This document shows positions 1 through 64,000 of a DNA stretch of 64,000 nucleotides, in pieces (positions within the stretch are counted from its first letter, which is position 1; each line of letters starts with the position of its first letter). The position numbers and the translations under genes were made by a program. Location: the NCBI GenBank assembly GCA_945833885.1, contig CAMAFY010000009.1, positions 1 through 64,000 on the forward strand, written 5' to 3'. The notes beneath the pieces are model-generated. The model was given only the letters and a program-made list of their open reading frames with translations. It had not been told where the DNA came from and made no database searches. This DNA is from an uncultured Bacteroidales bacterium. GTDB taxonomy: Bacteria; Bacteroidota; Bacteroidia; Bacteroidales; Bacteroidaceae.

Positions 1-499
1 CGTTGAGCACCTTAGCGATAGGAGCGAGACAGTTGGTGGTGCAAGAAGCGTTAGATACGAACTGAGTACCCTTCACATACTTGTCGAAGTTCACACCGCA
101 TACGAACATAGGAGTAGCGTCCTTCGAGGGAGCGGACATAACAACATACTTGGCACCAGCCTCAATGTGTGCCTGTGCCTTTTCCTGAGAAAGGAAGAGA
201 CCGGTGGATTCTACCACGTATTCAGCCTCAACCTCGTTCCACTTCAGGTCGGCGGGGTTGCGCTCTGCGGTCACACGGATGGGCTGACCGTTCACGATGA
301 GAAGGCTCTTCTCAACATCGAAGTCGATAGTACCAGAGAACTGACCGTGCATGGTGTCGTACTTCAGCATGTATGCCAGATAGTCAACGGGGCAAAGGTC
401 ATTGATACCAACGATCTGAATGTCGTTGCGATTCTCAACTGCTGCACGGAAAACGAAGCGACCGATACGGCCGAATCCGTTAATACCTACTTTAATCAT
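1..499 (-). CDS. gap: Glyceraldehyde-3-phosphate dehydrogenase, partial (N-terminal 166 residues)
   Basis: Glycolytic oxidation of glyceraldehyde 3-phosphate to 1,3-bisphosphoglycerate with NAD, in the cytoplasm. The reverse complement of 499 down to the window edge is open. It begins [14 protein letters not shown], the Rossmann GxGxxG nucleotide-binding start of the family. Near the edge it reads [12 protein letters not shown], which holds the catalytic cysteine. The remaining half of the usual ~335-residue protein lies outside the window. The start is the ATG at 497-499, which fits the conserved N-terminus exactly. A TAATTTTG element at 666-673 could be its promoter, giving a leader of about 160 nt. 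Identification is secure. Confidence 0.96.
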
Positions 500-665
500 T
501 GGAGTAAAGAGTGTTTATAAGTTAATAAAAGGTTATTTTTCACGATAGCCGTTGGAAAAACACCGCCTTTCGTACCCACGGACGGGCGAGGCCGGCAGGC
601 AATGGTTCCCAAGACTCAGAATAATTGTCGGGAAGTTGTGAGGCAACCCTTAATTATTTCGCCCA

Positions 666-673
666 CAAAATTA
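666..673 (-). promoter_or_regulatory. Putative -7 element of gap promoter
   Basis: Read on the minus strand this is TAATTTTG, matching the Bacteroidetes sigma-ABfr -7 consensus TAnnTTTG. It lies 167 nt upstream of the gap ATG. No clear TTTG at -33 was found, so this rests on the -7 match and position only. Confidence 0.4.
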
Positions 674-775
674 CGACATTTTTCTATTTTTTCACGCGAA
701 CTATAGTTTTTTTGAACACAAAATGCGAAAAAAAAACCTTTTTTGCTTTCTAAAGTATATTTTCGTGTCACAATA

Positions 776-806
776 TTTGTCGTCCAAGGTCTTGTTCGTA
801 ATTTTG
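776..806 (+). promoter_or_regulatory. Bacteroidetes-type promoter upstream of the first 22-bp array and guaA
   Basis: TTTG at 776-779, a 19-nt spacer, then TAATTTTG at 799-806. This matches TTTG-N19-TAnnTTTG. Transcription would start near 813 and run through the tandem array at 1051-1270 before reaching guaA at 1317, giving a leader of about 500 nt that contains the array. Confidence 0.5.
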
Positions 807-1050
807 CAGGAAAATTTTGTGCGGTTTTCCCGATAATCGGATAAAGGAAATGCGATGTTTATGCCGACAACGGAGCGATTTTTCCGACGATTGCCGATTT
901 TTGCAGTCCGTAATCCGGAATATTTTTGCGGGGAATAATCGGATTCCTCATGGAAATATCCGTGATTTTTTCTGCCGTTGACGGATGTCTTTCGCCCTGT
1001 TTCCGGTGAAGGCATCGTGATAGAGCCGCACTTTTCTATGCCCGACGCAA

Positions 1051-1270
1051 CGTTTCCTTTATAGGATTATGGCGTTTCCTTTTCAGGGTCGCAACGTTTC
1101 CTTTATAGGATTATGGCGTTTCCTTTTCAGGGTCGCGGCGTTTCCTTTTCAGGGTCGCGGCCTTTCCTTTTCAGGGTTGCAACGTTTCCTTTTCAAGGTT
1201 GCGGCGTTACTGTACAAAAGTAGCGGTGTTTTCTTTAAAAGGTCGGTGTGTTTCCGTTTAGGTTCGCGGC
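1051..1270. repeat. 22-bp-period tandem array 1 (10 units)
   Basis: Unit starts fall at 1051, 1073, 1095, 1117, 1139, 1161, 1183, 1205, 1227 and 1249, exactly 22 bp apart. Core CGTTTCCTTTTCAGGGTCGC, with an alternate type CGTTTCCTTTATAGGATT. The first four units alternate between the two types, giving a 44-bp higher-order period; the last units diverge. The array lies between gap and guaA, 46 bp before the guaA ATG. The 80-codon open frame across it is a translation of the array and not a credible gene. Confidence 0.93.
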
Positions 1271-1316
1271 ATATTCTCCTCTATAATATTATAGACAACC
1301 ACATATTTTGACCACG

Positions 1317-2939
1317 ATGCAACAGAAGATTATCATTCTCGACTTCGGTTCACAGACGACTCAACTCATCGGTCGTCGCGTTCGCGAACTCGACACATTC
1401 TGCGAAATCCTTCCTTACAACAAGTTCCCGCATGACGATCCATCGGTGATTGGTGTCATTCTCAGCGGAAGTCCGTTCTCGGTTTACGACCCTGAGGCCT
1501 TCCAGGTCGACCTTTCCCGTATCCGGGGGCGCCTTCCCATCCTTGGAATCTGCTATGGTGCGCAGTTCATGAGCCATATTTGGGGTGGAAAAGTAGAGCC
1601 CGCCGGCTCCCGGGAATACGGCCGTCAGCACCTTACCAGCGTGGACACCGAGAATCCTCTTTTTGAAGGTTTCGACCATGGAAGCCAGGTTTGGATGAGT
1701 CATGGCGACACTATCACCCGCATTCCTCAAGGTGCCCATGTCATAGCCTCTACCGAGACGGTAGAGAATGCCGCATATCACATTCCCGCCTCCAATGGCG
1801 AGAAGGAAGTGTGGGGCGTTCAGTTCCACCCCGAGGTGTTCCATTCCCTCCAAGGTACGCTGCTTTTGAAGAACTTCGTGGTTGGAATCTGCGGTTCCAA
1901 GCAGAACTGGAGTGCCGATTCCTTTGTAGAAACCACCGTAAAGGAGTTACGTGAGCAGATAGGAAGCGACCGTGTCATCCTCGGACTGTCGGGAGGTGTC
2001 GATTCAAGTGTTGCTGCCGTACTCCTCAACAAGGCCATCGGTAGCCAACTTACCTGTATCTTTGTGGATCATGGTATGCTCCGTAAGAACGAATTCAACG
2101 ATGTGATGCGCGACTATGAGTGCCTCGGCCTCAATGTCATTGGCGTGGATGCTTCCGAAAAGTTCCTCGGCGACCTTGCCGGAGTGAAGGAACCCGAGCG
2201 GAAACGTAAGATCATCGGACGCGATTTCGTGGAGGTCTTCAATGCCGAGGCCCGCAAAATCACTGACGCTCGTTGGCTTGCACAGGGAACCATCTATCCC
2301 GACCGCATTGAAAGTCTAAACATTACGGGTAAGGTCATCAAGAGTCACCACAATGTTGGCGGACTTCCCGAGGAGATGCACCTCTCACTTTGCGAGCCCC
2401 TCAAATGGCTTTTCAAGGACGAAGTGCGGCGTGTCGGACGCTCTATGGGCATGCCCGAGCACCTCATCACCCGTCATCCCTTCCCCGGACCCGGCCTTGC
2501 CGTGCGCATCCTTGGCGACATCACCCGTGAAAAGGTCCGCATCCTCCAGGATGCCGACGATATCTATATCCGTGGTCTTCGCGAATATAAGGTCCGCCTC
2601 TCCGGCGAAGAGGCCCGCCGAGTGCTGGCAGCAGGCGTTCCCGCCAACATGGAAAACGGTGAAATCGAGGTAAGTCTCTACGACCAGATTTGGCAGGCCG
2701 GCTGCATTCTGCTGAGCGAGGTCCGCTCGGTAGGCGTCATGGGCGACGAACGCACCTATGAAAATCCCGTAGCCCTCCGTGCTGTCACTTCCAGTGATGC
2801 GATGACTGCCGACTGGGCACACCTTCCCTACGATTTCATGGCAAAGGTTTCAAACGACATCATCAACAAGGTGAAGGGCGTGAACCGTGTTTGCTACGAC
2901 ATCTCTTCGAAACCGCCTTCGACAATAGAGTGGGAATAA
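1317..2939 (+). CDS. guaA: GMP synthase (glutamine-hydrolysing)
   Basis: Converts XMP to GMP using ATP and glutamine, the last step of guanylate synthesis. The class I amidotransferase domain (about residues 4-195) has GICYGAQ with the nucleophilic Cys and QFHPEVFHS with the catalytic His-Glu. The ATP pyrophosphatase domain shows the P-loop [11 protein letters not shown] (~225). The C-terminal dimerisation domain has [12 protein letters not shown] and ends [10 protein letters not shown], a standard GuaA terminus. The ATG at 1317 is preferred over the TTG at 1308. The length, 540 residues, is normal. A hairpin terminator follows at 3039-3091, and no partner such as guaB is adjacent. Confidence 0.97.
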
Positions 2940-3038
2940 TGCGGAAACCGCAAGGCATTAGAATTCATAAGCCCCGCTTCAGGCGTCCGGGTGCTGGAAG
3001 ATGCCATGCCTTTCCCCTCCCTCACCGATTGCATTTGC

Positions 3039-3091
3039 AAGGACCGCATCCCGATATTGCCCGTCAGTATCAGGATGCGGTCCTGTTTTTT
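3039..3091 (+). terminator. Rho-independent terminator after guaA
   Basis: Stem AGGACCGCATCC (from 3040) pairs with GGATGCGGTCCT (to 3084), followed by GTTTTTT. A long perfect stem plus a T-run, about 100 nt after the guaA stop. Confidence 0.85.
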
Positions 3092-3190
3092 ATGCCCAAA
3101 CGGCAGCACCTCCACCCCGGAAGTACCGGCGATGCGGCAAAGGTGTGCAAAGGTCGGCAGAACGTACAACTGATTTTCAACTGAAAAACC

Positions 3191-3380
3191 ACGGCATTTT
3201 GTCAAAGAATCCACGATGTTTCATCATGGAAACATCGACGTGTCATTGTGGGAACTACGGCATTTTGTCAAAGAAACCTCGGCACTTTATCATGAAAAGT
3301 ACGGCATTTTACCATAAAAAATACGGCACTTTTCCATGAAAAGTTCGGAGCATTATCATGGAAACCTCGGCACTTTTTGA
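3191..3380. repeat. 22-bp-period tandem array 2 (9 units)
   Basis: Unit starts at 3191, 3213, 3235, 3257, 3279, 3301, 3323, 3345 and 3367, exactly 22 bp apart. Core (A/T)CGGCA(T/C)TTT...CATGAAAA. This belongs to the most common core type in the window (CGG-A-TTT), also seen near 10.4, 19.8, 33.8, 45.1, 56.0 and 63.9 kb. Adjacent units hold TTT and AAA tracts that are partly inverted relative to each other. It lies between guaA and the GH20 gene. Confidence 0.93.
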
Positions 3381-3498
3381 AGATAATGCAGATGCCCTTT
3401 CTTTACCAAAGCGATGTTTCGTGGCATTGTCCGCCTGAATGTCATGGGGATTCCCGAAAATAAATCGGAAAAACTTCATAAAATCAATGTTTTTTTGC

Positions 3499-3506
3499 TA
3501 ATTTTG
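3499..3506 (+). promoter_or_regulatory. Putative -7 element of the GH20 gene promoter
   Basis: TAATTTTG matches TAnnTTTG. It lies 159 nt upstream of the hexosaminidase ATG and downstream of array 2, so transcription would start after the repeat array. Confidence 0.45.
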
Positions 3507-3664
3507 CACACAGAAGTTCCCTATCTTCAACGCCCTATATCCCTTTCCGTATCCGGCGGTTGCCGCGGATGCCTATCAGAAAATCCGCGGGATAGCGGAC
3601 ACCTTCTTGGAGAAACCTGTTAATGGCCTCTCCATTTTGAATTGGCAAATCCCAATATCATACC

Positions 3665-5821
3665 ATGAAAAATACCATTTTCCTACTGATTTTATCCATC
3701 TTTTCGCTGTCCTCATGGGCTGAGCGCATACACGTTATCCCTTATCCCGTGAAGGTGGAACTGAAAAACTCCCGCGTCAGCCTTCCGCAATCCGCACCCG
3801 TAAGCAGTAAGATTGATGCCAGCCTCGGCCATGCCGATGAATATCGTCTGAACATCTCGCGCAAAGGCATCGACATTGTGGCGCAGAGCAAGGCGGGTTT
3901 GCAGTATGCCTACGAAACCTTGGCGCAACTTCGTGCGCAGTACGATGAGAATTTGCCCGTGCTTTCCATCACCGACTACCCGCGTTACGAATGGCGAGGC
4001 CTTATGCTCGACTGCAGCCGCCACTTTTATACCCTGGAATATCTGAAGAAACAGGTGGATATGTTGGCACATTACAAGATGAACCGCCTGCATCTCCATC
4101 TGACAGACGACCAAGGTTGGCGAATGGAGATAAAACGTTACCCCGAATTGACGCAGCAAGGGGCATGGCGCACCTTCAATCAGCAGGACAGTATCTGCAT
4201 TGATACCTACAAAGACCAGCCTGAATTTGCCCTTGACCCGCGCTTTATCATCCATAATGGCGGACGTACGCTCTACGGTGGCTACTATACGCAGGAAGAA
4301 CTCCGCAGTCTTGTGGCCTATGCTCAGGAACGCCATGTTGAAATCATCCCGGAAATAGACATGCCGGGCCATACTCAGGCCATCTCTTCCATATATCCTC
4401 AGTTCACGGCTACGGGAGAAGCCAGTTGGGGCACCATATTCAGCGTCCCCCTTTCTCCGGCAAAGGAGGAGGTGTATACGTTCCTTCAGCATGTCCTCGA
4501 TGAGGTTATCGACATCTTTCCCTCGCGCTACATCCATATCGGTGCCGACGAAGTGGAGAAGAACACTTGGCGCGAGAGCCGTGAATGCCGTGAAATGATG
4601 GAACGGTTGGGCTTCAAGACCTATGAAGCCCTGCAAAGTTACTTCGTCAACCGCATACATGACTATCTGAAACAGAAGGGGCGCGAGATGATTTGCTGGG
4701 ATGATGCCATCGAAGGTGGCGACTATCACGCCCCCGATGCTGCGGGAGCCCTCAGCACGGATGCCAATGTCATGTATTGGCGTTATTGGGTGGGCGGTGT
4801 CCCCCAGCGCGTGACCGAACTGGGACATCACATCATTTTCACCCCCGGCGACCCGATGTATGTGGCCAATCCCGACGGTCCGCTCTACAACATCTACCAC
4901 TATCCCGGCCTCGACCTCGTACCTGACAGCCTGCAACATCTGGTCCGCGGAGGTCAGGTAAGCCTGTGGGGAGAGAGCATGAGCAACTTCCGGCGTGCCG
5001 ATTACTGCATCTATCCGCGCTTGGTGGCGCTTGCCGAACGCCTCTGGACCCCTTCCGAAGGTCGCGATTGGCAGGATTTCAAGGAGCGTCTCGACGTGGA
5101 AAAGGCCTGGCTTACCGCCCACGATGTCCACTATGCCCGCACAAATGCCCTGCTGACAGCCATGCAGACTGCCGACAAGGACCGCAAATGCATGCTCCTT
5201 TCCTTCGACTCTGAGTATGCCAACCCCGACATTCGCTACACCCTCGACGGCACTGTGCCCACCGTTTCCTCGCTGCGCTACGACGGAGAGCCCATCTCCA
5301 TCACGGATCCACAGACGGTTACCGCCGCCATCATGGAGAACGGCACGCCCCGGGAGCCGCTTTTCGTGCGCGAACTGGAGTATCACAAGGCCGTGGGAGC
5401 CACAGTTTCCTACACCACTGCCCGCTGGCACGAAAGTTACAAGGCGGCAGAGGTGGCAACATTCACCGACGGCCGGCGGGGTGGCAACGGCTATGGCGAC
5501 GGACTTTGGCAGGGTTTCACCCGGAGTTTTGATGTCGTCCTCGACCTCGGCAGCGTGATGCCTGTGAAGGAATTCTCCATGCGTTTCATGCAGAATATCG
5601 ATCCCGGTGTCTTCATGCCCGGAAAAGTGGAGGTGGCATGTTCGGAAGACGGCACGAATTACGGTGCTGTCAAGACCATAATCAACGACACTCCCGACAC
5701 GCAGAAGGGCACTATCATCAAGCCTTTCGCCACTTCGCTCGAAGGAAATGCGCGGTTCGTCAAGGTGCATGTGGAAAATCAGAAGGGGTTTGTCTTCTCC
5801 GACGAAATCGTCATCCGCTGA
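3665..5821 (+). CDS. Beta-N-acetylhexosaminidase, GH20, secreted
   Basis: Removes terminal N-acetylhexosamine from glycans by substrate-assisted catalysis, probably in the periplasm or at the cell surface. A signal peptide (MKNTIFLLILSIFSLSSWA) is followed by a GH20b-type N-domain (~20-120) and the TIM barrel (~125-480). The barrel has HLTDDQGWR, EIDMPGH and the catalytic Asp-Glu pair in HIGADEVEK. The C-terminal ~200 residues hold a chitobiase-type region and a discoidin-like (F5/8 C) domain near AVGATVSY...FTDGRRGGNGYGDG. The 718-residue length fits Bacteroidetes GH20 enzymes that degrade mucin or N-glycans. It is monocistronic as far as can be seen. Confidence 0.94.
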   Translation: MKNTIFLLILSIFSLSSWAERIHVIPYPVKVELKNSRVSLPQSAPVSSKIDASLGHADEYRLNISRKGIDIVAQSKAGLQYAYETLAQLRAQYDENLPVLSITDYPRYEWRGLMLDCSRHFYTLEYLKKQVDMLAHYKMNRLHLHLTDDQGWRMEIKRYPELTQQGAWRTFNQQDSICIDTYKDQPEFALDPRFIIHNGGRTLYGGYYTQEELRSLVAYAQERHVEIIPEIDMPGHTQAISSIYPQFTATGEASWGTIFSVPLSPAKEEVYTFLQHVLDEVIDIFPSRYIHIGADEVEKNTWRESRECREMMERLGFKTYEALQSYFVNRIHDYLKQKGREMICWDDAIEGGDYHAPDAAGALSTDANVMYWRYWVGGVPQRVTELGHHIIFTPGDPMYVANPDGPLYNIYHYPGLDLVPDSLQHLVRGGQVSLWGESMSNFRRADYCIYPRLVALAERLWTPSEGRDWQDFKERLDVEKAWLTAHDVHYARTNALLTAMQTADKDRKCMLLSFDSEYANPDIRYTLDGTVPTVSSLRYDGEPISITDPQTVTAAIMENGTPREPLFVRELEYHKAVGATVSYTTARWHESYKAAEVATFTDGRRGGNGYGDGLWQGFTRSFDVVLDLGSVMPVKEFSMRFMQNIDPGVFMPGKVEVACSEDGTNYGAVKTIINDTPDTQKGTIIKPFATSLEGNARFVKVHVENQKGFVFSDEIVIR

Positions 5822-5962
5822 TTTTCATGTGCGTTCTGTAAATTTCCACCATCAAGTCCCATAGGCAACGGGGGCAATGTTTGCCGTCTTCCGCCCTTAT
5901 TGCGGTAAGGCCGGTTTCTTCCCCCGCACCTTTTTCCTACTTTGTCCGGAAAACATCAGAAA

Positions 5963-6265
5963 ATGTCTTCTTGTTCACGTATTGAAAGCGAGAAACGCAT
6001 CATCGAACTGATGGTGCGTTTCTATTGCCGTCGCCGTCTTCGTAGCGCGGAACTTCCGCCGGAGTATTCCGCCTTGTTGGAATATGCCCACCGGCGTCTC
6101 GACCATTGTCGTTTTGGCAACGCGAAAACCTCCTGCAAACGTTGTCCCATTCACTGCTATGCTCCCGAAAAACGGGCGTTGATGCGCAAAGTCATGCGTT
6201 GGTGTGGGCCGCGCATGATGCTCTATCATCCCATCATCACGCTGAAACATTACCTCGGTGGCTAA
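5963..6265 (+). CDS. YgbA-like protein (nitrous-oxide-stimulated promoter family)
   Basis: A 100-residue basic protein with a conserved Cys/His pattern: SEKRIIELMVRFYCRRR early, then CRFGNAKTSCKRCPIHCY, and KVMRWCGPRM...HPI near the end. This layout matches the small YgbA_NO family, whose genes are linked to nitrosative stress in other bacteria. Its biochemical role is not established; the clustered cysteines suggest metal or Fe-S binding, which is inference. The ATG at 5963 is preferred over the TTG at 5942 because the family starts near SRIESEKR. It stands alone, with a terminator about 310 nt downstream past a repeat array. Confidence 0.8.
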   Translation: MSSCSRIESEKRIIELMVRFYCRRRLRSAELPPEYSALLEYAHRRLDHCRFGNAKTSCKRCPIHCYAPEKRALMRKVMRWCGPRMMLYHPIITLKHYLGG

Positions 6266-6396
6266 CGCATCTTGCCCCTGTGTCTGGCGGAATCGTCAGG
6301 GCTTCATGGAGCCGCTCTTCGGCATTTCCCGTAAAAGTCTCTGCTGAATACGCCATGAAGTCCGGAACTGCGGTTGAGGCTGTAGGGGAAAGGGAG

Positions 6397-6551
6397 TGTG
6401 GATGTAGAGAAAAGAAAATGCGGATGCACGGGAGAAGAGAGTGTAGATACAGGAAAAGAGATTGTAAATGCACAGAAAAAATCGTGTGGATACCCGGGAG
6501 AAGAGAATGTAGATATAAGGAAAAAGGGTGCGGATATAAGGAAAGAAGACG
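6397..6551. repeat. 22-bp-period tandem array 3 (7 units, 21-23 bp)
   Basis: Units begin at TG(T/C)GGAT or TGTAGAT: 6397, 6419, 6442, 6463, 6485, 6508 and 6529 (steps 22, 23, 21, 22, 23, 21). Core TGTAGATATAAGGAAAA, very purine-rich on the plus strand. Unlike most arrays here the step wobbles by one base, but it averages 22. It lies between the YgbA-like gene and a terminator. Long minus-strand frames across it are artefacts of the array. Confidence 0.85.
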
Positions 6552-6576
6552 ATGATGGTCTTGGTCTGACAACAGG

Positions 6577-6618
6577 AAATGCCGGTTGGAACTGCTTGGT
6601 TCCATCCGGCATTTTTTT
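6577..6618 (+). terminator. Rho-independent terminator
   Basis: AATGCCGG-TT-GGAAC pairs with GTTCC-A-TCCGGCATT around a TGCTTG loop, followed by TTTTT. It could end transcripts from the YgbA-like gene after they pass array 3. Confidence 0.75.
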
Positions 6619-6806
6619 GAGAAAACCGTATGTAAGTCGGTGAATGTTCCGCCATTCCTGTCTTCAGGAGTGCGCTTATGCCATGCCGTGAACGGGGTGT
6701 TCATCGGCAAGGGGCTCCACTTCAGCCGCCACACTTCCGCCGATTCAGCGGCAGGGCGTCGTTGTTGCAGCCGGAAGATGCGGTGGGGGGAGCATCCCGG
6801 AGTTGA

Positions 6807-7050
6807 CGTTCGGCATACAATGTACTCGTAATCAGGACCGACGGACAAATCAATTCTACCAAGACAATCTCGGACATGCTGGCAAAGACACCGGGACTGA
6901 AACTCCGCGAATCGGGCGGTGTGGGGTCCGACCTTACGATGACGCTCGACGGATTCAGCGGCAAACACGAAGATATTCATTGATGGTGTACCCCAGGAAG
7001 GCGTAAGAGAGACCTTCAGTCTGCAGAACATTCTCGCACCGCCACCGCCA
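6807..7050 (+). pseudogene. TonB-dependent receptor plug-domain remnant
   Basis: Frame 6807-6980 reads DGQINSTKTISDMLAKTPG then LKLRESGGVGSDLTMTLDGF, typical of the plug domain of haem/iron-type outer-membrane TonB receptors. After SGKH the family continues KVFIDGVPQEG. Here IFIDGVPQEG is present but in a different frame, consistent with a 2-nt loss near 6970. Similarity fades after SLQNI (~7035), and the signal sequence, rest of the plug and the whole ~500-residue barrel are missing. It sits directly before another broken transport gene, so this is the residue of a deleted uptake locus. Confidence 0.8.
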
Positions 7051-7158
7051 CAAAGGGAGTGGAACTGAGCGTCACCACGGTCACTGCCGTGGGAAAACTC
7101 AAGACTCTCCCCTGAAAATCCTATACGGAACAATAATCTTTCCTGCATTTTTCCGCAA

Positions 7159-7312
7159 GTCTTGAAAGACTGTTTCGCAGGTCTTGAAAGGCTTTTCTCC
7201 AGGTCTGAAACAGATTATCTTAAGGTCTGATGTAGATTTTCTGCAAGACTTGAAAGCCTGTTTTTCGGGTCTTGAAATGCAGTTTTACAGACCTTGCGGG
7301 GAAAATTGCAGG
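7159..7312. repeat. 22-bp-period tandem array 4 (7 units)
   Basis: Unit starts at 7159, 7181, 7203, 7225, 7247, 7269 and 7291, exactly 22 bp apart. Core GTCTTGAAAGNCTNTTTC. The core is unlike that of any other array in the window, but the period is identical. It lies between the receptor remnant and the PepSY pseudogene. Confidence 0.92.
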
Positions 7313-7363
7313 CATTCTCCATAAGAACTATCAGAACATTTTTCAACCAACACACAAGTAACT

Positions 7364-8107
7364 ATGGACATGAAACGACTTTTGCGAAAAATCCATCTAT
7401 GGCTTTCGGTGCCTTTTGGTGTCATCATCACCCTCGTTTGCCTGTCGGGAGCCTTGATGGGCTATGAAAAAGAAATCACGGAATGTTGGAAAACCGACCT
7501 CTATAGGGTGAAGGAGGTGAAGGCAAGTCCCATACCTCTCGACTCGTTGATGCGCCTTGCGGAGGCCGCACTGCCCGACAGTGTGGAGATAACTGGCGTT
7601 ACCGTGTCGTCCAACGCCGAACGTCCCTACCAGATCAACCTCTCCAAGCCGCGCCGGGCATCGGTGTTCATCGACCAATATACGGGCGAGATGAAGGGTT
7701 ATTACCGCCGTTTGCCCTACCGACATTGGCAAACCCTGCTCGAGGAAGCGCAGGAAGAACATACGGGCTATCGGCAAATCACCCTCAAAAAAGGGTCGCT
7801 TGAGGTGGCACCTGCGGGACGTCGCAGCCTCCGTGCCGCCGACAAGTAGGAGTATGACCGGCGTAGCGGCGAGATCACTGCCACACATGCCTATGCCGAC
7901 GAGGAACGTTCGGTGAAGGTTCGTAGTGCAGTCTATACCGTCCACACTGGAAGTTGAGGCGGCTGGCTTACGCGTCTCATCACGTTCCTTGCCGCACTTC
8001 TCGGCGCCACTCTCTCCATTACCGGCTACTATCTGTGGATTCGCCGGCTGCTGCGTAAGCACAATCGCCCAGGTTCTGCCGCTGTCCGTCAGGCTTCCAC
8101 CCATTGA
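7364..8107 (+). pseudogene. PepSY-associated transmembrane protein, broken by two in-frame stops
   Basis: The first segment (7364-7849) begins MDMKRLLRKIHLWLSVPFG with one membrane segment, then VFIDQYTGEMKG, as in PepSY-TM proteins that accompany TonB receptors in iron uptake. It stops at TAG 7847-7849. The same frame continues with YDRRSGEITATHAYADEE, a second stop TGA at 7955-7957, and then GGWLTRLITFLAALLGATL plus TGYYLWIRRL, the last membrane helix of the family, ending at 8107. A middle part present in full-length relatives also appears shortened. Two nonsense codons in an otherwise continuous frame, next to a receptor remnant, indicate a decayed iron-uptake operon. Confidence 0.85.
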
Positions 8108-8132
8108 CCATCCGGTAAGTATTCCATTATTT

Positions 8133-8200
8133 AGCGGTTTTCATCCGCAGATTTTCAGACCGTTATTTATACATTTGACGGTTTTCATCCGCTGACCGTC
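8133..8200. repeat. Short array with 44-bp (2 x 22) spacing
   Basis: CGGTTTTCATCCGC occurs at 8135 and 8179, exactly 44 bp apart, with a degenerate intermediate (CCGTTATTTATAC) between them. This fits the same 22-bp system with a decayed middle unit. It lies just after the PepSY pseudogene. Confidence 0.6.
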
Positions 8201-8234
8201 TGACAACATCCAAAGGTCGTAGACGGATAGAAAG

Positions 8235-8284
8235 AAGGTCCGCAAGTTCCCTTTCCGGAAATGGAAAGAGGGCTTGCGGACCTT
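8235..8284. terminator. Long hairpin, probable terminator for the M18 gene
   Basis: AAGGTCCGCAAG pairs with CTTGCGGACCTT, with inner pairing of CCCTTTCC and GGAAAGAGGG. It is 220 nt downstream of the minus-strand aminopeptidase stop. The following minus-strand sequence CTTCTTTC is only moderately U-rich. Nothing else was recognised at 8285-8500. Confidence 0.5.
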
Positions 8285-8500
8285 GTGCTGTACGGTAGCG
8301 GCACTTCATGGCGTGCCGACTTCATGATTGACGTGCCGAAAGGCGCATCAGGCGTCTTGCAGGGCGTAGCCTTCGCCTTCCGCCGTCAGGTTCTCCTTTC
8401 GCGATGTGGGGCACATTCCCCGTCGGCATGGCGCGGAATGATGGGGGAAATGCCGTGTTTCCACATGCTGGGCTCCCCCGTCTTCTTGCCCTTTGCCGGA

Positions 8501-9808
8501 TTACGCCTCGTAGAACGTCTTGAAGGCGCGGTAGACATAGTGGTGGTCCTTGACGGAACCTGTCTCACAAGCGGAGTGCATGCCCCAAATGGCGTTGCCG
8601 ATATCAACGCCGCGGAGGGGTAGGGATGCGGTGAGAATGTTGCCGAGGGTCGAACCTCCGGGAACCTCACTGTGGTTGACGAACTTCTGGAACGGCACAT
8701 TTGCCATCCGGCAGATTTCGGCAAAGACGGCGGCGCTGTCGGCATCGGAGGCATATTTCTGCGCGGCATTGAACTTGATGACCGGTCCTCCGCCCATGAC
8801 GGGATGGTTCACGGGGTCGGCTTTCTCGCTATGGTTGGGGTGGAAAGCGTGGGCATTGTCGGCGCTGACCATGAAGGATTGTTCCACGGTGCGGTAGAAA
8901 TCGTCGCGCGTTCCGCCCGTTTGCATCACAAGACGTTCGAGCAACCAACTGAGGAATGGCGATGCCGCTCCCTGCTTTGTCCCTGATCCCGTCTCCTCGT
9001 TGTCGAAGATGGCGCACACTTGTGTTGCATCCGCCTCCTCACAATCAAAGAGAGCCTGTGCGCCGGCTACGCACATTGAGAGGTCGTCAAGGCGTCCGCT
9101 GAGGACGAATTCATTGTGGATTCCGCAGGTGATGGCGGGTGTTGTGTCGTAGACATAGAGGTCGAAGTCGATGATTTCTTCGGCATCCACTTGCAGTTCT
9201 TTTGCGACAAGTCCGAGGATTCCGCTGTCGCAGCACTCCTCATGGCAACGATATCCCATGATGGGAAGCGTATCCTTCTGGCGGTTGAGTTTCACTCCGT
9301 CGTTCACTTGGCGGTTGAAGTGGATGGCAAGACTTGGAATCACCATCATCGGTCGCTTGAAATCGACGAGGCGGGTCTTGGGATGCAGAGGGTTTTCTCC
9401 GTTGCGGAGCATCACACGTCCTGCAAGACTGAGCGGACGGTCGAACCAAGTGGATAGAATAGGTCCGCCATATACCTCGGTGTTGAGGCGGATTGTGCCC
9501 TCCTTGTCCAGGATTTCGGCATTGGGTTTGAGGCGGAAGCAGGGACTGTCAGAGTGTGCGCAGACGAGGCGGAAGCCCACTTCGGCCATCGGACGTCGGC
9601 CAATCCGTACGAGATAGATGGAGGAATGGTTCTTGGTCACCATCAGTTTCATGCCGGGTTGCAGGGAAGGCAGAGGGTCGGCAGCGTCGATGAGGGTGAA
9701 ACCTGCCGCTTCGGCACGCCGACGGAGTTGGTCGACGGCAAGGAAATTGACGGGCGAGTCGTTGAGGAATTGCAGGAGGTCCTGCGTCAGTTGCGCTTGG
9801 TCTTTCAT
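8501..9808 (-). CDS. M18 family aminopeptidase
   Basis: A cytoplasmic dinuclear-zinc aminopeptidase that releases N-terminal residues, preferring Asp/Glu in characterised relatives. Family motifs run in order: CAHSDSPCFRLKP with the first metal-binding His; the DDLS-type region (SGRLDDLSMCVAG) with the bridging Asp; FDNEETGSGTKQG with the catalytic and metal-binding Glu residues; and SADNAHAFHPNH. It ends KDHHYVYRAFKTFYEA with a conserved His pair. The 435-residue length is normal. The start codon ATG at 9806-9808 gives MKDQAQLTQDLLQFL, the expected N-terminus. tadA lies 80 nt upstream on the same strand, so the two may be cotranscribed. Confidence 0.94.
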   Translation of the reverse strand: MKDQAQLTQDLLQFLNDSPVNFLAVDQLRRRAEAAGFTLIDAADPLPSLQPGMKLMVTKNHSSIYLVRIGRRPMAEVGFRLVCAHSDSPCFRLKPNAEILDKEGTIRLNTEVYGGPILSTWFDRPLSLAGRVMLRNGENPLHPKTRLVDFKRPMMVIPSLAIHFNRQVNDGVKLNRQKDTLPIMGYRCHEECCDSGILGLVAKELQVDAEEIIDFDLYVYDTTPAITCGIHNEFVLSGRLDDLSMCVAGAQALFDCEEADATQVCAIFDNEETGSGTKQGAASPFLSWLLERLVMQTGGTRDDFYRTVEQSFMVSADNAHAFHPNHSEKADPVNHPVMGGGPVIKFNAAQKYASDADSAAVFAEICRMANVPFQKFVNHSEVPGGSTLGNILTASLPLRGVDIGNAIWGMHSACETGSVKDHHYVYRAFKTFYEA

Positions 9809-9888
9809 GGTATGGCTGTATTCTTTTATCTTGTTTGTTGTGTTATCAGGTTCAATATGTTGTATCCTTTATCCTGTAAGTCGCGTCG

Positions 9889-10320
9889 TTAGCGCTTGGT
9901 CTTGAAGAAATCCTTCATCAATGCGGCGCACTCCTCCTCAAGCACCCCGGCTGTGACCTGCGTTTTCGGGTGCAGGGCGTGCGGCGCGAAGGCGGAGAAT
10001 CCGCGTTTAGGGTCGGAAGTTCCGTAGACGATGCGCGCCACTTGTGCCCATCCGAGTGCGCCGGCACACATGACACATGGCTCAACCGTGACGTAAAGTG
10101 TACATTGTGTCAGGTATTTTCCATGGAGGAGATTCGACGCACTTGTGATGGCTTGCATCTCGGCATGCGCGGTTACGTCTCGGAGAGTTTCGGTAAGGTT
10201 GTGTCCCCGGGCAATGATTTGTCCGTTACAGACCACAACCGCACCGATAGGAATCTCGTCTCTTTCGAGGGCCATGCGGGCCTGGACGAGGGCACGTTGC
10301 ATATAAAATTCGTCGGTCAT
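9889..10320 (-). CDS. tadA: tRNA-specific adenosine deaminase
   Basis: Deaminates A34 of tRNA-Arg(ACG) to inosine. A zinc-dependent cytidine-deaminase fold is shown by TAHAEMQ (zinc ligand His and catalytic Glu) and EPCVMCAGAL (PCxxC zinc ligands). The N-terminus FYMQRALVQARMAL and GAVVVCNGQIIARGHN are as in TadA. The length is 143 residues. It is upstream of the M18 gene with an 80-nt gap. Related guanine or cytosine deaminases share the motifs, but the GTSDPKRGFSAF segment favours TadA. Confidence 0.92.
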   Translation of the reverse strand: MTDEFYMQRALVQARMALERDEIPIGAVVVCNGQIIARGHNLTETLRDVTAHAEMQAITSASNLLHGKYLTQCTLYVTVEPCVMCAGALGWAQVARIVYGTSDPKRGFSAFAPHALHPKTQVTAGVLEEECAALMKDFFKTKR

Positions 10321-10451
10321 CGGAGATAATTTATGTTTTGTCCAATTACTTTTGATGAATGATGAGGATGTACGAAGGGTGGGATGCGGAGGCGGGAGGG
10401 AATGGTGGAGGCAACGTCGTTCTGATGTGCCGCTTCGGGGAATGAAAACAT

Positions 10452-10539
10452 CGGAACTTTCCGGCTCAAAGTGCGGAACATTCTGCCTTAAAATGCGGCA
10501 CTTTTCGCCTCAAACACCGGCACTTTCCATCACCGGTTT
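10452..10539. repeat. 22-bp-period tandem array 5 (4 units)
   Basis: Units start at 10452, 10474, 10496 and 10518, exactly 22 bp apart. Core CGG(A/C)AC(T/A)TTNNNCCTCAAA, the common core type. It lies upstream of tadA and downstream of tex. The rest of 10321-10728 shows nothing I can assign. Confidence 0.9.
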
Positions 10540-10728
10540 TTGCAGTGTGTTTTCCGCGTGTGCGACGGATGGATCCGCGTCTCCGTCCTGTCGGGGAAAA
10601 TGTGTGGAGGGCGGTGGTGGAAACGTGCGTTCGTGGCGGCAGGTTCCTGCGTTGTTCCCACGGTCTTCCGTGGGTTCCGCGTTCCAGAGTTCGGAGTTAT
10701 GGGAGGGCGGATGCGGCGTGTCCGGGCA

Positions 10729-12870
10729 TTATTGCTCCACTCCCTTCATGGAAAGTGCAATGCGGTTGCGGTCATAGTCGATATCAATGACGCGTACCAT
10801 CACCTGTTGTTGTATGCGAAGTACCTCGGAAGGATCCTTCACGCGCCGTTCCGCGCATTGCGAAACGTGGACAAGCCCCTTCACTTTGATGCCCAAATCG
10901 ATGAAGGCACCGAAGTTTGTGATGTTGGTCACCACACCCGGGAGCACCATGCCCCGCTCGAGGTCGTCGATTGTGCGGATTTTGTCATTGAAAGCAAAGA
11001 CCTTTGCCGTGCCTCGAGGGTCGCGTCCGGGCTTGTCAAGTTCGGACATTATGTCGGTGAGTGTCGGCATTCCCACCTCCGCCGTGCAGTAACGCTTGAG
11101 GTCGATGCGGTGTCTGGCGTCGGCATCGGCAATGAGTTGAGGCACGGTCATCCCGGCATCTTTAGCCATTTGTTCCACCAAAGCGTAGCGTTCCGGGTGC
11201 ACGGCTGTGTTGTCGAGCGGATTTCCCGATACGCCTTCTTGGGGTGGGATGCGCAGGAATCCCGCACATTGCTCAAAAGCCTTTGCACCCAGGCGGGGCA
11301 CCTTCAGCAGTTGGCGGCGTGAAGAGAAGGGACCGTTGGCCGTTCGATAGTCAACAATGTTCTTGGCAAGCGCAGGTCCGAGGCCGCTGACATAGGTCAA
11401 CAGGTGCTGGGATGCCGTGTTCAGGTTCACGCCGACGGCATTGACGCAACTTTCCACCGTCTGGTCGAGCGAATGCTTCAAAGCATTCTGGTCGACATCG
11501 TGCTGATATTGTCCCACACCGATGGCCTTCGGGTCGATTTTCACCAGTTCCGCCAACGGGTCTGCCAGTCTTCGTGCAATGCTTACCGCACCTCTTACGG
11601 TGACATCATGGTCGGGAAACTCGTCGCGTGCTGTCTTTGACGCGCTGTACACCGATGCTCCGTCCTCGCTGACGAGGAATATTTCCACTCCCGGCATTCC
11701 AATTTCGCGTACCATTTCATCGGTTTCGCGTCCGGCGGTTCCCGTACCGATGGCCACCGCTTCCACGTGGAATCGTTCCATCAGGTGGCGCAATGTCATC
11801 TGGGCACGGGTATATTCCCTGCGCGGTTCGTGGGGATAGATGGTCTCGTTATGGAGCAATGTGCCCTGGGCATCGAGGCAAACGACCTTGCAACCGGTGC
11901 GGAATCCGGGGTCAATACCCATAATCCGTTTCTGGCCGAGCGGTGCTGCGAGCAGGAGTTGTTTGAGGTTGTTGGCAAAAACACGGATGGCTTCCTCGTC
12001 GGCCTTCGCCTTGCTCTGTGCCGCAAATTCGGTTTCGATGCTCGGTTTCAGGAGTCTTTTGTAGGCATCGCGCACCGCTGCTTCCACGAAAGGTTCGGCT
12101 GGCGTGCCGCGTTTGACGTAAGGCCGTACGAGACGTGCGGCAGCATCTTCCTCATCTGCGGGAGAAATGGTCACGCGGAGCACACCTTCCGCCTCGCCTC
12201 GCCGCATTGCGAGCAGACGATGGCTGGTGCAGCGCTTCAAAGGTTCCTGCCAATCGAAATAATCGCGGAACTTCATACCCTCACCTTCGTCCTTTCCCTT
12301 CACCAAACGACTGCTGATGACGGCGTTAAGACTGAACGTTGTGCGGAGCGTGTTGCGGGTTGTCTCGTTCTCACTTGCCTGTTCGGCGATGATGTCTTCG
12401 GCACCCTGCAAGGCGTTTTCCACATCGGGGACCTCGTCGCAAAGGTATTTCCGAGCCTCTTTTTCCGGGTCGTACCATGGTTTGCTGAGGAGGATTTCCG
12501 CCAAAGGTTCCAAACCTTTTTCGCGTGCCATCTGAGCCCTCGTACGGCGTTTGGGCTTAAACGGGAGGTAAATGTCCTCGATTTCTATGGCATCCCACGA
12601 ATTTTCAATGCGGGTTTTCAGTTCGGGAGTCAGTTTTCCTTGGCTTTCGATGGTCTCGATGACGTATTCCTTACGGTGTTTCAGTTCGGAAAGCCGTTGA
12701 AGTTCATCGGCGATGGCGGCGATTTTCACCTCATCGAGGTTGCCGGTAGCCTCCTTTCTGTAACGGCTGATAAAGGGGATTGTGGCACCATCTTCAAGAA
12801 GTGTCACCGTATGTTCCACCTGCGTCTCGCGGAGTTGCAGACGTTGGGCGATAATAGCATTAATGGACAT
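10729..12870 (-). CDS. tex: Tex family S1 RNA-binding protein
   Basis: A conserved nucleic-acid-binding factor, related to eukaryotic Spt6, with roles in transcription and RNA handling. The N-terminal helical Tex domain includes TIPFISRYRKEATGNLDE and FKPKRRTRAQMAREKGLEPL. The YqgF/RNase-H-like domain starts at MGIDPGFRTGCKVV (~320). The helix-hairpin-helix region has LNTASQHLLTYVSGLGPALA. The C-terminal S1 domain reads GVVTNITNFGAFIDLGIK then GLVHVSQ. At 713 residues it is slightly shorter than the E. coli protein but complete. It is divergent from birA, with 103 nt between their starts. Confidence 0.95.
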   Translation of the reverse strand: MSINAIIAQRLQLRETQVEHTVTLLEDGATIPFISRYRKEATGNLDEVKIAAIADELQRLSELKHRKEYVIETIESQGKLTPELKTRIENSWDAIEIEDIYLPFKPKRRTRAQMAREKGLEPLAEILLSKPWYDPEKEARKYLCDEVPDVENALQGAEDIIAEQASENETTRNTLRTTFSLNAVISSRLVKGKDEGEGMKFRDYFDWQEPLKRCTSHRLLAMRRGEAEGVLRVTISPADEEDAAARLVRPYVKRGTPAEPFVEAAVRDAYKRLLKPSIETEFAAQSKAKADEEAIRVFANNLKQLLLAAPLGQKRIMGIDPGFRTGCKVVCLDAQGTLLHNETIYPHEPRREYTRAQMTLRHLMERFHVEAVAIGTGTAGRETDEMVREIGMPGVEIFLVSEDGASVYSASKTARDEFPDHDVTVRGAVSIARRLADPLAELVKIDPKAIGVGQYQHDVDQNALKHSLDQTVESCVNAVGVNLNTASQHLLTYVSGLGPALAKNIVDYRTANGPFSSRRQLLKVPRLGAKAFEQCAGFLRIPPQEGVSGNPLDNTAVHPERYALVEQMAKDAGMTVPQLIADADARHRIDLKRYCTAEVGMPTLTDIMSELDKPGRDPRGTAKVFAFNDKIRTIDDLERGMVLPGVVTNITNFGAFIDLGIKVKGLVHVSQCAERRVKDPSEVLRIQQQVMVRVIDIDYDRNRIALSMKGVEQ

Positions 12871-12889
12871 AAGTAAAAAGATTGTGCGG

Positions 12890-12897
12890 CAAAATTA
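12890..12897 (-). promoter_or_regulatory. Putative -7 element of tex promoter
   Basis: TAATTTTG on the minus strand, 20 nt upstream of the tex start codon, matches TAnnTTTG. The predicted leader is very short (about 12-15 nt). Confidence 0.5.
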
Positions 12898-12938
12898 AGG
12901 TTTTCTACAGATAAACACGGCGGAGACGGGGATTAAAA

Positions 12939-12969
12939 TTGACTGCAACCGAATTTTTTTGTACATTTG
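12939..12969 (+). promoter_or_regulatory. birA promoter, predicting a nearly leaderless mRNA
   Basis: TTG at 12939-12941, a 20-nt spacer, then TACATTTG at 12962-12969. The birA ATG follows only 4 nt after the -7 element, so the predicted start of transcription falls at or next to the A of the ATG. Confidence 0.6.
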
Positions 12970-12973
12970 CGCC

Positions 12974-13762
12974 ATGTTTTGTCCGTACCTTCCCACCTTT
13001 TGGCAGCATAGAGCCTATGAAAGCGTCGAATCGACCATGCTTTGCTGCAACGCTCTCGGCGTGGAGCCGGGACATGTTCTGCTTGTCACGGCAGAAGAGC
13101 AGACGGCCGGGCGCGGACAGCGGGGAACGGTGTGGGAAAGTGCCAAAGGAGAGAACCTGACCTTCTCCGTAGCGTGGCGAAACCTCGGAGTTCCCGCCCG
13201 CGAACAGTTTCTCATCAGCGAGATGACGGCGCTGGCGGTGGTGCGGACTGTGGAGGAAATGCTCCGGAATGCCGCGTGCCGGGAGGAAATTTCCGTGAAA
13301 TGGCCCAACGACATCTATGTCGGGCAGCGGAAAATAGCGGGTATGCTCATCGAACACTCCCTCAGCGGCAGCCACATCGACGGCAGTATGGCGGGCATAG
13401 GACTGAATGTCAATCAGAAACATTTCGCGGGCGATGCCCCGAATCCCGTCTCCCTGCGTCAGATTGCCGGAAAAACATTCTCCCGGGAGGCGGTCATGGA
13501 GGCTTTCGTGCGGCATTTCGACCAGGGAATCTCCATGTTGTTAAAGAAACGATTTGAGGAAATCGAGGAAACCTTTGCATCCCGACTCTTCCGACGCCGT
13601 GGTTGGCACGAATTCCGCGATGCTGACGGAGCGTTTGTCGGACGTTTTGCAGGCATTGCGCGGAATGGTCTGCTGACATTGGAGAAAAAGTCGGGCGGAA
13701 GTGCTACCTATGCCTTCAAGGAGGTCAGTTTCGTGATACCGCCCCAACCGCAGTTGGAGTAG
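12974..13762 (+). CDS. birA: Biotin--[acetyl-CoA-carboxylase] ligase
   Basis: Attaches biotin to the carrier lysine of biotin-dependent carboxylases through biotinyl-AMP. Motifs: ESVESTM (equivalent of the substrate-contact STN region), TAEEQTAGRGQRG (the GRGRxG-type adenylate loop), VKWPNDIYVGQRKIAGML with the catalytic Lys, and GIGLNVNQ. The N-terminal DNA-binding domain of bifunctional BirA is absent, so this is a stand-alone class I ligase. The start ATG at 12974 gives 262 residues. A promoter abuts the start. There are no biotin synthesis genes nearby. Confidence 0.93.
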   Translation: MFCPYLPTFWQHRAYESVESTMLCCNALGVEPGHVLLVTAEEQTAGRGQRGTVWESAKGENLTFSVAWRNLGVPAREQFLISEMTALAVVRTVEEMLRNAACREEISVKWPNDIYVGQRKIAGMLIEHSLSGSHIDGSMAGIGLNVNQKHFAGDAPNPVSLRQIAGKTFSREAVMEAFVRHFDQGISMLLKKRFEEIEETFASRLFRRRGWHEFRDADGAFVGRFAGIARNGLLTLEKKSGGSATYAFKEVSFVIPPQPQLE

Positions 13763-13861
13763 CCATCGTGCGAAACAGCGTGGGCACCTCTCCCGACAAT
13801 CCTTGTGGAACGTCCCATGCGTTTGTTCCGGAATACCGATGTTTTCATACAGAATTCCCGA

Positions 13862-13994
13862 TTCAAAAAAATCGGAATCGCATATATCTATTTCAAGATT
13901 TCACCCATATTTCTTCGGAATTGCAACCGGTTTGTACCGGGAACGCAATCATATTTCTTCGGAAATACAACAAAATTAGTTCAAGAATACAACC
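13862..13994. repeat. 22-bp-period tandem array ending 18 bp before pyrH
   Basis: Clear units at 13907, 13929, 13951 and 13973 (exactly 22 bp apart), with two degenerate ones upstream (~13862 and ~13884). Core ATATTTCTTCGGAAATACAA. The core is private to this locus. The array fills the space between birA and pyrH, so the pyrH promoter and leader must lie within or between its units. Confidence 0.88.
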
Positions 13995-14012
13995 ACAATA
14001 GCATAAACAATC

Positions 14013-14720
14013 ATGAAATTCAAGAGAATTCTCCTCAAACTCAGCGGCGAAAGCCTGATGGGTGAGCAAGGTTACGGCATTGATGTGAAGCGTTTGAACG
14101 AATATGCCGAGCAAATCCGCGACGCCCGCGGTAAGGGTGTGCAAATAGGAATCGTCATTGGTGGCGGTAATATCTTCCGCGGACTCAGTGGTGCCGGCAA
14201 AGGTTTCGACCGCGTGAAGGGTGATCAGATGGGAATGTGTGCCACCGTCATCAACAGTCTGGCCCTCAGCAGTGCGCTCGGAGCCATCGGGGTTCCCAAT
14301 CGTGTGCTTACCGCTATCCGCATGGAGCCCATCGGAGAGTTCTACTCCAAGTGGAAAGCCATTGAGGCTATGGAGAAAGGTGAGGTAGTAATCATGAGTG
14401 CAGGTACGGGAAATCCCTATTTTACCACCGATACCGGTTCCTCGCTCCGCGGCATTGAGATAGAGGCTGACGTGATGTTGAAGGGCACTCGTGTGGATGG
14501 TGTCTATACTGCAGACCCCGAAAAGGACCCCACGGCAACGAAGTTCTCCGACATCACATACGATGAAGTCATTGCCAGAGGTCTGAAGGTGATGGATATA
14601 ACTGCCACTGCCATGTGCAAACAGAACAATCTTCCCATCTACGTCTTCAATATGGACGTGGTTGGAAACTTGGCCCGCGTGCTTGAAGGTGAGGAAATCG
14701 GCACCTATGTTCACGCGTAA
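14013..14720 (+). CDS. pyrH: UMP kinase
   Basis: Phosphorylates UMP to UDP. It is a hexameric amino-acid-kinase-fold enzyme unrelated to eukaryotic UMP/CMP kinases. It begins MKFKRILLKLSGESLMGEQG; the glycine-rich GIVIGGGNIFRG, the GDQMGMCATVINSLAL region and AGTGNPYFTTDTGSSLR are all family hallmarks, as is VDGVYTADPEKDPTA. The 235-residue length is normal. The usual neighbours tsf or frr are not adjacent. The last 14 nt overlap the start of a GH16 lipoprotein gene. Confidence 0.97.
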   Translation: MKFKRILLKLSGESLMGEQGYGIDVKRLNEYAEQIRDARGKGVQIGIVIGGGNIFRGLSGAGKGFDRVKGDQMGMCATVINSLALSSALGAIGVPNRVLTAIRMEPIGEFYSKWKAIEAMEKGEVVIMSAGTGNPYFTTDTGSSLRGIEIEADVMLKGTRVDGVYTADPEKDPTATKFSDITYDEVIARGLKVMDITATAMCKQNNLPIYVFNMDVVGNLARVLEGEEIGTYVHA

Positions 14721-15534
14721 GTTTCTGGCGTTTTCCCTGTTTTCCATCCTGTTTTGCGCCTGTAGCGGCGAAAAGTGGGCGTTGTCGTGGCATGAAGAGT
14801 TTGATGGCGGTGCCCTCGATACGGCAGTTTGGAGCCGGACAGACCGTGGAAAGGCCGATTGGAACAACACTCAGTCGAAACTTCCTCAGTTGCTTGAGGT
14901 GCGCGATGGCATGCTTGTCCTCAAAGGCATCCGCAATCCCCATCGTGTGCGCCCCGAAGATTTGCCCGATGGACGCATCACGCTGCAGGCCGATACGGCG
15001 GAATACCTGACGGCAGGCGTTGTCAGCAAGGGAAAACATCCGTTTCCGGCGGAAGGCCGCATTGAGGTTTCTGCCCGCTTGTTTGGAGCCCGTGGTGCCT
15101 GGCCCGCCATCTGGTTGCTTCCGGATGGCGATGGTGAAGGCTGGCCTCACGGAGGTGAAATAGACATTATGGAGCGTTTGAACCACGATACCATTGCCTA
15201 TCAGACCGTGCACTCGGAATATACGCTGAAATTGGACGACAGTCATCCGCCACATTACGGCACAAACGGCATCCGTCCTGACGAGTTCAACGTCTATGCT
15301 GTGGAGTTTCATCCCGACAGCCTCGTATTTTCCATCAACGGATTGCGCACGTTTGCCTATCCCCGTGTTGATTCTCTTGCTCAAAAAAAGCAGTTTCCTT
15401 ACATCCATCCATGGTACATGCTCATCGATATGCAATTAGGTGGCAACTGGGTAGGACGGGTGGATCCTATGGAAATTCCCGTGGAAATGCACGTCGACTG
15501 GGTGCGTCACTATGTCAGAAAACGCAGAAAATGA
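14707..15534 (+). CDS. Glycoside hydrolase family 16 lipoprotein
   Basis: An endo-beta-glucanase/galactanase-type hydrolase anchored by lipid. The start MFTRKFLAF leads into a lipoprotein signal with lipobox LFCAC. The jelly-roll catalytic domain has the GH16 signature GGEIDIMERL, whose Glu-x-Asp-x-x-Glu residues are nucleophile and acid/base. WHEEFDGGALDTAVW and WYMLIDMQLGGNWVG are typical of laminarinase-like members. Substrate cannot be fixed from sequence. The ATG at 14707 lies inside pyrH (14-nt overlap, different frame). An upstream in-frame start exists at 14662, but it would precede the signal peptide with 15 odd residues. Confidence 0.9.
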   Translation: MFTRKFLAFSLFSILFCACSGEKWALSWHEEFDGGALDTAVWSRTDRGKADWNNTQSKLPQLLEVRDGMLVLKGIRNPHRVRPEDLPDGRITLQADTAEYLTAGVVSKGKHPFPAEGRIEVSARLFGARGAWPAIWLLPDGDGEGWPHGGEIDIMERLNHDTIAYQTVHSEYTLKLDDSHPPHYGTNGIRPDEFNVYAVEFHPDSLVFSINGLRTFAYPRVDSLAQKKQFPYIHPWYMLIDMQLGGNWVGRVDPMEIPVEMHVDWVRHYVRKRRK

Positions 15535-15945
15535 TGGCATTATGCCGTTCTTTTGAGTGCAATGAACTCCAAAACGCTTGCGATTAGCCGTTCTTGTCTT
15601 TAACGGCATCTGCAAAAGCGTTTCTGATGTACTGTTTTCATCCTTAAAAATATCTGAAACCACAGATATGTTATCAGGTTCTTGCCCTCGGACATCTCCC
15701 CATCTTCTGCCATTGGAAACGTGGATGTCCGGGGGCTTGGGACGAATTTCATAATGTCGGATTCCGCCTTTTGCTCCGGCAAGATGGGTTTTTGTAATGA
15801 CAATCCCTTGCGGATGATGCGGAAAAGCCCTGGTCGTTCACAGACAATCCTCCATGGACGAGGATGCAATGCTTTGTCCATACATATATAATCCCCTATG
15901 GATGAGGCCGTAAAGCCCCATCCTTTATACCGAAAGAATACAAAG
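15535..15945. other. Intergenic region with a 13-bp stem-loop
   Basis: 411 nt without a gene. GCCCTCGGACATC (15684-15696) pairs with GATGTCCGGGGGC (15724-15736), one wobble, 27-nt loop, with no T-run on either strand, so it is not an ordinary terminator. At 15544-15655 similar segments recur about 43 bp apart (GCCGTTCTT at 15544 and 15587), possibly a decayed 2 x 22 array. Nothing else was recognised. Confidence 0.5.
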
Positions 15946-16458
15946 ATGAATTTCGAAACCCTTGTACAGCGTCGTTATAGCGTCCGCGCTTATCAGCAGG
16001 TTCTTCCCAGCGATGCGGAAATCAAAGCCGTTTTAGACGCTGCCCGCTTGGCACCTTCCGCCTGCAACCGCCAGCCTTGGCATTTCTATGTCGTGCGTTC
16101 GCAGTCCGCCCGTGAGGCACTTTCCGCTGCCTATCCGCGTCCTTGGTTTGCCACCGCACCGCTCTATATAGCCATAACCATCCATCATGACGAGGAATGG
16201 GTGCGGACTTCTGACGGTCATCGCCATGGAATAGTTGATGCAAGCATTGCTGCCGAACACATTTGTCTGGCTGCCACAGCGGCGGGGCTCGGCACTTGTT
16301 GGGTCTGTGCCTTCGATGTTGAGGCCGCGCGCAAGGCACTTCCCCTTTCCTCCGACGAGGAACCCGTCATCATTCTTCCCATCGGCTACCCCGAGGAGGG
16401 CGCCGCTGTACCCGAGAAGAACCGGAAAACGTTGGCGGAAATCGTCACGGAAATCTGA
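15946..16458 (+). CDS. Nitroreductase family protein
   Basis: An FMN-dependent oxidoreductase of the nitroreductase fold. MNFETLVQRRYSVRAYQ is the classic N-terminal RRSxRxY flavin-contact motif. LDAARLAPSACNRQPWHFYV follows as expected, and AATAAGLGTCWVCAF is the second flavin-binding region. IILPIGYPEE matches the C-terminal strand. At 170 residues it is a small member of the family, many of which act on quinones or nitro compounds; the physiological substrate is unknown. The start MNFETL at 15946 is chosen over an upstream in-frame ATG. Confidence 0.9.
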   Translation: MNFETLVQRRYSVRAYQQVLPSDAEIKAVLDAARLAPSACNRQPWHFYVVRSQSAREALSAAYPRPWFATAPLYIAITIHHDEEWVRTSDGHRHGIVDASIAAEHICLAATAAGLGTCWVCAFDVEAARKALPLSSDEEPVIILPIGYPEEGAAVPEKNRKTLAEIVTEI

Positions 16459-16561
16459 TCCGGCATTGCGGTTGACGATGTGGAGTGCAGTCGCATCGAA
16501 AATAAAAATGCCTGAGTCCTATAAGTTATTTCCGTAATTTTCCAACCTGAATGCCGACTGT

Positions 16562-16627
16562 AACCCCTTCAAATATAGATTACACCCCATCTAAGGTCGG
16601 TTTATAGCCCCATATAGATAAAGATAA
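16562..16627. repeat. Possible 22-bp-type array (3 units) before the DUF486 gene
   Basis: CCCC-centred units at 16564, 16585 and 16608 (steps 21 and 23), each followed by an ATATAGAT-like segment. A weak example of the array class, placed 10 nt upstream of the next start codon. Confidence 0.45.
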
Positions 16628-16636
16628 TATTATAAA

Positions 16637-17011
16637 ATGAATAGTATAGTCCTTACCATTGCTCTGCTGGTCATCAGTAATTGTTTCATGACATTTGCCT
16701 GGTATGGCCATTTGAAGTTGCAGACAATGGGGGTCATTTCTGACCATACTCCGCTGATTCTCGTCATTTTGGCCTCGTGGCTCCTTGCCCTTCCCGAGTA
16801 CATTTGCCAGGTAAACGGCAACCGTATCGGCTTCGATGGCAATGGTGGTCCCTTCACATTGATGCAACTTAAGATAATTCAGGAGGTACTTTCCATCACC
16901 ATCTTCACGGTTTTCACCGTCCTTGTCTTCAAAGGCCAGACATTTCAGTGGAATCATTTTGCGGCATTCCTTTGTCTGATCGCTGCCGTATACTTCGTTT
17001 TCTTGAAATGA
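16637..17011 (+). CDS. DUF486 family membrane protein
   Basis: A 124-residue integral membrane protein with about four helices. It begins MNSIVLTIALLVISNCFMTF and contains AWYGHLKLQ, WLLALPEYICQVNGNRIGF and the ending AAVYFVFLK. This matches the DUF486 family, which belongs to the drug/metabolite transporter superfamily and resembles small EmrE-like proteins. Substrate unknown. It lies between the nitroreductase and the TonB receptor with no clear functional link. Confidence 0.87.
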   Translation: MNSIVLTIALLVISNCFMTFAWYGHLKLQTMGVISDHTPLILVILASWLLALPEYICQVNGNRIGFDGNGGPFTLMQLKIIQEVLSITIFTVFTVLVFKGQTFQWNHFAAFLCLIAAVYFVFLK

Positions 17012-17177
17012 AATCCAACGTTCCCGTCGGGCGAAATGCGCGATTCAAAATCCGGTGAGGCGCATTAAGGCCACGCCATGACGCTGAAACGAAGGATGCT
17101 ATCCAAGGCTTTTTACCGCCTTGACATGTTGACGGCACCGGAAAGTGTTGTCGTCTCCACTCCCCACATCTCTATAA

Positions 17178-19604
17178 ATGAACAACAGAACCCTTCTTTC
17201 CCTTCTGCTACTGCTCGTGTCTTTCGGTCAGTTGACGGCGCAGCGTTGCCGCGTCTTCGGCGTCGTGCGCGATCAGGACGGAAATCCTATAGAACTTGCT
17301 ACGGTCCGCATTCCCGGTACTGCCATCGGTACGGCATGCGACCTCCAAGGACGTTATTCGCTGACCTTCCAAAGTCGCGACACGGTTGTTGTGCAATATT
17401 CGATGATAGGCTACGAAAGCCGTAAGCGAACACTGTATAATCCGCGCGATTCCGTGCGCATCGACGTCATGCTACCAACGTATGGCGCCATGCTTGGCGA
17501 GGCTACGGTCGTAGGACAGGGCGTTCAGACGGGAACAACCCAGCACATCAAGCCCGTGGATACACACCTTATGCCCTCGACTACGGGAAATGGTGTGGAA
17601 GAGATCATAGCCACGCAGGCCGGAGTCTCCACTCACAACGAACTTTCGTCGCAGTATAATGTCCGTGGTGGCTCGTTCGACGAGAATTGTGTCTATCTTA
17701 ACGGCATAGAGGTCTATCGTCCGCTGCTCGTTCGTTCGGGACAGCAGGAAGGACTCTCCATCATCAATCCCGATATGGTGGAGAGTATCGCCTTCTCGAG
17801 CGGAGGTTTCGAGGCGCGGTACGGCGATAAGATGTCGTCGGTGCTCGACATTACCTACAAACGTCCCACGCGCCTGGAGGCATCTGCCAACGCCTCGCTC
17901 CTCGGAGCCGGTGTTTATGCCGGATGGGGCAACAAAAAACTGTCGGCAATGACGTCGGTCCGCTATAAGACGACGCGCTATCTCCTCGGTTCGCTCGATA
18001 CAAACGGCGAGTACAAACCGTCGTTCCTCGATTACCAACTTGTTCTTCAGTTCCATCCCTCCGAGCGTTGGAGCCTCGATGTGATGGGAAACCTTTCCGA
18101 CAACAACTACCGTTTCATTCCCTCCGAGCGCGATACCCGCTTCGGAACCATGGACAATCCCAAGAGTTTCCGCGTATACTTCGACGGACAGGAGAAGGAC
18201 CAGTTCCGCACGCTCTTTGGAAGTGCCACCCTCACGCGCCACTTTTCGCCCAAGACGTTTGCGGCATTGAAATTCTCAAGTTACGCTACCCGCGAGCAGG
18301 AGAACTACGATATCCAGGGGCAATACTGGCTTCAGGATGCCGGAACGCAGGAACAGATGGGCGTAGGTACGTACATGGAGCACGCCCGTAACCATCTTCG
18401 TGCCCACGTCTTCGACCTTGGCGCACGGTTTCGTACGCAATTTTCATCGCATACGCTGCAAGCCGGCATCGATTGGAAGAGGGAAATCATCGAAGAGGAC
18501 GCTTCGGAATGGGAGATGCGCGACTCTATGGGATATTCACTTCCGCACAATCCCGATGAATTGAAGTTGATTTACAGCCTGCGGAGCGACAATTCCCTGA
18601 CGACTGACCGCATTGAACTCTTCGCACAGGACACTTGGCGGCGTCATACTTCGGCAGGACTCTTCAACCTCACCTATGGTCTGCGCTTCACTTACGGCGC
18701 TTTCAACAGCGAAGCCCTTGTCTCGCCGCGCGCATCGTTTGGATTCCTTCCCGAAAATGCTCCTGACTGGACCTTCCGGTTCGCCACAGGTCTCTATTAT
18801 CAGGCGCCATTCTATAAGGAATTTCGCGATACGACCCTCGTAAACGGCGTGGCTTCCGTATCGTTGAACCGCAACCTTAAGAGCCAACGCTCCTTCCATC
18901 TCGTCTGCGGGGCCGACTATACCTTCCGTATGGCTGGGCGTCCGTTCCGCTTTACTGCCGAAGCCTACTACAAAGCGCTCGGCAATCTCATACCGTATAG
19001 TGTGGACAATGTCCGCGTGGTCTACTATGGTCGCAACATGTCGAAGGGCTTTGCCGCGGGTGTAGACTTGAAGATTTTCGGTGAGTTCGTCCCGGGAACC
19101 GATTCGTGGTTGACGCTTTCCATCATGCGGACCAAGGAGAAATTGGGTGGAATTTGGCTACCTCGTCCCACCGATCAGCGCTATGCCCTGAACCTTTATT
19201 TCACGGATTACTTTCCGGGCACCACACGTTGGTCGTTCACCCTCAAAGCCGCCTTGGCGGATGGTTTGCCCTTCGGACCTCCGCATACCGAACGTCAGCA
19301 GCACGTCTTCCGCGCTCCCGCCTACAAGCGTGTGGACATCGGGCTGAGTTACAAGATTATCGGTGACGACGACGATGATGCTGCACGGCGCGGACTCTCG
19401 TCATCTTCGCGTAGAAAAGGGCGGCATCGTTCTGAAAACAGCGTCATAAAAAGTCTGTGGATTGGTCTGGATGCCTTCAATCTCCTCGGCATCAGCAACG
19501 TAAATTCCTATTATTGGGTGACGGACATCACGGATACCCAATATGCCGTGCCGAACTATCTGACCGGGCGACAGATAAACGCCCGCATCGCCATCAAGTT
19601 CTGA
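17178..19604 (+). CDS. TonB-dependent outer-membrane receptor with carboxypeptidase-regulatory-like domain
   Basis: An 808-residue outer-membrane transporter. Signal peptide (MNNRTLLSLLLLLVSFGQLTA), CarboxypepD_reg-like domain (~23-110: VFGVVRDQDGNPIELATVRI), plug (~115-230: VDTHLMPSTTGNGVEEII, then SSQYNVRGGSFDENCVYLNG), then a beta-barrel ending in NARIAIKF with a terminal Phe suited to BAM assembly. A poly-acidic/basic insertion (DDDDDAARRG, SSSSRRKGRH) sits near the C-terminus in a probable loop. No SusD partner is adjacent, so it is not a classical polysaccharide-utilisation pair; the ligand is unknown. Confidence 0.92.
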   Translation: MNNRTLLSLLLLLVSFGQLTAQRCRVFGVVRDQDGNPIELATVRIPGTAIGTACDLQGRYSLTFQSRDTVVVQYSMIGYESRKRTLYNPRDSVRIDVMLPTYGAMLGEATVVGQGVQTGTTQHIKPVDTHLMPSTTGNGVEEIIATQAGVSTHNELSSQYNVRGGSFDENCVYLNGIEVYRPLLVRSGQQEGLSIINPDMVESIAFSSGGFEARYGDKMSSVLDITYKRPTRLEASANASLLGAGVYAGWGNKKLSAMTSVRYKTTRYLLGSLDTNGEYKPSFLDYQLVLQFHPSERWSLDVMGNLSDNNYRFIPSERDTRFGTMDNPKSFRVYFDGQEKDQFRTLFGSATLTRHFSPKTFAALKFSSYATREQENYDIQGQYWLQDAGTQEQMGVGTYMEHARNHLRAHVFDLGARFRTQFSSHTLQAGIDWKREIIEEDASEWEMRDSMGYSLPHNPDELKLIYSLRSDNSLTTDRIELFAQDTWRRHTSAGLFNLTYGLRFTYGAFNSEALVSPRASFGFLPENAPDWTFRFATGLYYQAPFYKEFRDTTLVNGVASVSLNRNLKSQRSFHLVCGADYTFRMAGRPFRFTAEAYYKALGNLIPYSVDNVRVVYYGRNMSKGFAAGVDLKIFGEFVPGTDSWLTLSIMRTKEKLGGIWLPRPTDQRYALNLYFTDYFPGTTRWSFTLKAALADGLPFGPPHTERQQHVFRAPAYKRVDIGLSYKIIGDDDDDAARRGLSSSSRRKGRHRSENSVIKSLWIGLDAFNLLGISNVNSYYWVTDITDTQYAVPNYLTGRQINARIAIKF

Positions 19605-19692
19605 TCATGGCGACCTGCGTGGAACGCATCGCTCCCTTCCCGTCTTTTGCATAAAGGTAGTGGCTTTTTGAAAGCGGTTATCTTGTAAGAAT

Positions 19693-19734
19693 ACAACAAA
19701 AAATCCCGGATTCCAGTCCGGGATTTTTTGTTGT
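19693..19734. terminator. Bidirectional rho-independent terminator
   Basis: ACAACAAAAAATCCCGGA pairs perfectly with TCCGGGATTTTTTGTTGT around a TTCCAG loop. A strong terminator for the TonB receptor, readable from both sides. Confidence 0.9.
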
Positions 19735-19793
19735 GTTTATGCTTATGTGTTAATGTGCATAATTGTTATGTCGGAGCATCGTCGTCGAATGCA

Positions 19794-19893
19794 CGGATGT
19801 TCTCGTCACAAACATCGGAAGATTTCGTCACAAACATCGGAACTTTGTGGTTGAAAGTTCGGCACTTTTCGCCATAAACATCGGATGTTGTTG
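19794..19893. repeat. 22-bp-period tandem array 6 (5 units)
   Basis: Units start at 19794, 19816, 19838, 19860 and 19882, exactly 22 bp apart. Core CGGAACTTTCGTCACAAACA, the common core type. It lies between convergent genes (TonB receptor and acyltransferase), so a role limited to promoters is unlikely. The remaining 19894-20064 shows nothing recognisable. Confidence 0.92.
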
Positions 19894-20064
19894 ATGTGGA
19901 CTTCCATGAAATGAAAGTGAAGGCTCCTCTCTCTTAGAATGCCATTTCGGTTTCCTTCCTGCAAAATCCACGCATGCTGCCGGTTCCATCGTTGGCTGTT
20001 GAAGGTGTTTCCGTGGAGAATGGCGTGTGGAAAGCCCCGAAACCCTAATGGAGTATCGTGCGGA

Positions 20065-20826
20065 CTATTGGTCCGGATTTTTGATGTATCCCTGATGTCG
20101 TTCGGGGAGTGCTGACATGATGATGCGGTAACTCTCGTCCATCGTGTGGCGGACATTTTCCGGACCTTTGCCTTCTGGGATGATAGGCTTGTGGATGATG
20201 ATGCGCAGGGGGTGATGGTTGACGAAGTTAAAGCCGCGCATGCGGGGCAGGATGTCGAAACTTCCGTCGATGGTGATGGGAACGACGGGGAGATTCAGCG
20301 TATGTGCGAGTTGGAATGCTCCGCTTCTGAACTGTCCCATGTGGCCGTTGAAGGTGCGTGCTCCCTCAGGAAAGACGCAGAGTGAGGCACCACCGGTGAG
20401 GGCCTTCCGAGCATCGGTCATCGTCTGCAGGATGGCGCGGCGCGAACTTTTGTCGACGAAGATGAAACCTGCCTTGCGGCACGCCAGTCCCACCAGAGGA
20501 ATGTCGCCCAGACTCTTCTTCATCATCCATTTGAATTCGTGGCGGAGATAGCCGTAGATGCCGAAAATGTCGAAGGCCCCTTGATGATTGGCCACGAAAA
20601 CATAACTCTGCTGGGGGGAAACATTCTCCTTTCCTTCCACGGTGACGGGGATAAGGAGCATGCGGAGCATGGCCCAGGCCCAGAAACTTCCGATGTATTT
20701 TGCGGCAAAGACGGGGAACCCGATGAGGGAGAGCGTGGCAACGGCAATGCTGGTGAGGCCTGTCAGCAGCAGACCCAGGGGAAGAACAATGCAGAACTGA
20801 TAGACTTTATAAAGGAATGAGAGCAT
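20065..20826 (-). CDS. 1-acyl-sn-glycerol-3-phosphate acyltransferase family protein
   Basis: Transfers an acyl chain to lysophosphatidate in phospholipid synthesis, at the inner membrane. N-terminal membrane segments (YQFCIVLPLGLLLTGLTSIA) precede the NHxxxxD catalytic motif in VANHQGAFDIFG (~77). The substrate-binding motif is FPEGARTFNG, followed by VVPITIDGSF. The 253-residue length is normal for PlsC. Other LPLAT members (for example lipid A or ornithine-lipid acyltransferases) cannot be excluded. It is the last gene of a minus-strand series starting at pyrC. Confidence 0.88.
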   Translation of the reverse strand: MLSFLYKVYQFCIVLPLGLLLTGLTSIAVATLSLIGFPVFAAKYIGSFWAWAMLRMLLIPVTVEGKENVSPQQSYVFVANHQGAFDIFGIYGYLRHEFKWMMKKSLGDIPLVGLACRKAGFIFVDKSSRRAILQTMTDARKALTGGASLCVFPEGARTFNGHMGQFRSGAFQLAHTLNLPVVPITIDGSFDILPRMRGFNFVNHHPLRIIIHKPIIPEGKGPENVRHTMDESYRIIMSALPERHQGYIKNPDQ

Positions 20827-20896
20827 ATTGAAATCTGAATGTGTGCGTTTTTTGAGGGGCTTTTGTCGGAAGCCGTTGTAAGTTCTTGTGTGAAAG

Positions 20897-21925
20897 TCAG
20901 CGCAGACGCCGTGTCATGAAGCGTTGTAGAGCGTCGGCTGTAGTGCCGCGTCGGCGGGCATAGTCCTCGAGTTGGTCGCTGCCGACGTGGCCGACATCGA
21001 AATACCGCGCCGCGGGGTGGGCAAAAACGAGTCCGCAGGTGGCTGCATGGGGGAGCATCATGCCGTTGGAGGTGAGGGTGATGCCAAGACTTCCAAACGG
21101 CAGGCAGGGCGCAATGTCGAAGATCAGGCTTTGGTCGGGCATGGAAGGATAGCCCACGGCGGGGCGGACCTCGGTGTTCACGGGCTCGGTTCCGAGGTGT
21201 TTGAGCATTTCGGCATGGAGCAATGATGCCGCCGCCTCGGCAAGGCGGTCGAGGAGGGTCTGGCGGAGCAGGGTGGTGTAGACGTCGTTGTCATCGGTTG
21301 CCACAGGCTTTCCAATGATTGCTGCAGACCGTTCATCGGCCTTTACCGCAGCCCTTTTATCCGTTGTCGCGGATTTTGCGATGAGCGTTGCGGACCTTTC
21401 CTGCCAAAGATGTTGCGGACGGACGGCCGTGGGCAGCGGATTGCAGCACGGACATCCGGGGGGATGGCGCAAAGCATCGGCTGGCGAGGATACCGCTGTG
21501 GCGAAAAGGCCGAGGAAACGTGCGGAAATCGGTGCTGAGACGGCGTCGGCGGGAGCGATGAAGTCGGAGAGGCAGAGGCACGGCGCGTCGGTACGGGCAT
21601 GCTGTTGCCGCAGAAAGCACAGACGGGTGGCGCGGTGCTGCCCGTTTGCAGGGAGGAAAATGTCGTCGTCGTCGCTCCATGCCCTGCGCCATGACCCGGC
21701 AGCGCGTGCTACAACTCCCTCGTCCTGCAAGCGAAGTAGGGTGGTCTCAGCCTCTTTCCGCAGGATTCCGGCCTGGGAATGATGGGGAGAAACGCCCCAG
21801 GCAAAGAAGAAATATGACCAGTCGATGGACTCATACAATGCCTGGGGCTCGTATTCGCGGACGATATCTACGTTATCGGTCGTTGCGTTTGAAGTGACCT
21901 GGTGTGAAGGTGATTTGAAGTCCAT
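20897..21925 (-). CDS. Stand-alone MetH activation-domain protein with an internal insertion
   Basis: It resembles the C-terminal AdoMet-binding domain that reductively reactivates cobalamin methionine synthase. Matching parts: DWSYFFFAWG at the start, DDIFLPANG, then LLDRLAEAAASLLHAEML, EVRPAVGYPSMPDQS and VFAHPAARYFDVGHVGSDQL then EDYARRRG. In Bacteroidetes this domain is often encoded separately from MetH. About 65-70 residues (~225-295 of the long frame, 21315-21500) interrupt the domain between LGLFATAV and VYTTLLRQ. They look low-complexity, and their DNA resembles a 22-bp array. The start is uncertain; ATG 21925 overlaps the pyrC end by 53 nt. Confidence 0.75.
   Translation of the reverse strand: MDFKSPSHQVTSNATTDNVDIVREYEPQALYESIDWSYFFFAWGVSPHHSQAGILRKEAETTLLRLQDEGVVARAAGSWRRAWSDDDDIFLPANGQHRATRLCFLRQQHARTDAPCLCLSDFIAPADAVSAPISARFLGLFATAVSSPADALRHPPGCPCCNPLPTAVRPQHLWQERSATLIAKSATTDKRAAVKADERSAAIIGKPVATDDNDVYTTLLRQTLLDRLAEAAASLLHAEMLKHLGTEPVNTEVRPAVGYPSMPDQSLIFDIAPCLPFGSLGITLTSNGMMLPHAATCGLVFAHPAARYFDVGHVGSDQLEDYARRRGTTADALQRFMTRRLR
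21315..21440. repeat. Degenerate ~22-bp repeats inside the MetH activation gene
   Basis: GC(A/G)GA-type cores recur at 21324, 21348, 21369, 21390, 21415 and 21436 (mean step 22.4). On the minus strand the pattern is (G/A)TCCGCAAC or GTCTGCAGC ending in AAAG or AAA. It coincides with the insertion in the encoded protein. Confidence 0.5.
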
Positions 21926-23240
21926 GATGGTTTTCGTTGGTGATATGTCCGTTATGATAGAGCATATAACCGTTGACATACGTGCGGAGGATGCGCCATT
22001 TGAAGACATGTCCCTCCATAGGACTCCAATTACACTTGGAAAGTACCATACGTGTGGCCAGCGTCCACGGACTGTTGGGACGGATTACCACGATGTCTGC
22101 CATATATCCGGGGCGGATGTAGCCACGGTTTTCAATGCAAAAGCGCTCGGCGGGGTGATGACACATGAGCGTAACGAGGCGTTCGATGGTGAGAATGCCC
22201 TCGTCGACGAGTTCGAGCATGGAACAAAGCGAGAATTGCACCATGGGAATGCCGCTGGCAGCCCGGCCTGCGCCACCGCGTTTGTCGTCGATGGTGTGCG
22301 GAGCATGGTCGGTTCCGATGCAATAGATTCGTCCGTCGTTAAGGGCTTTGCGGAGGGCATCGCGGTCGGCACGGGTCTTTACCGACGGATTGCACTTGAT
22401 TCGGGCACCGAGTCGGGCGTAGTCCTCATCGCAGAAGAGGAGATGGGGCAGACAAACCTCGGCGGTGATGCGCGTGTCGCCCGGAGTGAAGAGTTCGAGT
22501 TCGCGGGCGGTGGAGATGTGTGCCACGTGGAGACGCGCATTGTTTTCGCGGGCAAGTTTCACGGCGAGTTCCGTACTCCGGTAGCAGCATTCCGCAGAAC
22601 GTATGCGCGAATGTTCGCTGATGGGGATTTCGCGTCCGGCATATTCCTCGCGTGCCTTCGCCATGGCCTCGTCCACCATGTCGGTGTCTTCGCAGTGAAC
22701 CATGATGGGCAGTCTGGAATTCTGGAACACGGTGTTGAGGGCTTCTGCGCTTTCCACCTTGAGATTGCCGGTGCTGTTGCCCATAAAGAGTTTGATGCCG
22801 ACGGTGTGGCGCTTGTTGAGCTGGTGGAGTTCATCGGCATTGCTGGATGTGGCTCCAAAGAAAAAGCCGTAGTTGACGTGGCTTTTTGCTTTGGCGATGG
22901 CAATTTTCTCGTCCAAAGCCTCGCGCGTCGATGTGGGAGGTACGCAGTTTGGCATGTCGAGTACGGTGGTCACGCCACCGGCTGCGGCAGCCTTGCTCTC
23001 GGTGTCGAAGTCCGCCTTATGGGTAAGTCCGGGGTCACGGAAATGAACATGGTCATCGATGACGCCGGGAAGGACAAAACAACCTGAGGCATCGAAGACT
23101 TCGTCGGCGGGAAGTTGGGGATTGCAGTCGTAACCTTCAAGGACTTCTGCTATCCTTTCATCGTCAATCACGATGCTACCGATGAACGATCGGCCCTCAT
23201 TGACGATGGTTGCGTTCTTGATGTGTATGCGGCGATGCAT
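21873..23240 (-). CDS. pyrC: Dihydroorotase
   Basis: Third step of pyrimidine synthesis: cyclises carbamoyl-aspartate to dihydroorotate. A class I, zinc-dependent amidohydrolase. GVIDDHVHFRDPGLTHKAD carries the HxH zinc ligands and the substrate Arg. Others are TTVLDMPNCVPP, the His of MVHCEDTDM, the HVAHIST region and GTDHAPHT with the catalytic Asp. The ATG at 23240 (MHRRIHIKNATIV) is chosen; an open frame runs 84 codons further upstream but is not protein-like. The length is 455 residues. The 3' end overlaps the MetH activation gene. Confidence 0.95.
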   Translation of the reverse strand: MHRRIHIKNATIVNEGRSFIGSIVIDDERIAEVLEGYDCNPQLPADEVFDASGCFVLPGVIDDHVHFRDPGLTHKADFDTESKAAAAGGVTTVLDMPNCVPPTSTREALDEKIAIAKAKSHVNYGFFFGATSSNADELHQLNKRHTVGIKLFMGNSTGNLKVESAEALNTVFQNSRLPIMVHCEDTDMVDEAMAKAREEYAGREIPISEHSRIRSAECCYRSTELAVKLARENNARLHVAHISTARELELFTPGDTRITAEVCLPHLLFCDEDYARLGARIKCNPSVKTRADRDALRKALNDGRIYCIGTDHAPHTIDDKRGGAGRAASGIPMVQFSLCSMLELVDEGILTIERLVTLMCHHPAERFCIENRGYIRPGYMADIVVIRPNSPWTLATRMVLSKCNWSPMEGHVFKWRILRTYVNGYMLYHNGHITNENHHGLQITFTPGHFKRNDR

Positions 23241-23493
23241 AATATGGGGATATTTAGAGGAGTGAATGCTGAATGTCGGGAGTGAAAATGCTGCGTGCGG
23301 AAAGGGAGGACTCCGAATATGGAGGGGGAGGATGCGGGGCGGGGCGGTGGAGAGCCGCGGCCCTCGGTAGGGGGGAGCATCGCTACCCTGGGGACAAAGT
23401 GCGGAGGTCTTCCGTATGTTCCGTGCAATGTTCACGCGCAAAGTTAAGCATTTTCGTGCAGTTTGCATCCAAAGTACGGGCAAAAAGCGCAAA

Positions 23494-23533
23494 AAAAGGA
23501 TGCCACACGGTTGTTATCCATGTAGCATCCTTT
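23494..23533 (-). terminator. Rho-independent terminator for the M60-GT2 unit
   Basis: On the minus strand GGATGCTACATGG and CCGTGTGGCATCC form a stem (one mismatch) followed by seven Ts. It lies 240 nt downstream of the GT2 stop, beyond a repeat array, and before pyrC. Confidence 0.8.
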
Positions 23534-23569
23534 GGGAGTCTTATGCTTTCAGGTGTGTTTCCGGCATGA

Positions 23570-23700
23570 CCTTCTGCGGGTTTGCTCCTGCTTTTTTGCG
23601 GAGGTTCCTCCTGCGTTCATCGGTTTCTGGTCCGCCTTTTTGCGGCGTCGCCTCCTGTTTTTGTCGGTTTCCTGACCGTTCTGTCGCAGGTGGTTGTCTG
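23570..23700. repeat. 22-bp-period tandem array 7 (6 units)
   Basis: CGG cores at 23577, 23599, 23621, 23643 and 23665 are exactly 22 bp apart, with a degenerate unit at 23687. Core TTTTTGCGGNNNTNCCTCCTG. Private core. It lies between the GT2 stop and the terminator, that is, inside the 3' UTR of the GT2 transcript. Confidence 0.85.
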
Positions 23701-23772
23701 AATTTTTGTTGCTTTCGGTTCCGTAAAGTCCGGAACTGTCAGCCGCGGGTCATGGGGAAGGACACCCTTGAC

Positions 23773-24531
23773 CTATGCCTTTCGGGCACGGATCTTTCCG
23801 GTAAGTTTTGCCCATCTTAGGCGCATGACCCCGAAAAGTGCCTCGCTGAAGATGCCGCCGGACATCTTGCTCGTGCCCAATTCGCGGTTGACGAAGACCA
23901 CGGGAACCTCCTTTATCTTGTAGCCAAGCGTAAGAGCCGTGAACTTCATTTCGATTTGGAAGGCGTAACCTTTGAAGCGTATGGCATCAAAATCGATGCT
24001 TTCAAGCACCTTCCGCGTATAACAGACAAAGCCTGCCGTAGTATCGCGGAGTGAAATTCCGAGAACTGTGCGGACATACGCCGAGGCGTAGTAACTCATG
24101 AGGACACGTCCGATGGGCCAGTTCACAACATTCACGCCGGTAATGTAGCGCGAGCCGACACTGACATCGGAACCTTCGGCAGAGCATGCCTTGTAAAGTC
24201 GCGGAAGATCCTTGGGATTGTGGCTGAAATCGGCGTCCATCTCGAAAATGTAGCCGTAGTCGTGCTCCAAAGCCCAGCGGAATCCGGCGATATATGCCGT
24301 ACCGAGACCCAGTTTCCCCGTACGTTCCACGATGTGAAGGCGGTCGGGAAACTCCTCTATTATAAGGCTTTTGACAATCTTGGCCGTGCCGTCGGGGCTG
24401 CCGTCATCGATAATCAGGATATCGAAGTGATGGCCATTGGTATCAAGGCCTAAGACGGCGCGGATGATAGCCTCAATGTTTTCTTTTTCGTTATACGTGG
24501 GAATGATAACGATGCTGTCGCTTTTCGTCAT
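23773..24531 (-). CDS. Polyprenol-phosphate sugar transferase (GT2, dolichol-phosphate-mannose-synthase-like)
   Basis: Transfers a sugar from a nucleotide donor to a polyprenyl phosphate at the inner membrane. The GT2 start IVIIPTYNEKENI is followed by IIDDGSPDGTA and the metal-binding MDADFSHNP. RYITGVNVVNWPIGR, the SLRDTTAGFVCY region and FKGYAFQIEMK are typical of the DPM1/polyprenol-monophosphomannose-synthase group. The 252-residue form lacks the C-terminal membrane domain. The start codon follows the M60 gene stop by 1 nt, indicating translational coupling. Its product could feed protein or lipid glycosylation. Confidence 0.9.
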   Translation of the reverse strand: MTKSDSIVIIPTYNEKENIEAIIRAVLGLDTNGHHFDILIIDDGSPDGTAKIVKSLIIEEFPDRLHIVERTGKLGLGTAYIAGFRWALEHDYGYIFEMDADFSHNPKDLPRLYKACSAEGSDVSVGSRYITGVNVVNWPIGRVLMSYYASAYVRTVLGISLRDTTAGFVCYTRKVLESIDFDAIRFKGYAFQIEMKFTALTLGYKIKEVPVVFVNRELGTSKMSGGIFSEALFGVMRLRWAKLTGKIRARKA

Positions 24532-24532
24532 A

Positions 24533-27241
24533 TCAATTAGGGATGTTTGGCGTGGGAAGAAGGCGGTCGGTAGTGCTTTCGTTGAAGTGACGGCAATACA
24601 TGATGTCGTGAATCATTTCCTCAGTGATGGGCTTGATGACACCCTTGTCCTCAAGGTCCTTCATGTCTTCCGTGAACTCATCCAGCATGTCTTGCGTAAG
24701 AACGAACTTCTTGTTGCCGTAGTCGCCGATGAAATATGCGCCTGTCCGGAACCAGCCCCAGCGGTCAAAGAGGGGCAGAAGGTTGTATCCATAGAGGCGG
24801 CTTGCCTTTCTAACGTAGTTGAAAACTGCGGGAACGGAGTTGTCATACCACGAAACATTACCCTTGTTAAGGTAGTTGTATCCGCCGCTTTCCTTTGCCC
24901 AAATGCTCTCGGGATACAGTTCTTTGAGTTTCGAATACATGCCATCCTTGTTGCCGTTCTGCGCTGCGGAGACGAGTTCATACTTGTCGAAACCGTCCTG
25001 TTTCTCAACGGTGGAGCCGCCGGGGAGCTGCTCGTTCTGGCGCAGGGCTTCGAGGATGTCGGGGTAGAAGTCGTTGTACTTCTTTCCGTCCTTCTCGAGG
25101 TAGAGGCATGCATAGTTGTCGATGAGGATGATGGGGGCGAGCATATCGCCGGCACCTGCCTCGAAATAACTCAGCGAGCGTGCGGGATTTTCTCTGTAAT
25201 CATAGATGAGGCTGTCCTTTTCCTCCAAGGCGAAGGCGCGAAGTTTTGTACTATAATTGTAGGCTGAGGAACTTCCGGATACAAACTTGTACATATCGGA
25301 ACGTCTTTGGCTGTAAGGCTTGCCATTTTTGAAGGACACGGCGTAGCCATCTGCGCTGGTTACGGTCGCATGGTCGTAGAAAAGTTCGCGGACGCGCGTC
25401 CAACTGCCACGGGTATAACGGTATCCCATGTGCTGGGTGTTGTAGTATGAGAAGATGTTGTTTGAAACTTCACCCATACCGCTCCAGCAGAAATAGGGCA
25501 ACATCTGGTGTTGGTGACCCCACTCATGGGAAAGTCCCCAGATGGCATCGTCATCATTGTACATCAAAGTCTTGCAGTTCAGCACGCGTTGTTCCTGATC
25601 GTGGTGGAAACTTACGCCGAGTCCGCCCTGGAACATGTAGTAGGTATAGTTGGTATAGGCCATGGTACGGTTGCGCGGAATGCGGTTGTACTTCTCAAGA
25701 CCCAGGTGACGATGCTCCCAAGCAACAAGTGAATCGAGGACATTCATGAACTGACGGTAGCCCAGACTCTTGCCGTCGCTGGCAAGACAGTACTTGGAAA
25801 GGCCCTCGCTGGTCCATACGGAGTGTACCTTCTTTCCGAGGACGTCCATACAAGTGTTCTTGGCATTCTTGCAAAGGGCTTGCATTTCCTTGTTCGTCTT
25901 GTCGGGAGAGAGGTATCCGTTGACCTGTCCGTTGATGAAATGCACCTTAATGTCGGGCATCGTTTCGCAGTTGTCGGCATAGTAACAGATGTATGCCAGG
26001 GCATCATAGTCGAAGGTATACTTGATGACGTTCAGACCATTTCGGAGAAGATAGGTGTAGTGTACGGGGTTACCACCGTCAAAATTGCCACCGTCGTGTC
26101 CCTCATACCATGCGGTACATACGAGTTGGACGCTGTAATTCTCGGGGATTCCTGATACGACGATGGCCTGTTTGCCCTTCGTAATGTTGATTCCCGTAAC
26201 GCCGGCACGCTGGTCGTAGTACTTTCCAGGGGCGTTCCAGAGGTCGGAAAGCGTGGTTACCGGAGTGTAGCATTCGTAGTCTGCCACGCGGTAGTCCGTG
26301 CTGTAACTGCCCTCGAACAACTGATTGGCAAGCGCTTTGACGAAAGGATTCTCAAGAATGTCAATGTCTTCCTTGGTGACTCCCTCACGAAGGGTGGTGT
26401 AGAGTTCGTCGCCGAAGATGGCATATTCCTCTTGTCCGAGTTTGTTGTACTGCATAAACTGCATTTCAGCGCAGGAGGCGAAGCCGCCGCCACCGCTGCT
26501 GATGATGAAGCGTACGGAAGTAATATTGTCTTTCACCTCGTCGGAGAGCACAACGCTCCGTGTTTCGTTGGTCTTTTCCCAGTCAAATTCTCCGAAAGTC
26601 TGGTAATTTGACTCGCCTTCGTGCTTGATAAGGACCTCAACGTCGCCGAAACATCCGTTCAAACCACCGTCCTGGCGGGGAACATAGTTGATGAAATCGA
26701 TGGTGGTGGCGTCAAAATTGTAGGTAATCGTGACGGGTGACGATGCACTTACGCCACCGGCGTAGGAAGAATGCCAAAGGGTTGAGGTGTCTTCGTCGTA
26801 GGAACGCTCAACGCCTTCCCCGCTTTGGAAACTGCTGGCTTGGGCCGATTTGGGGACGAGGCGGATGTCTGTGGGGGCTTCCTCCACAGATTCGTCGCGC
26901 GACTGCGTGATGGTCATCACCTGTTTTACGCCGATTTCATCATTGTTGAACAGAATGCTGGCCGTGCGTTCGGAGTCATAATAGTTCTGTTCTACGTGTA
27001 CATACACTGCCGTTCCGCGCTGTACAACCTGCAACCATTCGGCATCGGTGGTGACGGTATACGGAATATTGGCTTGGATATTATAGCAAAGTGTACGCTC
27101 TTGATAGTTTAATTGAGGGTTGTGGGGCACGAGAATTACAGGAATATCAGCCTGCCCGGGAGCCGCAACATAGGCATTTCCGACGGTGCAGCAGGCGATG
27201 CTCAGAAGGAAAGTTGCGAGCGATTTGTATAGGGTTTTCAT
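24533..27241 (-). CDS. M60-family (enhancin-like) metallopeptidase with BACON and discoidin domains
   Basis: A secreted or surface zinc peptidase; M60 enzymes of gut bacteria cleave mucins and O-glycoproteins. Order: signal peptide (MKTLYKSLATFLLSIACC), BACON-like domain (~35-110: ANIPYTVTTDAEWLQVV), discoidin/F5-8C-type domain (~125-265), and the peptidase domain with LSHEWGHQHQ (~567, HExxH in its HEWGH form) and a downstream metal-ligand Glu in GMGEVSNN. The 902-residue length is usual for the group. No T9SS tail is visible. Array 8 lies in its upstream region. Cotranscribed with the GT2 that follows. Confidence 0.92.
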   Translation of the reverse strand: MKTLYKSLATFLLSIACCTVGNAYVAAPGQADIPVILVPHNPQLNYQERTLCYNIQANIPYTVTTDAEWLQVVQRGTAVYVHVEQNYYDSERTASILFNNDEIGVKQVMTITQSRDESVEEAPTDIRLVPKSAQASSFQSGEGVERSYDEDTSTLWHSSYAGGVSASSPVTITYNFDATTIDFINYVPRQDGGLNGCFGDVEVLIKHEGESNYQTFGEFDWEKTNETRSVVLSDEVKDNITSVRFIISSGGGGFASCAEMQFMQYNKLGQEEYAIFGDELYTTLREGVTKEDIDILENPFVKALANQLFEGSYSTDYRVADYECYTPVTTLSDLWNAPGKYYDQRAGVTGINITKGKQAIVVSGIPENYSVQLVCTAWYEGHDGGNFDGGNPVHYTYLLRNGLNVIKYTFDYDALAYICYYADNCETMPDIKVHFINGQVNGYLSPDKTNKEMQALCKNAKNTCMDVLGKKVHSVWTSEGLSKYCLASDGKSLGYRQFMNVLDSLVAWEHRHLGLEKYNRIPRNRTMAYTNYTYYMFQGGLGVSFHHDQEQRVLNCKTLMYNDDDAIWGLSHEWGHQHQMLPYFCWSGMGEVSNNIFSYYNTQHMGYRYTRGSWTRVRELFYDHATVTSADGYAVSFKNGKPYSQRRSDMYKFVSGSSSAYNYSTKLRAFALEEKDSLIYDYRENPARSLSYFEAGAGDMLAPIILIDNYACLYLEKDGKKYNDFYPDILEALRQNEQLPGGSTVEKQDGFDKYELVSAAQNGNKDGMYSKLKELYPESIWAKESGGYNYLNKGNVSWYDNSVPAVFNYVRKASRLYGYNLLPLFDRWGWFRTGAYFIGDYGNKKFVLTQDMLDEFTEDMKDLEDKGVIKPITEEMIHDIMYCRHFNESTTDRLLPTPNIPN

Positions 27242-27412
27242 AGAATGTTTCTGTCCTTATTGTATTGTGGTAAACGTTGAACTGTGTTCCTCGTCTTCAT
27301 GCCATGGCATAGTGGAAACGGATATCTGATGTTTCCTCTCTGTTCATTGGGTGTTCAGGTGGTTTTTATAAATTACCGCAGTAAATAACGGTGTATTTTA
27401 GTCAGTGACGTT

Positions 27413-27586
27413 TTGCCTGTTTCTTGCTAACACACGCTTGTTCTACAGGGAATACTTGCTTGTTTTGCAGGTAATACACGCTTGTTCTACATGTGATGCG
27501 TGCCTTATTTGTAGACGATATATGCCTGTCTTACAGGTGATGTTTTGCTGTTTTACAGGTGAAGCCTTGCTGTCTTAACGTCAATT
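27413..27586. repeat. 22-bp-period tandem array 8 (8 units)
   Basis: Unit starts at 27413, 27435, 27457, 27479, 27501, 27523, 27545 and 27567, exactly 22 bp apart. Core TGC(T/C)TGTTTTACAGGTGA. Private core. It lies between the LRR gene end and the M60 gene start. The rest of 27242-27679 shows nothing I can assign. Confidence 0.94.
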
Positions 27587-27679
27587 TCCGGTCAAAACAG
27601 ATTTGGCGTCTGGAAAATGCTGTTTATAAATCCACCTTTACGGGAATGTTTTTAGAGAATGGGCATGAAGAGATCGGAA

Positions 27680-29116
27680 TTATCGGATGACCTTCTTTGA
27701 ACCGATGATGTAAATACCCTTTGCTGAGGTGTTGGAAGTGCGGCGTCCCTGGAGGTCGTATACCGTGGTATCGTTGCTGTTTTCAGCATCCATGATGATT
27801 TCCTCAATGCCTTCGGCTGTGGGGTCAAGCACTGCGAAGTGTGAAGTCTTGACCTCGAGGTCGGGATATACGCTATCCGTCATTCTGATGTACAGTTCGG
27901 GGAATTCCTTTAATACGGTGATTTTACCGCTGACAAAACTATAATCGAGCGTTTTGTTTGTTGCCGATGCCTTTTCCAGCACCTTTTCGCCTTCTGGAGT
28001 TACGCTGATTACCTCAAATACTACGCTGGTGGAACCCGAGCCTGCCACGTGTTCGCTCAGGTCGAGTTGGTACTGTGCGTCGCCACGGTTGGAATAATCG
28101 GGGTTCATCTTCAGCCAGGGCAGCCACTTGGAGTTCCATGAGCCTTCGTTAAGGTTGAGTCCGGAGATGTCGAACTGCGCCTGATTGCTATAATCGAAGT
28201 AGACAGACGGAATATAACTCTTGCGGGGGAGGCTGGCAAATGTCAGTGCATTCTCGCTGCAATCATAGACTTGCAGTTTGCTTTTCGTGGGAAGCGTCAC
28301 CTTGGATACGGCATTCCGTGCCAGTGTCAGCGTATTGATTTCCGTAGAAGCCGAGATGTCGAGTGTCTCAAGATTGTTGTCGTCAACGAGAAGTTGCTGC
28401 AGTTCGGGCAGACCGTCTGTGGGCATTGTAATGCGTTCCAGGTTGTTTCCGCGTGCGTCAAGGAGCGAAATGTTCCCAGGAGCCGAAAGTGAGAGGGTCT
28501 TCAGGTTGTTCTCCGCCACAAGAAGTGCGTCGAGATTCGTGTCCTTTGTCAGCGTCAGCGAGTTGTAGTTCAACCCTGTGAGGTTCAGATAGCGAAGGTT
28601 TGCCGTACCATATATAAAAGATGTGGCTGTAAGAGGGTTGTTGCTGAGGTCGAGAGTCTCGATAAGAGGGTTCTTAGTTGAGTTGAGTGTGATGGCGGTC
28701 AACTGATTATTGGCCAGATTAAGGTCGCGCAATTCTGCCATGTTTCCCACGTTGATGGTGGTGATGGCGTTGTCCTGCAGATAAAGGCTCCGAAGTTCCG
28801 AAGCGTTGGTAAGGTCAACGTTGGTGATGCCGGCGTCAGTTGCCGCAAGCATCTTCCATCCTCTTTCTGCCGTTATGACGACCTTTTCGCCCTTTACCGT
28901 GCCGGTGATTTCCATGACACCGCCGTTTGAGGTGCTGGTGTACGGAACTTCCTCACCATCGCCCCAGTTTACTGTCACTCCAACCCTTGTGGCATTCACA
29001 AGAATGGTCATGGTCTTCCCTACCTCAAGATTGGTGGTCAGGGTGACCTTCTGTTCCTCAGCCGACGCCGTCAGTACGGAGAATAGCGCCAAAGCCGATA
29101 GTAGATTTTTTTTCAT
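27680..29116 (-). CDS. Leucine-rich-repeat surface protein with T9SS-type C-terminal tail
   Basis: 478 residues. Signal peptide (MKKNLLSALALFSVLTASA), an N-terminal beta domain with VNWGDGEEVPYTS, then about ten LRRs of the short bacterial type (NLANNQLTAITLNSTKN, SLYLQDNAITTINVGN). A linker domain follows, and the end reads VYDLQGRRTSN then GIYIIGSKKVIR. That ending is the type A sorting signal used by the type IX system to export and anchor proteins. Probably an adhesin or binding protein; ligand unknown. Array 9 sits directly upstream of its start. Confidence 0.88.
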   Translation of the reverse strand: MKKNLLSALALFSVLTASAEEQKVTLTTNLEVGKTMTILVNATRVGVTVNWGDGEEVPYTSTSNGGVMEITGTVKGEKVVITAERGWKMLAATDAGITNVDLTNASELRSLYLQDNAITTINVGNMAELRDLNLANNQLTAITLNSTKNPLIETLDLSNNPLTATSFIYGTANLRYLNLTGLNYNSLTLTKDTNLDALLVAENNLKTLSLSAPGNISLLDARGNNLERITMPTDGLPELQQLLVDDNNLETLDISASTEINTLTLARNAVSKVTLPTKSKLQVYDCSENALTFASLPRKSYIPSVYFDYSNQAQFDISGLNLNEGSWNSKWLPWLKMNPDYSNRGDAQYQLDLSEHVAGSGSTSVVFEVISVTPEGEKVLEKASATNKTLDYSFVSGKITVLKEFPELYIRMTDSVYPDLEVKTSHFAVLDPTAEGIEEIIMDAENSNDTTVYDLQGRRTSNTSAKGIYIIGSKKVIR

Positions 29117-29152
29117 ATATCAATTTTTTTCATCGTGATTTTTTTGTCATTT

Positions 29153-29345
29153 ATGCCGATGTTCGGAATCTTTTATACCGATGTATAGAGTCTTTATGCC
29201 GATGTCCGGAATCTTTTTATACCGATGTATAGAGTCTTTATGCCGATGTTCGGAATCTTTTTATACCGATGCACGGAGTCTTTATGCCGATGTTCGGAAT
29301 CTTTATACTGATGTGTAGAGTCTTATTATGTCGATGTGCGGAACT
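29153..29345. repeat. Tandem array 9: alternating units, 44-bp higher-order period (9 units)
   Basis: CGATG cores at 29157, 29179, 29200, 29223, 29244, 29267, 29288, 29309 and 29332 (mean step 21.9). Units alternate between GCCGATGTTCGGAATC and ACCGATGTATAGAGTC, so the array grew in two-unit blocks of about 44 bp. It lies immediately upstream of the LRR gene. Confidence 0.92.
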
Positions 29346-29428
29346 GTGCTAATCCGCAGTCCGCATCCCATTCCTTCGATGTCTGCGATTCGGGAGAGGT
29401 CTTTCCGAAGTCTTCCGGCTGTCGCCCG

Positions 29429-30451
29429 TCAATAGTATTCCTGTCCCTTTGTCCATTTTTTCCACCGTTTCCGCATGGCCTTGGTGATATATCCCCATTG
29501 CCCGTGGCAGATGTTGATGAAAAGTTCTTCGAACGATCGGAAAACCTTCACCCATGGGTGGCCCCATGCCATGATTCTGTAGACATTCTTGCGGTATTCC
29601 TCAAACTCCTTGTGCTCCATGCCCGGTTCTCCCGTTGGCGGATGTTGCAGCGGGAAGTCCATTTCGTGACGTCCCATGGTGAAGATGCGGCGGTATCCGC
29701 GCGGAAGTTGGCGGATGCTGCCGGAAAAGTGGACGGAATTGTCGCTGACGCCAAGGTTACTGATTTGGTTGGACGTAGGAACGATGGCGAACCAGTCGTT
29801 GCGCCACATCAGGCTGCAGAAGATGGTTTCGTAATATGCCTTTCCCGATGCCCGGTGGGCGCGTGCCATCTGTATGAAATCATCGCGGAGCCGGTATTTG
29901 CGGATGTAGTTCTCCAGCCGTTTTACCTCCGTTTCATCGTCAAGCCATCGGTAGTTCTCGTCCCATTGGTCGATGACCCTCCGCCACGATGCCCATCCCC
30001 AGATGCTGAAGTTGCGGGTGAAGACGTAGGATGCTCCACCGGCATGGGTGAATTCCTCGGTGTTGAAACCGGTGATCATGCAAACTTTGGGATCGTTTTC
30101 GTAGCGGTCGAGCATTTCCTTGCAGAATTTGAAGAAGGAAATGGTGGGAACGTCGTCGTCTTCCATGACGATGCATTTGTCGACAATCGAGAATGCCCAC
30201 TTCTGTGCCAGGAAGTTCGAGGGGTCGCATCCGCGGTTTTCGGTCTGATAGTTGCGGTAAACCTTGCAGGGCCAGTCGATGTTTTCCGCTATTTTCCTGC
30301 AGGCTTCGATGCCCGGCATATCGCGTTCTCCGCGCGGACCGTCCTGATACAGGAGCAGTTGTGCGGGTTGTGCCTTCCGAAGTTCCGCCCACAGGCGTTC
30401 GAAAGATTCGGGTCTGTTGAAGAACAGGATGAGGACGGCAACGTCAATCAT
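29429..30451 (-). CDS. Glycosyltransferase, GNT-I-like
   Basis: A cytoplasmic nucleotide-sugar transferase, likely for surface polysaccharide. VAVLILFFNRPESFERLWAEL is the typical start of this group; QDGPRGERD and MEDDDVPTISFFKFC (acidic metal/donor site, ~115) follow. WGWASWRRVIDQWDENY is a strongly conserved acceptor-side motif of these HlpA/GNT-I-like enzymes. 340 residues. Donor and acceptor cannot be read from sequence. It stands apart from other polysaccharide genes in the window. Confidence 0.85.
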   Translation of the reverse strand: MIDVAVLILFFNRPESFERLWAELRKAQPAQLLLYQDGPRGERDMPGIEACRKIAENIDWPCKVYRNYQTENRGCDPSNFLAQKWAFSIVDKCIVMEDDDVPTISFFKFCKEMLDRYENDPKVCMITGFNTEEFTHAGGASYVFTRNFSIWGWASWRRVIDQWDENYRWLDDETEVKRLENYIRKYRLRDDFIQMARAHRASGKAYYETIFCSLMWRNDWFAIVPTSNQISNLGVSDNSVHFSGSIRQLPRGYRRIFTMGRHEMDFPLQHPPTGEPGMEHKEFEEYRKNVYRIMAWGHPWVKVFRSFEELFINICHGQWGYITKAMRKRWKKWTKGQEYY

Positions 30452-30801
30452 GGTGTCTTTTTGTGTATGGCAATGGCCTTTTTGGGGTATTTCCCGTGTA
30501 GCGTCAAAGGGACAGTGCCGTATGGCAGGCTGCCCCTATGGGTATGGGATATGTTGGAGAATGGACTGCCGGGAGGTCCGGTGCCGATGTCGGCATGGGC
30601 ATTCACGGCAGACGGGGTAAACCTTCATGGTATGTTGCTGGGAGAATTTCCGGGGATGGGGCAGGGGAATGTTGGTGGTTTTCCGTTTTGAAAAACGCTG
30701 TACGCCGCCTGTGAAATCATGATTGACAGGGTAGGGAGCAATGCTTCCCCCACACCTGCCCGCAGTCCGCAAGTCCGTTCTCCGATGCTTTGGGCACGGT
30801 A
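30452..30801. other. Intergenic region, nothing recognised
   Basis: 350 nt between the flotillin 3' end and the glycosyltransferase start on the minus strand. I see no convincing gene, array or strong terminator. Confidence 0.4.
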
Positions 30802-32172
30802 CTATTCCTCAACGGGAGCGGGAGTGTCGTCCTTTTTCTTTCCAAGATACTCGGGAAGGCTCATGCCGGCCTGGTCGAAGAGGTCGGAAAGAGGGGGAAC
30901 AGCCTTCATAAGTCCGCTGACGAACTGTGCGGTCGACGTCTTTCCGTCGGCGGTTCCTCCGCCGGCGCCATCCCAAACCGTCACCTTGTCGATGTTGATG
31001 CCCTTGATGGCCTCCACCTGGGTCTTGACGAGTTCGGGGAGTTTTTCAAGCAACAGCAGGGTATAAGCCTTGGTGGCATCGCCTCCGGCAGCCTGTATCA
31101 TCTTGTCGTATCCCTGTGCCTGTTTGGTAAGAATTTCGTAGAGTCCCTTGGCTTCTGCCTCCATTTTTGCGAAGATTGCGTCGGCTTCACCCTTGGCATT
31201 CACGCGTTTCTGTTCGGCTTCTGCCTCTGCTTCGATGACGAGACGCTGCTTTTCCACTTCCTGAGCCACGATGACGTTCGCCTTTTGGCTGGCCCTTTCG
31301 CGTTCGGCACGGGCAAGTTCGGCCTGTTGTTCGGCAGAATAGGCCTCTTCCAGCGCTTTTGCCTGTGCCACCTTCTCTGCTGCTACGGCACGACGCTGGG
31401 CTTCGGCCTCGCGTTCGCGGCGTTCGGCGTCGGAATTGGCAATGGCCACCTTCGCTTCGTTCTCACCTGCCACGGCTGCAGCATTGGCCGCTGAGGTGCG
31501 GATACGGGTTTCGCGTTGGGCTTCGGCGCGTCCGATCTCACCGATTTTCTCCTGCTCCGCCACTTTCACCTTGGCTGCGTTGATGGCGGTTGCCGCGGCT
31601 TCCTGTCCGAGAGCCTCGATGTATCCGCTCTCGTCCTTGATGTCGGTGACGTTGACGTTGATGAGTTTCAGGCCGACCTTCTTCAATTCTATCTCAACAT
31701 TCTTCATAATGTTCTCCTGAAACTTGTCACGGTCGCTGTTAAGTTCCTCAATACTCATGGAGGCTATCACAAGACGGAGTTGGCCGAACAGGATATCGCG
31801 TGCCATATCCTGGATTTCGTTGGGCGTAAGTCCGAGCAATCGTTCGGCGGCGTTGTTCATCGAGTCGCCTTCTGTGCTGATACCTACGGTAAATCGGCAA
31901 GGAACGTCCACGCGGATGTTCTGTCTTGAAAGCGCATTCGTGAGGTTTGCCTCGATGGATATGGGACGCAGGCTCAGATAAGCGTAGTCTTGGATGATGG
32001 GCCATACGAAAGTTCCGCCGCCATGTACGCATTTGGCGCTACCGCCATTGGCAGTGGTACCGTAGATGACGAGGATTTTGTCGGAGGGGCAACGGCGATA
32101 ACGGTTCAAGAGTGCCGCTGCAATGATGACCGCCACGATGATGGCGACAACGGGAAGAAGTGCAATAGACAT
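30802..32172 (-). CDS. Flotillin-like SPFH-domain membrane protein
   Basis: A scaffold protein of membrane microdomains. One N-terminal membrane segment (VVAIIVAVIIAAALLNRYRR), SPFH/band-7 domain (~30-200: PSDKILVIYG, VDVPCRFTVGISTEG), then a long Ala/Glu-rich coiled coil (~205-350, many AEAE and EAQRR stretches) and a C-terminal flotillin segment (LLLEKLPELVKTQVEAIKG). 456 residues. An NfeD-like gene lies 223 nt upstream on the same strand, the usual partner arrangement (as yuaF-floT). Confidence 0.93.
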   Translation of the reverse strand: MSIALLPVVAIIVAVIIAAALLNRYRRCPSDKILVIYGTTANGGSAKCVHGGGTFVWPIIQDYAYLSLRPISIEANLTNALSRQNIRVDVPCRFTVGISTEGDSMNNAAERLLGLTPNEIQDMARDILFGQLRLVIASMSIEELNSDRDKFQENIMKNVEIELKKVGLKLINVNVTDIKDESGYIEALGQEAAATAINAAKVKVAEQEKIGEIGRAEAQRETRIRTSAANAAAVAGENEAKVAIANSDAERREREAEAQRRAVAAEKVAQAKALEEAYSAEQQAELARAERERASQKANVIVAQEVEKQRLVIEAEAEAEQKRVNAKGEADAIFAKMEAEAKGLYEILTKQAQGYDKMIQAAGGDATKAYTLLLLEKLPELVKTQVEAIKGINIDKVTVWDGAGGGTADGKTSTAQFVSGLMKAVPPLSDLFDQAGMSLPEYLGKKKDDTPAPVEE

Positions 32173-32395
32173 GTTTTTCTGGTGATTTTTTGTGGGTAAA
32201 CAAGGGGATGTGGGTGTGCTTTGCGGCCTTCCGGATGTCCCCGGCGCGCTTTCCGGCAGGCGTTTTACCTGATGTCCGGTGGAAAACTCCCTTTTCCGGT
32301 CTCGCGTTTTCCGGGTGCGAGGGGCGCAAAGTCCCGAATGGAAGCCCCGTTCCGTGGGGCGATGTCGTGTGATGTCCGCCGCAAGTGACGGGGAA

Positions 32396-32962
32396 TCATT
32401 GGCAGCGTTCTACGAAAACCGTGGATTCGTCGATGGCACGGACCACCTTGATGGTGGCACCCGTTTCGATGGCTTCATCGCTGTAGGCCTGCAGTTCGTG
32501 CATGGAACCGTGGAAACTGACGTTTACCTTTCCGGCACTTTGGGCACCGGGGATGCGGAGATAGACGTTGCCAACGCTGCCGATGATCTTTGCGGTGGAG
32601 AAAGATCCGTCGTAGGAAAGCCGGAGAACCTGGCGGAGAAGGAAGGCGATGAGGAACATGAACACCACGCCCACGGCAAAAGCCATAAGGGCCACGATGA
32701 TTTTGTTCTCGAAAATGGGATAGAAAATGGCGCCTGTCCATCCGAAACCGAGGAGGAAACAGATGATGGTCTTGAAGGAAACCAGGTTCATTCCGTCGAC
32801 ATCGAAGTCCACATCGCCGCCGGAAAAGTCGGAATCAGTGTCAAATCCGATGAGAAGCATGATGCCTTGTATGACAAAGATGAGGCTGCTCACTCCGGCT
32901 ATTGTCCAATAAATGGCAAGTACTACCGGTGCGTTTTCGTAAAAGTTTGTAATGTTTTCCAT
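32396..32962 (-). CDS. NfeD-like membrane protein, flotillin partner
   Basis: 188 residues. Several membrane helices (VLAIYWTIAGVSSLIFVI, TIICFLLGFGWTGAIFY, IIVALMAFAVGVVFMFL), then a C-terminal OB-fold-like domain (AKIIGSVGNVYLRIPGAQS, GKVNVSFHGSMHEL). A short acidic loop (DTDSDFSGGDVDFDVDG) follows the first helix. Layout and position upstream of a flotillin gene match NfeD/YuaF/YqiJ proteins, which work with flotillins. The exact role is unknown. Confidence 0.82.
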   Translation of the reverse strand: MENITNFYENAPVVLAIYWTIAGVSSLIFVIQGIMLLIGFDTDSDFSGGDVDFDVDGMNLVSFKTIICFLLGFGWTGAIFYPIFENKIIVALMAFAVGVVFMFLIAFLLRQVLRLSYDGSFSTAKIIGSVGNVYLRIPGAQSAGKVNVSFHGSMHELQAYSDEAIETGATIKVVRAIDESTVFVERCQ

Positions 32963-33823
32963 AGGGTTTCAAATAAGGTGGGTTCAATGAGTTGCCACCG
33001 AAAATCTTTCTTGTTGTATTGTGGGTTGTGTCTTTCCGTCTTTCGGCATCTTTTCGGCTTGAAGTCCCTGTCCGTTCAGCCAAGCAGCACGCTGCCGGTC
33101 TTTGTGTCCACAGAGATTTACATCCCGAAAACAGATTCGAAAATACGGCAAAATCTATGGAACCCACCATAAACGACGACAAGGGTAGAGCGCTGTGAGT
33201 GCCTTTTCTGGCAAGTCTGTGAGGAAAAGTCTGCAAAACTCCCCCTTGTTTTCTGTGTGTAAAGGTAAGGCGTTTTTGCGAAATGTCCAAGAAAATGCTT
33301 GAAAAAGCGTGCGTTTTCGTCTTTCAGCGACTGATTTTGATTTGGAATGTCGGTTATTGTCCGTCAGCGATTGGCTGTTGTGGTGTTGCAAGGTGTGTGG
33401 CGAAGCCCGACGACAAAACCTTCGCTGTTCATGGTTTGCGGTTCGAAAATGCGGAACGGGTGCTTGTCGTTTCCCCGTTATTGCTCCACTTTTCTGAGGG
33501 CAATGCGCCGGCGGTTGCGGGGCTGGACGGTGATGGTTGCGGAACAGGGTGCTGATGATGACGGCATTGGTCGATGCCCTGTGGCCCGATTTTGTGTCCG
33601 GAGAGTTGGAATTGCCGGACGGAAGGTGTCTGTGGTGAGGCAGGGCGTTTTGGGCATCCTGCTGATGATTAGACGTGCGATATGATGGAAACACTACATC
33701 TTCGGAGTGGAAAAATCTGTATTTCCCTGCCGATTCGCCATAATGTCCGTCTTGGTTGCCGGAGGTTTCTGTAACGGATGCCAGCCCCGTAGAAACAGGG
33801 AGCGGGGGACGCTGTGGAAAACA
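32963..33823. other. Long gene-poor region upstream of the NfeD-like gene
   Basis: Open frames exist on both strands but none has protein-like composition or a family match. I recognise no gene, RNA or transposon. It is followed by a 22-bp array at 33824. Confidence 0.4.
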
Positions 33824-33911
33824 TCCGCACTTCGCGATGAAAACCTCCGCACTTTCCGTTCCAAAGTTCAGTACTTTTTTGTGGAAAGTGCGGAGGTTTT
33901 TCGGCCGTGTT
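33824..33911. repeat. 22-bp-period tandem array 10 (4 units)
   Basis: Units at 33824, 33846, 33868 and 33890, exactly 22 bp apart. Core TCCGCACTTTCCGTTCCAAA; the third and fourth units become the reverse-complement type (GTGGAAAGTGCGGAGG), showing the quasi-palindromic character of this core. Common core type. Confidence 0.88.
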
Positions 33912-34024
33912 TCTGAAGGCGCGTTTTCCTTCTTCCGGAATATGTAGTATAAGATTAGGTTGTGTATTGTAAAATGTTGTGTAATATAATGATATGGATG
34001 GTGTGTTCAAGTTTATAAAAAGCG

Positions 34025-34076
34025 GATACCGCAAGGGCGAAACCCCGATGGTGGGGCACGGACCGCTTGCGGCATC
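34025..34076 (-). terminator. Rho-independent terminator after the epimerase gene
   Basis: On the minus strand GATGCCGCAAG pairs with CTTGCGGTATC, with an inner CCCC/GGGG hairpin, followed by CGCTTTTTAT. It is 144 nt beyond the epimerase stop. Confidence 0.75.
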
Positions 34077-34219
34077 TGCATGTATCGTTTGTGTTTGTCT
34101 GCGCGGAATTTTCCGGAATCCCGCTTTGTTGCCGGCGCATTCGCCAGGCTCCTTTCGGTGGTTCAGGCAGTGACGTCCGCCCCCCTTTGGTCAGGAAGTC
34201 CGGATTGCACGCCTGCTTA

Positions 34220-35272
34220 TCAGAGCCATCCGTTCGCTTTGTACCATTCCACCGCCTCCTTCACTCCGCGTTCGAGCGGCCATTCGGGATGGTATCCCAA
34301 GTCTTTGCGTGCGGGAGTGATGTCGCATCGCCAGTTCCGCTGCCGCAGAATCTGGAATTTGTCCATGTTCAGCGTAGGCATCTTGTGGGTGAAACGCGCC
34401 ATCCACGAGTTGAAGGCGCAGACGGCATGGAGCACCCATTCGGGAGCCACGATGTGAAGCACGCCCTTTACGCCCATCTCCGCTTGCAGGAGGTCGGAGA
34501 AAGCGCGGCTGTCGTAGTCGCAACCGTCGCTGAGCAGATACGCCTTGCCGCGTTTGCCCTGGGAAAGTGCGGCAAAACAGGCGGTGACAAGGTCGCGGAC
34601 ATAGATGAAAGTGATGATTTGGGGCTTGTAGCCTACGGCAAAATCAATGTGGTGACGTATGGAATCCGCCATCATGAAGTAGTCCTTTTCGCGCGGACCA
34701 TAGACTCCCGTCGGGCGGAGTACGACATAGTTCAGCCCGTCAATCTGAGCCAGCAGCCGCTCAGCCTCGAGTTTCGAGCGTCCGTAGGCGGTGTTCGGTT
34801 GCGGAATGTCGTCGGCGCAGACCTGGCGATAGCGGTTCTCGCCATGGATGTTGCGGCCTTTGGCATCGTGGAGTGGCGTTTCGTAAGGTGCCCCCATCAC
34901 GCTCAATGATGAGACAAACACGAAGCGTCCTTGCGGCACAAGCGCACCTGTGGCAAGGAGCAGGCGTGCCAGGCGTTCCGTTCCTTCGGCGTTTACCTTG
35001 CGGAATGCCGCTTCCGACGGCGCTTTCGTGGCACCTGCGGCATGGATGACGCAGTCGAAGGCCCCATGTTCCGCAACATGGCGTTCAAGTTGTGCGCGAA
35101 GGCGCTCATCATTTCCAAGGTCGAGTTCGATAAACTGCGTACGAGGGTCGGTGAGATAACGCTTCGATGAGGTGCCGCGCATGGCAGCCCAGGTGTCGAA
35201 ACCCGCGTCGAGGGCGTGTTCCACAAGGAAAGAGCCGACGAAACCTGAGGCTCCGGTGATGAGGATTTTCAT
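34220..35272 (-). CDS. NAD-dependent epimerase/dehydratase family protein
   Basis: An extended short-chain dehydrogenase. It begins MKILITGASGFVGSFLVEHA with the GxxGxxG NAD(P) site. VIHAAGATKA, FVFVSSLSVMG and the active-site Tyr-Lys pair in YGRSKLEAERLL are standard, then LRPTGVYGPREKDYFMM. 350 residues from the ATG at 35272; a longer frame upstream adds 19 non-homologous residues. The C-terminal helix and AVEWYKANGWL ending occur in Bacteroidetes relatives. Substrate (nucleotide sugar or sterol-like) cannot be assigned. Confidence 0.88.
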   Translation of the reverse strand: MKILITGASGFVGSFLVEHALDAGFDTWAAMRGTSSKRYLTDPRTQFIELDLGNDERLRAQLERHVAEHGAFDCVIHAAGATKAPSEAAFRKVNAEGTERLARLLLATGALVPQGRFVFVSSLSVMGAPYETPLHDAKGRNIHGENRYRQVCADDIPQPNTAYGRSKLEAERLLAQIDGLNYVVLRPTGVYGPREKDYFMMADSIRHHIDFAVGYKPQIITFIYVRDLVTACFAALSQGKRGKAYLLSDGCDYDSRAFSDLLQAEMGVKGVLHIVAPEWVLHAVCAFNSWMARFTHKMPTLNMDKFQILRQRNWRCDITPARKDLGYHPEWPLERGVKEAVEWYKANGWL

Positions 35273-35411
35273 GATTGGGATGAAGGATGGTAAGGCGTTT
35301 TTCCGGTAATGCTTCCGTCTGTTCCACAACCTTTCCGTATTTTTACGGCCATAAATGCCGTATCGAAGTCGGCTGGTTTTGTGGTTTTCGGGCTGTAAAA
35401 GCGTTGCGCAA

Positions 35412-35542
35412 GTGTCCGTTTAGGCGGTTTCCATGCAGCAAACGCCGTCGGTTGCGTTTCCGCATTGCGTTTTCCTGATTGTCAACGTCGCGGGATGCGT
35501 GTCCGTAATACGTCTTTTCTGATTGCAAATGCCGTTGCGGGA
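35412..35542. repeat. Degenerate 22-bp-type array
   Basis: GATTG cores at 35477 and 35521 are 44 bp apart, with GTGTCCGTAATACGTC between them resembling GTGTCCGTTTAGGCGG at 35412. Roughly six decayed units. It lies between the epimerase start and the DUF1846 end. Weaker than the other arrays. Confidence 0.5.
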
Positions 35543-35583
35543 CGGAGGGGAATGCCGGATTGTCGGGTGAATTTCTCGGAGGA

Positions 35584-37047
35584 TTATGCTTTTCTTGCCG
35601 GAGCACAGGTCAGTCCGCAGCCCAGTTTCTTGAAAATCTTCCGGTCAACCTCGGAGAGCATGACGGTGGAGTGGACCTGACATCCCCGAAGTTCGGGCAG
35701 TTGGGTAAGGGCACGCCGGCAGTTTTCATCGTGCTGGCTGAGCACGGAAAGCGCCACGAGCACCTCGTCGGTGTGGAGGCGAGGGTTGTTGCCACCGAGG
35801 TATTCGATCTTCGTCTTTTGGATGGGTTCTATCATCTCCTGCGGAATGAGTTTCACACCATGGTCGATGCCGGCGAGATGCTTGGTGGCATTGAGCAGAA
35901 GTGCGGCGCTGGGACCGAGGAGCGGGGAGGTTTCGGAGGTGATGAGCGTACCATCGGCCAGTTCTATGGCGGCGGCGTGGACGCCACTCCTGTCCTTTCT
36001 CTCCTTGGCAGCCACGGTACAGCGGCGGTCGTCGGTGGAAATGCCTGCCTGTTTGAAGAGAAGTGCTATCTTATTCACCTCATTTTCGTTGCCGGCACCC
36101 TCAGCAAGGCGGTTCAATGCCGAATAATAGCGGCGGATGATCTCCTGTTTCGACGCTTCACGGCAGGCTTCGTCGTTGCTGATGCAGAATCCTACCATGT
36201 TCACTCCCATATCCGTGGGCGATTTGTACGGATTATAGCCATAAATACCCGTGAAGAGTGCGTCGAGAACCGGGAAGATTTCGATGTCGCGATTGTAGTT
36301 GATTGCCACCTTATCATAGGCTTCCATGTGGAAGGGGTCAATCATATTGACGTCGTCAAGGTCGGCAGTTGCCGCCTCGTATGCAATGTTTACGGGGTGC
36401 TTCAGCGAGAGGTTCCATACGGGAAATGTCTCGAATTTGGCATAGCCAGCCTCCACTCCGCGCTTGTGTTCATTGTAAAGTTGGCTGAGGCACACCGCCA
36501 TTTTGCCACTGCCAGGCCCGGGTGCCGTGACGATAACCAGGGGACGTGTGGTCTCCACATAGTCGTTCTTTCCGAAGCCATCCTCGGAGTCTATGAGGGC
36601 GACATTCGTAGGATAGCCCTCGATGGTATAGTGGTAATAGGCCTTGATGCCCATCCTTTCGAGTTTCTGACGGTAGAGATCGGCGGAGTTCTGGCCGTTG
36701 TAATGGGTGATGACAACGGAACCTACGAGGAATCCGCGGTGCTGAAATTCGGTGCGAAGACGGAGGACATCCTCATCATAGGTGATGCCAAGGTCGCCGC
36801 GCATCTTGTTTTTCTCGATGTCGACAGCGGAGATGACGATGACAATTTCCGCGGAGTCGGCCAGTTGCTTCAGCATCCTGAGTTTCGAATCGGGCTGGAA
36901 TCCTGGAAGAACACGGCTGGCATGGTGGTCATCGAACAGTTTTCCACCCAGTTCAAGGTAGAGTTTTCCAGAGAATTTGGCAATACGCTCCTTGATGTGC
37001 TGCGACTGTATGCGGCAGTACTTCTCGTTGTCAAAACCTATTTTCAT
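35584..37047 (-). CDS. DUF1846 family protein
   Basis: 487 residues. Starts MKIGFDNEKYCRIQSQHI, followed by GGKLFDDHHASRVLPGF, KNKMRGDLGITYDEDVLR and a P-loop-like APGPGSGKMAVCLSQLY. These match the DUF1846 family, for which structures exist but no firmly assigned activity is known to me. The glycine-rich loop suggests nucleotide or phosphate binding. It stands alone; array 11 covers its upstream region, shared with pta on the opposite strand. Confidence 0.88.
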   Translation of the reverse strand: MKIGFDNEKYCRIQSQHIKERIAKFSGKLYLELGGKLFDDHHASRVLPGFQPDSKLRMLKQLADSAEIVIVISAVDIEKNKMRGDLGITYDEDVLRLRTEFQHRGFLVGSVVITHYNGQNSADLYRQKLERMGIKAYYHYTIEGYPTNVALIDSEDGFGKNDYVETTRPLVIVTAPGPGSGKMAVCLSQLYNEHKRGVEAGYAKFETFPVWNLSLKHPVNIAYEAATADLDDVNMIDPFHMEAYDKVAINYNRDIEIFPVLDALFTGIYGYNPYKSPTDMGVNMVGFCISNDEACREASKQEIIRRYYSALNRLAEGAGNENEVNKIALLFKQAGISTDDRRCTVAAKERKDRSGVHAAAIELADGTLITSETSPLLGPSAALLLNATKHLAGIDHGVKLIPQEMIEPIQKTKIEYLGGNNPRLHTDEVLVALSVLSQHDENCRRALTQLPELRGCQVHSTVMLSEVDRKIFKKLGCGLTCAPARKA

Positions 37048-37091
37048 AAATGTTTATATGTTTTTTATTGGAAAAGATTCAAGAGGAAAGG

Positions 37092-37262
37092 ACATTGTTG
37101 AGGGAAACTGCAGAGGTTTCCGAAGGGATGTACAGGGTTTTCCGAGGGAATGTACGGAGGTTCCCGAGGGAATGTACGGAGGTTCCCGAAGGAATGTACG
37201 GAGGTTTACAAAGGGATGTTCGGAAGATCCCGTAAGAAAGTACGGATGTTTCCATCGAAAAA
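37092..37262. repeat. 22-bp-period tandem array 11 (8 units)
   Basis: Unit starts at 37114, 37136, 37158, 37180, 37202, 37224 and 37246, exactly 22 bp apart, plus a probable first unit at 37092. Core AGGTTCCCGAAGGAATGTAC. Private core; the central three units are nearly identical, suggesting recent expansion. It lies in the divergent region between DUF1846 and pta. Confidence 0.93.
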
Positions 37263-37385
37263 ATCCGTCTGCAAAAATACGGCATTCTGCTGATACACGG
37301 GGTAAAGGGCGTAATATTTCTTAACTTTCCAGAACTTTTTTACAGAAAAAATGGCACTTCCAACGTGCAGGCTGAAATAATATCG

Positions 37386-37393
37386 TAAATTTG
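37386..37393 (+). promoter_or_regulatory. Putative -7 element of pta promoter
   Basis: TAAATTTG matches TAnnTTTG, 193 nt upstream of the pta ATG and downstream of array 11. No clear -33 partner. Confidence 0.45.
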
Positions 37394-37586
37394 CGGGGCA
37401 AAATGGGCGTCGTTTCTCTGAGGATGCCGTTTCCGGGCATTGGAGCGCGGCCGGAATACCTTCTGTGTTTCTGCCCTCCGTTGCGGACATGCCGTTGACA
37501 TCTCCCGCAAAAAGCCCAGGACCATGTTGTAAGGGCTGTTGGAAAACACCGTGTTTCACGATAACATTGAAAAACAATTTATAATC

Positions 37587-38600
37587 ATGTCACAACTCAT
37601 CGAACAACTTTGCGCGCGTGCCAAGGCCGACAAACAGCGCATCGTACTCCCCGAAAGTCTTGAGGAGCGTACCATCACCGCCGCTGATATGGCGCTGCGT
37701 GATGAACTTGCAGAAATCATTCTTATCGGTAATCCCGATGAAATCCATGCACTTGCAGCCAAATTGGGTCTGCAACACATTGGAAAAGCAACCATCATTG
37801 ACCCCGCAACCAGCGAGAAAACCGAGGAATATGCCCAACTTCTCACCCAACTTCGTGCGAAGAAAGGCATGACAATCGAGAAGGCCCGCCAGCAGGTGCT
37901 CGACCCTCTGTACTTCGGATGTCTGATCATCAAGAGCGGCGATGCCGACGGTCAGATAAGCGGAGCCCTCAGTACCACTGGCGACACCCTGCGTCCGGCG
38001 CTCCAAATCATCAAGTGTGCCCCTGGCATCACTTGTGTCAGCGGAGCCATGCTCCTCATCACTCCCGCCAAGGAATACGGTGATGACGGTGTAATCGTCA
38101 TGGGTGACGTGGCTGTTACCCCCATGCCCGATGCCAATCAGTTGGCACAGATTGCCGTCTGCACGGCACAAACCGCCCAAGCTGTCGCAGGAATGGACCC
38201 CCGTGTCGCCATGCTCAGTTTCTCAACCAAGGGAAGTGCCAAGCACGAGGTCTGCGACAAGGTCATCGAGGCCACACGTTTGGCTAAGGAAATGGCGCCC
38301 AATCTGAAAATTGATGGCGAGATGCAGGCCGACGCTGCCCTTGTTGAGCGCGTAGGAGCCAAGAAATGTCCTGGAAGTCCTATTGCTGGAAAGGCAAATG
38401 TTCTTGTGGTTCCCTGCCTTGAGGTCGGAAACATCGGTTACAAACTTGTGGAGCGTCTGGCGCATGCCGAGGCAATCGGTCCCATCCTTCAGGGCATCGC
38501 ACGTCCGGTGAACGACCTTAGCCGTGGCTGTTGTGTTGATGATATCTACAAAATGGTCGCCATCACCGCATGCCAGGCACAGGCTGCGAAGGCACAATAA
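37587..38600 (+). CDS. pta: Phosphate acetyltransferase
   Basis: Converts acetyl-CoA and phosphate to acetyl phosphate, first step of acetate production. A single PTA_PTB domain of 337 residues, without the N-terminal DRTGG/P-loop part of long enterobacterial Pta. Motifs: RIVLPESLEERT, SGALSTTGDTLRPALQII, CVSGAMLLI, then SFSTKGSA and KIDGEMQADAAL. The end NDLSRGCCVDDIYKMVAITA is conserved. Start MSQLIEQL at 37587, preferred over an in-frame ATG 16 codons upstream. ackA follows after 282 nt. Confidence 0.96.
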   Translation: MSQLIEQLCARAKADKQRIVLPESLEERTITAADMALRDELAEIILIGNPDEIHALAAKLGLQHIGKATIIDPATSEKTEEYAQLLTQLRAKKGMTIEKARQQVLDPLYFGCLIIKSGDADGQISGALSTTGDTLRPALQIIKCAPGITCVSGAMLLITPAKEYGDDGVIVMGDVAVTPMPDANQLAQIAVCTAQTAQAVAGMDPRVAMLSFSTKGSAKHEVCDKVIEATRLAKEMAPNLKIDGEMQADAALVERVGAKKCPGSPIAGKANVLVVPCLEVGNIGYKLVERLAHAEAIGPILQGIARPVNDLSRGCCVDDIYKMVAITACQAQAAKAQ

Positions 38601-38882
38601 CGCATTTTCCTACACTTCATGGCACGGTCTTTGAGTCCGAAACGTCTGAGACCCGTGCCGGAATTCAGGTGGATTCCATGAAATTCCACCGTATTTCTTA
38701 TTAGAAATTCAGGGTTACCTATTGCCGTTTTCCGGTCTGCCTCCGGTGAAAAACGCTGTACATACGTCAGCGGTTCGAAATGATAGAACCCACCTTTATG
38801 GTGATTCTTATACTGAAGGCCGGCACAATGGTCCGGCAAAATCCTTTTTTAGAACCCGCCTATACAACATTCAACACCCAAA
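38601..38882. other. pta-ackA intergenic region with three possible hairpins
   Basis: GGCACGGTCT with AGACCCGTGCC (38619-38660), GGTGGATT with AATTCCACC (~38670-38692), and GCCGG with TCCGGC before AAAATCCTTTTT (~38820-38850). The last resembles a weak terminator. This could uncouple ackA from pta expression. Confidence 0.4.
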
Positions 38883-40076
38883 ATGAAAATCTTAGTAGTA
38901 AACTGTGGCTCAAGTTCCATCAAGTATAAACTGTATGAAATGGATGACAAGAGCGTACTTGCCGCAGGAGGAATCGAAAAAATAGGTCTTGAAGGTGCGT
39001 TCCTCAAGACAAAAATCAACGGTGAGACGAAGATCTTTCCCTTTGATTGCCCCACCCATACCGAGGGCATCAAGATGATGTTCGACACACTTCTCCATCC
39101 GGAGTACGGCTCTATCAAGAGCATCGACGAGATTGCCGCTGCCGGACACCGCATCGTGGCAGGCGGACGCTTTGCAGAAAGCCGTCTCGTGGACGAGGAA
39201 ATGTTGAAGGAATGGATAACCTATATGGACCTTGCTCCCCTGCACAATCCCGCACACCTCAAAGGTTACGAGGCTGTGAAGGCGCTCCTTCCCTCGCTTC
39301 CTCAGGTGTTTGTCTTCGACACTGCCTTCCATCAGACCATGCCAGCCAAGGCATTCATGTATGCCGTTCCTTATAAATATTATGAGGAGAACAAGATTCG
39401 CCGTTACGGAGCGCATGGTACCAGCCATCGTTTCGTGGCAGACCGCGTGTGCGAGTTCCTCGGTGTGCAGAAGGAAAACCAGAAGATTATCACCTGCCAC
39501 ATCGGAAACGGTGCCAGCATCAGCGCCGTTGACGGTGGAAAATGCGTGGACACTTCCATGGGACTTACGCCACTTGAGGGCCTGATGATGGGAACCCGCA
39601 GTGGTGATGTCGACCCCAGTGCCGTGCTGAAAATCATGAAAGACGACAATCTTTCCCCCGATGAGATGAGCAATCTGCTGAACAAGCAGAGCGGAGTGCT
39701 CGGCATCAGCGGCGTAAGTAGCGACATGCGCGAGGTTTGTACCGCATTTGAAGAGGGAAACCACCGTGCTGCCCTTGCCCTTGAGATGTACAGTTATCGC
39801 ATAAAGAAGTACATTGGCGCCTATGCTGCCGCAATGGGAGGCGTAGACACCATTGTTTTCACCGCAGGAGTCGGCGAGCACCAGTGGGACATCCGTTACA
39901 ACAGCACCACGAACCTGGAGTTCCTCGGTGTAAAATTGGATGAAGCCAAGAATCGTGCCAACTTTGGTGAGGAGGAAATCATCTCTACCCCCGACAGCCG
40001 TGTGAAGGTTGTGGTGGTTCCCACCGATGAAGAACTGATGATTGCCAGCGACACGCTTGCCATTGTTTCGAAATAA
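38883..40076 (+). CDS. ackA: Acetate kinase
   Basis: Makes ATP and acetate from acetyl phosphate. 397 residues. MKILVVNCGSSSIKYKLYEM is the ASKHA phosphate-1 start. Others: AAAGHRIVAGG, VFDTAFHQTMP with the catalytic Asp, YGAHGTSHRFVADR, CHIGNGASISAVDGGKCVDT, and VFTAGVGEHQ with the adenosine site. Partner of pta upstream. The last codons and stop lie inside a 21-bp repeat array (40060-40121). Confidence 0.97.
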   Translation: MKILVVNCGSSSIKYKLYEMDDKSVLAAGGIEKIGLEGAFLKTKINGETKIFPFDCPTHTEGIKMMFDTLLHPEYGSIKSIDEIAAAGHRIVAGGRFAESRLVDEEMLKEWITYMDLAPLHNPAHLKGYEAVKALLPSLPQVFVFDTAFHQTMPAKAFMYAVPYKYYEENKIRRYGAHGTSHRFVADRVCEFLGVQKENQKIITCHIGNGASISAVDGGKCVDTSMGLTPLEGLMMGTRSGDVDPSAVLKIMKDDNLSPDEMSNLLNKQSGVLGISGVSSDMREVCTAFEEGNHRAALALEMYSYRIKKYIGAYAAAMGGVDTIVFTAGVGEHQWDIRYNSTTNLEFLGVKLDEAKNRANFGEEEIISTPDSRVKVVVVPTDEELMIASDTLAIVSK

Positions 40077-40121
40077 TCTTCCATTGTTCCGAAACAATCC
40101 TCCATTGTTCCGAAACAATCG
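40060..40121. repeat. 21-bp tandem array crossing the ackA stop codon (3 units)
   Basis: CCATTGTT(T/C)CGAAA(T/C)AATC begins at 40060, 40081 and 40102, 21 bp apart. The core ATTGTTCCGAAACAAT is almost a palindrome. The first unit encodes the last residues (AIVSK) and stop of ackA. Confidence 0.88.
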
Positions 40122-40175
40122 ATAGCGATATCCGGAAAATCAATTCCGGAAATTCCCCGTTTCCACCCTCTTTCC

Positions 40176-40227
40176 TTTGTCCTATTCCCTCCATTTCGCG
40201 GGAAAGGGGCAAGGGAAGGAGGGTTTT
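40176..40227 (+). terminator. Rho-independent terminator after ackA
   Basis: CCCTCTTTCCTTTGTCC pairs with GGGCAAGGGAAGGAGGG, a 17-bp stem in which every imperfect pair is a G-U wobble, followed by TTTT. Confidence 0.75.
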
Positions 40228-40292
40228 GTCGTATGTGGACGATGGTGGAAATGGTGTCGAAGCATTGCATCCCCATCGGATTCCAGCAATAT

Positions 40293-40445
40293 CCTTGCCA
40301 GAAATAGACGGCAAGTTTATCCAAATCCGTCAGTCAATTTATCCAAATCTGGCTGTAAGTTTATCTAATATGGTTGCTTGTTTACATGAGTAAGGTAATA
40401 TGTTAATCCGAATCTAACGGCAAGTTAATTCGAAACAGACTGCAT
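40293..40445. repeat. 22-bp-period tandem array 12 (6-7 units)
   Basis: GTTTAT or GTTAAT cores at 40315, 40337, 40359, 40380, 40402 and 40424 (steps 22, 22, 21, 22, 22), with a probable unit at 40293. Core GTTTATCCAAATCTGNCNG. Private, AT-rich core. It lies between ackA and the GT2 gene. Confidence 0.88.
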
Positions 40446-40703
40446 TCTCAACAGATTCCAACAGTCTTTCTCCATGATTTCGACGACATGTCTATCAGGA
40501 TCCGGCAACACCCTTATCCGAAAGCCATTGTATCGTCATCCATATCATCCTGAGTCTTCATAGGCTTTTGTTGGCATTTGTTGTCGGATTTTGTCGGCAT
40601 TGATAGGGTGTGTCACAATGATTAAACGGTGAAATGACGGCTGGAAAATGGTGCGGGCCCCGATGTTCGTTGCCGTCTTGTGGCAGAAAAACACGGCAAA
40701 TGC

Positions 40704-40734
40704 TTTGCCGTCCACAAGAATTGTCGTATTTTTG
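40704..40734 (+). promoter_or_regulatory. Promoter of the GT2-radC operon
   Basis: TTTG (40704-40707), 19-nt spacer, TATTTTTG (40727-40734): both consensus elements at the expected spacing, 25 nt before the ATG. Confidence 0.65.
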
Positions 40735-40759
40735 CGCCATATATCCCCGTTTTTATTTC

Positions 40760-41791
40760 ATGAAACCAACCTTCTCTTTTGTCGTTCCCGTCTATAATCG
40801 ACCTGACGAGGTGGACGAATTGCTGGCCTCACTCTGCGACCAGCAGCCGTTTCCCATGGAAGTCATCATCGTCGAGGACGGAAGTGCCACGCCCTGTGAG
40901 GCGGTGGTGCAGAAGTATGCTCCGCAACTCAATATTAAATATTACGCGAAAGCGAACAGCGGACCCGGCGACAGCCGCAACTATGGTGTTGCACGCGCGG
41001 AGGGCGACTACGTCATAATCCTCGACAGCGACGTTGTTCTTCCAAAGGATTATCTGAGGAATGTCTATGACGAACTCTTCCCTGACGGTCCGGAGGGCGG
41101 TGCTTCGTGCGAGGCTTTCGGAGGTCCCGACCGCGCGCACGACAGTTTCACCCCCATTCAGAAGGCCATTAACTACGGAATGACGTCGTTCTTCACCACA
41201 GGCGGCATACGTGGCGGCGACACAAAGGGTAAGTCCGGTCCGAAACTCGACAAGTTCTATCCGCGTTCATACAATATGGGCATCCGTCGTGACGTGTATT
41301 TGCGCCTTGAAGGTTTTACAAAGATGCGCTTTGGTGAGGACATCGACTTCTCTTATCGCCTCGTTGAGTCCGGAGCCCGTTGCCGTCTGTTCCCCAGTGC
41401 GTGGGTCTACCACAAGCGCCGTTCCACGTTCCGGCAGTTTTTCAAGCAGGTTCATAATTCCGGAATAGCGCGCATCAACCTCGGGCTGCGCCATCCCGGC
41501 ACGACAAAACCCGTACATTGCCTGCCCGCACTGTTCACCTTAGGTTGCCTTGCCTGCGTCCTTCTTGCTTTCTGGGACGGACTTTTCCTTCTTCCGCTCG
41601 CAGCCTACGCCCTCATCATCTTTACCGATTCTACGTCAAAGAACATCAGTACGTGGGTGGGATTGCTGAGTGTTGTGGCCGCTTTCATCCAGTTGCTGGG
41701 CTATGGCACGGGATTTCTGCGCTGTTTTTGGGAACGTCGGATACTGCACCGTGGAGAATTTGAGGCTTTTAAACACAATTTCTACAAATGA
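40760..41791 (+). CDS. Glycosyltransferase family 2 with C-terminal membrane segments
   Basis: 343 residues. FSFVVPVYNRPDEVDELLAS is the GT2 start; IIVEDGSATP, NSGPGDSRNYGVARA and ILDSDVVLPKDYL (DxD-type metal site) follow. FYPRSYNMGIRRDVYLRL and FGEDIDFSYRLVESG are typical acceptor-region motifs. Two or three C-terminal hydrophobic segments (ALFTLGCLACVLLAFWDGLF) suggest membrane attachment. The stop overlaps the radC start by 4 nt (ATGA), so the two are translated together. Confidence 0.9.
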   Translation: MKPTFSFVVPVYNRPDEVDELLASLCDQQPFPMEVIIVEDGSATPCEAVVQKYAPQLNIKYYAKANSGPGDSRNYGVARAEGDYVIILDSDVVLPKDYLRNVYDELFPDGPEGGASCEAFGGPDRAHDSFTPIQKAINYGMTSFFTTGGIRGGDTKGKSGPKLDKFYPRSYNMGIRRDVYLRLEGFTKMRFGEDIDFSYRLVESGARCRLFPSAWVYHKRRSTFRQFFKQVHNSGIARINLGLRHPGTTKPVHCLPALFTLGCLACVLLAFWDGLFLLPLAAYALIIFTDSTSKNISTWVGLLSVVAAFIQLLGYGTGFLRCFWERRILHRGEFEAFKHNFYK

Positions 41792-42492
41792 CCTTCATTG
41801 ACGATACCCGAAAGGTCCGCATTTGCGAATGGGAAGAGGACGATCGTCCGCGCGAACGCTTCCAACGCTATGGCGGAGATTCGTTGTCTGCGGCCGAACT
41901 CCTTGCCATTCTCATCGGAAGTGGCAACACCCGCGAGACAGCGGTCGACCTTATGCGGCGCATCCTCGATGATTGTGAGGGGAGTCTTAACCGTCTTGGC
42001 AAGCGAAGTATTGAACAACTTTCGCGGTATGACGGCATCGGTCCCGCAAAGGCCATCACTATTCTTGCCGCGTGCGAACTTGGCAAGCGGCGAATGTTGG
42101 AATCGGTGCGCCATGTCCGCCTCGCCTCCTCAAAAGATGCCTATGATTACATGCGCACAAAGGTGATGGACGACCTGCACGAGAAGGCATTTGTCATCAT
42201 GCTCAACGCACATCTTGCCGTCATCGACTGCGTTTGCATCAGCGAAGGCGGCATCAGTTGCACGGCAGTTGACGTGCGGAGGGTGCTGCGCGAGGCGCTT
42301 TTGTGCGACGGATGTACGTCAATCATGTTCTGTCATAACCATCCCAGTGGCAATTCGCGCCCGTCAAAGCAGGACGATATGCTGACGTCCGAACTCGCCA
42401 AGGCGGCAAAAATCGTCAATCTTCCCCTGCTCGACCACATCATCGTCAGCGACGGCAGTTATTACAGTTACTCCGACGAGGGTAAACTTTGA
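41788..42492 (+). CDS. radC: RadC family JAB-domain protein
   Basis: 234 residues of the UPF0758/RadC family. The N-terminal helix-hairpin-helix region is RYDGIGPAKAITILAACELG. The C-terminal JAB/MPN domain has the zinc motif CHNHPSGNSRPSKQDD. Named for a presumed role in DNA repair, which later work questioned; the true role is uncertain. Start ATG 41788 overlaps the end of the GT2 gene; a DUF59 gene follows. Confidence 0.93.
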   Translation: MTFIDDTRKVRICEWEEDDRPRERFQRYGGDSLSAAELLAILIGSGNTRETAVDLMRRILDDCEGSLNRLGKRSIEQLSRYDGIGPAKAITILAACELGKRRMLESVRHVRLASSKDAYDYMRTKVMDDLHEKAFVIMLNAHLAVIDCVCISEGGISCTAVDVRRVLREALLCDGCTSIMFCHNHPSGNSRPSKQDDMLTSELAKAAKIVNLPLLDHIIVSDGSYYSYSDEGKL

Positions 42493-42579
42493 ACCTTTCC
42501 GCTCCGCGATGCCGCATCCGGCAGTTCGCGCCGGCAACCTGTCCCGCCCGCTGACACATCCTTCATACAAGAATTAACC

Positions 42580-42900
42580 ATGACACAAGAAGAAAAACTC
42601 CGTACGGAAGTCCGTATCGTAGAGGTGTTGAAGACCGTTTACGACCCGGAAATTCCCGTAGACATCTATAATCTTGGTCTCATCTACCGCATTGACCTCG
42701 CCGAGGACGGCATTCTCGATGTCGACATGACGCTGACGGCGCCGAATTGTCCCGCCGCCGACTTCATCGTTGAGGATGTCCGCCTTAAACTTCAAGGCAT
42801 TCCTGAGGTGGTAGATGCCCGTGTCAACCTTGTCTTTGAGCCTGAATGGGACAAGGAAATGATGAGCGAAGAGGCCAAATTGGAACTTGGTTTCCTCTGA
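42580..42900 (+). CDS. MIP18/DUF59 family Fe-S assembly protein (SufT-like)
   Basis: 106 residues. RIVEVLKTVYDPEIPVDIYN then LGLIYRIDLAEDG is the DPE-centred DUF59 motif, and MTLTAPNCPAAD carries the reactive Cys. Members help Fe-S cluster maturation or phenylacetate degradation; no paa genes are near, so Fe-S assembly is more likely. It lies 87 nt after radC and 61 nt before lpxH, in an apparent operon. Confidence 0.88.
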   Translation: MTQEEKLRTEVRIVEVLKTVYDPEIPVDIYNLGLIYRIDLAEDGILDVDMTLTAPNCPAADFIVEDVRLKLQGIPEVVDARVNLVFEPEWDKEMMSEEAKLELGFL

Positions 42901-42961
42901 TTCTTCCATACTTTCCTATCCTTTCCTCCGACATTATTGTAGCAAATCCCCACAAATACTG

Positions 42962-43729
42962 ATGAAACCCGTATACTTTCTGAGCGATGCCCACCTGGGA
43001 TCCTGGGCCATCACCAGCCGACGCATGCAGGAACGTCGGCTTGTCAACTTCCTCGACAGCATCAAACACAAGGCCGCTGCCGTGTATTTCCTTGGCGATA
43101 TGTTCGACTTCTGGTTTGAATACCGTCAGGCCGTGCCTCGGGGATTTACGCGCTTCCTGGGCAAAATCTCGGAACTTTCCGACCTCGGTGTGGAGGTTCA
43201 CTACTTTACAGGCAACCACGACTTGTGGATGCTCAACTATCTGGAGGAGGAATGTGGCGTCATCCTGCACCGCGAGACGTCAACGACGTGCGAAATCTAC
43301 GGCAGCATCTTCTATCTTGCCCACGGCGACGGCCTGGGCGATTCCTCGCGCGGATTCCGTTTCCTCCGTGCCATCTTCCACAATCGTCTGTGCCAACGCC
43401 TTTTCCGTATGCTGCATCCCGACATCGGACTCGCCTTTGGACTGGAGTGGGCACGGCGAAGCCGCATGAAACGCGAGGATGGTGTGGAGCCGCCTTTCCT
43501 CGGTGAGGACAGGGAACATCTGATACGTTTCGCGAAGGAATACCTGAAAGACCATCCCGACATCAATTATTTCGTGTTCGGACATCGTCACATCGACTAC
43601 GACCTCATGCTCTCCCGTAACTGCCGTGTGGCCATTTTGGGCGATTGGATACGCCTCTTCACCTATGCCGTCTTCGATGGCGAACACTTCTTCCTCGAAG
43701 ATTACATAGAGGGCGAAACGCAGCCCTGA
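42962..43729 (+). CDS. lpxH: UDP-2,3-diacylglucosamine diphosphatase
   Basis: Makes lipid X in lipid A synthesis; a peripheral membrane metallophosphoesterase. 255 residues. FLSDAHLGSW (D-x-H), YFLGDMFDFWFEY (GD), YFTGNHDLWM (GNHD), LAHGDGLGD and VFGHRH are the five metal-binding motifs in order. The ATG at 42962 gives MKPVYFLSDAHLG, fitting the family; the longer open frame upstream overlaps the DUF59 end. It closes the GT2-radC-DUF59 series. Confidence 0.92.
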   Translation: MKPVYFLSDAHLGSWAITSRRMQERRLVNFLDSIKHKAAAVYFLGDMFDFWFEYRQAVPRGFTRFLGKISELSDLGVEVHYFTGNHDLWMLNYLEEECGVILHRETSTTCEIYGSIFYLAHGDGLGDSSRGFRFLRAIFHNRLCQRLFRMLHPDIGLAFGLEWARRSRMKREDGVEPPFLGEDREHLIRFAKEYLKDHPDINYFVFGHRHIDYDLMLSRNCRVAILGDWIRLFTYAVFDGEHFFLEDYIEGETQP

Positions 43730-43817
43730 CCCCCTTCCCCGATAATTTTTCGGGAAAAATCCGGGAAAAAAGGCTTCTTTCTTGTAGCAAATTCCATACG
43801 TTGAGCGTCAAACAGAT

Positions 43818-44327
43818 ATGAATTCAAAAGACAAAGAGCGGGAATTTACCCAAATGGTGCGTCGTTTGAAGGGAAACATCACCAGCGTTTGCATGATGTA
43901 CGCCGACGAGCATACGCCCGTTGACGACCTCGTGCAGGAATCTCTGATCAATATATGGAAGGGATTCGACAGTTTTCAAGGGCGCAGCGACATCAAGACA
44001 TGGGTATTGCGTGTATGTATCAACACGTGTATCACCATGGACCGCAAGCGCAAAAGCCGTCCGCAGACCAACAGCATCGACGATACTTGCCGCAACATCA
44101 TCAGCGAAGAGTCCGACGCAGGCTTGCACGAAGCGCGTCTGAAGATACTTTATAGCCGCATCCAACGTCTCAGTGTCTTCGACAGGGCCATCGTTCTGCT
44201 GTGGCTTGAGGGTATGCCCTACGACGAAATCGGCAACATCGTCGGCATCACCGCCAAGAATGTCAGTGTCCGGCTTGTGAGAATCCGCGAGACTCTGAAG
44301 AACATGTCTGAAAAGGAAACCGAATAA
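43818..44327 (+). CDS. RNA polymerase sigma factor, ECF-like
   Basis: 169 residues. Region 2 includes DDLVQESLINIWKGFDSF and SDIKTWVLRVCINTCITMDR. Region 4 is a helix-turn-helix: LSVFDRAIVLLWLEGMPYDE and IGNIVGITAKNVSVRLVRIR. Length and lack of region 3 fit the extracytoplasmic-function group. The next gene, 14 nt on, encodes a membrane protein, as expected for a sigma/anti-sigma pair, although the partner has no known anti-sigma domain. It may respond to an envelope signal. Confidence 0.92.
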   Translation: MNSKDKEREFTQMVRRLKGNITSVCMMYADEHTPVDDLVQESLINIWKGFDSFQGRSDIKTWVLRVCINTCITMDRKRKSRPQTNSIDDTCRNIISEESDAGLHEARLKILYSRIQRLSVFDRAIVLLWLEGMPYDEIGNIVGITAKNVSVRLVRIRETLKNMSEKETE

Positions 44328-44341
44328 ATCTCTATCGCACT

Positions 44342-44965
44342 ATGGATAATAGCATACAGAATAACAGCGACCTCGATATTCAGGCCATGCGGGAACAGTT
44401 GATGCTCCTGCAACGTAAACTCGACGAGCGCATTTGTTTTGAGGATGCCATGTTACGTAAGGCGATGAAGCATAGCGCCGCGCAACTCTTGCAGTGGGAA
44501 TGGGTGGGGCTTTTCATCTGCATCCTCGCATTCGTCATGGCCGTACCTCAGGTCTACCAGATGCACCTCAGCCAAGGCATGCAGATTTTCACCACCATCT
44601 GGCTCGGCACGATGGTGCTTGTGCAGGTGTGGAGTGTGTGGTTTGTCAGCATGAAGCGCCGCGATGTCATCCGCGGAAATCTGCTCCGCGCCAGCCAGCG
44701 TATTGTCATCTACAAGCGAGTCGACCGTTGCTGCAAGCGCATTTTCATACCAATTCTCCTGATTTGGATGCTGGTTTATCTCAACGAGGTCGTAGCACAG
44801 TCGCCCATTGCCACGAACAGTGCGGCATATAGGGCGGGAGTCTACGTCGGCGGCATTGTGGGAGCGCTCCTCGGAGGCGGCATCGGATGGCTCATCTACC
44901 GCAAGATGATGGGCGTCGTCAACGAACTTCAAGAGCAAATCAACGACTTTAAGAGCGAACAATAA
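44342..44965 (+). CDS. Membrane protein cotranscribed with the sigma factor (possible anti-sigma)
   Basis: 207 residues, not assigned to a named family. A cytoplasmic N-terminus with a short amphipathic helix (MREQLMLLQRKLDERICF) is followed by four hydrophobic segments: WVGLFICILAFVMAVP, IFTTIWLGTMVLVQVWSVWF, RIFIPILLIWMLVYL and YVGGIVGALLGGGIGWLIY. It ends in a coiled-coil-prone tail (VVNELQEQINDF). The N-terminal soluble helix ahead of membrane helices would suit sigma binding; this is inference from position and topology. A clear terminator follows. Confidence 0.7.
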   Translation: MDNSIQNNSDLDIQAMREQLMLLQRKLDERICFEDAMLRKAMKHSAAQLLQWEWVGLFICILAFVMAVPQVYQMHLSQGMQIFTTIWLGTMVLVQVWSVWFVSMKRRDVIRGNLLRASQRIVIYKRVDRCCKRIFIPILLIWMLVYLNEVVAQSPIATNSAAYRAGVYVGGIVGALLGGGIGWLIYRKMMGVVNELQEQINDFKSEQ

Positions 44966-44982
44966 CACCATTCTTTCTTTGG

Positions 44983-45012
44983 GAGGGGACATCTTTCATG
45001 TCCCCTCTTTTT
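44983..45012 (+). terminator. Rho-independent terminator of the sigma-factor operon
   Basis: GAGGGGACAT pairs with ATGTCCCCTC (loop CTTTC), followed by TTTTT, 18 nt after the membrane-protein stop. Confidence 0.9.
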
Positions 45013-45075
45013 GGGCGTTTGCTGAGGACGAGCCGCGTTTTCGTCCGTCATCCTCCAAATTCCGTATGGGAAAGC

Positions 45076-45218
45076 GCGGAATCTGCCATCAGAAACATCG
45101 GCACTTTCCATTAAAAACCACCGCACTTTCCAGCCGAAAGTTCCGTACTTTCCTCACCGGACATCGGCACTTTCCTCACCAGACATCGGCACTTTCCGCG
45201 TCGGGGATTCGCACGTCC
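45076..45218. repeat. 22-bp-period tandem array 13 (6-7 units)
   Basis: Unit starts at 45098, 45120, 45142, 45164 and 45186, exactly 22 bp apart, with probable flanking units at 45076 and 45208. Core TCGGCACTTTCCTCACCAGA, common type. It lies between the sigma operon terminator and folA. Confidence 0.93.
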
Positions 45219-45382
45219 TTCCCAGCCTGCGCCACATCCGGAAAACAACGGCCATTGCAGGGCGTTCCAAGTCCCATGCTCCGGATGCCCCGCCTCCCGT
45301 TCCTCCACGAAACATACGGGTCTCTCAGCGGTCTTCTTCCCTGAATCCCGTCCATATAATCTCACGTCTTTCCCCTTTTTCT

Positions 45383-45877
45383 ATGACACTTCACATCATC
45401 TGTGCCCTTGCCGCCAACCGCGCCATCGGCCATAACGGACAACTCGTCTTTTATCTTCCCGCCGACCTGCGGCACTTCAAGGCGCTCACCACGGGCCATA
45501 CCGTCCTCATGGGCCGCAAAACCTTCGAGTCGCTTCCGAAAGGCGCGCTCCCCAACCGCCGTAATGTCGTCATCACCCGCCAGGAAAACTATCAGCGTCC
45601 CGGCATCGAGGTCTATAATTCCTTTGAATCCGCCCTCGAAGCCTGCGCCGCCGACGACCACGTCTTCGTCATTGGCGGCGAGAGTGTGTACGCATCCGCA
45701 CTCCCTATGGCCGACAGTCTCTGCCTCACACACATCGATGCCACGCCTGCCGAGGCCGACACTTTCTTTCCCGATTTCGACGAAAGTCAATGGGAAATCG
45801 TGAGCAGCGAGCGTCACGAACCCGATGAAAAGAACGCTCACGCCTATACCTTTGTCGACTACCGCAGGAAAGGCTGA
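45383..45877 (+). CDS. folA: Dihydrofolate reductase
   Basis: Reduces dihydrofolate with NADPH. 164 residues. IICALAANRAIGHNGQLVFY is the usual start (IAA-NRxIGxxGxLP-like, with Phe-Tyr replacing the common Pro-Trp). GHTVLMGRKTFESLPKGALP, RRNVVITRQ and VIGGESVYASALPMAD are all standard. thyA, the frequent partner, is not adjacent. A 5'-nucleotidase gene follows after 65 nt and may be cotranscribed. Confidence 0.95.
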   Translation: MTLHIICALAANRAIGHNGQLVFYLPADLRHFKALTTGHTVLMGRKTFESLPKGALPNRRNVVITRQENYQRPGIEVYNSFESALEACAADDHVFVIGGESVYASALPMADSLCLTHIDATPAEADTFFPDFDESQWEIVSSERHEPDEKNAHAYTFVDYRRKG

Positions 45878-45942
45878 CGTCAGGTTCCGGTTTTTTCTGC
45901 ATTTTCAGCAGATGTTTTCTGCTTAATACGCACATCTTTTTT

Positions 45943-47676
45943 ATGACAAAACGTTTATCTCTCTTATTCTGCACCCTTGCTATGATGCTCGGATTACGCG
46001 CGGCGGACCGCGAGATACACCTCGCCTTGTTGGAAACCTCGGATGTTCACGGCAATTTCTTCCCCTACGATTTCCTCAAAGGAGGCGTCGACGGGAGTGG
46101 AAGTCTTGCACGGATTGCCACATACGTCGAAAGTCTTCGTGAAACAATGGGTGACGAGTCGGTCCTACTCTTTGACAACGGCGACATTTTGCAGGGACAA
46201 CCTTCTGCCTACTACTACAATATGGTGAATGTAGAGTCGACACACCTGTGTGCCGATATCTTCAATTATATGCGTTATGACGCGGTAACCGTCGGAAACC
46301 ACGACATTGAGGCGGGGCATCCTGTGTACGACCGTTGGATTTCGCAGTGCTCCATGCCTATGCTTGGGGCTAACATCGTGCGTACCGACAACGGCGAGCC
46401 CTATCTTCCTCCGTATGTTGTCCTCGAACGGCAAGGGGTGAAGATAGCCGTTCTCGGCATGATTACCCCAGGCATTCCGCAATGGTTGCCCGAAGTCCTG
46501 TGGAGCGGCCTGCGTTTTGAGGACATGGAGACCATTGCGCGGCGCTATATGCCGGAAATGAAGGCGAAAGCCGACATCGTTGTCGGTCTTTTCCATTCCG
46601 GGACCGGCAATCCCGAGCGCTATGCCACGTTAGCGGAGAACGCTTCGGCGGAGGTGGCACGGCGGGTGCCGGGCTTTGACGTGGTTTTCTGCGGACATGA
46701 CCACCGGCGGGCCAACCGTGTGCTCCTGAACGACGTGGGTGGTGCGGTGCTGCTCCTCAATCCCGCTGCCGACGGACACGCGGTTGCAAGGGCCGATATC
46801 CATGTCCGCGTCAACGACGACGGCACAAAGACGTTCAAAGTCCGGGGCGACCTGGTGGACGTTGACGAACTTGCCCCCTCGAAGGATTACATGCGGCATT
46901 TCAAACAGCAGTGCGACGAGGTGCGGAAGTTCACGGACGAGGTGGTGGGAAACTGCACCTCTGCGATGACAACGCTGCCGGCTTACTTCGGACCATCGGC
47001 GTTCATCGACTTCATCCACAGCATGCAACTCGAAATTTCCGGTGCCGACATCTCGTTTGCCGCACCTTTGGCATTCGATGCTACGATAGCCGAGGGACCG
47101 ATTCGCGTGAGTGACCTCTTCAACCTCTACCGTTACGAGAATATGCTCTACGTTATGAACCTGACGGGCTGCGAAGTGAAGGCTTATCTTGAGTTCTCTT
47201 ATGCCGGATGGGTGCAGACTATGACGTCGGCAGACGACCATCTTCTGCTCTTCCGTCCCGATCCTGAGCAGATTCCTGACCTGTGGCAGCGGTTGAAGAA
47301 TCCGAATTTCAGTTTCGATTCTGCCGCAGGAATCCGTTACACGGTCGACGTTTCGCGCCCCGTAGGTGAGCGCGTCACCATCCTTTCCATGGCCGACGGT
47401 ACGCCCTTCGACGAGAACGCGACGTATCGGTGTGCCCTGAATTCCTATCGCGGAAACGGTGGTGGACGCCATCTGACGGAGGGTGTCGGAATTCCATCCT
47501 CGGAACTTTCCAGTCGCATCCTCTGGAGCACCGACAAGGATCTCCGCTACTATATGATGCAGCGTATCCGCGAATTCCGCGAAATATCCCCACAACCCCT
47601 TGGACTTTGGAAGTTCATTCCCGAGGATTGGGTGGAGCAGGCGCGCAAGAAGGACGAGGTTCTGCTCGGACATTGA
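45943..47676 (+). CDS. Secreted 5'-nucleotidase / cyclic phosphodiesterase family protein
   Basis: 577 residues. Signal peptide MTKRLSLLFCTLAMMLGLRA. The N-terminal metallophosphatase domain has LLETSDVHGNFFP, LFDNGDILQGQPS, VGNHDIEAGHP, FHSGTGN and FCGHDHRRAN, the dinuclear metal motifs in order. The C-terminal 5'-nucleotidase domain (~330-520) has TLPAYFGPSAFIDFIHSM, ISFAAPLAF and RVSDLFNLYRYENMLYV. Likely periplasmic hydrolysis of nucleotides or 2',3'-cyclic nucleotides for salvage. A terminator follows. Confidence 0.93.
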   Translation: MTKRLSLLFCTLAMMLGLRAADREIHLALLETSDVHGNFFPYDFLKGGVDGSGSLARIATYVESLRETMGDESVLLFDNGDILQGQPSAYYYNMVNVESTHLCADIFNYMRYDAVTVGNHDIEAGHPVYDRWISQCSMPMLGANIVRTDNGEPYLPPYVVLERQGVKIAVLGMITPGIPQWLPEVLWSGLRFEDMETIARRYMPEMKAKADIVVGLFHSGTGNPERYATLAENASAEVARRVPGFDVVFCGHDHRRANRVLLNDVGGAVLLLNPAADGHAVARADIHVRVNDDGTKTFKVRGDLVDVDELAPSKDYMRHFKQQCDEVRKFTDEVVGNCTSAMTTLPAYFGPSAFIDFIHSMQLEISGADISFAAPLAFDATIAEGPIRVSDLFNLYRYENMLYVMNLTGCEVKAYLEFSYAGWVQTMTSADDHLLLFRPDPEQIPDLWQRLKNPNFSFDSAAGIRYTVDVSRPVGERVTILSMADGTPFDENATYRCALNSYRGNGGGRHLTEGVGIPSSELSSRILWSTDKDLRYYMMQRIREFREISPQPLGLWKFIPEDWVEQARKKDEVLLGH

Positions 47677-47725
47677 CGGCAGATGCAATGAATTTCCACT
47701 GCAGAAGTTTGTAATGATAACAGAG

Positions 47726-47763
47726 AGGGTATCCGCCATAGACGTCAGGCGGATACCCTTTTC
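47726..47763 (+). terminator. Rho-independent terminator after the 5'-nucleotidase gene
   Basis: AGGGTATCCGCC pairs perfectly with GGCGGATACCCT, then TTT. The stem sequence closely resembles that of the terminator at 56421-56460. Confidence 0.88.
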
Positions 47764-48440
47764 ATGTTGTTTGAGGTCGCAGAAATCTGAGCAATGGCAG
47801 GCTGTTTGCCGTGAATTTCCCCTCCCTCCTTTCGCTGCGTAACCGACAATGTCTGCACTCCGAAAGTCAGATGCTTTCTATCGGATACGGATAAGTGGGG
47901 ATTTGACGGATAGATTACGTGAGGATGTTTTCCAGACACCGGAGGGATGGAATTGACGTAAACGATGTCCTGTATGGGGATTGTTTGCGGAAAAGGTTGC
48001 TACATTCTGCATCGAACGGGTGGCGTGCGGAATATCGGGAGCAGGATGCCCAGAATTGTCCATGAGTCTCTTCATGGGAAATCCTATGGAATTCAACGTC
48101 AGTAAAATAGAGTTTCAATTATTGTTTTGCAAGATAGTACAGTTTTTTTTGAAGCACAGCGCATCACTGACCGTTCCTGCATCTATATTTGGTGTAAAAG
48201 ACCTCTTTTTTTTGGGGGGGGATGCAACAGAAATGTACGCAGAATATAGGTCTGTTTAGTTGTAAATGACCTGTTTTTTTGAGGGAAAGCACAACAATTA
48301 TTTTGTCAGAAAGGATGGAAAAATGCTGAAGAAATAGAAAGATGGTAACGGATTCTTTGTTACGGAAATTTTGGTCACCGGAACTTTCTGACTGATATAT
48401 CGGAGGTTTATATCCCAGACTTTTGCAAAACAAAACAACA
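47764..48440. other. Gene-poor AT-rich region with a T8G8 tract
   Basis: No gene is recognised on either strand. A run of eight Ts followed by eight Gs lies at about 48206-48221. A TATATTTG element at 48184-48191 resembles a -7 box but lacks a -33 partner at the right distance. Confidence 0.4.
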
Positions 48441-48695
48441 GTCTCTCTCTCCCAGATATTTTTTTTGCGATTTTTTTCCTACACATCCTACACTGTAGAG
48501 GGAATTGTCAGTATGTATTAGAGGTTTCTACGTGTAGGACGGGGTGTAGGATGAGGGTTGGCGTGTAGGATAATTCTGCATTTTCGCGGAAAATGCGCGG
48601 AAACGAGAGGAAAGACATTTCGTCATTTCTCATTTTTTTGACTCAAAAACGCAAAAAAGTGATGGGGAAAGTCCGGAAATCGCGTTGTGGTAAAG
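48441..48695. repeat. Dispersed repeat, copy A (with TCCTACAC/GTGTAGGA motifs)
   Basis: About 250 bp, similar along its length to 56137-56418 in the same orientation. Shared blocks in order: CTCTCTCCCAGA, two T-runs around CG, TTTCCTACACATCCTA, TTGTCAGT, TGTATTAGAGGTTT, GTTGGCGTGTAGGATAATT, TGCATTTT, CGGAAA and GCGTTGTGGT. In this copy TCCTACAC-A-TCCTACAC (48478-48494) can pair with GTGTAGGA-CGGG-GTGTAGGA (48532-48551) across a 37-nt loop; a third GTGTAGGA follows at 48563. Confidence 0.85.
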
Positions 48696-48903
48696 AATTA
48701 AAAGATTGAAATCAATGTTTTAATACCCGGAAATAATACGCCTTAAGAAGAGAGGTTTTAATATTTTGCATGGCAGCCATTGACAAAACGTGCATTGAAA
48801 TGAGAGTTAAAATTTAGATGGTCAATCTCTTAGAATCTTATGACATCACGCGTTGAAATGACTGATTTTGAATGATTTTTTTACAATTGCGCTCGTCTTG
48901 CAC
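48696..48903. other. AT-rich upstream region of the phosphodiesterase gene
   Basis: No gene is seen. The related sequences TTTTAATACC and TTTTAATATT (48719 and 48756) and two ATGACATCACG-like or TGAAATGA segments recur loosely; I could not define a repeat. Confidence 0.3.
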
Positions 48904-48911
48904 TATCTTTG
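48904..48911 (+). promoter_or_regulatory. Putative -7 element upstream of the phosphodiesterase gene
   Basis: TATCTTTG matches TAnnTTTG, 61 nt before the start codon. The -33 element is not clear. Confidence 0.45.
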
Positions 48912-48971
48912 CACACAGAACGTTCCGGAGTTCACTTCAAAAAGTTCCGATGTCTTAAATCCATATTCAAA

Positions 48972-49898
48972 ATGTTTATGAAACGAATTTCAATGTTTTT
49001 TACCATAACTCTTATGGCTTGTTGCTTCGCTGCCGTCAATGCCAAGGTGTTACGTCCGAAACAAACCCCGAAACATGTTGTGCTGATTGCCTTCGACGGC
49101 TTGAGTTCCGAGGGCGTTCGCCATCATGCCATGCCAAATCTCAACCGTTTGATGAAGGAAGGTGCATACACGTTGCACAACCGTTCAATACTTCCGTCGT
49201 CGAGTGCGCCAAACTGGACATCAATGTTCACCTCCGTAGGTCCGGAATTGCATGGTTTCACCACCTGGGGCAGCAAGACGCCGGAGATTCCACCGTATGT
49301 TATCAACCGTTACGGCCGCTTTCCGGGTTTCTATGGCCTCTTCCGTGATGCCCGTCCTGCTGCAGAATGCGGATACATCTATGAGTGGGAAGGCATGAGA
49401 TATCTGGTGGATTCGTTGGCAATCAATTACTTTGTGCATACTCCTGTGGGAGAACGTTATCCAGACGGCGCAGCAACCGTGGCAGTGAACTACATCAAGG
49501 AGAAGAAACCAACGTACTGTGCGGTGATTTTTGACGAACCCGACCACACGGGACACACAAGTGGATGGGAGTCAGAGGAGTACTTCAGGAAACTCGATCA
49601 GTCGGATGTCTACCTCGGAAGACTGGTAAATGCTATCGAGGAGGCGGGCATCATGAAGGAAACAGTCATCATCGTGACCGCCGACCATGGCGGAAAGGGA
49701 ACGGCCCACGGGGGCATTTCACTCAACGAGATGGAAACACCCGTTGTCTTCTATGGCAAGGGCGTAAGGCAAAGTTTCGAGATTACCGAAAGCACCATGG
49801 TGATTGACATTCCCGCCACCGAGGCATGGCTCCTGGGAATTGAGCCGCACGAGGCATGGCTCGGCAATCCTGTCACCACAGCATTCCAGACCAAATAG
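48972..49898 (+). CDS. Alkaline-phosphatase-superfamily phosphodiesterase/pyrophosphatase, secreted
   Basis: 308 residues. Signal peptide from MFMKRISMFFTITLMACC. The family fold is shown by VVLIAFDGLSSEGVRHHAM (first metal Asp), the nucleophile loop SSSAPNWTSMFTS, IFDEPDHTGHTSGWESEEYF (Asp and His ligands), VTADHGGKGTAHGGIS and the end region. This is the nucleotide pyrophosphatase/phosphodiesterase (type I) group, acting on nucleotides or phospholipid head groups. ATG 48972 or 48978 could be the start. It lies just inside dispersed repeat A; a hairpin follows. Confidence 0.9.
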   Translation: MFMKRISMFFTITLMACCFAAVNAKVLRPKQTPKHVVLIAFDGLSSEGVRHHAMPNLNRLMKEGAYTLHNRSILPSSSAPNWTSMFTSVGPELHGFTTWGSKTPEIPPYVINRYGRFPGFYGLFRDARPAAECGYIYEWEGMRYLVDSLAINYFVHTPVGERYPDGAATVAVNYIKEKKPTYCAVIFDEPDHTGHTSGWESEEYFRKLDQSDVYLGRLVNAIEEAGIMKETVIIVTADHGGKGTAHGGISLNEMETPVVFYGKGVRQSFEITESTMVIDIPATEAWLLGIEPHEAWLGNPVTTAFQTK

Positions 49899-49967
49899 GT
49901 ATGGAACTTCGGGAAAAAGATAGGAAATATCCGGGTGGATTGAACATTATAACTACTACTTAGCAAG

Positions 49968-50005
49968 CACGGATTGGATGAATACGTATGTTCGTCCAAT
50001 CCGTG
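49968..50005 (+). terminator. Hairpin terminator after the phosphodiesterase gene
   Basis: CACGGATTGGATGAA pairs with TTCGTCCAATCCGTG (15 bp, one wobble; loop TACGTATG). Only a weak T-run follows. Confidence 0.65.
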
Positions 50006-50211
50006 TGTTCTGTATGTTCCGTGTTTCCACACCCTCGGTGCGGTTCGTAGCCGAAAAATAATCAGTGCCCTTGCACCATTTGTTCGGCACAATCCCCCCC
50101 AAAAAAATCCCGCCTCAGCCTCAGGAAGAGGAATTCTTCTGTAATCAATCATCGCCTTTCGCCTTTCGGTACGATTGAACCCTCTACGGCCTGTTTCCTC
50201 TGTTTATCCTT
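50006..50211. other. Intergenic region with a C7A7 tract
   Basis: At 50094-50107 seven Cs are followed by seven As, the reverse complement of a T7G7 run. No gene is recognised. Confidence 0.35.
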
Positions 50212-50240
50212 TTTGTTTCTGTGATAATTTCGTAATTTTG
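50212..50240 (+). promoter_or_regulatory. Promoter upstream of the glycosyltransferase-like gene
   Basis: TTTG at 50212-50215, 17-nt spacer, TAATTTTG at 50233-50240. Downstream a 26-codon frame (ATG 50288) ends at 50369, overlapping an in-frame ATG of the next open frame at 50366. Confidence 0.5.
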
Positions 50241-50485
50241 CCGCAGATAGCAGGCTTATATTTCCCTTCATCGGCGAAGAAATTCATTATGCGTATGTCA
50301 AACCATAAGGGTAACGCCGGAAAAGCGGAACTGTTCTCGCGTTTGACGTACACGGATTTTGGCGGATGATATGGATATTCGTTGAAGAAACCCGAAAAAA
50401 ACGACATGAAATCTACGGAGGTTATTCAAAACTTCATCCACATAACCAACATCTGAAACTGCAAAAACTCACCGTAGCGACAAAA

Positions 50486-51325
50486 ATGAGCAGCACAAAC
50501 AACAAAACAATTCCTCGGGGGTGGGTGGGGGATAGACTCCCACTCCTGATGACAGCATCGGTAAGTACGCGTGGAATGAAGGGCGCGTGCTTCACGGATG
50601 AAGAGAGGGAAGAGATGTATATTTCAGCCCTTACGTACTATATCGAGTGTCTGATACAAAAGAATGACAGGTATTCTATTGTGTTTGCTGAAAACTCCGG
50701 CTGGGACCTGCAGCGAATAAGGCGCAGAATGCCGGTATGTGATGAGCTGAGAATCGAATACATTGCGTTGCCTCCTGACGAATTCAACGTCAGTAAGGGC
50801 AAAGGCTACAATGAATTGCTATTGATAACGAAGGCCTTGGAGAGGTCGGAACTGCTAAAGAAGGCTGGAGGATTCTTCAAGGTCACGGGACGATATCCGA
50901 TATTCAACATCCGTCGTTTTGTCGACAAGGCCAGCACGTTCATCAATGAGGAAGGCGGAGATTTGTATGCTGACGTCAAAGACCACAGTCTTTTCGACTG
51001 GCTCCGCCTTGGATGGTGCGGACATTCTTTCGACTGTCGCCTGTATGGTGTGAGGACTGATTATTACAAAAGTGAAATCTGGCCGCTATATGTCAAATGT
51101 GATGACGACAAAGGTTGTTTTCTTGAGGATGTTTTCTTTGACTTTGTAAAGCAGGGACGGGGAAAAATCTCTCAAAGATTCGACCGTGAACCACATTTCG
51201 GTGGCTTGGAAGGCAGCGACATTGATGCCTTTTCTTTCTGCAAAGAGCAAGACTCTCTGAAAGGAAAGACAAAGAGATGGGTCGGCAACATCATACGTGT
51301 GTTGATGCCGTGGTTCAAATTCTGA
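50486..51325 (+). CDS. Glycosyltransferase-like protein of polysaccharide loci
   Basis: 279 residues from ATG 50486, or 319 from ATG 50366. The segment before 50486 does not look like part of the domain. Body: LPLLMTASVSTRGMKGACF, YSIVFAENSGWDLQRI, SKGKGYNELLLITKALERS, GGFFKVTGRYPIFNIRRFVD, DVKDHSLFDWLRLGWCGHSF and CFLEDVFFDFV. I recognise the general pattern of small hypothetical transferases in capsule/O-antigen clusters (early Asn/Ser contacts, a KxTGRY segment, late ED), but cannot name a family with certainty. Isolated here, with no polysaccharide cluster nearby, which suggests acquired DNA. Confidence 0.65.
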   Translation: MSSTNNKTIPRGWVGDRLPLLMTASVSTRGMKGACFTDEEREEMYISALTYYIECLIQKNDRYSIVFAENSGWDLQRIRRRMPVCDELRIEYIALPPDEFNVSKGKGYNELLLITKALERSELLKKAGGFFKVTGRYPIFNIRRFVDKASTFINEEGGDLYADVKDHSLFDWLRLGWCGHSFDCRLYGVRTDYYKSEIWPLYVKCDDDKGCFLEDVFFDFVKQGRGKISQRFDREPHFGGLEGSDIDAFSFCKEQDSLKGKTKRWVGNIIRVLMPWFKF

Positions 51326-51370
51326 CCGGAACTTCCGTCATCGACAAGGGAAAGTTCCGAAGATGCTGCC

Positions 51371-51937
51371 TTACGCCACGAAGGCAATGAAGGGGATGGC
51401 GAGAATCAGCGACGAGAGGTCCGGCATCGTCCTCGTGGGCAGGTTGGTCAGATAGCCGTTGATCAGCACAACTCGGAGCATGGCTCTTGCATCAGCATTC
51501 TGGAGCAGCAGGAAAAGTTGGTTGTCCATCTCGGCATAGGCAAAAGCCCTGCGCATGGCCTTGACGGAATATCCCCCTTGCGGCAGGTCCATCTTCCGCT
51601 TTCTGCCCTCGACATACGGCAAGGGCTCTGCTACCATCGCCATGTGGCTCTCGGCATGTTCAACCAATCGCCAGAAACTCTCGTACTGCATGTGGAAGAA
51701 TGGTTGGGTGATGTTGGGGATGAAAATGGCAGAATTTCCAAGGAAATGCAGCCAAAGTTTGTCGAACTGCCGTATCAGGCGGTCGGAAAGTTCAATGTTG
51801 GGAGACGTTATTGCGCCTTCTTCCACAAGGTCTATGACGGCAAGCAGCAACACAGCCTTGTGTGGTGCGCGAAAACCCTTTTTGGTTGCCGTGTGAAGGT
51901 GTGAGAATGCTTCAGTGTAATGTCTGAGTTCTTTCAT
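51371..51937 (-). CDS. Stand-alone DNA sulfur-binding-domain-like protein (ScoMcrA/HNH N-terminal type)
   Basis: 188 residues from ATG 51937, preceded by GGAGA and a consensus promoter. RAPHKAVLLLAVIDLVEEG (23-41), IELSDRLIRQFDKLW, PFFHMQYESFW and DNQLFLLLQNADARAMLRVVL match the N-terminal domain of HNH restriction endonucleases of the ScoMcrA type, which binds phosphorothioated or otherwise modified DNA. The HNH nuclease part that normally follows is absent; the last 30 residues are unrelated. It may be a remnant, a DNA-binding regulator, or half of a split restriction system. Divergent from the reverse transcriptase. Confidence 0.72.
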   Translation of the reverse strand: MKELRHYTEAFSHLHTATKKGFRAPHKAVLLLAVIDLVEEGAITSPNIELSDRLIRQFDKLWLHFLGNSAIFIPNITQPFFHMQYESFWRLVEHAESHMAMVAEPLPYVEGRKRKMDLPQGGYSVKAMRRAFAYAEMDNQLFLLLQNADARAMLRVVLINGYLTNLPTRTMPDLSSLILAIPFIAFVA

Positions 51938-51964
51938 ATTATCTCCAAAGAATAGTTTGCCATG

Positions 51965-51996
51965 CAAATATAACTTTTGTTTTGATTGCCTCCAAA
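51965..51996 (-). promoter_or_regulatory. Consensus promoter of the sulfur-binding-domain gene
   Basis: Minus strand: TTTG (51993-51996), 20-nt spacer, TATATTTG (51965-51972), then a ~20-nt leader with GGAGA before ATG 51937. The -33 element lies inside the first codons of the open frame of the reverse transcriptase. Confidence 0.7.
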
Positions 51997-53361
51997 AATC
52001 CAGCCGTTTTTATGGTCTTGGCGGAACAAAACGAGCGTTTCCACAAGTCAACGACGATTCTCAATTGGTGGAACAGCATGGAGCAGCGCAGCATAGAACT
52101 GTCGTTGGAGTACCGTTATATGTTTGTCACCGACATCACGAACTGTTATGGCTCTGTCAATCCTCAGGCTTTCGACTGGGCTTTTACCCTCAAAGACACA
52201 GAGCATGAACGGGCGTGCGATGCTCCGATTGCAAAGAACATCCAGAAAGTCCTCCGTGCTTTCCAGCATGGACGCAATGTGGGCATTCCTCAAGGTAGCG
52301 CCATTTTTGACTTTGTTGCTGAAATCGTTCTCGGATATTCCGACCTTTTGCTTCACGAAGCCCTTAGAAAGGAGGACATCACCTCGGGTTACGAGATCAT
52401 CCGTTACCGCGACGACTATAGAGTCTTCTGCAATGACAAGGATAAACTGGAGAAGATTTCCTACATTCTGCAGCATGTTCTGGAGAATCTCAACTTCAGA
52501 ATGAACAGCAAAAAGACAAAGATTAGCGAGAGTATCGTGACAGATTCCATAAAATCTGACAAACTTGCCTACATTTACAACACTCCAATTATGAACAATA
52601 AGAAGGAGTGTGATTTCGACAGTTTCGAGAAACACTTGATTTATATCCTCCTGTTTTCACGTCAATATCCCGACAGCGGTTCCGTAAAGACCATGCTGAG
52701 CGACATTGACAAGCGCATAATGGATAGTTTGAATCAGAAAGACAAGACGGCGGAAACGGACAACCAGAAAGAAGAATCTGCGGAAACAAAAGAAAATGAG
52801 TCTGTGAAGACAGATAATAATATATTTACCGATCGCAAAGAATTCCCAAGCAGAAAAGCACAATCGGCGTCTCTTCCTGGCGGAAGTGCTCGCGCCATGG
52901 CTGCCGTATGTACGCAAATTGCCATGGAAAACCTGGGCTGTTGCCATTATGCACTCCGTGTGCTTAGCCGCATCGTCAATGCTGTTGATGATGAAAAGAA
53001 GAAATGGGATATCTTTGATAAGGTATGTTCCAAACTCTCTGTCCAACCTAACTCGGATTACATCCAACTGTGGTTGCAATACATCACCTATCAGCGAGAC
53101 AAAAAGAATGCTTCTTCGCCATATCAAGTTCGCCTTTGCAAAGTGGTGATGGGCGATGACGCAGAACTCTGGAACTGCAATTGGCTGAAGGAAGACTTTA
53201 CGAAGGACTTCCAACAGGCAAGCATCGTGAACGCTGAATGCCTCAAAAAGATTACTCCTGTCATCACTTTCCGCGAGACCAGAGCGTATATTGATGAAGA
53301 TTATGGGGACATTTTGGCAATCATTGAAAAACTCCCTCAAGAAGTGTTGGACATGCTTTAG
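51982..53361 (+). CDS. Reverse transcriptase of the UG/Abi (defence-associated) kind, N-terminally truncated
   Basis: 459 residues from a TTG; the first ATG in frame is at 52012 and no ATG lies further upstream before the stop at 51925. RT motifs: A, FVTDITNCYGS (Asp 51); B, GIPQGSAIFDFVAE (101-114); C, IRYRDDYRVF with YRDD (142-145); D, NFRMNSKKTKIS. Both catalytic acidic sites are intact. The upstream fingers motifs (RT0-RT2, usually 80-100 residues) are missing. A Lys/Glu-rich linker (~250-285) and a ~170-residue C-terminal domain follow. Relatives known to me belong to the unknown-group/DRT reverse transcriptases; the exact group is not certain. No own promoter: its 5' end is the neighbour's promoter. 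Confidence 0.82.
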   Translation: MIASKNPAVFMVLAEQNERFHKSTTILNWWNSMEQRSIELSLEYRYMFVTDITNCYGSVNPQAFDWAFTLKDTEHERACDAPIAKNIQKVLRAFQHGRNVGIPQGSAIFDFVAEIVLGYSDLLLHEALRKEDITSGYEIIRYRDDYRVFCNDKDKLEKISYILQHVLENLNFRMNSKKTKISESIVTDSIKSDKLAYIYNTPIMNNKKECDFDSFEKHLIYILLFSRQYPDSGSVKTMLSDIDKRIMDSLNQKDKTAETDNQKEESAETKENESVKTDNNIFTDRKEFPSRKAQSASLPGGSARAMAAVCTQIAMENLGCCHYALRVLSRIVNAVDDEKKKWDIFDKVCSKLSVQPNSDYIQLWLQYITYQRDKKNASSPYQVRLCKVVMGDDAELWNCNWLKEDFTKDFQQASIVNAECLKKITPVITFRETRAYIDEDYGDILAIIEKLPQEVLDML

Positions 53362-53534
53362 GTCAATCGGCTGAAATCCTGCCGACGGTGTCTGTAAAAT
53401 CCTGAAAATCAGTATCGGTTCGTTTTCAGCGTTTTGTGGAAACCTTTTCCCCTTTCCCCCAATATACGAAAAGAAAAGGATGATGCACGGAATCATTCAA
53501 CGCTGTTCTTTTGTATTCATCTAACCGCATCAGA

Positions 53535-54611
53535 ATGGAAAATATATGTAAATCGATGATATTGTCATCAGTATTCGCCTTTATGGCCATCGGTGCCTTT
53601 GCGCAGGTTGCATGGCACAATCCTCAGCCGGGTCGGAATGTCCACAATCAAGGGTGGAATGAAGATGGCGGCAACTATTGGCGTTTGCCGCTCCGTGCCA
53701 AAGGTCTGGTGCGCGATGCGGTGTGGAACCTGGCTTGTAACTCGGCAGGTCTTGTCATCCGTTTCAATACCGACGCTCAGGACATTCGGGTGAAATACAC
53801 CGTCACTGGCCCGCTCAGTATGCCTCACATGCCGGCAACGGGCGTGTCGGGTGTCGACCTTTACCGTGATTCCGACGGGGCTTTCTGTTTCGGAAGTTAC
53901 AGTTTTGGCGACACCATAAGGTATGTTTACCACATCGACCGCAACAATCGGGAGGGAACAGAGGAGTATACGCTCTACCTGCCATTGTACAATGGTGTGG
54001 AATGTCTGGAAATCGGTGTGCCCGAAGGGCGTGATTTCGCCTTCACGCCTGCTGAAGAGGTCAAGCCCATTGTGCTCTATGGCACCTCCATTGCTCAGGG
54101 AGCCTGCGCCTCTCGTCCGGGAATGGCATGGGGAAACATCGTGAGTCGTGACCTGCGCTTGCCGCTCATCAATCTTGGTTTTTCCGGCAATGGCAAACTC
54201 GAGAAGAAGGTTCTCGACCTCATTATTGAGCAAGATGCCTGTGCCTATGTTGTAGATTGCATGGCAAACCTCACCGATCGTTCTGGCGAAGATGTGACGA
54301 ATCTGGTGGTGAATGCCGTCAGACAGATACGTTCCAGGCGTACGGCACCCATCCTTCTTGTGGAGCATGCCGGCTACAGCAACGGAGGAAGCAATCAGGG
54401 ACAGCACGATGCTTATATGAATGTCAACAAGGCACAGGCGCGGGCCTTCGCGCTTTTGACAGAGGCGGGTGTGGAACGTTTGTATTATCTTTCGAGGGAA
54501 GAGATAGCAATGCACCCTGATTCGTGGGTTGATTATGTGCATCCTTCCGACTTTGGCATGGTGCAACAGGCCAGAGCCGTGGAGAACGTGTTGAAAGACA
54601 TCATCAGATAA
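53535..54611 (+). CDS. SGNH/GDSL-type hydrolase, secreted
   Basis: 358 residues. Signal peptide MENICKSMILSSVFAFMAIG to AFA. An N-terminal beta domain (~25-170: WRLPLRAKGLVRDAVWNLA) precedes the SGNH hydrolase fold: VLYGTSIAQGACASRPG holds the nucleophilic Ser, NLGFSGNGKLE the Gly and Asn of blocks II-III, and DYVHPSDFGM the Asp-His pair. Such two-domain enzymes in Bacteroidetes deacetylate or de-esterify glycans. Start ATG 53535 is chosen over an in-frame codon at 53511. A hairpin at 54883 separates it from the convergent kinase. Confidence 0.9.
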   Translation: MENICKSMILSSVFAFMAIGAFAQVAWHNPQPGRNVHNQGWNEDGGNYWRLPLRAKGLVRDAVWNLACNSAGLVIRFNTDAQDIRVKYTVTGPLSMPHMPATGVSGVDLYRDSDGAFCFGSYSFGDTIRYVYHIDRNNREGTEEYTLYLPLYNGVECLEIGVPEGRDFAFTPAEEVKPIVLYGTSIAQGACASRPGMAWGNIVSRDLRLPLINLGFSGNGKLEKKVLDLIIEQDACAYVVDCMANLTDRSGEDVTNLVVNAVRQIRSRRTAPILLVEHAGYSNGGSNQGQHDAYMNVNKAQARAFALLTEAGVERLYYLSREEIAMHPDSWVDYVHPSDFGMVQQARAVENVLKDIIR

Positions 54612-54882
54612 TCAAGCGGAAACGCTTCATCAAGGCCTCGAAATACGGCACTTCCGGATGCACCCTTTGAATAGAAACACGACGTTCTGCCGGTAATCAT
54701 CCCCCGTCTTTCCCCTCATTCCTCCGGCATTGGCAGGTATGCAGGACGCAGATGCCTGATATGTTCTGCCGCTCCGGCGGTTGCTGGTCTGCAGCGTGTC
54801 GATGAAGCATCAACACAAATGTGGAAGACTGGTTGAGGAGTGTTCGTAACGAGAGCGTAAAATCTCTGGAAATGAAAGAATT
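54612..54882. other. Intergenic region, nothing recognised
   Basis: 271 nt between the SGNH gene and a shared hairpin; no gene or array seen. Confidence 0.35.
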
Positions 54883-54924
54883 CAGCCCCTTGTTTCCCTG
54901 CCGTAGTGGGGGAACAAGGGGCTT
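54883..54924. terminator. Bidirectional hairpin terminator between convergent genes
   Basis: AGCCCCTTGTTTCCC pairs with GGGGGAACAAGGGGCT across a short loop. Positioned between the SGNH gene and the fructokinase pseudogene. Confidence 0.7.
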
Positions 54925-54969
54925 ACGTTTCCAATATGTCTGTACGGTGATGCGTGGATGTTGTGAAGA

Positions 54970-55845
54970 TTACTCGGTCAGTTCGCGCGGAAGAATCGGC
55001 ATGGCGCCCTTCTGTGTGCAGACGAATGCCGACGTGCGTACGGCACGGCAGTGGGCTTCTGCCACCGTCTTTCCTTTCAGCATGTTGGCGATGAAGGCCG
55101 CAGTGAACGAGTCTCCGGCACCGACAGTGTCCGCCACTTCCACAGCGGGAGTGGGTTGGAAGGAGACGTTTCCGGGAGTGAACACGTAACTTCCGTTGAC
55201 GCCGCAGGTTAGGATGAGCATCTTCAAGTTGTATTTTTCCAGAAGAATCTAGCATTTGTCCTGGAAGTCGATGTCGGGATATCCGAACATTCGGCTGACT
55301 TCTACGAGTTTCTCGTCGTTAATCTTCAGAATGTTGCAGCGCTCCATGGAGTGGTAGAGAATATCTTTGTTGTAGAATCCCTGGCGCAGGTTCACATCAA
55401 AGACGATGAGAGTCTGCTCTTTGGGCATGGCATCAAGGAAACTGTTGATGGTGTTTCGTGTTACCACGTTGCGTTGTGCCATAGAACCGAAGCACACAGC
55501 CTTGGTGTTTTCTGTAAGTTGCTTCAGTTGTGGCGTGAACGGAATGTCGTCCCATGCCACATTTTCCCTGATTTCGTACTGCGGAATGCCGTCCTTGTCG
55601 ATTCCTATCTGCACGGTTCCGGTCGGATAGGCCACATTTTCGATGAGATGGTGCAGGCCTTTCGACGTAAAGTCCTCGATGATTTCCTTTCCGAGCAAGT
55701 CGTCACCGACGGCACTGACCACGCAACTGTTCAGTCCGAATTGTGAAACATGATAAGCGAATTTGGCTGGAGACCCGCCAATCTTCTTTCCTTCCGGAAG
55801 AACATCCCACAGGGCTTCTCCCATTCCTGCGACGATATCTTTCAT
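54970..55845 (-). pseudogene. Fructokinase (PfkB family), interrupted by one amber codon
   Basis: Would phosphorylate fructose. The N-terminal part (55249-55845) reads MGEALWDVLPEGKKIGGSPA with the sugar-binding GG. It stops at TAG 55249-55251 after FQDKC. The same frame continues ILLEKYNLKMLILTCG and reaches VADTVGAGDSFTAAFIANML, the catalytic GAGD motif, ending at 54970. Reading through the stop gives 291 residues, a full-length ribokinase-family protein. A single change such as TGG to TAG explains it. Either a recent pseudogene, a sequencing error, or (less likely) readthrough. No GH32 or transporter partner is seen nearby. Confidence 0.85.
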
Positions 55846-55980
55846 GGTAATGTGTTGTTTTATGTTTTTAAACAGGTTTCAACAATTGGTTTTTACATAA
55901 ACAGCGTTGAATTTTATATTGTTGGAACTTACTTCTGTTGAAGGTGTAAGGCAAGAGATAGCGCAAATTCATCTCCGTCT

Positions 55981-56112
55981 TCGGAACTTCCCATCGGAAA
56001 ATGCGGCACTTTGCGGTGCAAACCTCGGAAGTTTTTGACAGAAACCTCGGAACTTCCCATCGGAAAGTGCGGCACTTTCTGATGCAAATACCGGCACTTC
56101 TTCCGCCAGGAT
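55981..56112. repeat. 22-bp-period tandem array 14 (6 units)
   Basis: Unit starts at 55981, 56003, 56025, 56047, 56069 and 56091, exactly 22 bp apart. Core CGGAACTTCCCATCGGAAA or CGGCACTTTNNGNTGCAAA, common type. Units 1-2 resemble units 4-5, a 66-bp higher-order period. It ends 24 bp before dispersed repeat copy B. Confidence 0.93.
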
Positions 56113-56136
56113 GTTCCGGATACTGATAAAGACATG

Positions 56137-56418
56137 CTCTCTCCCAGAGTTTTTTTCGCGTTTTTTTTCCTACACATCCTATGCTTTCGGGGGAAAATTG
56201 TCAGTCTGTATTAGAGGTTTTTTACGAGAAACATGGTGTGTGATATGGGTGTTGGCGTGTAGGATAATTTTGCATTTTCTCGGAAAAGTGCGCGGAAAAG
56301 AGAGGAATGGCAGTTCTTCATTTTCAATTTTTACCTCTGAAATGACCGGAAATCGAAGAAAAACGGCAATTGCTTGCCCAATAAACGGCAAAAAATGCGT
56401 TGTGGTGAAGGTATAAAA
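56137..56418. repeat. Dispersed repeat, copy B
   Basis: Same element as 48441-48695, same orientation, sharing the blocks listed there with small indels. Here the first TCCTACAC is intact (56168-56175) and the second is changed (TCCTATGC); of the right-hand motifs only one GTGTAGGATAAT remains (56257). The hairpin of copy A is therefore mostly lost. Confidence 0.82.
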
Positions 56419-56420
56419 CG

Positions 56421-56460
56421 AAGGGGGTATCCACCAAGAGTTTCAGGTGGATACCCCCTT
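56421..56460. terminator. Bidirectional terminator after the T9SS adhesin gene
   Basis: AAGGGGGTATCCACC pairs perfectly with GGTGGATACCCCCTT. On the minus strand it is followed by CGTTTTAT. It serves the adhesin gene that ends at 56491. Confidence 0.85.
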
Positions 56461-56490
56461 CATTATGGGCAGTTTCGTTGAAAGATGCGG

Positions 56491-58860
56491 TTACGGGCGG
56501 AGCATGGTGATGCTCTTCTCGCCGCAAGTGATGATGTAGCAGGTGGGGAGTGCGGCGTCGGGGAGCGTAAGTGCTGTGGTTTCACCGGTGGCTACGCCCT
56601 GTTGCAGGATGCGACCATCGGCGGTGGCGATGCTGATGGCCTCACCTTCGGTGGCGCCGCGGACGATGATCTGGTTGCCTTCGTGGCAAACGGCGAAGGA
56701 GGCATCGCCGGTTGTGCTGAGGATTCCGTCGGTTTTGGAAGGATTGAGGTCGGTCCAGAGGATGAGATATAGGCCACTTCCCTTCATGTCGCTACGCACA
56801 TCCTCCACGGGACACCAGGTGCCGATGGTGGCATTTGAGCCTTCGGGGAGCATGTTCGGCCGGCAGTAGAGGGTGCTGATGCCGCTGTTGTGGCGTGTTG
56901 CGGCGAGTCCGAGGAACGAACGTCCGACGTTCGGGTCGGAAATTGTGACGGTCATGGTGGGGTCGAACTCGAATGCGACGTAGAAAGTTCCGTTCACTTC
57001 GAGTTCTTCTTCAAATTCCACTCCCAGCATGTCGCCTCCTCCGGAGCCGCTGACGGTGCGGTAGCCGAAGGCTTCACCGACGATGGTCTCGACGCGTGCG
57101 ATGACATTGTCGGTATCTGGACGGCCGTTCTTGTCGCCATATATGACGATGGCGAAAGGCCTGTACGCGTCACCATTGTCGCGATCAGGGCAGATGCGGT
57201 AGAACGATTCGGTGAAAAGCATGCTCTTGATGCGGAGTTTCGTTTCGGTGGACATGGAGAAGCGTTCGGCGAAGGCGGTATAATAGCGGTTGAAGCCCGT
57301 GATGTAGTCGCGTTCGGTGTCGTTGGGCGCATCCTCTTCTTCAAAGGCCGGAACCTCGGTGGTGCGGTCGTAGAGTTTGTCCTCATTGGGGTTCCAGGTG
57401 GTGATGCCGAAGTCGGTGTATTCATCGTCGATGTTCATCACGGCATATTCGTGACTTGTGGTGCGGCTTCCCGACACATTCGTTGCCGTGAGCGCCACTT
57501 TGTACGTGCCCCATAGGTCGAATGTGAACTCAGGGCTGAACTCTTCCGACTCTTCTGTGGTTCCGTCGGGTCGCTCCACCGTCCAATGGCAGGTTTCGGC
57601 ATTGGTGGTGTTGTTGCAGACGGTAACCTTCTGTTGGGGGAATGTCAGCATATTGCTGGCTCCGATTTCGAAGATTCCGGGAATAGAGAAGGAAGCGACG
57701 GGCTTGGCTACAATATGTGGAGCCGTAACTTCAAAGTCTTCGATGGCCACACGTCCGGCCATTCCCTCCTCCGAGGCGAACTGTAAGGCAAAACAATAGG
57801 CACCCGTCTTCTTGGGGACAAAGGTTACCTGCTGCTTTTCCCATTTCGTGATGGAACGCGATGCGATAGTTTGCAGGGTATAGGGTTGGAAATCGGCATC
57901 CTGTTCATAGCCTGCCGTCAGTGTAAGGCTGGGAATTGCCGTGTTTCCGGGCATGTAAAGGTAGTAGGAAATGTTGTATTCCTGACCGGCTTCAAGGACG
58001 AAGAAGGGGGAATAGAGCCGTTCATCGCGGGGCAAAGTCGACTGCTCGGAGACGAGATACCACGTTTCCGTCACCGCTTTGAGTTCGTTGATGCTGCCGG
58101 TGACAAAGGGCATTGTACCCGTGCTGAGCCAATGTCTGGGCAGATAACTTGTGCCGTCGTAGTCGCTATCAAGGTTATCGAAGGTGTTGAAGTACGGAAT
58201 TTCTTCTGCCAAAGCCTCGTTGTCGGGGTTCGGTTCCATTCCATCATCGGGGTCCTGAATGTCGGTGTCTTTCCATCCGTTGACGCATACATTGTCAATC
58301 ATGAAGTTGCCCTTCATGTTGAATTGTGCGTTGGTGGTAGCGTCGATGGCCAGTGAGAAACAGTAGTCACCGGCGGTTTCCGGGGTGAAGGTGAAGGTGA
58401 ATTCTGTCCATTCGCCGTAGGCTGCGGCGGGAACATTGCCGACTTCGACGTTGTGTTCTTCAATGTTCTGTGTGTGTCCGGCGCGCACATTGAGTCCGAG
58501 ATTCTTGACTTCGGAATACGATGCCGCCTTGCCCCACACGCTGAAAGTGATGGTGCAGGGCATTCCGGCTGCCAGACTTACGATGGGCGTGAAGAGGATG
58601 TCGTTGCGGGTATACTCCGTGGAGTTGGCCGCTACCATGGCGAAATTGCCGCTAAGTGCCACAACACCAAAATCGCTTGTGCGTTTTCTGGTGAAGGCGA
58701 GCGAGCCTTCTGAGAGCCATCCGTCCGGAGTTTTCTCGGAAATGGTGAAGTGTGTGTCGTCGTCAAAGTCCTCAAAAAGTTCAAAACTTTCAGGTGTTCC
58801 AGCCCAAATGGCTGCATTCACGGCGAAGAACGCCATGATGAAGGTGAAAATTCGGTGCAT
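56491..58860 (-). CDS. Large secreted surface protein with cleaved-adhesin-type and PKD domains and T9SS-type tail
   Basis: 789 residues from ATG 58860; signal peptide MHRIFTFIMAFFAVNAAIWA. Two related jelly-roll (choice-of-anchor/cleaved-adhesin) domains: FELFEDFDDDTHFTISEKTP (~20-180) and EIPYFNTFDNLDSDYDGTSY (~215-385). Then a PKD-like domain (ASNMLTFPQQKVTVCNNTTN; SEEFSPEFTFDLWGTYKVAL), a further beta region, and a C-terminal tail QGVATGETTALTLP with CYIITCGEKSITMLRP, resembling a type IX sorting signal. Probably a surface-anchored adhesin; ligand unknown. Confidence 0.85.
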   Translation of the reverse strand: MHRIFTFIMAFFAVNAAIWAGTPESFELFEDFDDDTHFTISEKTPDGWLSEGSLAFTRKRTSDFGVVALSGNFAMVAANSTEYTRNDILFTPIVSLAAGMPCTITFSVWGKAASYSEVKNLGLNVRAGHTQNIEEHNVEVGNVPAAAYGEWTEFTFTFTPETAGDYCFSLAIDATTNAQFNMKGNFMIDNVCVNGWKDTDIQDPDDGMEPNPDNEALAEEIPYFNTFDNLDSDYDGTSYLPRHWLSTGTMPFVTGSINELKAVTETWYLVSEQSTLPRDERLYSPFFVLEAGQEYNISYYLYMPGNTAIPSLTLTAGYEQDADFQPYTLQTIASRSITKWEKQQVTFVPKKTGAYCFALQFASEEGMAGRVAIEDFEVTAPHIVAKPVASFSIPGIFEIGASNMLTFPQQKVTVCNNTTNAETCHWTVERPDGTTEESEEFSPEFTFDLWGTYKVALTATNVSGSRTTSHEYAVMNIDDEYTDFGITTWNPNEDKLYDRTTEVPAFEEEDAPNDTERDYITGFNRYYTAFAERFSMSTETKLRIKSMLFTESFYRICPDRDNGDAYRPFAIVIYGDKNGRPDTDNVIARVETIVGEAFGYRTVSGSGGGDMLGVEFEEELEVNGTFYVAFEFDPTMTVTISDPNVGRSFLGLAATRHNSGISTLYCRPNMLPEGSNATIGTWCPVEDVRSDMKGSGLYLILWTDLNPSKTDGILSTTGDASFAVCHEGNQIIVRGATEGEAISIATADGRILQQGVATGETTALTLPDAALPTCYIITCGEKSITMLRP

Positions 58861-58989
58861 ATAGATATTCGTTGTACTGCCTGCCATTCCGGAGACCTCC
58901 GGAGGTGCGTAGGCGAAGGGTGTTAATTCTGGGGGTGATGGTGGAGATGTGTGAGGCGAAGTGCAGACCTTCGTTGTTGATGCTGCCGT

Positions 58990-59754
58990 TTATTTTGCGG
59001 CGGAACGGTGGAGAACGGAGCCTGAAGCCTGGTGTGTTGCGAGAACAAGTACTTCGGCAATCTGCACGTGTGCGGGTGCTGCTGCGGCATAAAACGCCAC
59101 GTCTGCGATGTCTTCTCCGGTGAGTGGCTTGATGCCTTGGTACACTTTGTCGGCACGTTCGCAGTCGCCATGGAAGCGTACCCGGCTGAAATTGGTCTCC
59201 ACGAGTCCGGGTTTGATGTTCGTTACGCGGAGGGCGGTCTCGGCAACATCAATGCGCAGGCCGTCGGTGATGGTCTTTACGGCCGCCTTTGTCGCGCAAT
59301 AGACGTTGCCGCCGGCGTATGCCGCGTCGCCGGCCACGCTGCCGATGTTGATGATGTGTCCGGCATTCCGTGCCACCATGCGGGGCACCAGCAGGCGTGT
59401 CATGGTCAGCAGACCCTTGATGTTCGTGTCTATCATGATGTCCCAGTCCGTCATGTCGCCCTCATATTCCTTTTCCAGTCCGAGTGCGAGTCCGGCATTG
59501 TTGATGAGGACATCGGGCGTTGCCCATGCTTCTTCCAGACTTTCCACGGCGCTTTTGGCGTCTTCGGCGTTGCGGACGTCGAACACGAGGGTGCGGACTT
59601 CCGTATTTTCGGCTTCAAGAGCCGATTTCAGGGCTTCAAGTTTCTGTGCGTTGCGGCCCGTGATGACGAGGTTGTAGCCGCCTTCTGCAAACTTCTTTGC
59701 GCACGCTTCACCGATTCCGCTGGTGGCGCCGGTGATAAAAGCGATTCTTTTCAT
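58990..59754 (-). CDS. Short-chain dehydrogenase/reductase (YdfG-like)
   Basis: 254 residues. TGATSGIGEACAKKFAEGGY is the NADP-binding TGxxxGIG motif; LINNAGLAL and GSVAGDAAYAGGNVYCATKA give the catalytic Ser-Tyr-Lys, with Tyr in YCATK. IKPGLVETNFSRVRFHGD matches the YdfG/L-allo-threonine and 3-hydroxy acid dehydrogenase branch. Substrate not certain. Start MKRIAFITGA at 59754 with no alternative. It lies 130 nt from the adhesin gene, same strand, and may be separately transcribed. Confidence 0.92.
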   Translation of the reverse strand: MKRIAFITGATSGIGEACAKKFAEGGYNLVITGRNAQKLEALKSALEAENTEVRTLVFDVRNAEDAKSAVESLEEAWATPDVLINNAGLALGLEKEYEGDMTDWDIMIDTNIKGLLTMTRLLVPRMVARNAGHIINIGSVAGDAAYAGGNVYCATKAAVKTITDGLRIDVAETALRVTNIKPGLVETNFSRVRFHGDCERADKVYQGIKPLTGEDIADVAFYAAAAPAHVQIAEVLVLATHQASGSVLHRSAAK

Positions 59755-59916
59755 AGTGCTTTGGGTGAATTCTATAAATTAGTCTTGCCGGTTTTTGCGT
59801 TTGTTTTCTGGATATGGTGCTGTAAATTTAGGATTATAGCGGGCTATATGACCGAAATTACAGGGATTGTTGGCAGAGAAAAACGGAAAGATAAGATTGT
59901 GTATATATTATATATT

Positions 59917-60158
59917 AGGTGTAAATGCCAGTATGTAAAGTGTGAACGCCTGTTCGTAGGAGGGCGAATCCCCATCTGTAAAGGCGTAGGTGCTGATATG
60001 CAATGGCGTAGGTGTCGATATTCAATGGTGTGGATGCCGATATGCAATGGCGTGGATGCCGATATGCAGCGGTATGATTGCTGACATGTAGTGATGTGCT
60101 TGCCGGCATGCAATGGCATGTTTGCCAACATATAGTGGCGAAAGGTTGGATGTGTTGA
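59917..60158. repeat. 22-bp-period tandem array 15 (11 units)
   Basis: Unit starts at 59917, 59939, 59961, 59983, 60005, 60027, 60049, 60071, 60093, 60115 and 60137, exactly 22 bp apart through the whole array. Core GGCGTGGATGCCGATATGCA. The middle units are near-identical and the ends degenerate. Private core. It lies between the MATE stop and the SDR start; the longest array in the window. Confidence 0.95.
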
Positions 60159-60198
60159 TGGTCCTGAACGCAGGAACACGTTGTGGACCGTGGTGTTT

Positions 60199-61500
60199 TC
60201 AGAATTTTCTGCGGATGATTCCCGGTAGCAGGCAGGCTTGCACGGCGCCACGGAGCGCGAGATAGAGGAGGAAACCTGCCCAAAGCCACACCTCGGGCAT
60301 CGGTGTGGGAAGGGTGAATCCCAGGATGGCGATGGTGAAATATCCGAGGGTGCCGATGGCTGTGCTGAGGAACATGCCACGGGTGGCGGTGATGCCGATG
60401 AACAGTCCGTCGTAGATGAAGGTGGAAATGCTGATGATGGGCACCACCATGGCAACGGGCATCAGGCGGATGGCGGCTTGTCGCACCGCCTCGACATTGG
60501 TCAGCAGGCGTACGGATTCCGCTCCAGCGAAGGCGAAGAACAAGGTGAAGAGCCCTGCCACACCGATGCCCCATACGAAAAGCGCGCGGTGGAGAATCTT
60601 GAAACGGGCGTGATGACCGCTCCCCATGAAGCGTCCGCCGAGGGCTTCTCCGGCATAAGCGAAGCCGTCCATGAAGTAACTGACGAAGAGAAAGAACTGC
60701 ATCAGTATGGCATTGGCGGCAAGAATGGTATCGCCCATCCGCGCTCCGAAGATGGTGAACGAGAACATGACGCTCACAAGGCAGAGTGTGCGGAGGAAAA
60801 TGTCGCGGCCGACGCTGAAATACCGCGCCCAACTGATGCGCTCCATTTGTCCTTCATCCTGGCGTTTCCGCAATCTGACGTAGAGCCGCCAGGCAAGGAA
60901 GGCGGCAAGTGCAAATCCTGCCCACTGCGCCGCGAGCGTTCCGGTGGCCACACCTTCGATGCGCCAGCCGAGAACAAAGACGAGATAGCAACTCAACCCC
61001 ACGTTGAGGAGGTTCTGTACCAAAGCCACCCACATCGGAGCGCGGGCATTTTGCAGGCCGATGAACCAACCGTTGAGTGCGAAAAGTCCGAGACTTGCCG
61101 GTGCGCCCCACACGAGAATGCGGAAATAGAGCAGCGAGAGTTCGCGCATTTCTCCCGATGCGTCCATCACTTTCATGGCAAGCATCGCCAGGGGATGCTG
61201 AAACAGGATGATGAGTGCGCTGACAATGCCTGCCACAACCATGGCGCGTTTCAGGCAAAGCCGTGCGCCGCTCCAGTCACGGGCACCGAAACGTTGGGCG
61301 GTAAGTCCGCCGGTAGCCATGCGGAGGAAGGAGAAAATCCAATAGCAGGTTGAGAATACCGAGGTGCCGATGGCGATGGCTGCCATGTAAACTTCGCTTC
61401 CAAGGTGACCGGTGATGGCGGTGTCGGCAAGGCCGAGCAGGGGAACGGTGATGTTGCTGATGATGGAAGGGATGGCAATGGACAGTATTCTTTTATGCAC
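60199..61500 (-). CDS. MATE family efflux transporter
   Basis: A sodium- or proton-driven multidrug/metabolite exporter with 12 membrane helices. ILSIAIPSIISNITVPLLGL then ADTAITGHLG is the MATE N-terminal motif, with ATGGLTAQRFGARD following. A second repeat begins near FLRTLCLVSVMFSFTIFGAR. It resembles the DinF branch. The start is uncertain: GTG at 61500 gives VHKRILSIAIPS, matching family N-termini; the open frame continues to a TTG at 61560 with 20 unconvincing residues. recG is 91 nt upstream of that TTG. Confidence 0.92.
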   Translation of the reverse strand: MHKRILSIAIPSIISNITVPLLGLADTAITGHLGSEVYMAAIAIGTSVFSTCYWIFSFLRMATGGLTAQRFGARDWSGARLCLKRAMVVAGIVSALIILFQHPLAMLAMKVMDASGEMRELSLLYFRILVWGAPASLGLFALNGWFIGLQNARAPMWVALVQNLLNVGLSCYLVFVLGWRIEGVATGTLAAQWAGFALAAFLAWRLYVRLRKRQDEGQMERISWARYFSVGRDIFLRTLCLVSVMFSFTIFGARMGDTILAANAILMQFFLFVSYFMDGFAYAGEALGGRFMGSGHHARFKILHRALFVWGIGVAGLFTLFFAFAGAESVRLLTNVEAVRQAAIRLMPVAMVVPIISISTFIYDGLFIGITATRGMFLSTAIGTLGYFTIAILGFTLPTPMPEVWLWAGFLLYLALRGAVQACLLPGIIRRKF

Positions 61501-61651
61501 GGTACGGAGGTTTTGGCAGGTTTCATCTTCCGTTTTCTCGCCATAGCATAGCGAAATCAAGTTTCACTTGTTGTCGTTCTGCCCGTATGGCTTGTCGAAA
61601 ACGTGTTCGTTTTCCCCATCAACGGCATTGGATGGTAGGGGAAACGGACGG

Positions 61652-63748
61652 TTAAGATATGTCGGAATAGTTGGCTTGATTGGCTTTTAGTTGTTGTAGC
61701 CTTGTCCAGAGAATGCGGTATTGCGGAAGTTTTTGCTCCGGATCGGCGTCGATGATGCGCTGTGCCGCCTCGCGCGCCTCGCTCATCATGACGCTGTCGC
61801 CGACGAGTGACGCTATTTTCAGTTCAAGCGGCAGGCCGGACTGTGCCGTTCCTTCGAGGTCGCCAGGTCCGCGGAACCTCAAATCGGCCTCGGCGATGCG
61901 GAATCCGTCGTTGGTTTCTACGAGAATCTGCATACGTTCGTGGGTGTTTTCGGCTAATTGGTCCTTGGTTACGAGGATACAATAACTTTGTTCTGCTCCG
62001 CGCCCCACGCGTCCGCGCAACTGATGCAACTGTGCGAGGCCGAAACGTTCGGCATTTTCTACAATCATCACCGAGGCGTTAGGGACATTCACCCCGACTT
62101 CTATCACAGTGGTCGAGACAAGTATCTGCGTTTCGTTGTCAGCGAAGGCCTTCATGGCGGCATCTTTCTCGGCAGGCTTCATCTTTCCGTGCACCATGCC
62201 CACCTTCCATTGGGGAAATCTCCGTTGTGTCTCCTCGAAACCCTCTTCAAGTGCTTTGAGATCAAGTTTCTCGTTTTCCTTGATGAGCGGATAAACGATA
62301 TAGACTTGTCGGCCACGATGAAGTTCGGCCTCCACACCTTGGCGTATTCTCTCGTACTGTCTTGAGGCGTAGTGCCGTGTGGTGATGGGCTTTCTTCCGG
62401 GTGGGAGTTCGTTAATGACGCTCACATCGAGGTCACCATAGACAGTCATGGCCAGGGTTCTCGGAATGGGCGTTGCCGTCATCACGAGGACGTGGGGTGG
62501 TCTGCTGTTCTTCGTCCACAGTTGTGCGCGCTGCTTTACGCCGAAGCGGTGCTGTTCGTCGATGACAGCGAGGCCGAGGTTGTGGAATTCCACGCCAGGT
62601 TCAATCAGGGCATGCGTGCCGACGAGTATCTGAATGTTGCCGTTTTTGAGTTCTTCGAGGGTCTCGCGGCGGCGTTTTCCCTTGACATTACCGGTGAGGA
62701 GCGCCACATTGACGCCAATCTGCCGCATCTGTTCGCAGAGTCCGCGGTAATGCTGTTCGGCAAGTATTTCGGTTGGTGCCATGATGCACGCCTGAAAGCC
62801 ATTGTCGATGGCGAGCAATGCCACGAGAGCGGCGACGATGGTCTTGCCGGAGCCGACATCTCCCTGCAAAAGCCTGTTCATTTGCCGCCCGGACTTCAGG
62901 TCGGCATGTATCTCTCTGATGACGTTTTTCTGCGCTTCTGTGAGGTTGAAGGGCAGGACGTTGTTGTAAAATCCGTTGAATTTCTCTCCTACCCGGGGGA
63001 AAGGCCAGCCTTCGGTGGCGGTTTGGCGCGACTTCGCATATTGGAGTATGGAGAGTTGGAGGTAAAAGAGTTCTTCAAATTTCAGCCGTCGCCGCGCATT
63101 GTTCACGTCTTCCGCGCTTTGGCTGAAATGAATGTCGCGGATGGCCTGCTCATGACTGACCAATCCGTGGGCATTGACAATGTCCTGTGACAGGGTTTCC
63201 GGAATCTTCGCGATTTTCTCGAAGGCGTTCGCCACCAGTTGGTTGATGACCTTCGACGTGATTCCCCTTCCCGTCAGTTTTTCTGTCAGATGATAGACGG
63301 GTTGCATGCGCAGGAGGGGACGGTTCTGCACCGTTTCCATCACCTCCATTTCGGGGTGTGCGATGCTGAAAGTGTTCTTAAACGCTTTCGGTTCTCCGAA
63401 GATCTGGTAGGTAACCCCAATCTTGCATATCTTTTCGAAGGTTTTCAGGCTGCGAAACCATATCAGTGTGACGATGCCTGTGCCGTCGGTGAAGTTGGCC
63501 ATAAGGCGTCTTTTCGGTCCTTCTCCCACGATTGATATGTCGATGATTCGTCCTCGGAGTTGGATGTTCTGCATTCCCTCATGGATTTCAGCGATGCGGT
63601 AGACGTGTGTGCGGTCTTCGTGTCTGAAAGGGAAGTGGTGCAGGAGGTCGCCAATGGTGTGGATGTCGAGTTCCGACGCCAATATCTGGGCGCGGGCTTG
63701 TCCCACACCTTTCAGGTAAGTGATGTCTTGGTCGAGGAAACTATACAC
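61652..63748 (-). CDS. recG: ATP-dependent DNA helicase RecG
   Basis: Remodels stalled forks and branched DNA. 698 residues. N-terminal wedge/OB region (DLLHHFPFRHEDRTHVYRIA), then helicase motifs: I, LLQGDVGSGKTIVAALVAL; Ia, APTEILAEQHY; II, VIDEQHRFGVKQR (DEQH); III, VMTATPIPRTLAMT; IV-VI including LVSTTVIEVGVNVPNAS, then QLRGRVGRGAEQSYC. The length is normal. Start MYSFLDQDITYLKGVG. The 22-bp array at 63853 lies 105 nt upstream. Confidence 0.97.
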   Translation of the reverse strand: MYSFLDQDITYLKGVGQARAQILASELDIHTIGDLLHHFPFRHEDRTHVYRIAEIHEGMQNIQLRGRIIDISIVGEGPKRRLMANFTDGTGIVTLIWFRSLKTFEKICKIGVTYQIFGEPKAFKNTFSIAHPEMEVMETVQNRPLLRMQPVYHLTEKLTGRGITSKVINQLVANAFEKIAKIPETLSQDIVNAHGLVSHEQAIRDIHFSQSAEDVNNARRRLKFEELFYLQLSILQYAKSRQTATEGWPFPRVGEKFNGFYNNVLPFNLTEAQKNVIREIHADLKSGRQMNRLLQGDVGSGKTIVAALVALLAIDNGFQACIMAPTEILAEQHYRGLCEQMRQIGVNVALLTGNVKGKRRRETLEELKNGNIQILVGTHALIEPGVEFHNLGLAVIDEQHRFGVKQRAQLWTKNSRPPHVLVMTATPIPRTLAMTVYGDLDVSVINELPPGRKPITTRHYASRQYERIRQGVEAELHRGRQVYIVYPLIKENEKLDLKALEEGFEETQRRFPQWKVGMVHGKMKPAEKDAAMKAFADNETQILVSTTVIEVGVNVPNASVMIVENAERFGLAQLHQLRGRVGRGAEQSYCILVTKDQLAENTHERMQILVETNDGFRIAEADLRFRGPGDLEGTAQSGLPLELKIASLVGDSVMMSEAREAAQRIIDADPEQKLPQYRILWTRLQQLKANQANYSDIS

Positions 63749-63852
63749 GTTTTTTGACTGGTTTTATGAGTGTTCCCGATGAAATGTGGCGTCATCGGTG
63801 ATGCCTTCACGGAGGTGTTGGCCCTATCTTTCGGATGCCCTGAATCTGCGCT

Positions 63853-63984
63853 TCCGGGTATGGTGTGACAAACGTCGGAACTTTGATGTTGGAACATCGG
63901 AACTTTTATAGGCAAACATCGGAACATTTATAGGCAAACGTCGGAACATTTTTTGACACGTTTCCGATGTCTTTCCGTCCGTCT
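63853..63984. repeat. 22-bp-period tandem array 16 (6 units)
   Basis: Unit starts at 63853, 63875, 63897, 63919, 63941 and 63963, exactly 22 bp apart. Core TCGGAACATTTATAGGCAAA, common type. It lies upstream of recG at the window edge and may continue beyond it. Confidence 0.92.
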
Positions 63985-64000
63985 TCGGAAGGTGTGGCAA

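Follow-up and report, generated by a model that had tools for sequence, protein, structure and literature searches.

Tandem arrays with a unit spacing of 22 bp occupy many gaps between genes in an uncultured Bacteroidales bacterium; this spacing is common across Bacteroidales, and the word recognised differs between species. Such rows, with a common spacing but species-specific words, suggest docking strips for a putative DNA-binding protein. Two classes can be told apart. The widespread arrays (class A) probably are phased operators for a putative dimeric protein with a preferred number of dimers, and the private arrays (class B), which have the period in common without a common sequence or dyad, by-products of in-register expansion. 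The window analysed here is the whole stretch of 64,000 nucleotides, and its arrays are listed in the table.

At a threshold of at least 27 matches in 44, a lag scan of the window yielded 898 self-matching positions at lag 22, 79 at lag 21, none at lag 23 and none at 27 control lags. Nineteen regions were delimited at lag 22 (threshold 25/44), compared with three at lag 21 and one at lag 23 (threshold 26); a coarser scan peaked at 22, 44 and 66, and 22 of the 23 rows returned by Tandem Repeats Finder had a period of 22, 44 or 21. All 19 regions lie in gaps between genes called by a hexamer-scored ORF caller other than the standard annotation, with one overlapping a gene start by 6 bp. The exact 22-bp spacing across intergenic arrays reported by the first-pass annotation is thereby borne out, as is the sharp lag-22 peak outside genes that it proposed to look for; its impression of almost no deviation from 22 needs correcting for the array at 40039..40149, with a period of 21 bp, and for two arrays that mix 21 and 22. 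In 464 kb sampled from the same genome, intergenic arrays had periods of 22 (70 arrays), 44 (17), 43 (6), 21 (3) or other values (13), and those inside genes had periods that were multiples of 3. In an 864-kb sample, 143 intergenic arrays folded to 22 (44-bp arrays being counted as 22) versus 4 at 21, 3 at 23 and 6 at 43, and a single in-gene array had a period of 56. This sample bears out the first description, with a single widespread type, CGGNAC(T/A)TT, alongside numerous private ones. Scaled up from it, class A amounts to ~280 arrays in the genome, a figure that, like the array densities, may be too high because listed pattern hits partly guided the choice of the second own-genome batch and of half the P. 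koreensis stretches.

Table. Repeat arrays of the window
Feature	Position	Strand	Details
Class A array, 6 dyad sites	3251..3377	+	centres 3259-3369, step 22; PWM 14-22 bits; orientation ++++-+
Class A array, 4 sites	10445..10527	+	centres 10453, 10475, 10497, 10519; 20-25 bits each; also in pattern search
Class A array, 4 sites, convergent gap	19787..19869	+	first weak (4.6 bits), flipped; -+++
Class A array, 4 sites	33818..33900	.	orientation ++--; 16-21 bits each
Class A array, 5 sites, middle flipped	45092..45196	+	++-++; 18-25 bits each
Class A array, 6 sites	55975..56101	+	10-24 bits each
Class A array, 4 sites	63869..63951	+	15-20 bits each
Transitional array, expanded 7-unit class A relative	37104..37252	-	6/7 units 9-17 bits
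Transitional array, 44-bp higher-order unit, mixed 21/22 period	29123..29344	.	three alternate units class A-like, ~8 bits
Class B (private) array, 9.5 copies, 44-bp higher-order pattern	1051..1258	.	z to class A motif 1.6; dyad p 0.16
Degenerate array, mixed 21/22 period, neither class	6354..6556	.	z to class A motif 2.5
Class B (private) array	7128..7312	.	lag scan and dyad test
Class B (private) array	13916..14018	.	lag scan and dyad test
Class B (private) array, 6.8 copies	27415..27596	.	CCTGTNNNACAGG visible by eye; dyad p 0.07
21-bp array, dyad ATTGTTNCGNAACAAT, at gene edge	40039..40149	.	dyad p 0.005
Class B (private) array	40290..40468	.	lag scan and dyad test
Class B (private) array, 7.5 copies	59948..60145	.	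lag scan and dyad test

The class A core is an imperfect dyad of ~15 bp, AAANNNCGGMACTTT, which recurs at centre-to-centre steps of exactly 22 bp, most often four times, across near-random 7-bp spacers (0.08-0.56 bit per spacer column). Nine core columns were fixed by the search itself and their information content is not independent; AAA, outside the searched core, reaches 1.3-1.5 bits. A dyad test at p<0.05 was positive for 23 of 90 own arrays at first; once the classes were separated, it was positive for 27 of 65 arrays in class A versus 1 of 47 in class B. Centres of exact cores on the same strand in 864 kb were 22 (58 pairs), 44 (33), 66 (19), 88 (7) or 110 bp (2) apart, with 2 at other distances, and those on opposite strands 22 (11), 44 (12) or 66 bp (6), again with 2 others, so that opposite-strand sites stay in the 22-bp register. 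Adjacent sites are flipped in 59 of 213 pairs. The unit being symmetric, one central substitution is enough for a strand flip. Plasmid iterons are 19-22-bp direct repeats at one replication origin bound by one protein, and the stoperators of mycobacteriophage L5 are many repressor sites in gaps, single and asymmetric; unlike both, class A consists of dyads, spread over many loci, that switch orientation without leaving the register.

Alternatively, the dyads might work in transcripts as RNA (or cruciform) hairpins, such as tandem small hairpins in 3' regions. Many are foldable, and in convergent gaps several arrays are close to the ends of genes, but their arms covary little: the 16 arm pairs of two species were mostly at shuffled expectation, those beyond |z| 2 being three positive (2.2, 2.5, 3.2) and one negative (-2.2), several arm positions are mostly mismatched, and no Rfam match was found anywhere in the window, which leaves hairpins highly improbable.

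Among arrays with at least three sites of 4 bits, four sites were present in 46 of 77 own-genome arrays (three in 13, five to eight in 18) and in 20 of 22 P. koreensis arrays (three in the other 2). These copy numbers depend on seed type and threshold: with exact seeds, 10 P. koreensis arrays have three sites and 11 have four, and own-genome arrays range from 2 to 7 sites, while a laxer threshold gives 14 of four, 3 of five and 1 of six in P. koreensis and four sites in 26 of 57 own arrays, the remainder mostly five to eight; some own arrays scored as three-site consist of a pair of sites separated by 44 bp. Spacer words were fewer than expected (22 distinct versus 30 in P. koreensis, 130 versus 139 in the own genome), indicating that some units were copied. 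Sites of at least 8 bits stand alone in 145 of 446 own intergenic cases. End units are equally oriented in 9 of 22 P. koreensis and 36 of 77 own arrays; when opposed, they share a common facing in both species (28 versus 13 in the own genome, p 0.03; 11 versus 2 in P. koreensis, p 0.02), by our reading with the weak half pointing outward.

Three other Prevotella-type genomes, P. koreensis and two uncultured Prevotella (G086 and G087), share this architecture with different dyads. That of P. koreensis is CAAWTTCGCCCAAWTTG, mostly in four sites; that of G086 and G087 is TTCCCANNNTGGGAA (TTCCCA), with three sites in 18 of 20 fetched arrays (7/7 in G086 and 11/13 in G087, where five weaker places were left out of the fetched set, two looking three-unit and three two-unit by the listed matches). 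Exact P. koreensis cores numbered 56 in 64 kb of intergenic versus 2 in 336 kb of coding DNA, and were separated only by 22, 44 or 66 bp, both on the same strand (21, 12 and 5 pairs) and on opposite strands (6, 5 and 4). With PWMs, which like the dyad axis were derived from the same arrays later counted, all 64 successive spacings within 70 bp equalled 22 and 86 of 89 intergenic sites had a phased partner. Allowing one mismatch gave 90 coding versus 91 intergenic cores, with distances off the multiples of 22 in 4 of 72 same-strand and 6 of 42 opposite-strand cases, two of these six being self-overlaps at 0. The contiguous 500-700 kb stretch of P. koreensis held 7 arrays. Among non-coding loci of other Bacteroidales, a dyad (p<0.05) was detected in 28 of 58 arrays whose period was 21-23 versus 9 of 89 with other periods (Fisher p 4e-7), a comparison from which loci L151-L169 and any array traversed by an open frame were left out, and in which at least two rows of the other-period group are counted twice because L002 and L180 overlap; other-period arrays showed a faint dyad excess too (mean z 0.49).

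Orthologous gaps were compared, as also proposed at first pass. One array has been kept between G086 and G087, with 36 of 36 arm bases identical and, among 23 centre and spacer bases, 13 identical and 10 changed (hand count). Two window arrays are missing in relatives: that at 37104..37252, near DUF1846, from the orthologous gap of three congeners (G064, G071 and G046), and that at 59948..60145 from that of G071.

Absence of the DUF1846-adjacent array from congeners would fit selfish dispersed repeats of REP/BIME or MITE type, mobile units that spread into gaps by self-copying and whose end or hairpin would be the dyad. Species-specific palindromes in intergenic DNA are likewise typical of REP/BIME elements, which go with RAYT transposases, and the high copy number and the tolerated convergent gaps point the same way, as do three G087 arrays (L255, L256 and L261) with longer shared flanks and the inverted GGCTC/GAGCC just outside several arrays of that genome. 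Flank conservation is low, yet above shuffled (0.23-0.30 versus 0.16 bit and 0.10 versus 0.03 bit), and 65 flank 12-mers are shared in P. koreensis and 18 in the own genome; two P. koreensis arrays share flanks through local duplication, from which the shared 12-mers may or may not all stem. Against mobility, the first-pass remark that MITE ends are absent held among the arrays inspected, with no common ends in 18 from P. koreensis and 40 from the own genome; spacers and single-unit orientation differ from array to array, and the array in the orthologous gap was retained with conserved arms. A RAYT/REP transposase is a doubtful spreader and showed no clear correlation with the arrays: the most array-rich genome, our own (G000), has a single partial Y1_Tnp match (8e-10), and such matches occur in 38 of 61 genomes searched. 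The exact 22-bp tandem register and the three or four units also set these arrays apart from REP/BIME elements, and we consider a mobile origin unlikely.

Arrays were found in 16 of 50 convergent versus 33 of 354 tandem gaps in one gap set and in 7 of 31 versus 6 of 148 in another; convergent and divergent gaps did not differ significantly (p 0.06 and 0.75). As first noted, tight gaps are devoid of arrays (73 arrays tested), with none of 43 gaps <60 bp occupied and none of 16 tandem gaps that measure 60-100 bp. For 40 proteins flanking 22 P. koreensis arrays (84 Pfam families), the 25 families listed revealed neither a functional theme nor an HTH family, and no theme emerged from the 10 of 44 flanking proteins scanned in G086 and G087. 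The convergent-over-tandem excess, the dyad nature of the cores and the preference for three or four units had been overlooked in the first-pass annotation.

Its idea of a protein that fixes two helical turns is well supported, short of proven, for the widespread type because of the dyads, exact spacing, in-register flips, preferred copy number and recurrence in other species; for the private types its paradox persists, since these have nothing but the period in common. Protein binding, oligomeric state, wrapping and effect we infer from these features together with the both-strand register, near-random spacers, intergenic position, presence in four genomes and one orthologous-gap retention. 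Each class A dyad would take one dimer of a sequence-specific DNA-binding protein, with the dimers on one helix face because dyad centres 22 bp apart equal two helical turns, and three or four dimers would join into one oligomer, probably bending or wrapping ~60-90 bp of DNA. Each species would have a strong preference for one dimer number, which is four in P. koreensis, most often four in the own genome, and three in both TTCCCA genomes. As to the effect, we favour a boundary of transcription or topology that separates genes, given the excess of arrays in convergent over tandem gaps. A bolder and rather doubtful extension is a bacterial counterpart, in Prevotella-type Bacteroidales, of a positioned nucleosome-like particle, in which three or four dimers, forming an oligomer of fixed size, wrap a 66-88-bp array, the two-turn metric is order-wide, the word is replaced per species, gene boundaries are marked, and unselected arrays decay to private 22-bp satellites. 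If a protein does bind, its specificity would have shifted between species at constant geometry, an unusual pattern among DNA-binding proteins that act widely. The class A idea can be tested directly in cultured P. koreensis.

This intergenic element class, estimated at ~280 loci for a single genome and marked by a clean physical metric, has so far a putative partner only. Lrp/AsnC, structurally the obvious match, was rejected as the binder on indirect, sequence-level grounds: GVSRAAIHQRV, which we take to be the recognition helix of this family, is identical in seven genomes (G000, G064, G071, G046, G022, G083 and P. koreensis), several of which have differing array words. Of 10 genomes searched, 7 had two Lrp/AsnC paralogues, 2 had one and 1 had none, the recognition helices being conserved, and an HTH_3 search (2-7 matches per genome) returned no candidate. 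Lrp/AsnC operators such as those of BarR in Sulfolobales are 13-17-bp imperfect inverted repeats with centres two or three turns apart, and BarR has several regularly spaced sites (4 to 5 predicted) with DNA wrapped on the oligomer (PMC2995911, PMC10201364). Class A resembles them in its 15-bp and 17-bp imperfect dyads and in having several sites, mostly three to four, at a whole-turn spacing of 22 bp; unlike those operators, which serve promoters of particular genes, many arrays per genome are found here, often between convergent genes, and their words differ between species while the helix of the Lrp homologue is unchanged.

Searches of the open-access literature, several of them with narrow terms, found no description of such arrays. 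The BrickBuilt elements of Porphyromonas gingivalis, offered at first pass as a partial precedent, match poorly. They too are intergenic tandem units of about two turns in Bacteroidales; they consist of a single 23-nt sequence in 1 to 22.8 copies at 19 loci, with leader, tail and terminal inverted repeats, both terminal repeats being present in only 4 of 19 copies and neither leader nor tail in 3 of 19 (PMC4596501). The arrays here are 22 bp with different words, and common ends are absent from the inspected P. koreensis and own-genome arrays, G087 having its GGCTC/GAGCC flanks. The same source mentions 41-, 23- and 22-nt tandem repeats described earlier in strain W83 without locations (PMC4596501).

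Class B comprises 66 arrays in the 864-kb sample, of which the 47 with at least 2.2 copies were analysed further. Unit steps equalled 22 in 141 of 150 cases across 30 arrays of at least 3.5 copies, a tally that favours 22 because the regions were cut by lag-22 match, and copy number was broad, up to 14. Pairwise clustering of the 47 revealed no clear families: of 1081 pairs, 28 exceeded the 99% null (11 expected) and 5 the largest null value; an 11-bp sub-period and A/T phasing were weak, and no enrichment in convergent gaps was seen (3/50). Derivation from class A was rejected, as class A site density in class B equals background (1.91 versus 1.91 per kb) and distances to class A sites match random positions. 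A period shared without dyad or common sequence is explained neither by a single binding protein nor by a common transposon, and in-register amplification is the likeliest candidate for the origin of class B.

Class B might also come from fixed-step copying, in which polymerase slippage, repair or a nuclease ruler of ~two turns duplicates 22 bp of any sequence: this process would account for the step tally, the lack of families and of kinship with class A, and the 44-bp higher-order units. As a rival to the docking-site reading it is quite unlikely, as it leaves the class A dyads, register over near-random spacers, flips and preferred copy number unexplained, an E. coli control of 50 kb contained one array, of period 18, and only 27 of 60 P. 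koreensis intergenic arrays had period 22 in a sample holding 22 class A arrays. Moreover, two window arrays that look private (37100..37253 and 29150..29343, in the table 37104..37252 and 29123..29344) have units that score as diverged widespread type. Distinctly improbable, too, are ordinary slippage minisatellites that owe their common period to a single ancestral satellite, since dispersed and diverged; the conserved period with drifting sequence and the slightly positive average similarity of class B to class A (mean z 0.40, in a set cut at z<2) would follow, but class A copy number peaks at three or four rather than being broad, and unrelated dyads occur at one period in different species. 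Under in-register amplification, an existing 22-bp lattice would expand by 22 or 44 bp at a time, through slippage or unequal exchange, its sequence drifting while the period is inherited, which suggests that a functional phased array may seed satellites of unrelated appearance. The degenerate array at 6354..6556 sits under a 303-aa ORF that was rejected by the gene caller.

The first-pass annotation had proposed that intergenic arrays (rows of short units) in the window share an exact 22-bp period while differing in sequence, and autocorrelation bore out the period: peaks appeared at lag 22 and at multiples of it, lag 21 forming a minor shoulder, and at least 27 of 44 matches were found at 898 positions for lag 22 and 79 for lag 21, with none for lag 23 or for any of 27 control lags. 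All 19 lag-22 regions lie between genes as delimited by home-made gene calls, the exceptions to clean placement being one that touches a gene start and one under an ORF rejected by the caller. Lag 22 was dominant again, with 2359 positions, across 400 kb sampled from 18 further contigs of the same genome (3.1 Mb in 89 contigs, 87% complete; the window is bases 1-64000 of contig C9); lags 44, 21 and 43 gave 2280, 279 and 252 positions, and none of the remaining lags from 10 to 60 exceeded 131. Arrays within genes have periods that are multiples of 3, those between genes mostly 22, and a 50-kb control stretch of Escherichia coli K-12 held a single array, of period 18. By the same home-made calls, coding density in an 864-kb sample of the genome is only ~76%. 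The best-matching named records for the DUF1846 protein of the window are Prevotellaceae/Bacteroidales metagenome genomes.

Within the 864 kb, 143 intergenic arrays folded to 22 bp, with similarity to the CGGNAC(T/A)TT motif at z > 3 in 69, z < 2 in 66 and intermediate values in the remainder. A dyad at p < 0.05 was present in 27 of 65 arrays of the CGG class (class A) versus 1 of 47 private ones (class B; Fisher p 4e-7). The class A core, AAANNNCGGMACTTT, spans 15 bp centred on the middle G; its nine CGGMACWTT columns were fixed by the search itself, and the 7-bp spacer is near-random (0.08-0.56 bit per column). A search pattern of two cores 22 bp apart matched 73+85 times in the whole genome, against 0+1 for the reversed pattern, and was absent from all 40 relatives searched (reversed-pattern control 0-1). 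With one mismatch allowed, the counts were 191+176 against 1+5 for the control, and 0-3 in each of the remaining 57 congeneric genomes. Distances between dyad centres within 120 bp were multiples of 22 in 119/121 cases on the same strand and 29/31 on opposite strands; what is kept in register is the dyad centre and not the reading direction, and strand flips are to be read with the caution that one central substitution reverses the direction of a fully symmetric unit. Arrays with at least three sites of 4 bits (n = 77) have four sites in 46 cases, three in 13 and five to eight in 18, and laxer or stricter site definitions alter this distribution while the mode remains four. Scaled to the genome, this amounts to ~280 arrays, provided that the sample is representative. 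Where end units are opposed, one arrangement is favoured (28 versus 13), by our reading the one with the weaker half-site outward.

Class A arrays are probably phased operators of a dimeric DNA-binding protein; the protein, its binding and any effect on genes are all things that we infer. Dimers that join along a single face of the helix would require this arrangement of one dyad per two helical turns, three or four to an array, with the step exact over near-random spacers and flips. A hairpin reading, on the other hand, is disfavoured by array arms that covary little. Arrays are rarer in tandem than in convergent gaps in this genome and in the cultured species P. koreensis (p 5e-5 and 0.002), with no significant difference between divergent and convergent gaps, a convergent/tandem pattern that tolerance to insertion could also produce. 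Among described systems, the Lrp/AsnC operator comes closest in design: its imperfect inverted repeats of 13-17 bp are spaced by two or three turns, with DNA wrapped on the oligomer (PMC2995911), and 4 to 5 sites are predicted for BarR (PMC10201364). Contrary to what an Lrp/AsnC system would lead one to expect, the recognition helix of the conserved Lrp paralogue is identical in seven genomes, some of which have quite different array words. The arrays would therefore resemble an Lrp operator in the way they work, but we do not classify them as such.

The arrays of P. koreensis (NZ_RYYU01000001) are built on a different dyad, CAAWTTCGCCCAAWTTG, pairs of which at 22 bp occur 81+69 times in the genome with at most one mismatch (controls, 0). 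Exact cores in 400 kb are intergenic in 56 cases and coding in 2, and their centres lie only 22, 44 or 66 bp apart on same and opposite strands, while some distances between one-mismatch cores fall off register. Four sites are present in 20/22 arrays and three in 2/22; at a laxer threshold, 18 arrays comprise 14 with four, 3 with five and 1 with six. In a PWM scan, 64/64 successive spacings within 70 bp equalled 22 and only 3/89 intergenic sites were isolated. One arrangement of opposed end units is again favoured (11 versus 2). Other short repeats are also present, since only 27/60 intergenic arrays of any period have a period of 22.

Two uncultured Prevotella, G086 and G087 (genomes of loci L013 and L024), carry the dyad TTCCCANNNTGGGAA, with 14 and 33 pairs at 22 bp, respectively, at two or fewer mismatches (controls, 0); the same search found none in genome G088 or P. 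koreensis. Counting the identical loci L254/L024 and L265/L013 once each, exactly three sites are present at 11/13 fetched places in G087 (the remaining two have two and four sites) and at 7/7 in G086. One orthologous array lies in both species between the genes for a prolyl oligopeptidase (64% protein identity) and an MFS transporter (93%). Here 36/36 arm bases are identical, whereas 10/23 centre and spacer bases have changed, which is the strongest single piece of evidence that purifying selection acts on arms and spacing. By eye, the three-unit arrays of G087 (L255, L256 and L261 among them) are often flanked, at a distance of 5-15 bp, by GGCTC/GAGCC words in inverted orientation, and three of the arrays have longer flanks in common, as if belonging to a dispersed repeat.

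The 47 private arrays of 2.2 copies or more have up to 14 units, with a median neighbour identity of 0.69, and neither a dyad nor a shared sequence nor any link to class A was detected among them. Two window arrays of private appearance, both expanded, have units that score as diverged class A (Table). They show a possible route from class A to private arrays, and on their account we consider amplification in register, once constraint had been lost, the likeliest source of class B, most arrays of which are without a link to class A. Copying with a fixed step, as suggested in the first-pass annotation, fits poorly with class A, where dyads and register point to dimers, but is compatible with class B, where the period is shared without common sequence, and may instead be the source of these arrays.

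Across the order, non-coding arrays were drawn from loci around the DUF1846 gene and samples of further genomes. Dyads were found in 28/58 arrays of period 21-23 versus 9/89 of other periods, the latter also showing a faint overall dyad excess. The dyad words vary from genome to genome (Table). Genome G064, whose DUF1846 protein is 95% identical to that of the window, has AAAGT-like arms around a different centre, and G071, equally close to the window, has no array of period 21-23 in 75 kb. Upstream of DUF1846, the window has an array in a gap that lacks one in G064, G071 and G046; the only other array-bearing gap comparable on both sides, 59754-60199 with its class B array, has none in G071. 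Arrays in these two gaps have therefore come or gone since the species split. Multiples of 7 bp (14, 21, 28) are also common in several Bacteroidales loci.

Table. Arrays, gaps and dyad words in the window and in other Bacteroidales
Genome or locus	Coordinates	Period (bp)	Dyad word	Description
Window	37100-37253			private-looking array
Window	29150-29343			private-looking array, amplified in 44-bp steps
Window	59754-60199			gap with class B array
Window	beside 35591			gap of 319 bp, far longer than in G064 (35 bp)
Window	38597			gap of 284 bp, far longer than in G064 (54 bp)
Window	24533-27241, minus strand			protein with Peptidase M60, F5/8 type C and BACON domains
G068			TGAAACTNNNAGTTTCA	
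G046			TCGTCCGCGGACGA	
G010			ACAACCTAGGTTGT	
L044			GGCTCACNNNCGTGAGCC	
L005			GTCCCANNNTGGGAC	
L249 (G071)	2698-2877	41/42	TGTCGACACGTGTCAACA	four helical turns
L119 (G010)	4005-4152; 17174-17374	22; 21	ACAACCTAGGTTGT; GAACTAGTTC	two arrays in one 20-kb stretch, dyads and periods unlike; the latter dyad with inverted halves
L062	7176-7252	21	TTCTGCA...TGCAGAA/TGTAGAA	similar dyad in three species
L117	16123-16177	21	TTCTGCA...TGCAGAA/TGTAGAA	as L062
L129	12804-12862	21	TTCTGCA...TGCAGAA/TGTAGAA	as L062
L016	14515-14748	11		direct repeats, one helical turn
L038	142-264	11		direct repeats, one helical turn
L080	2774-2881	11		direct repeats, one helical turn
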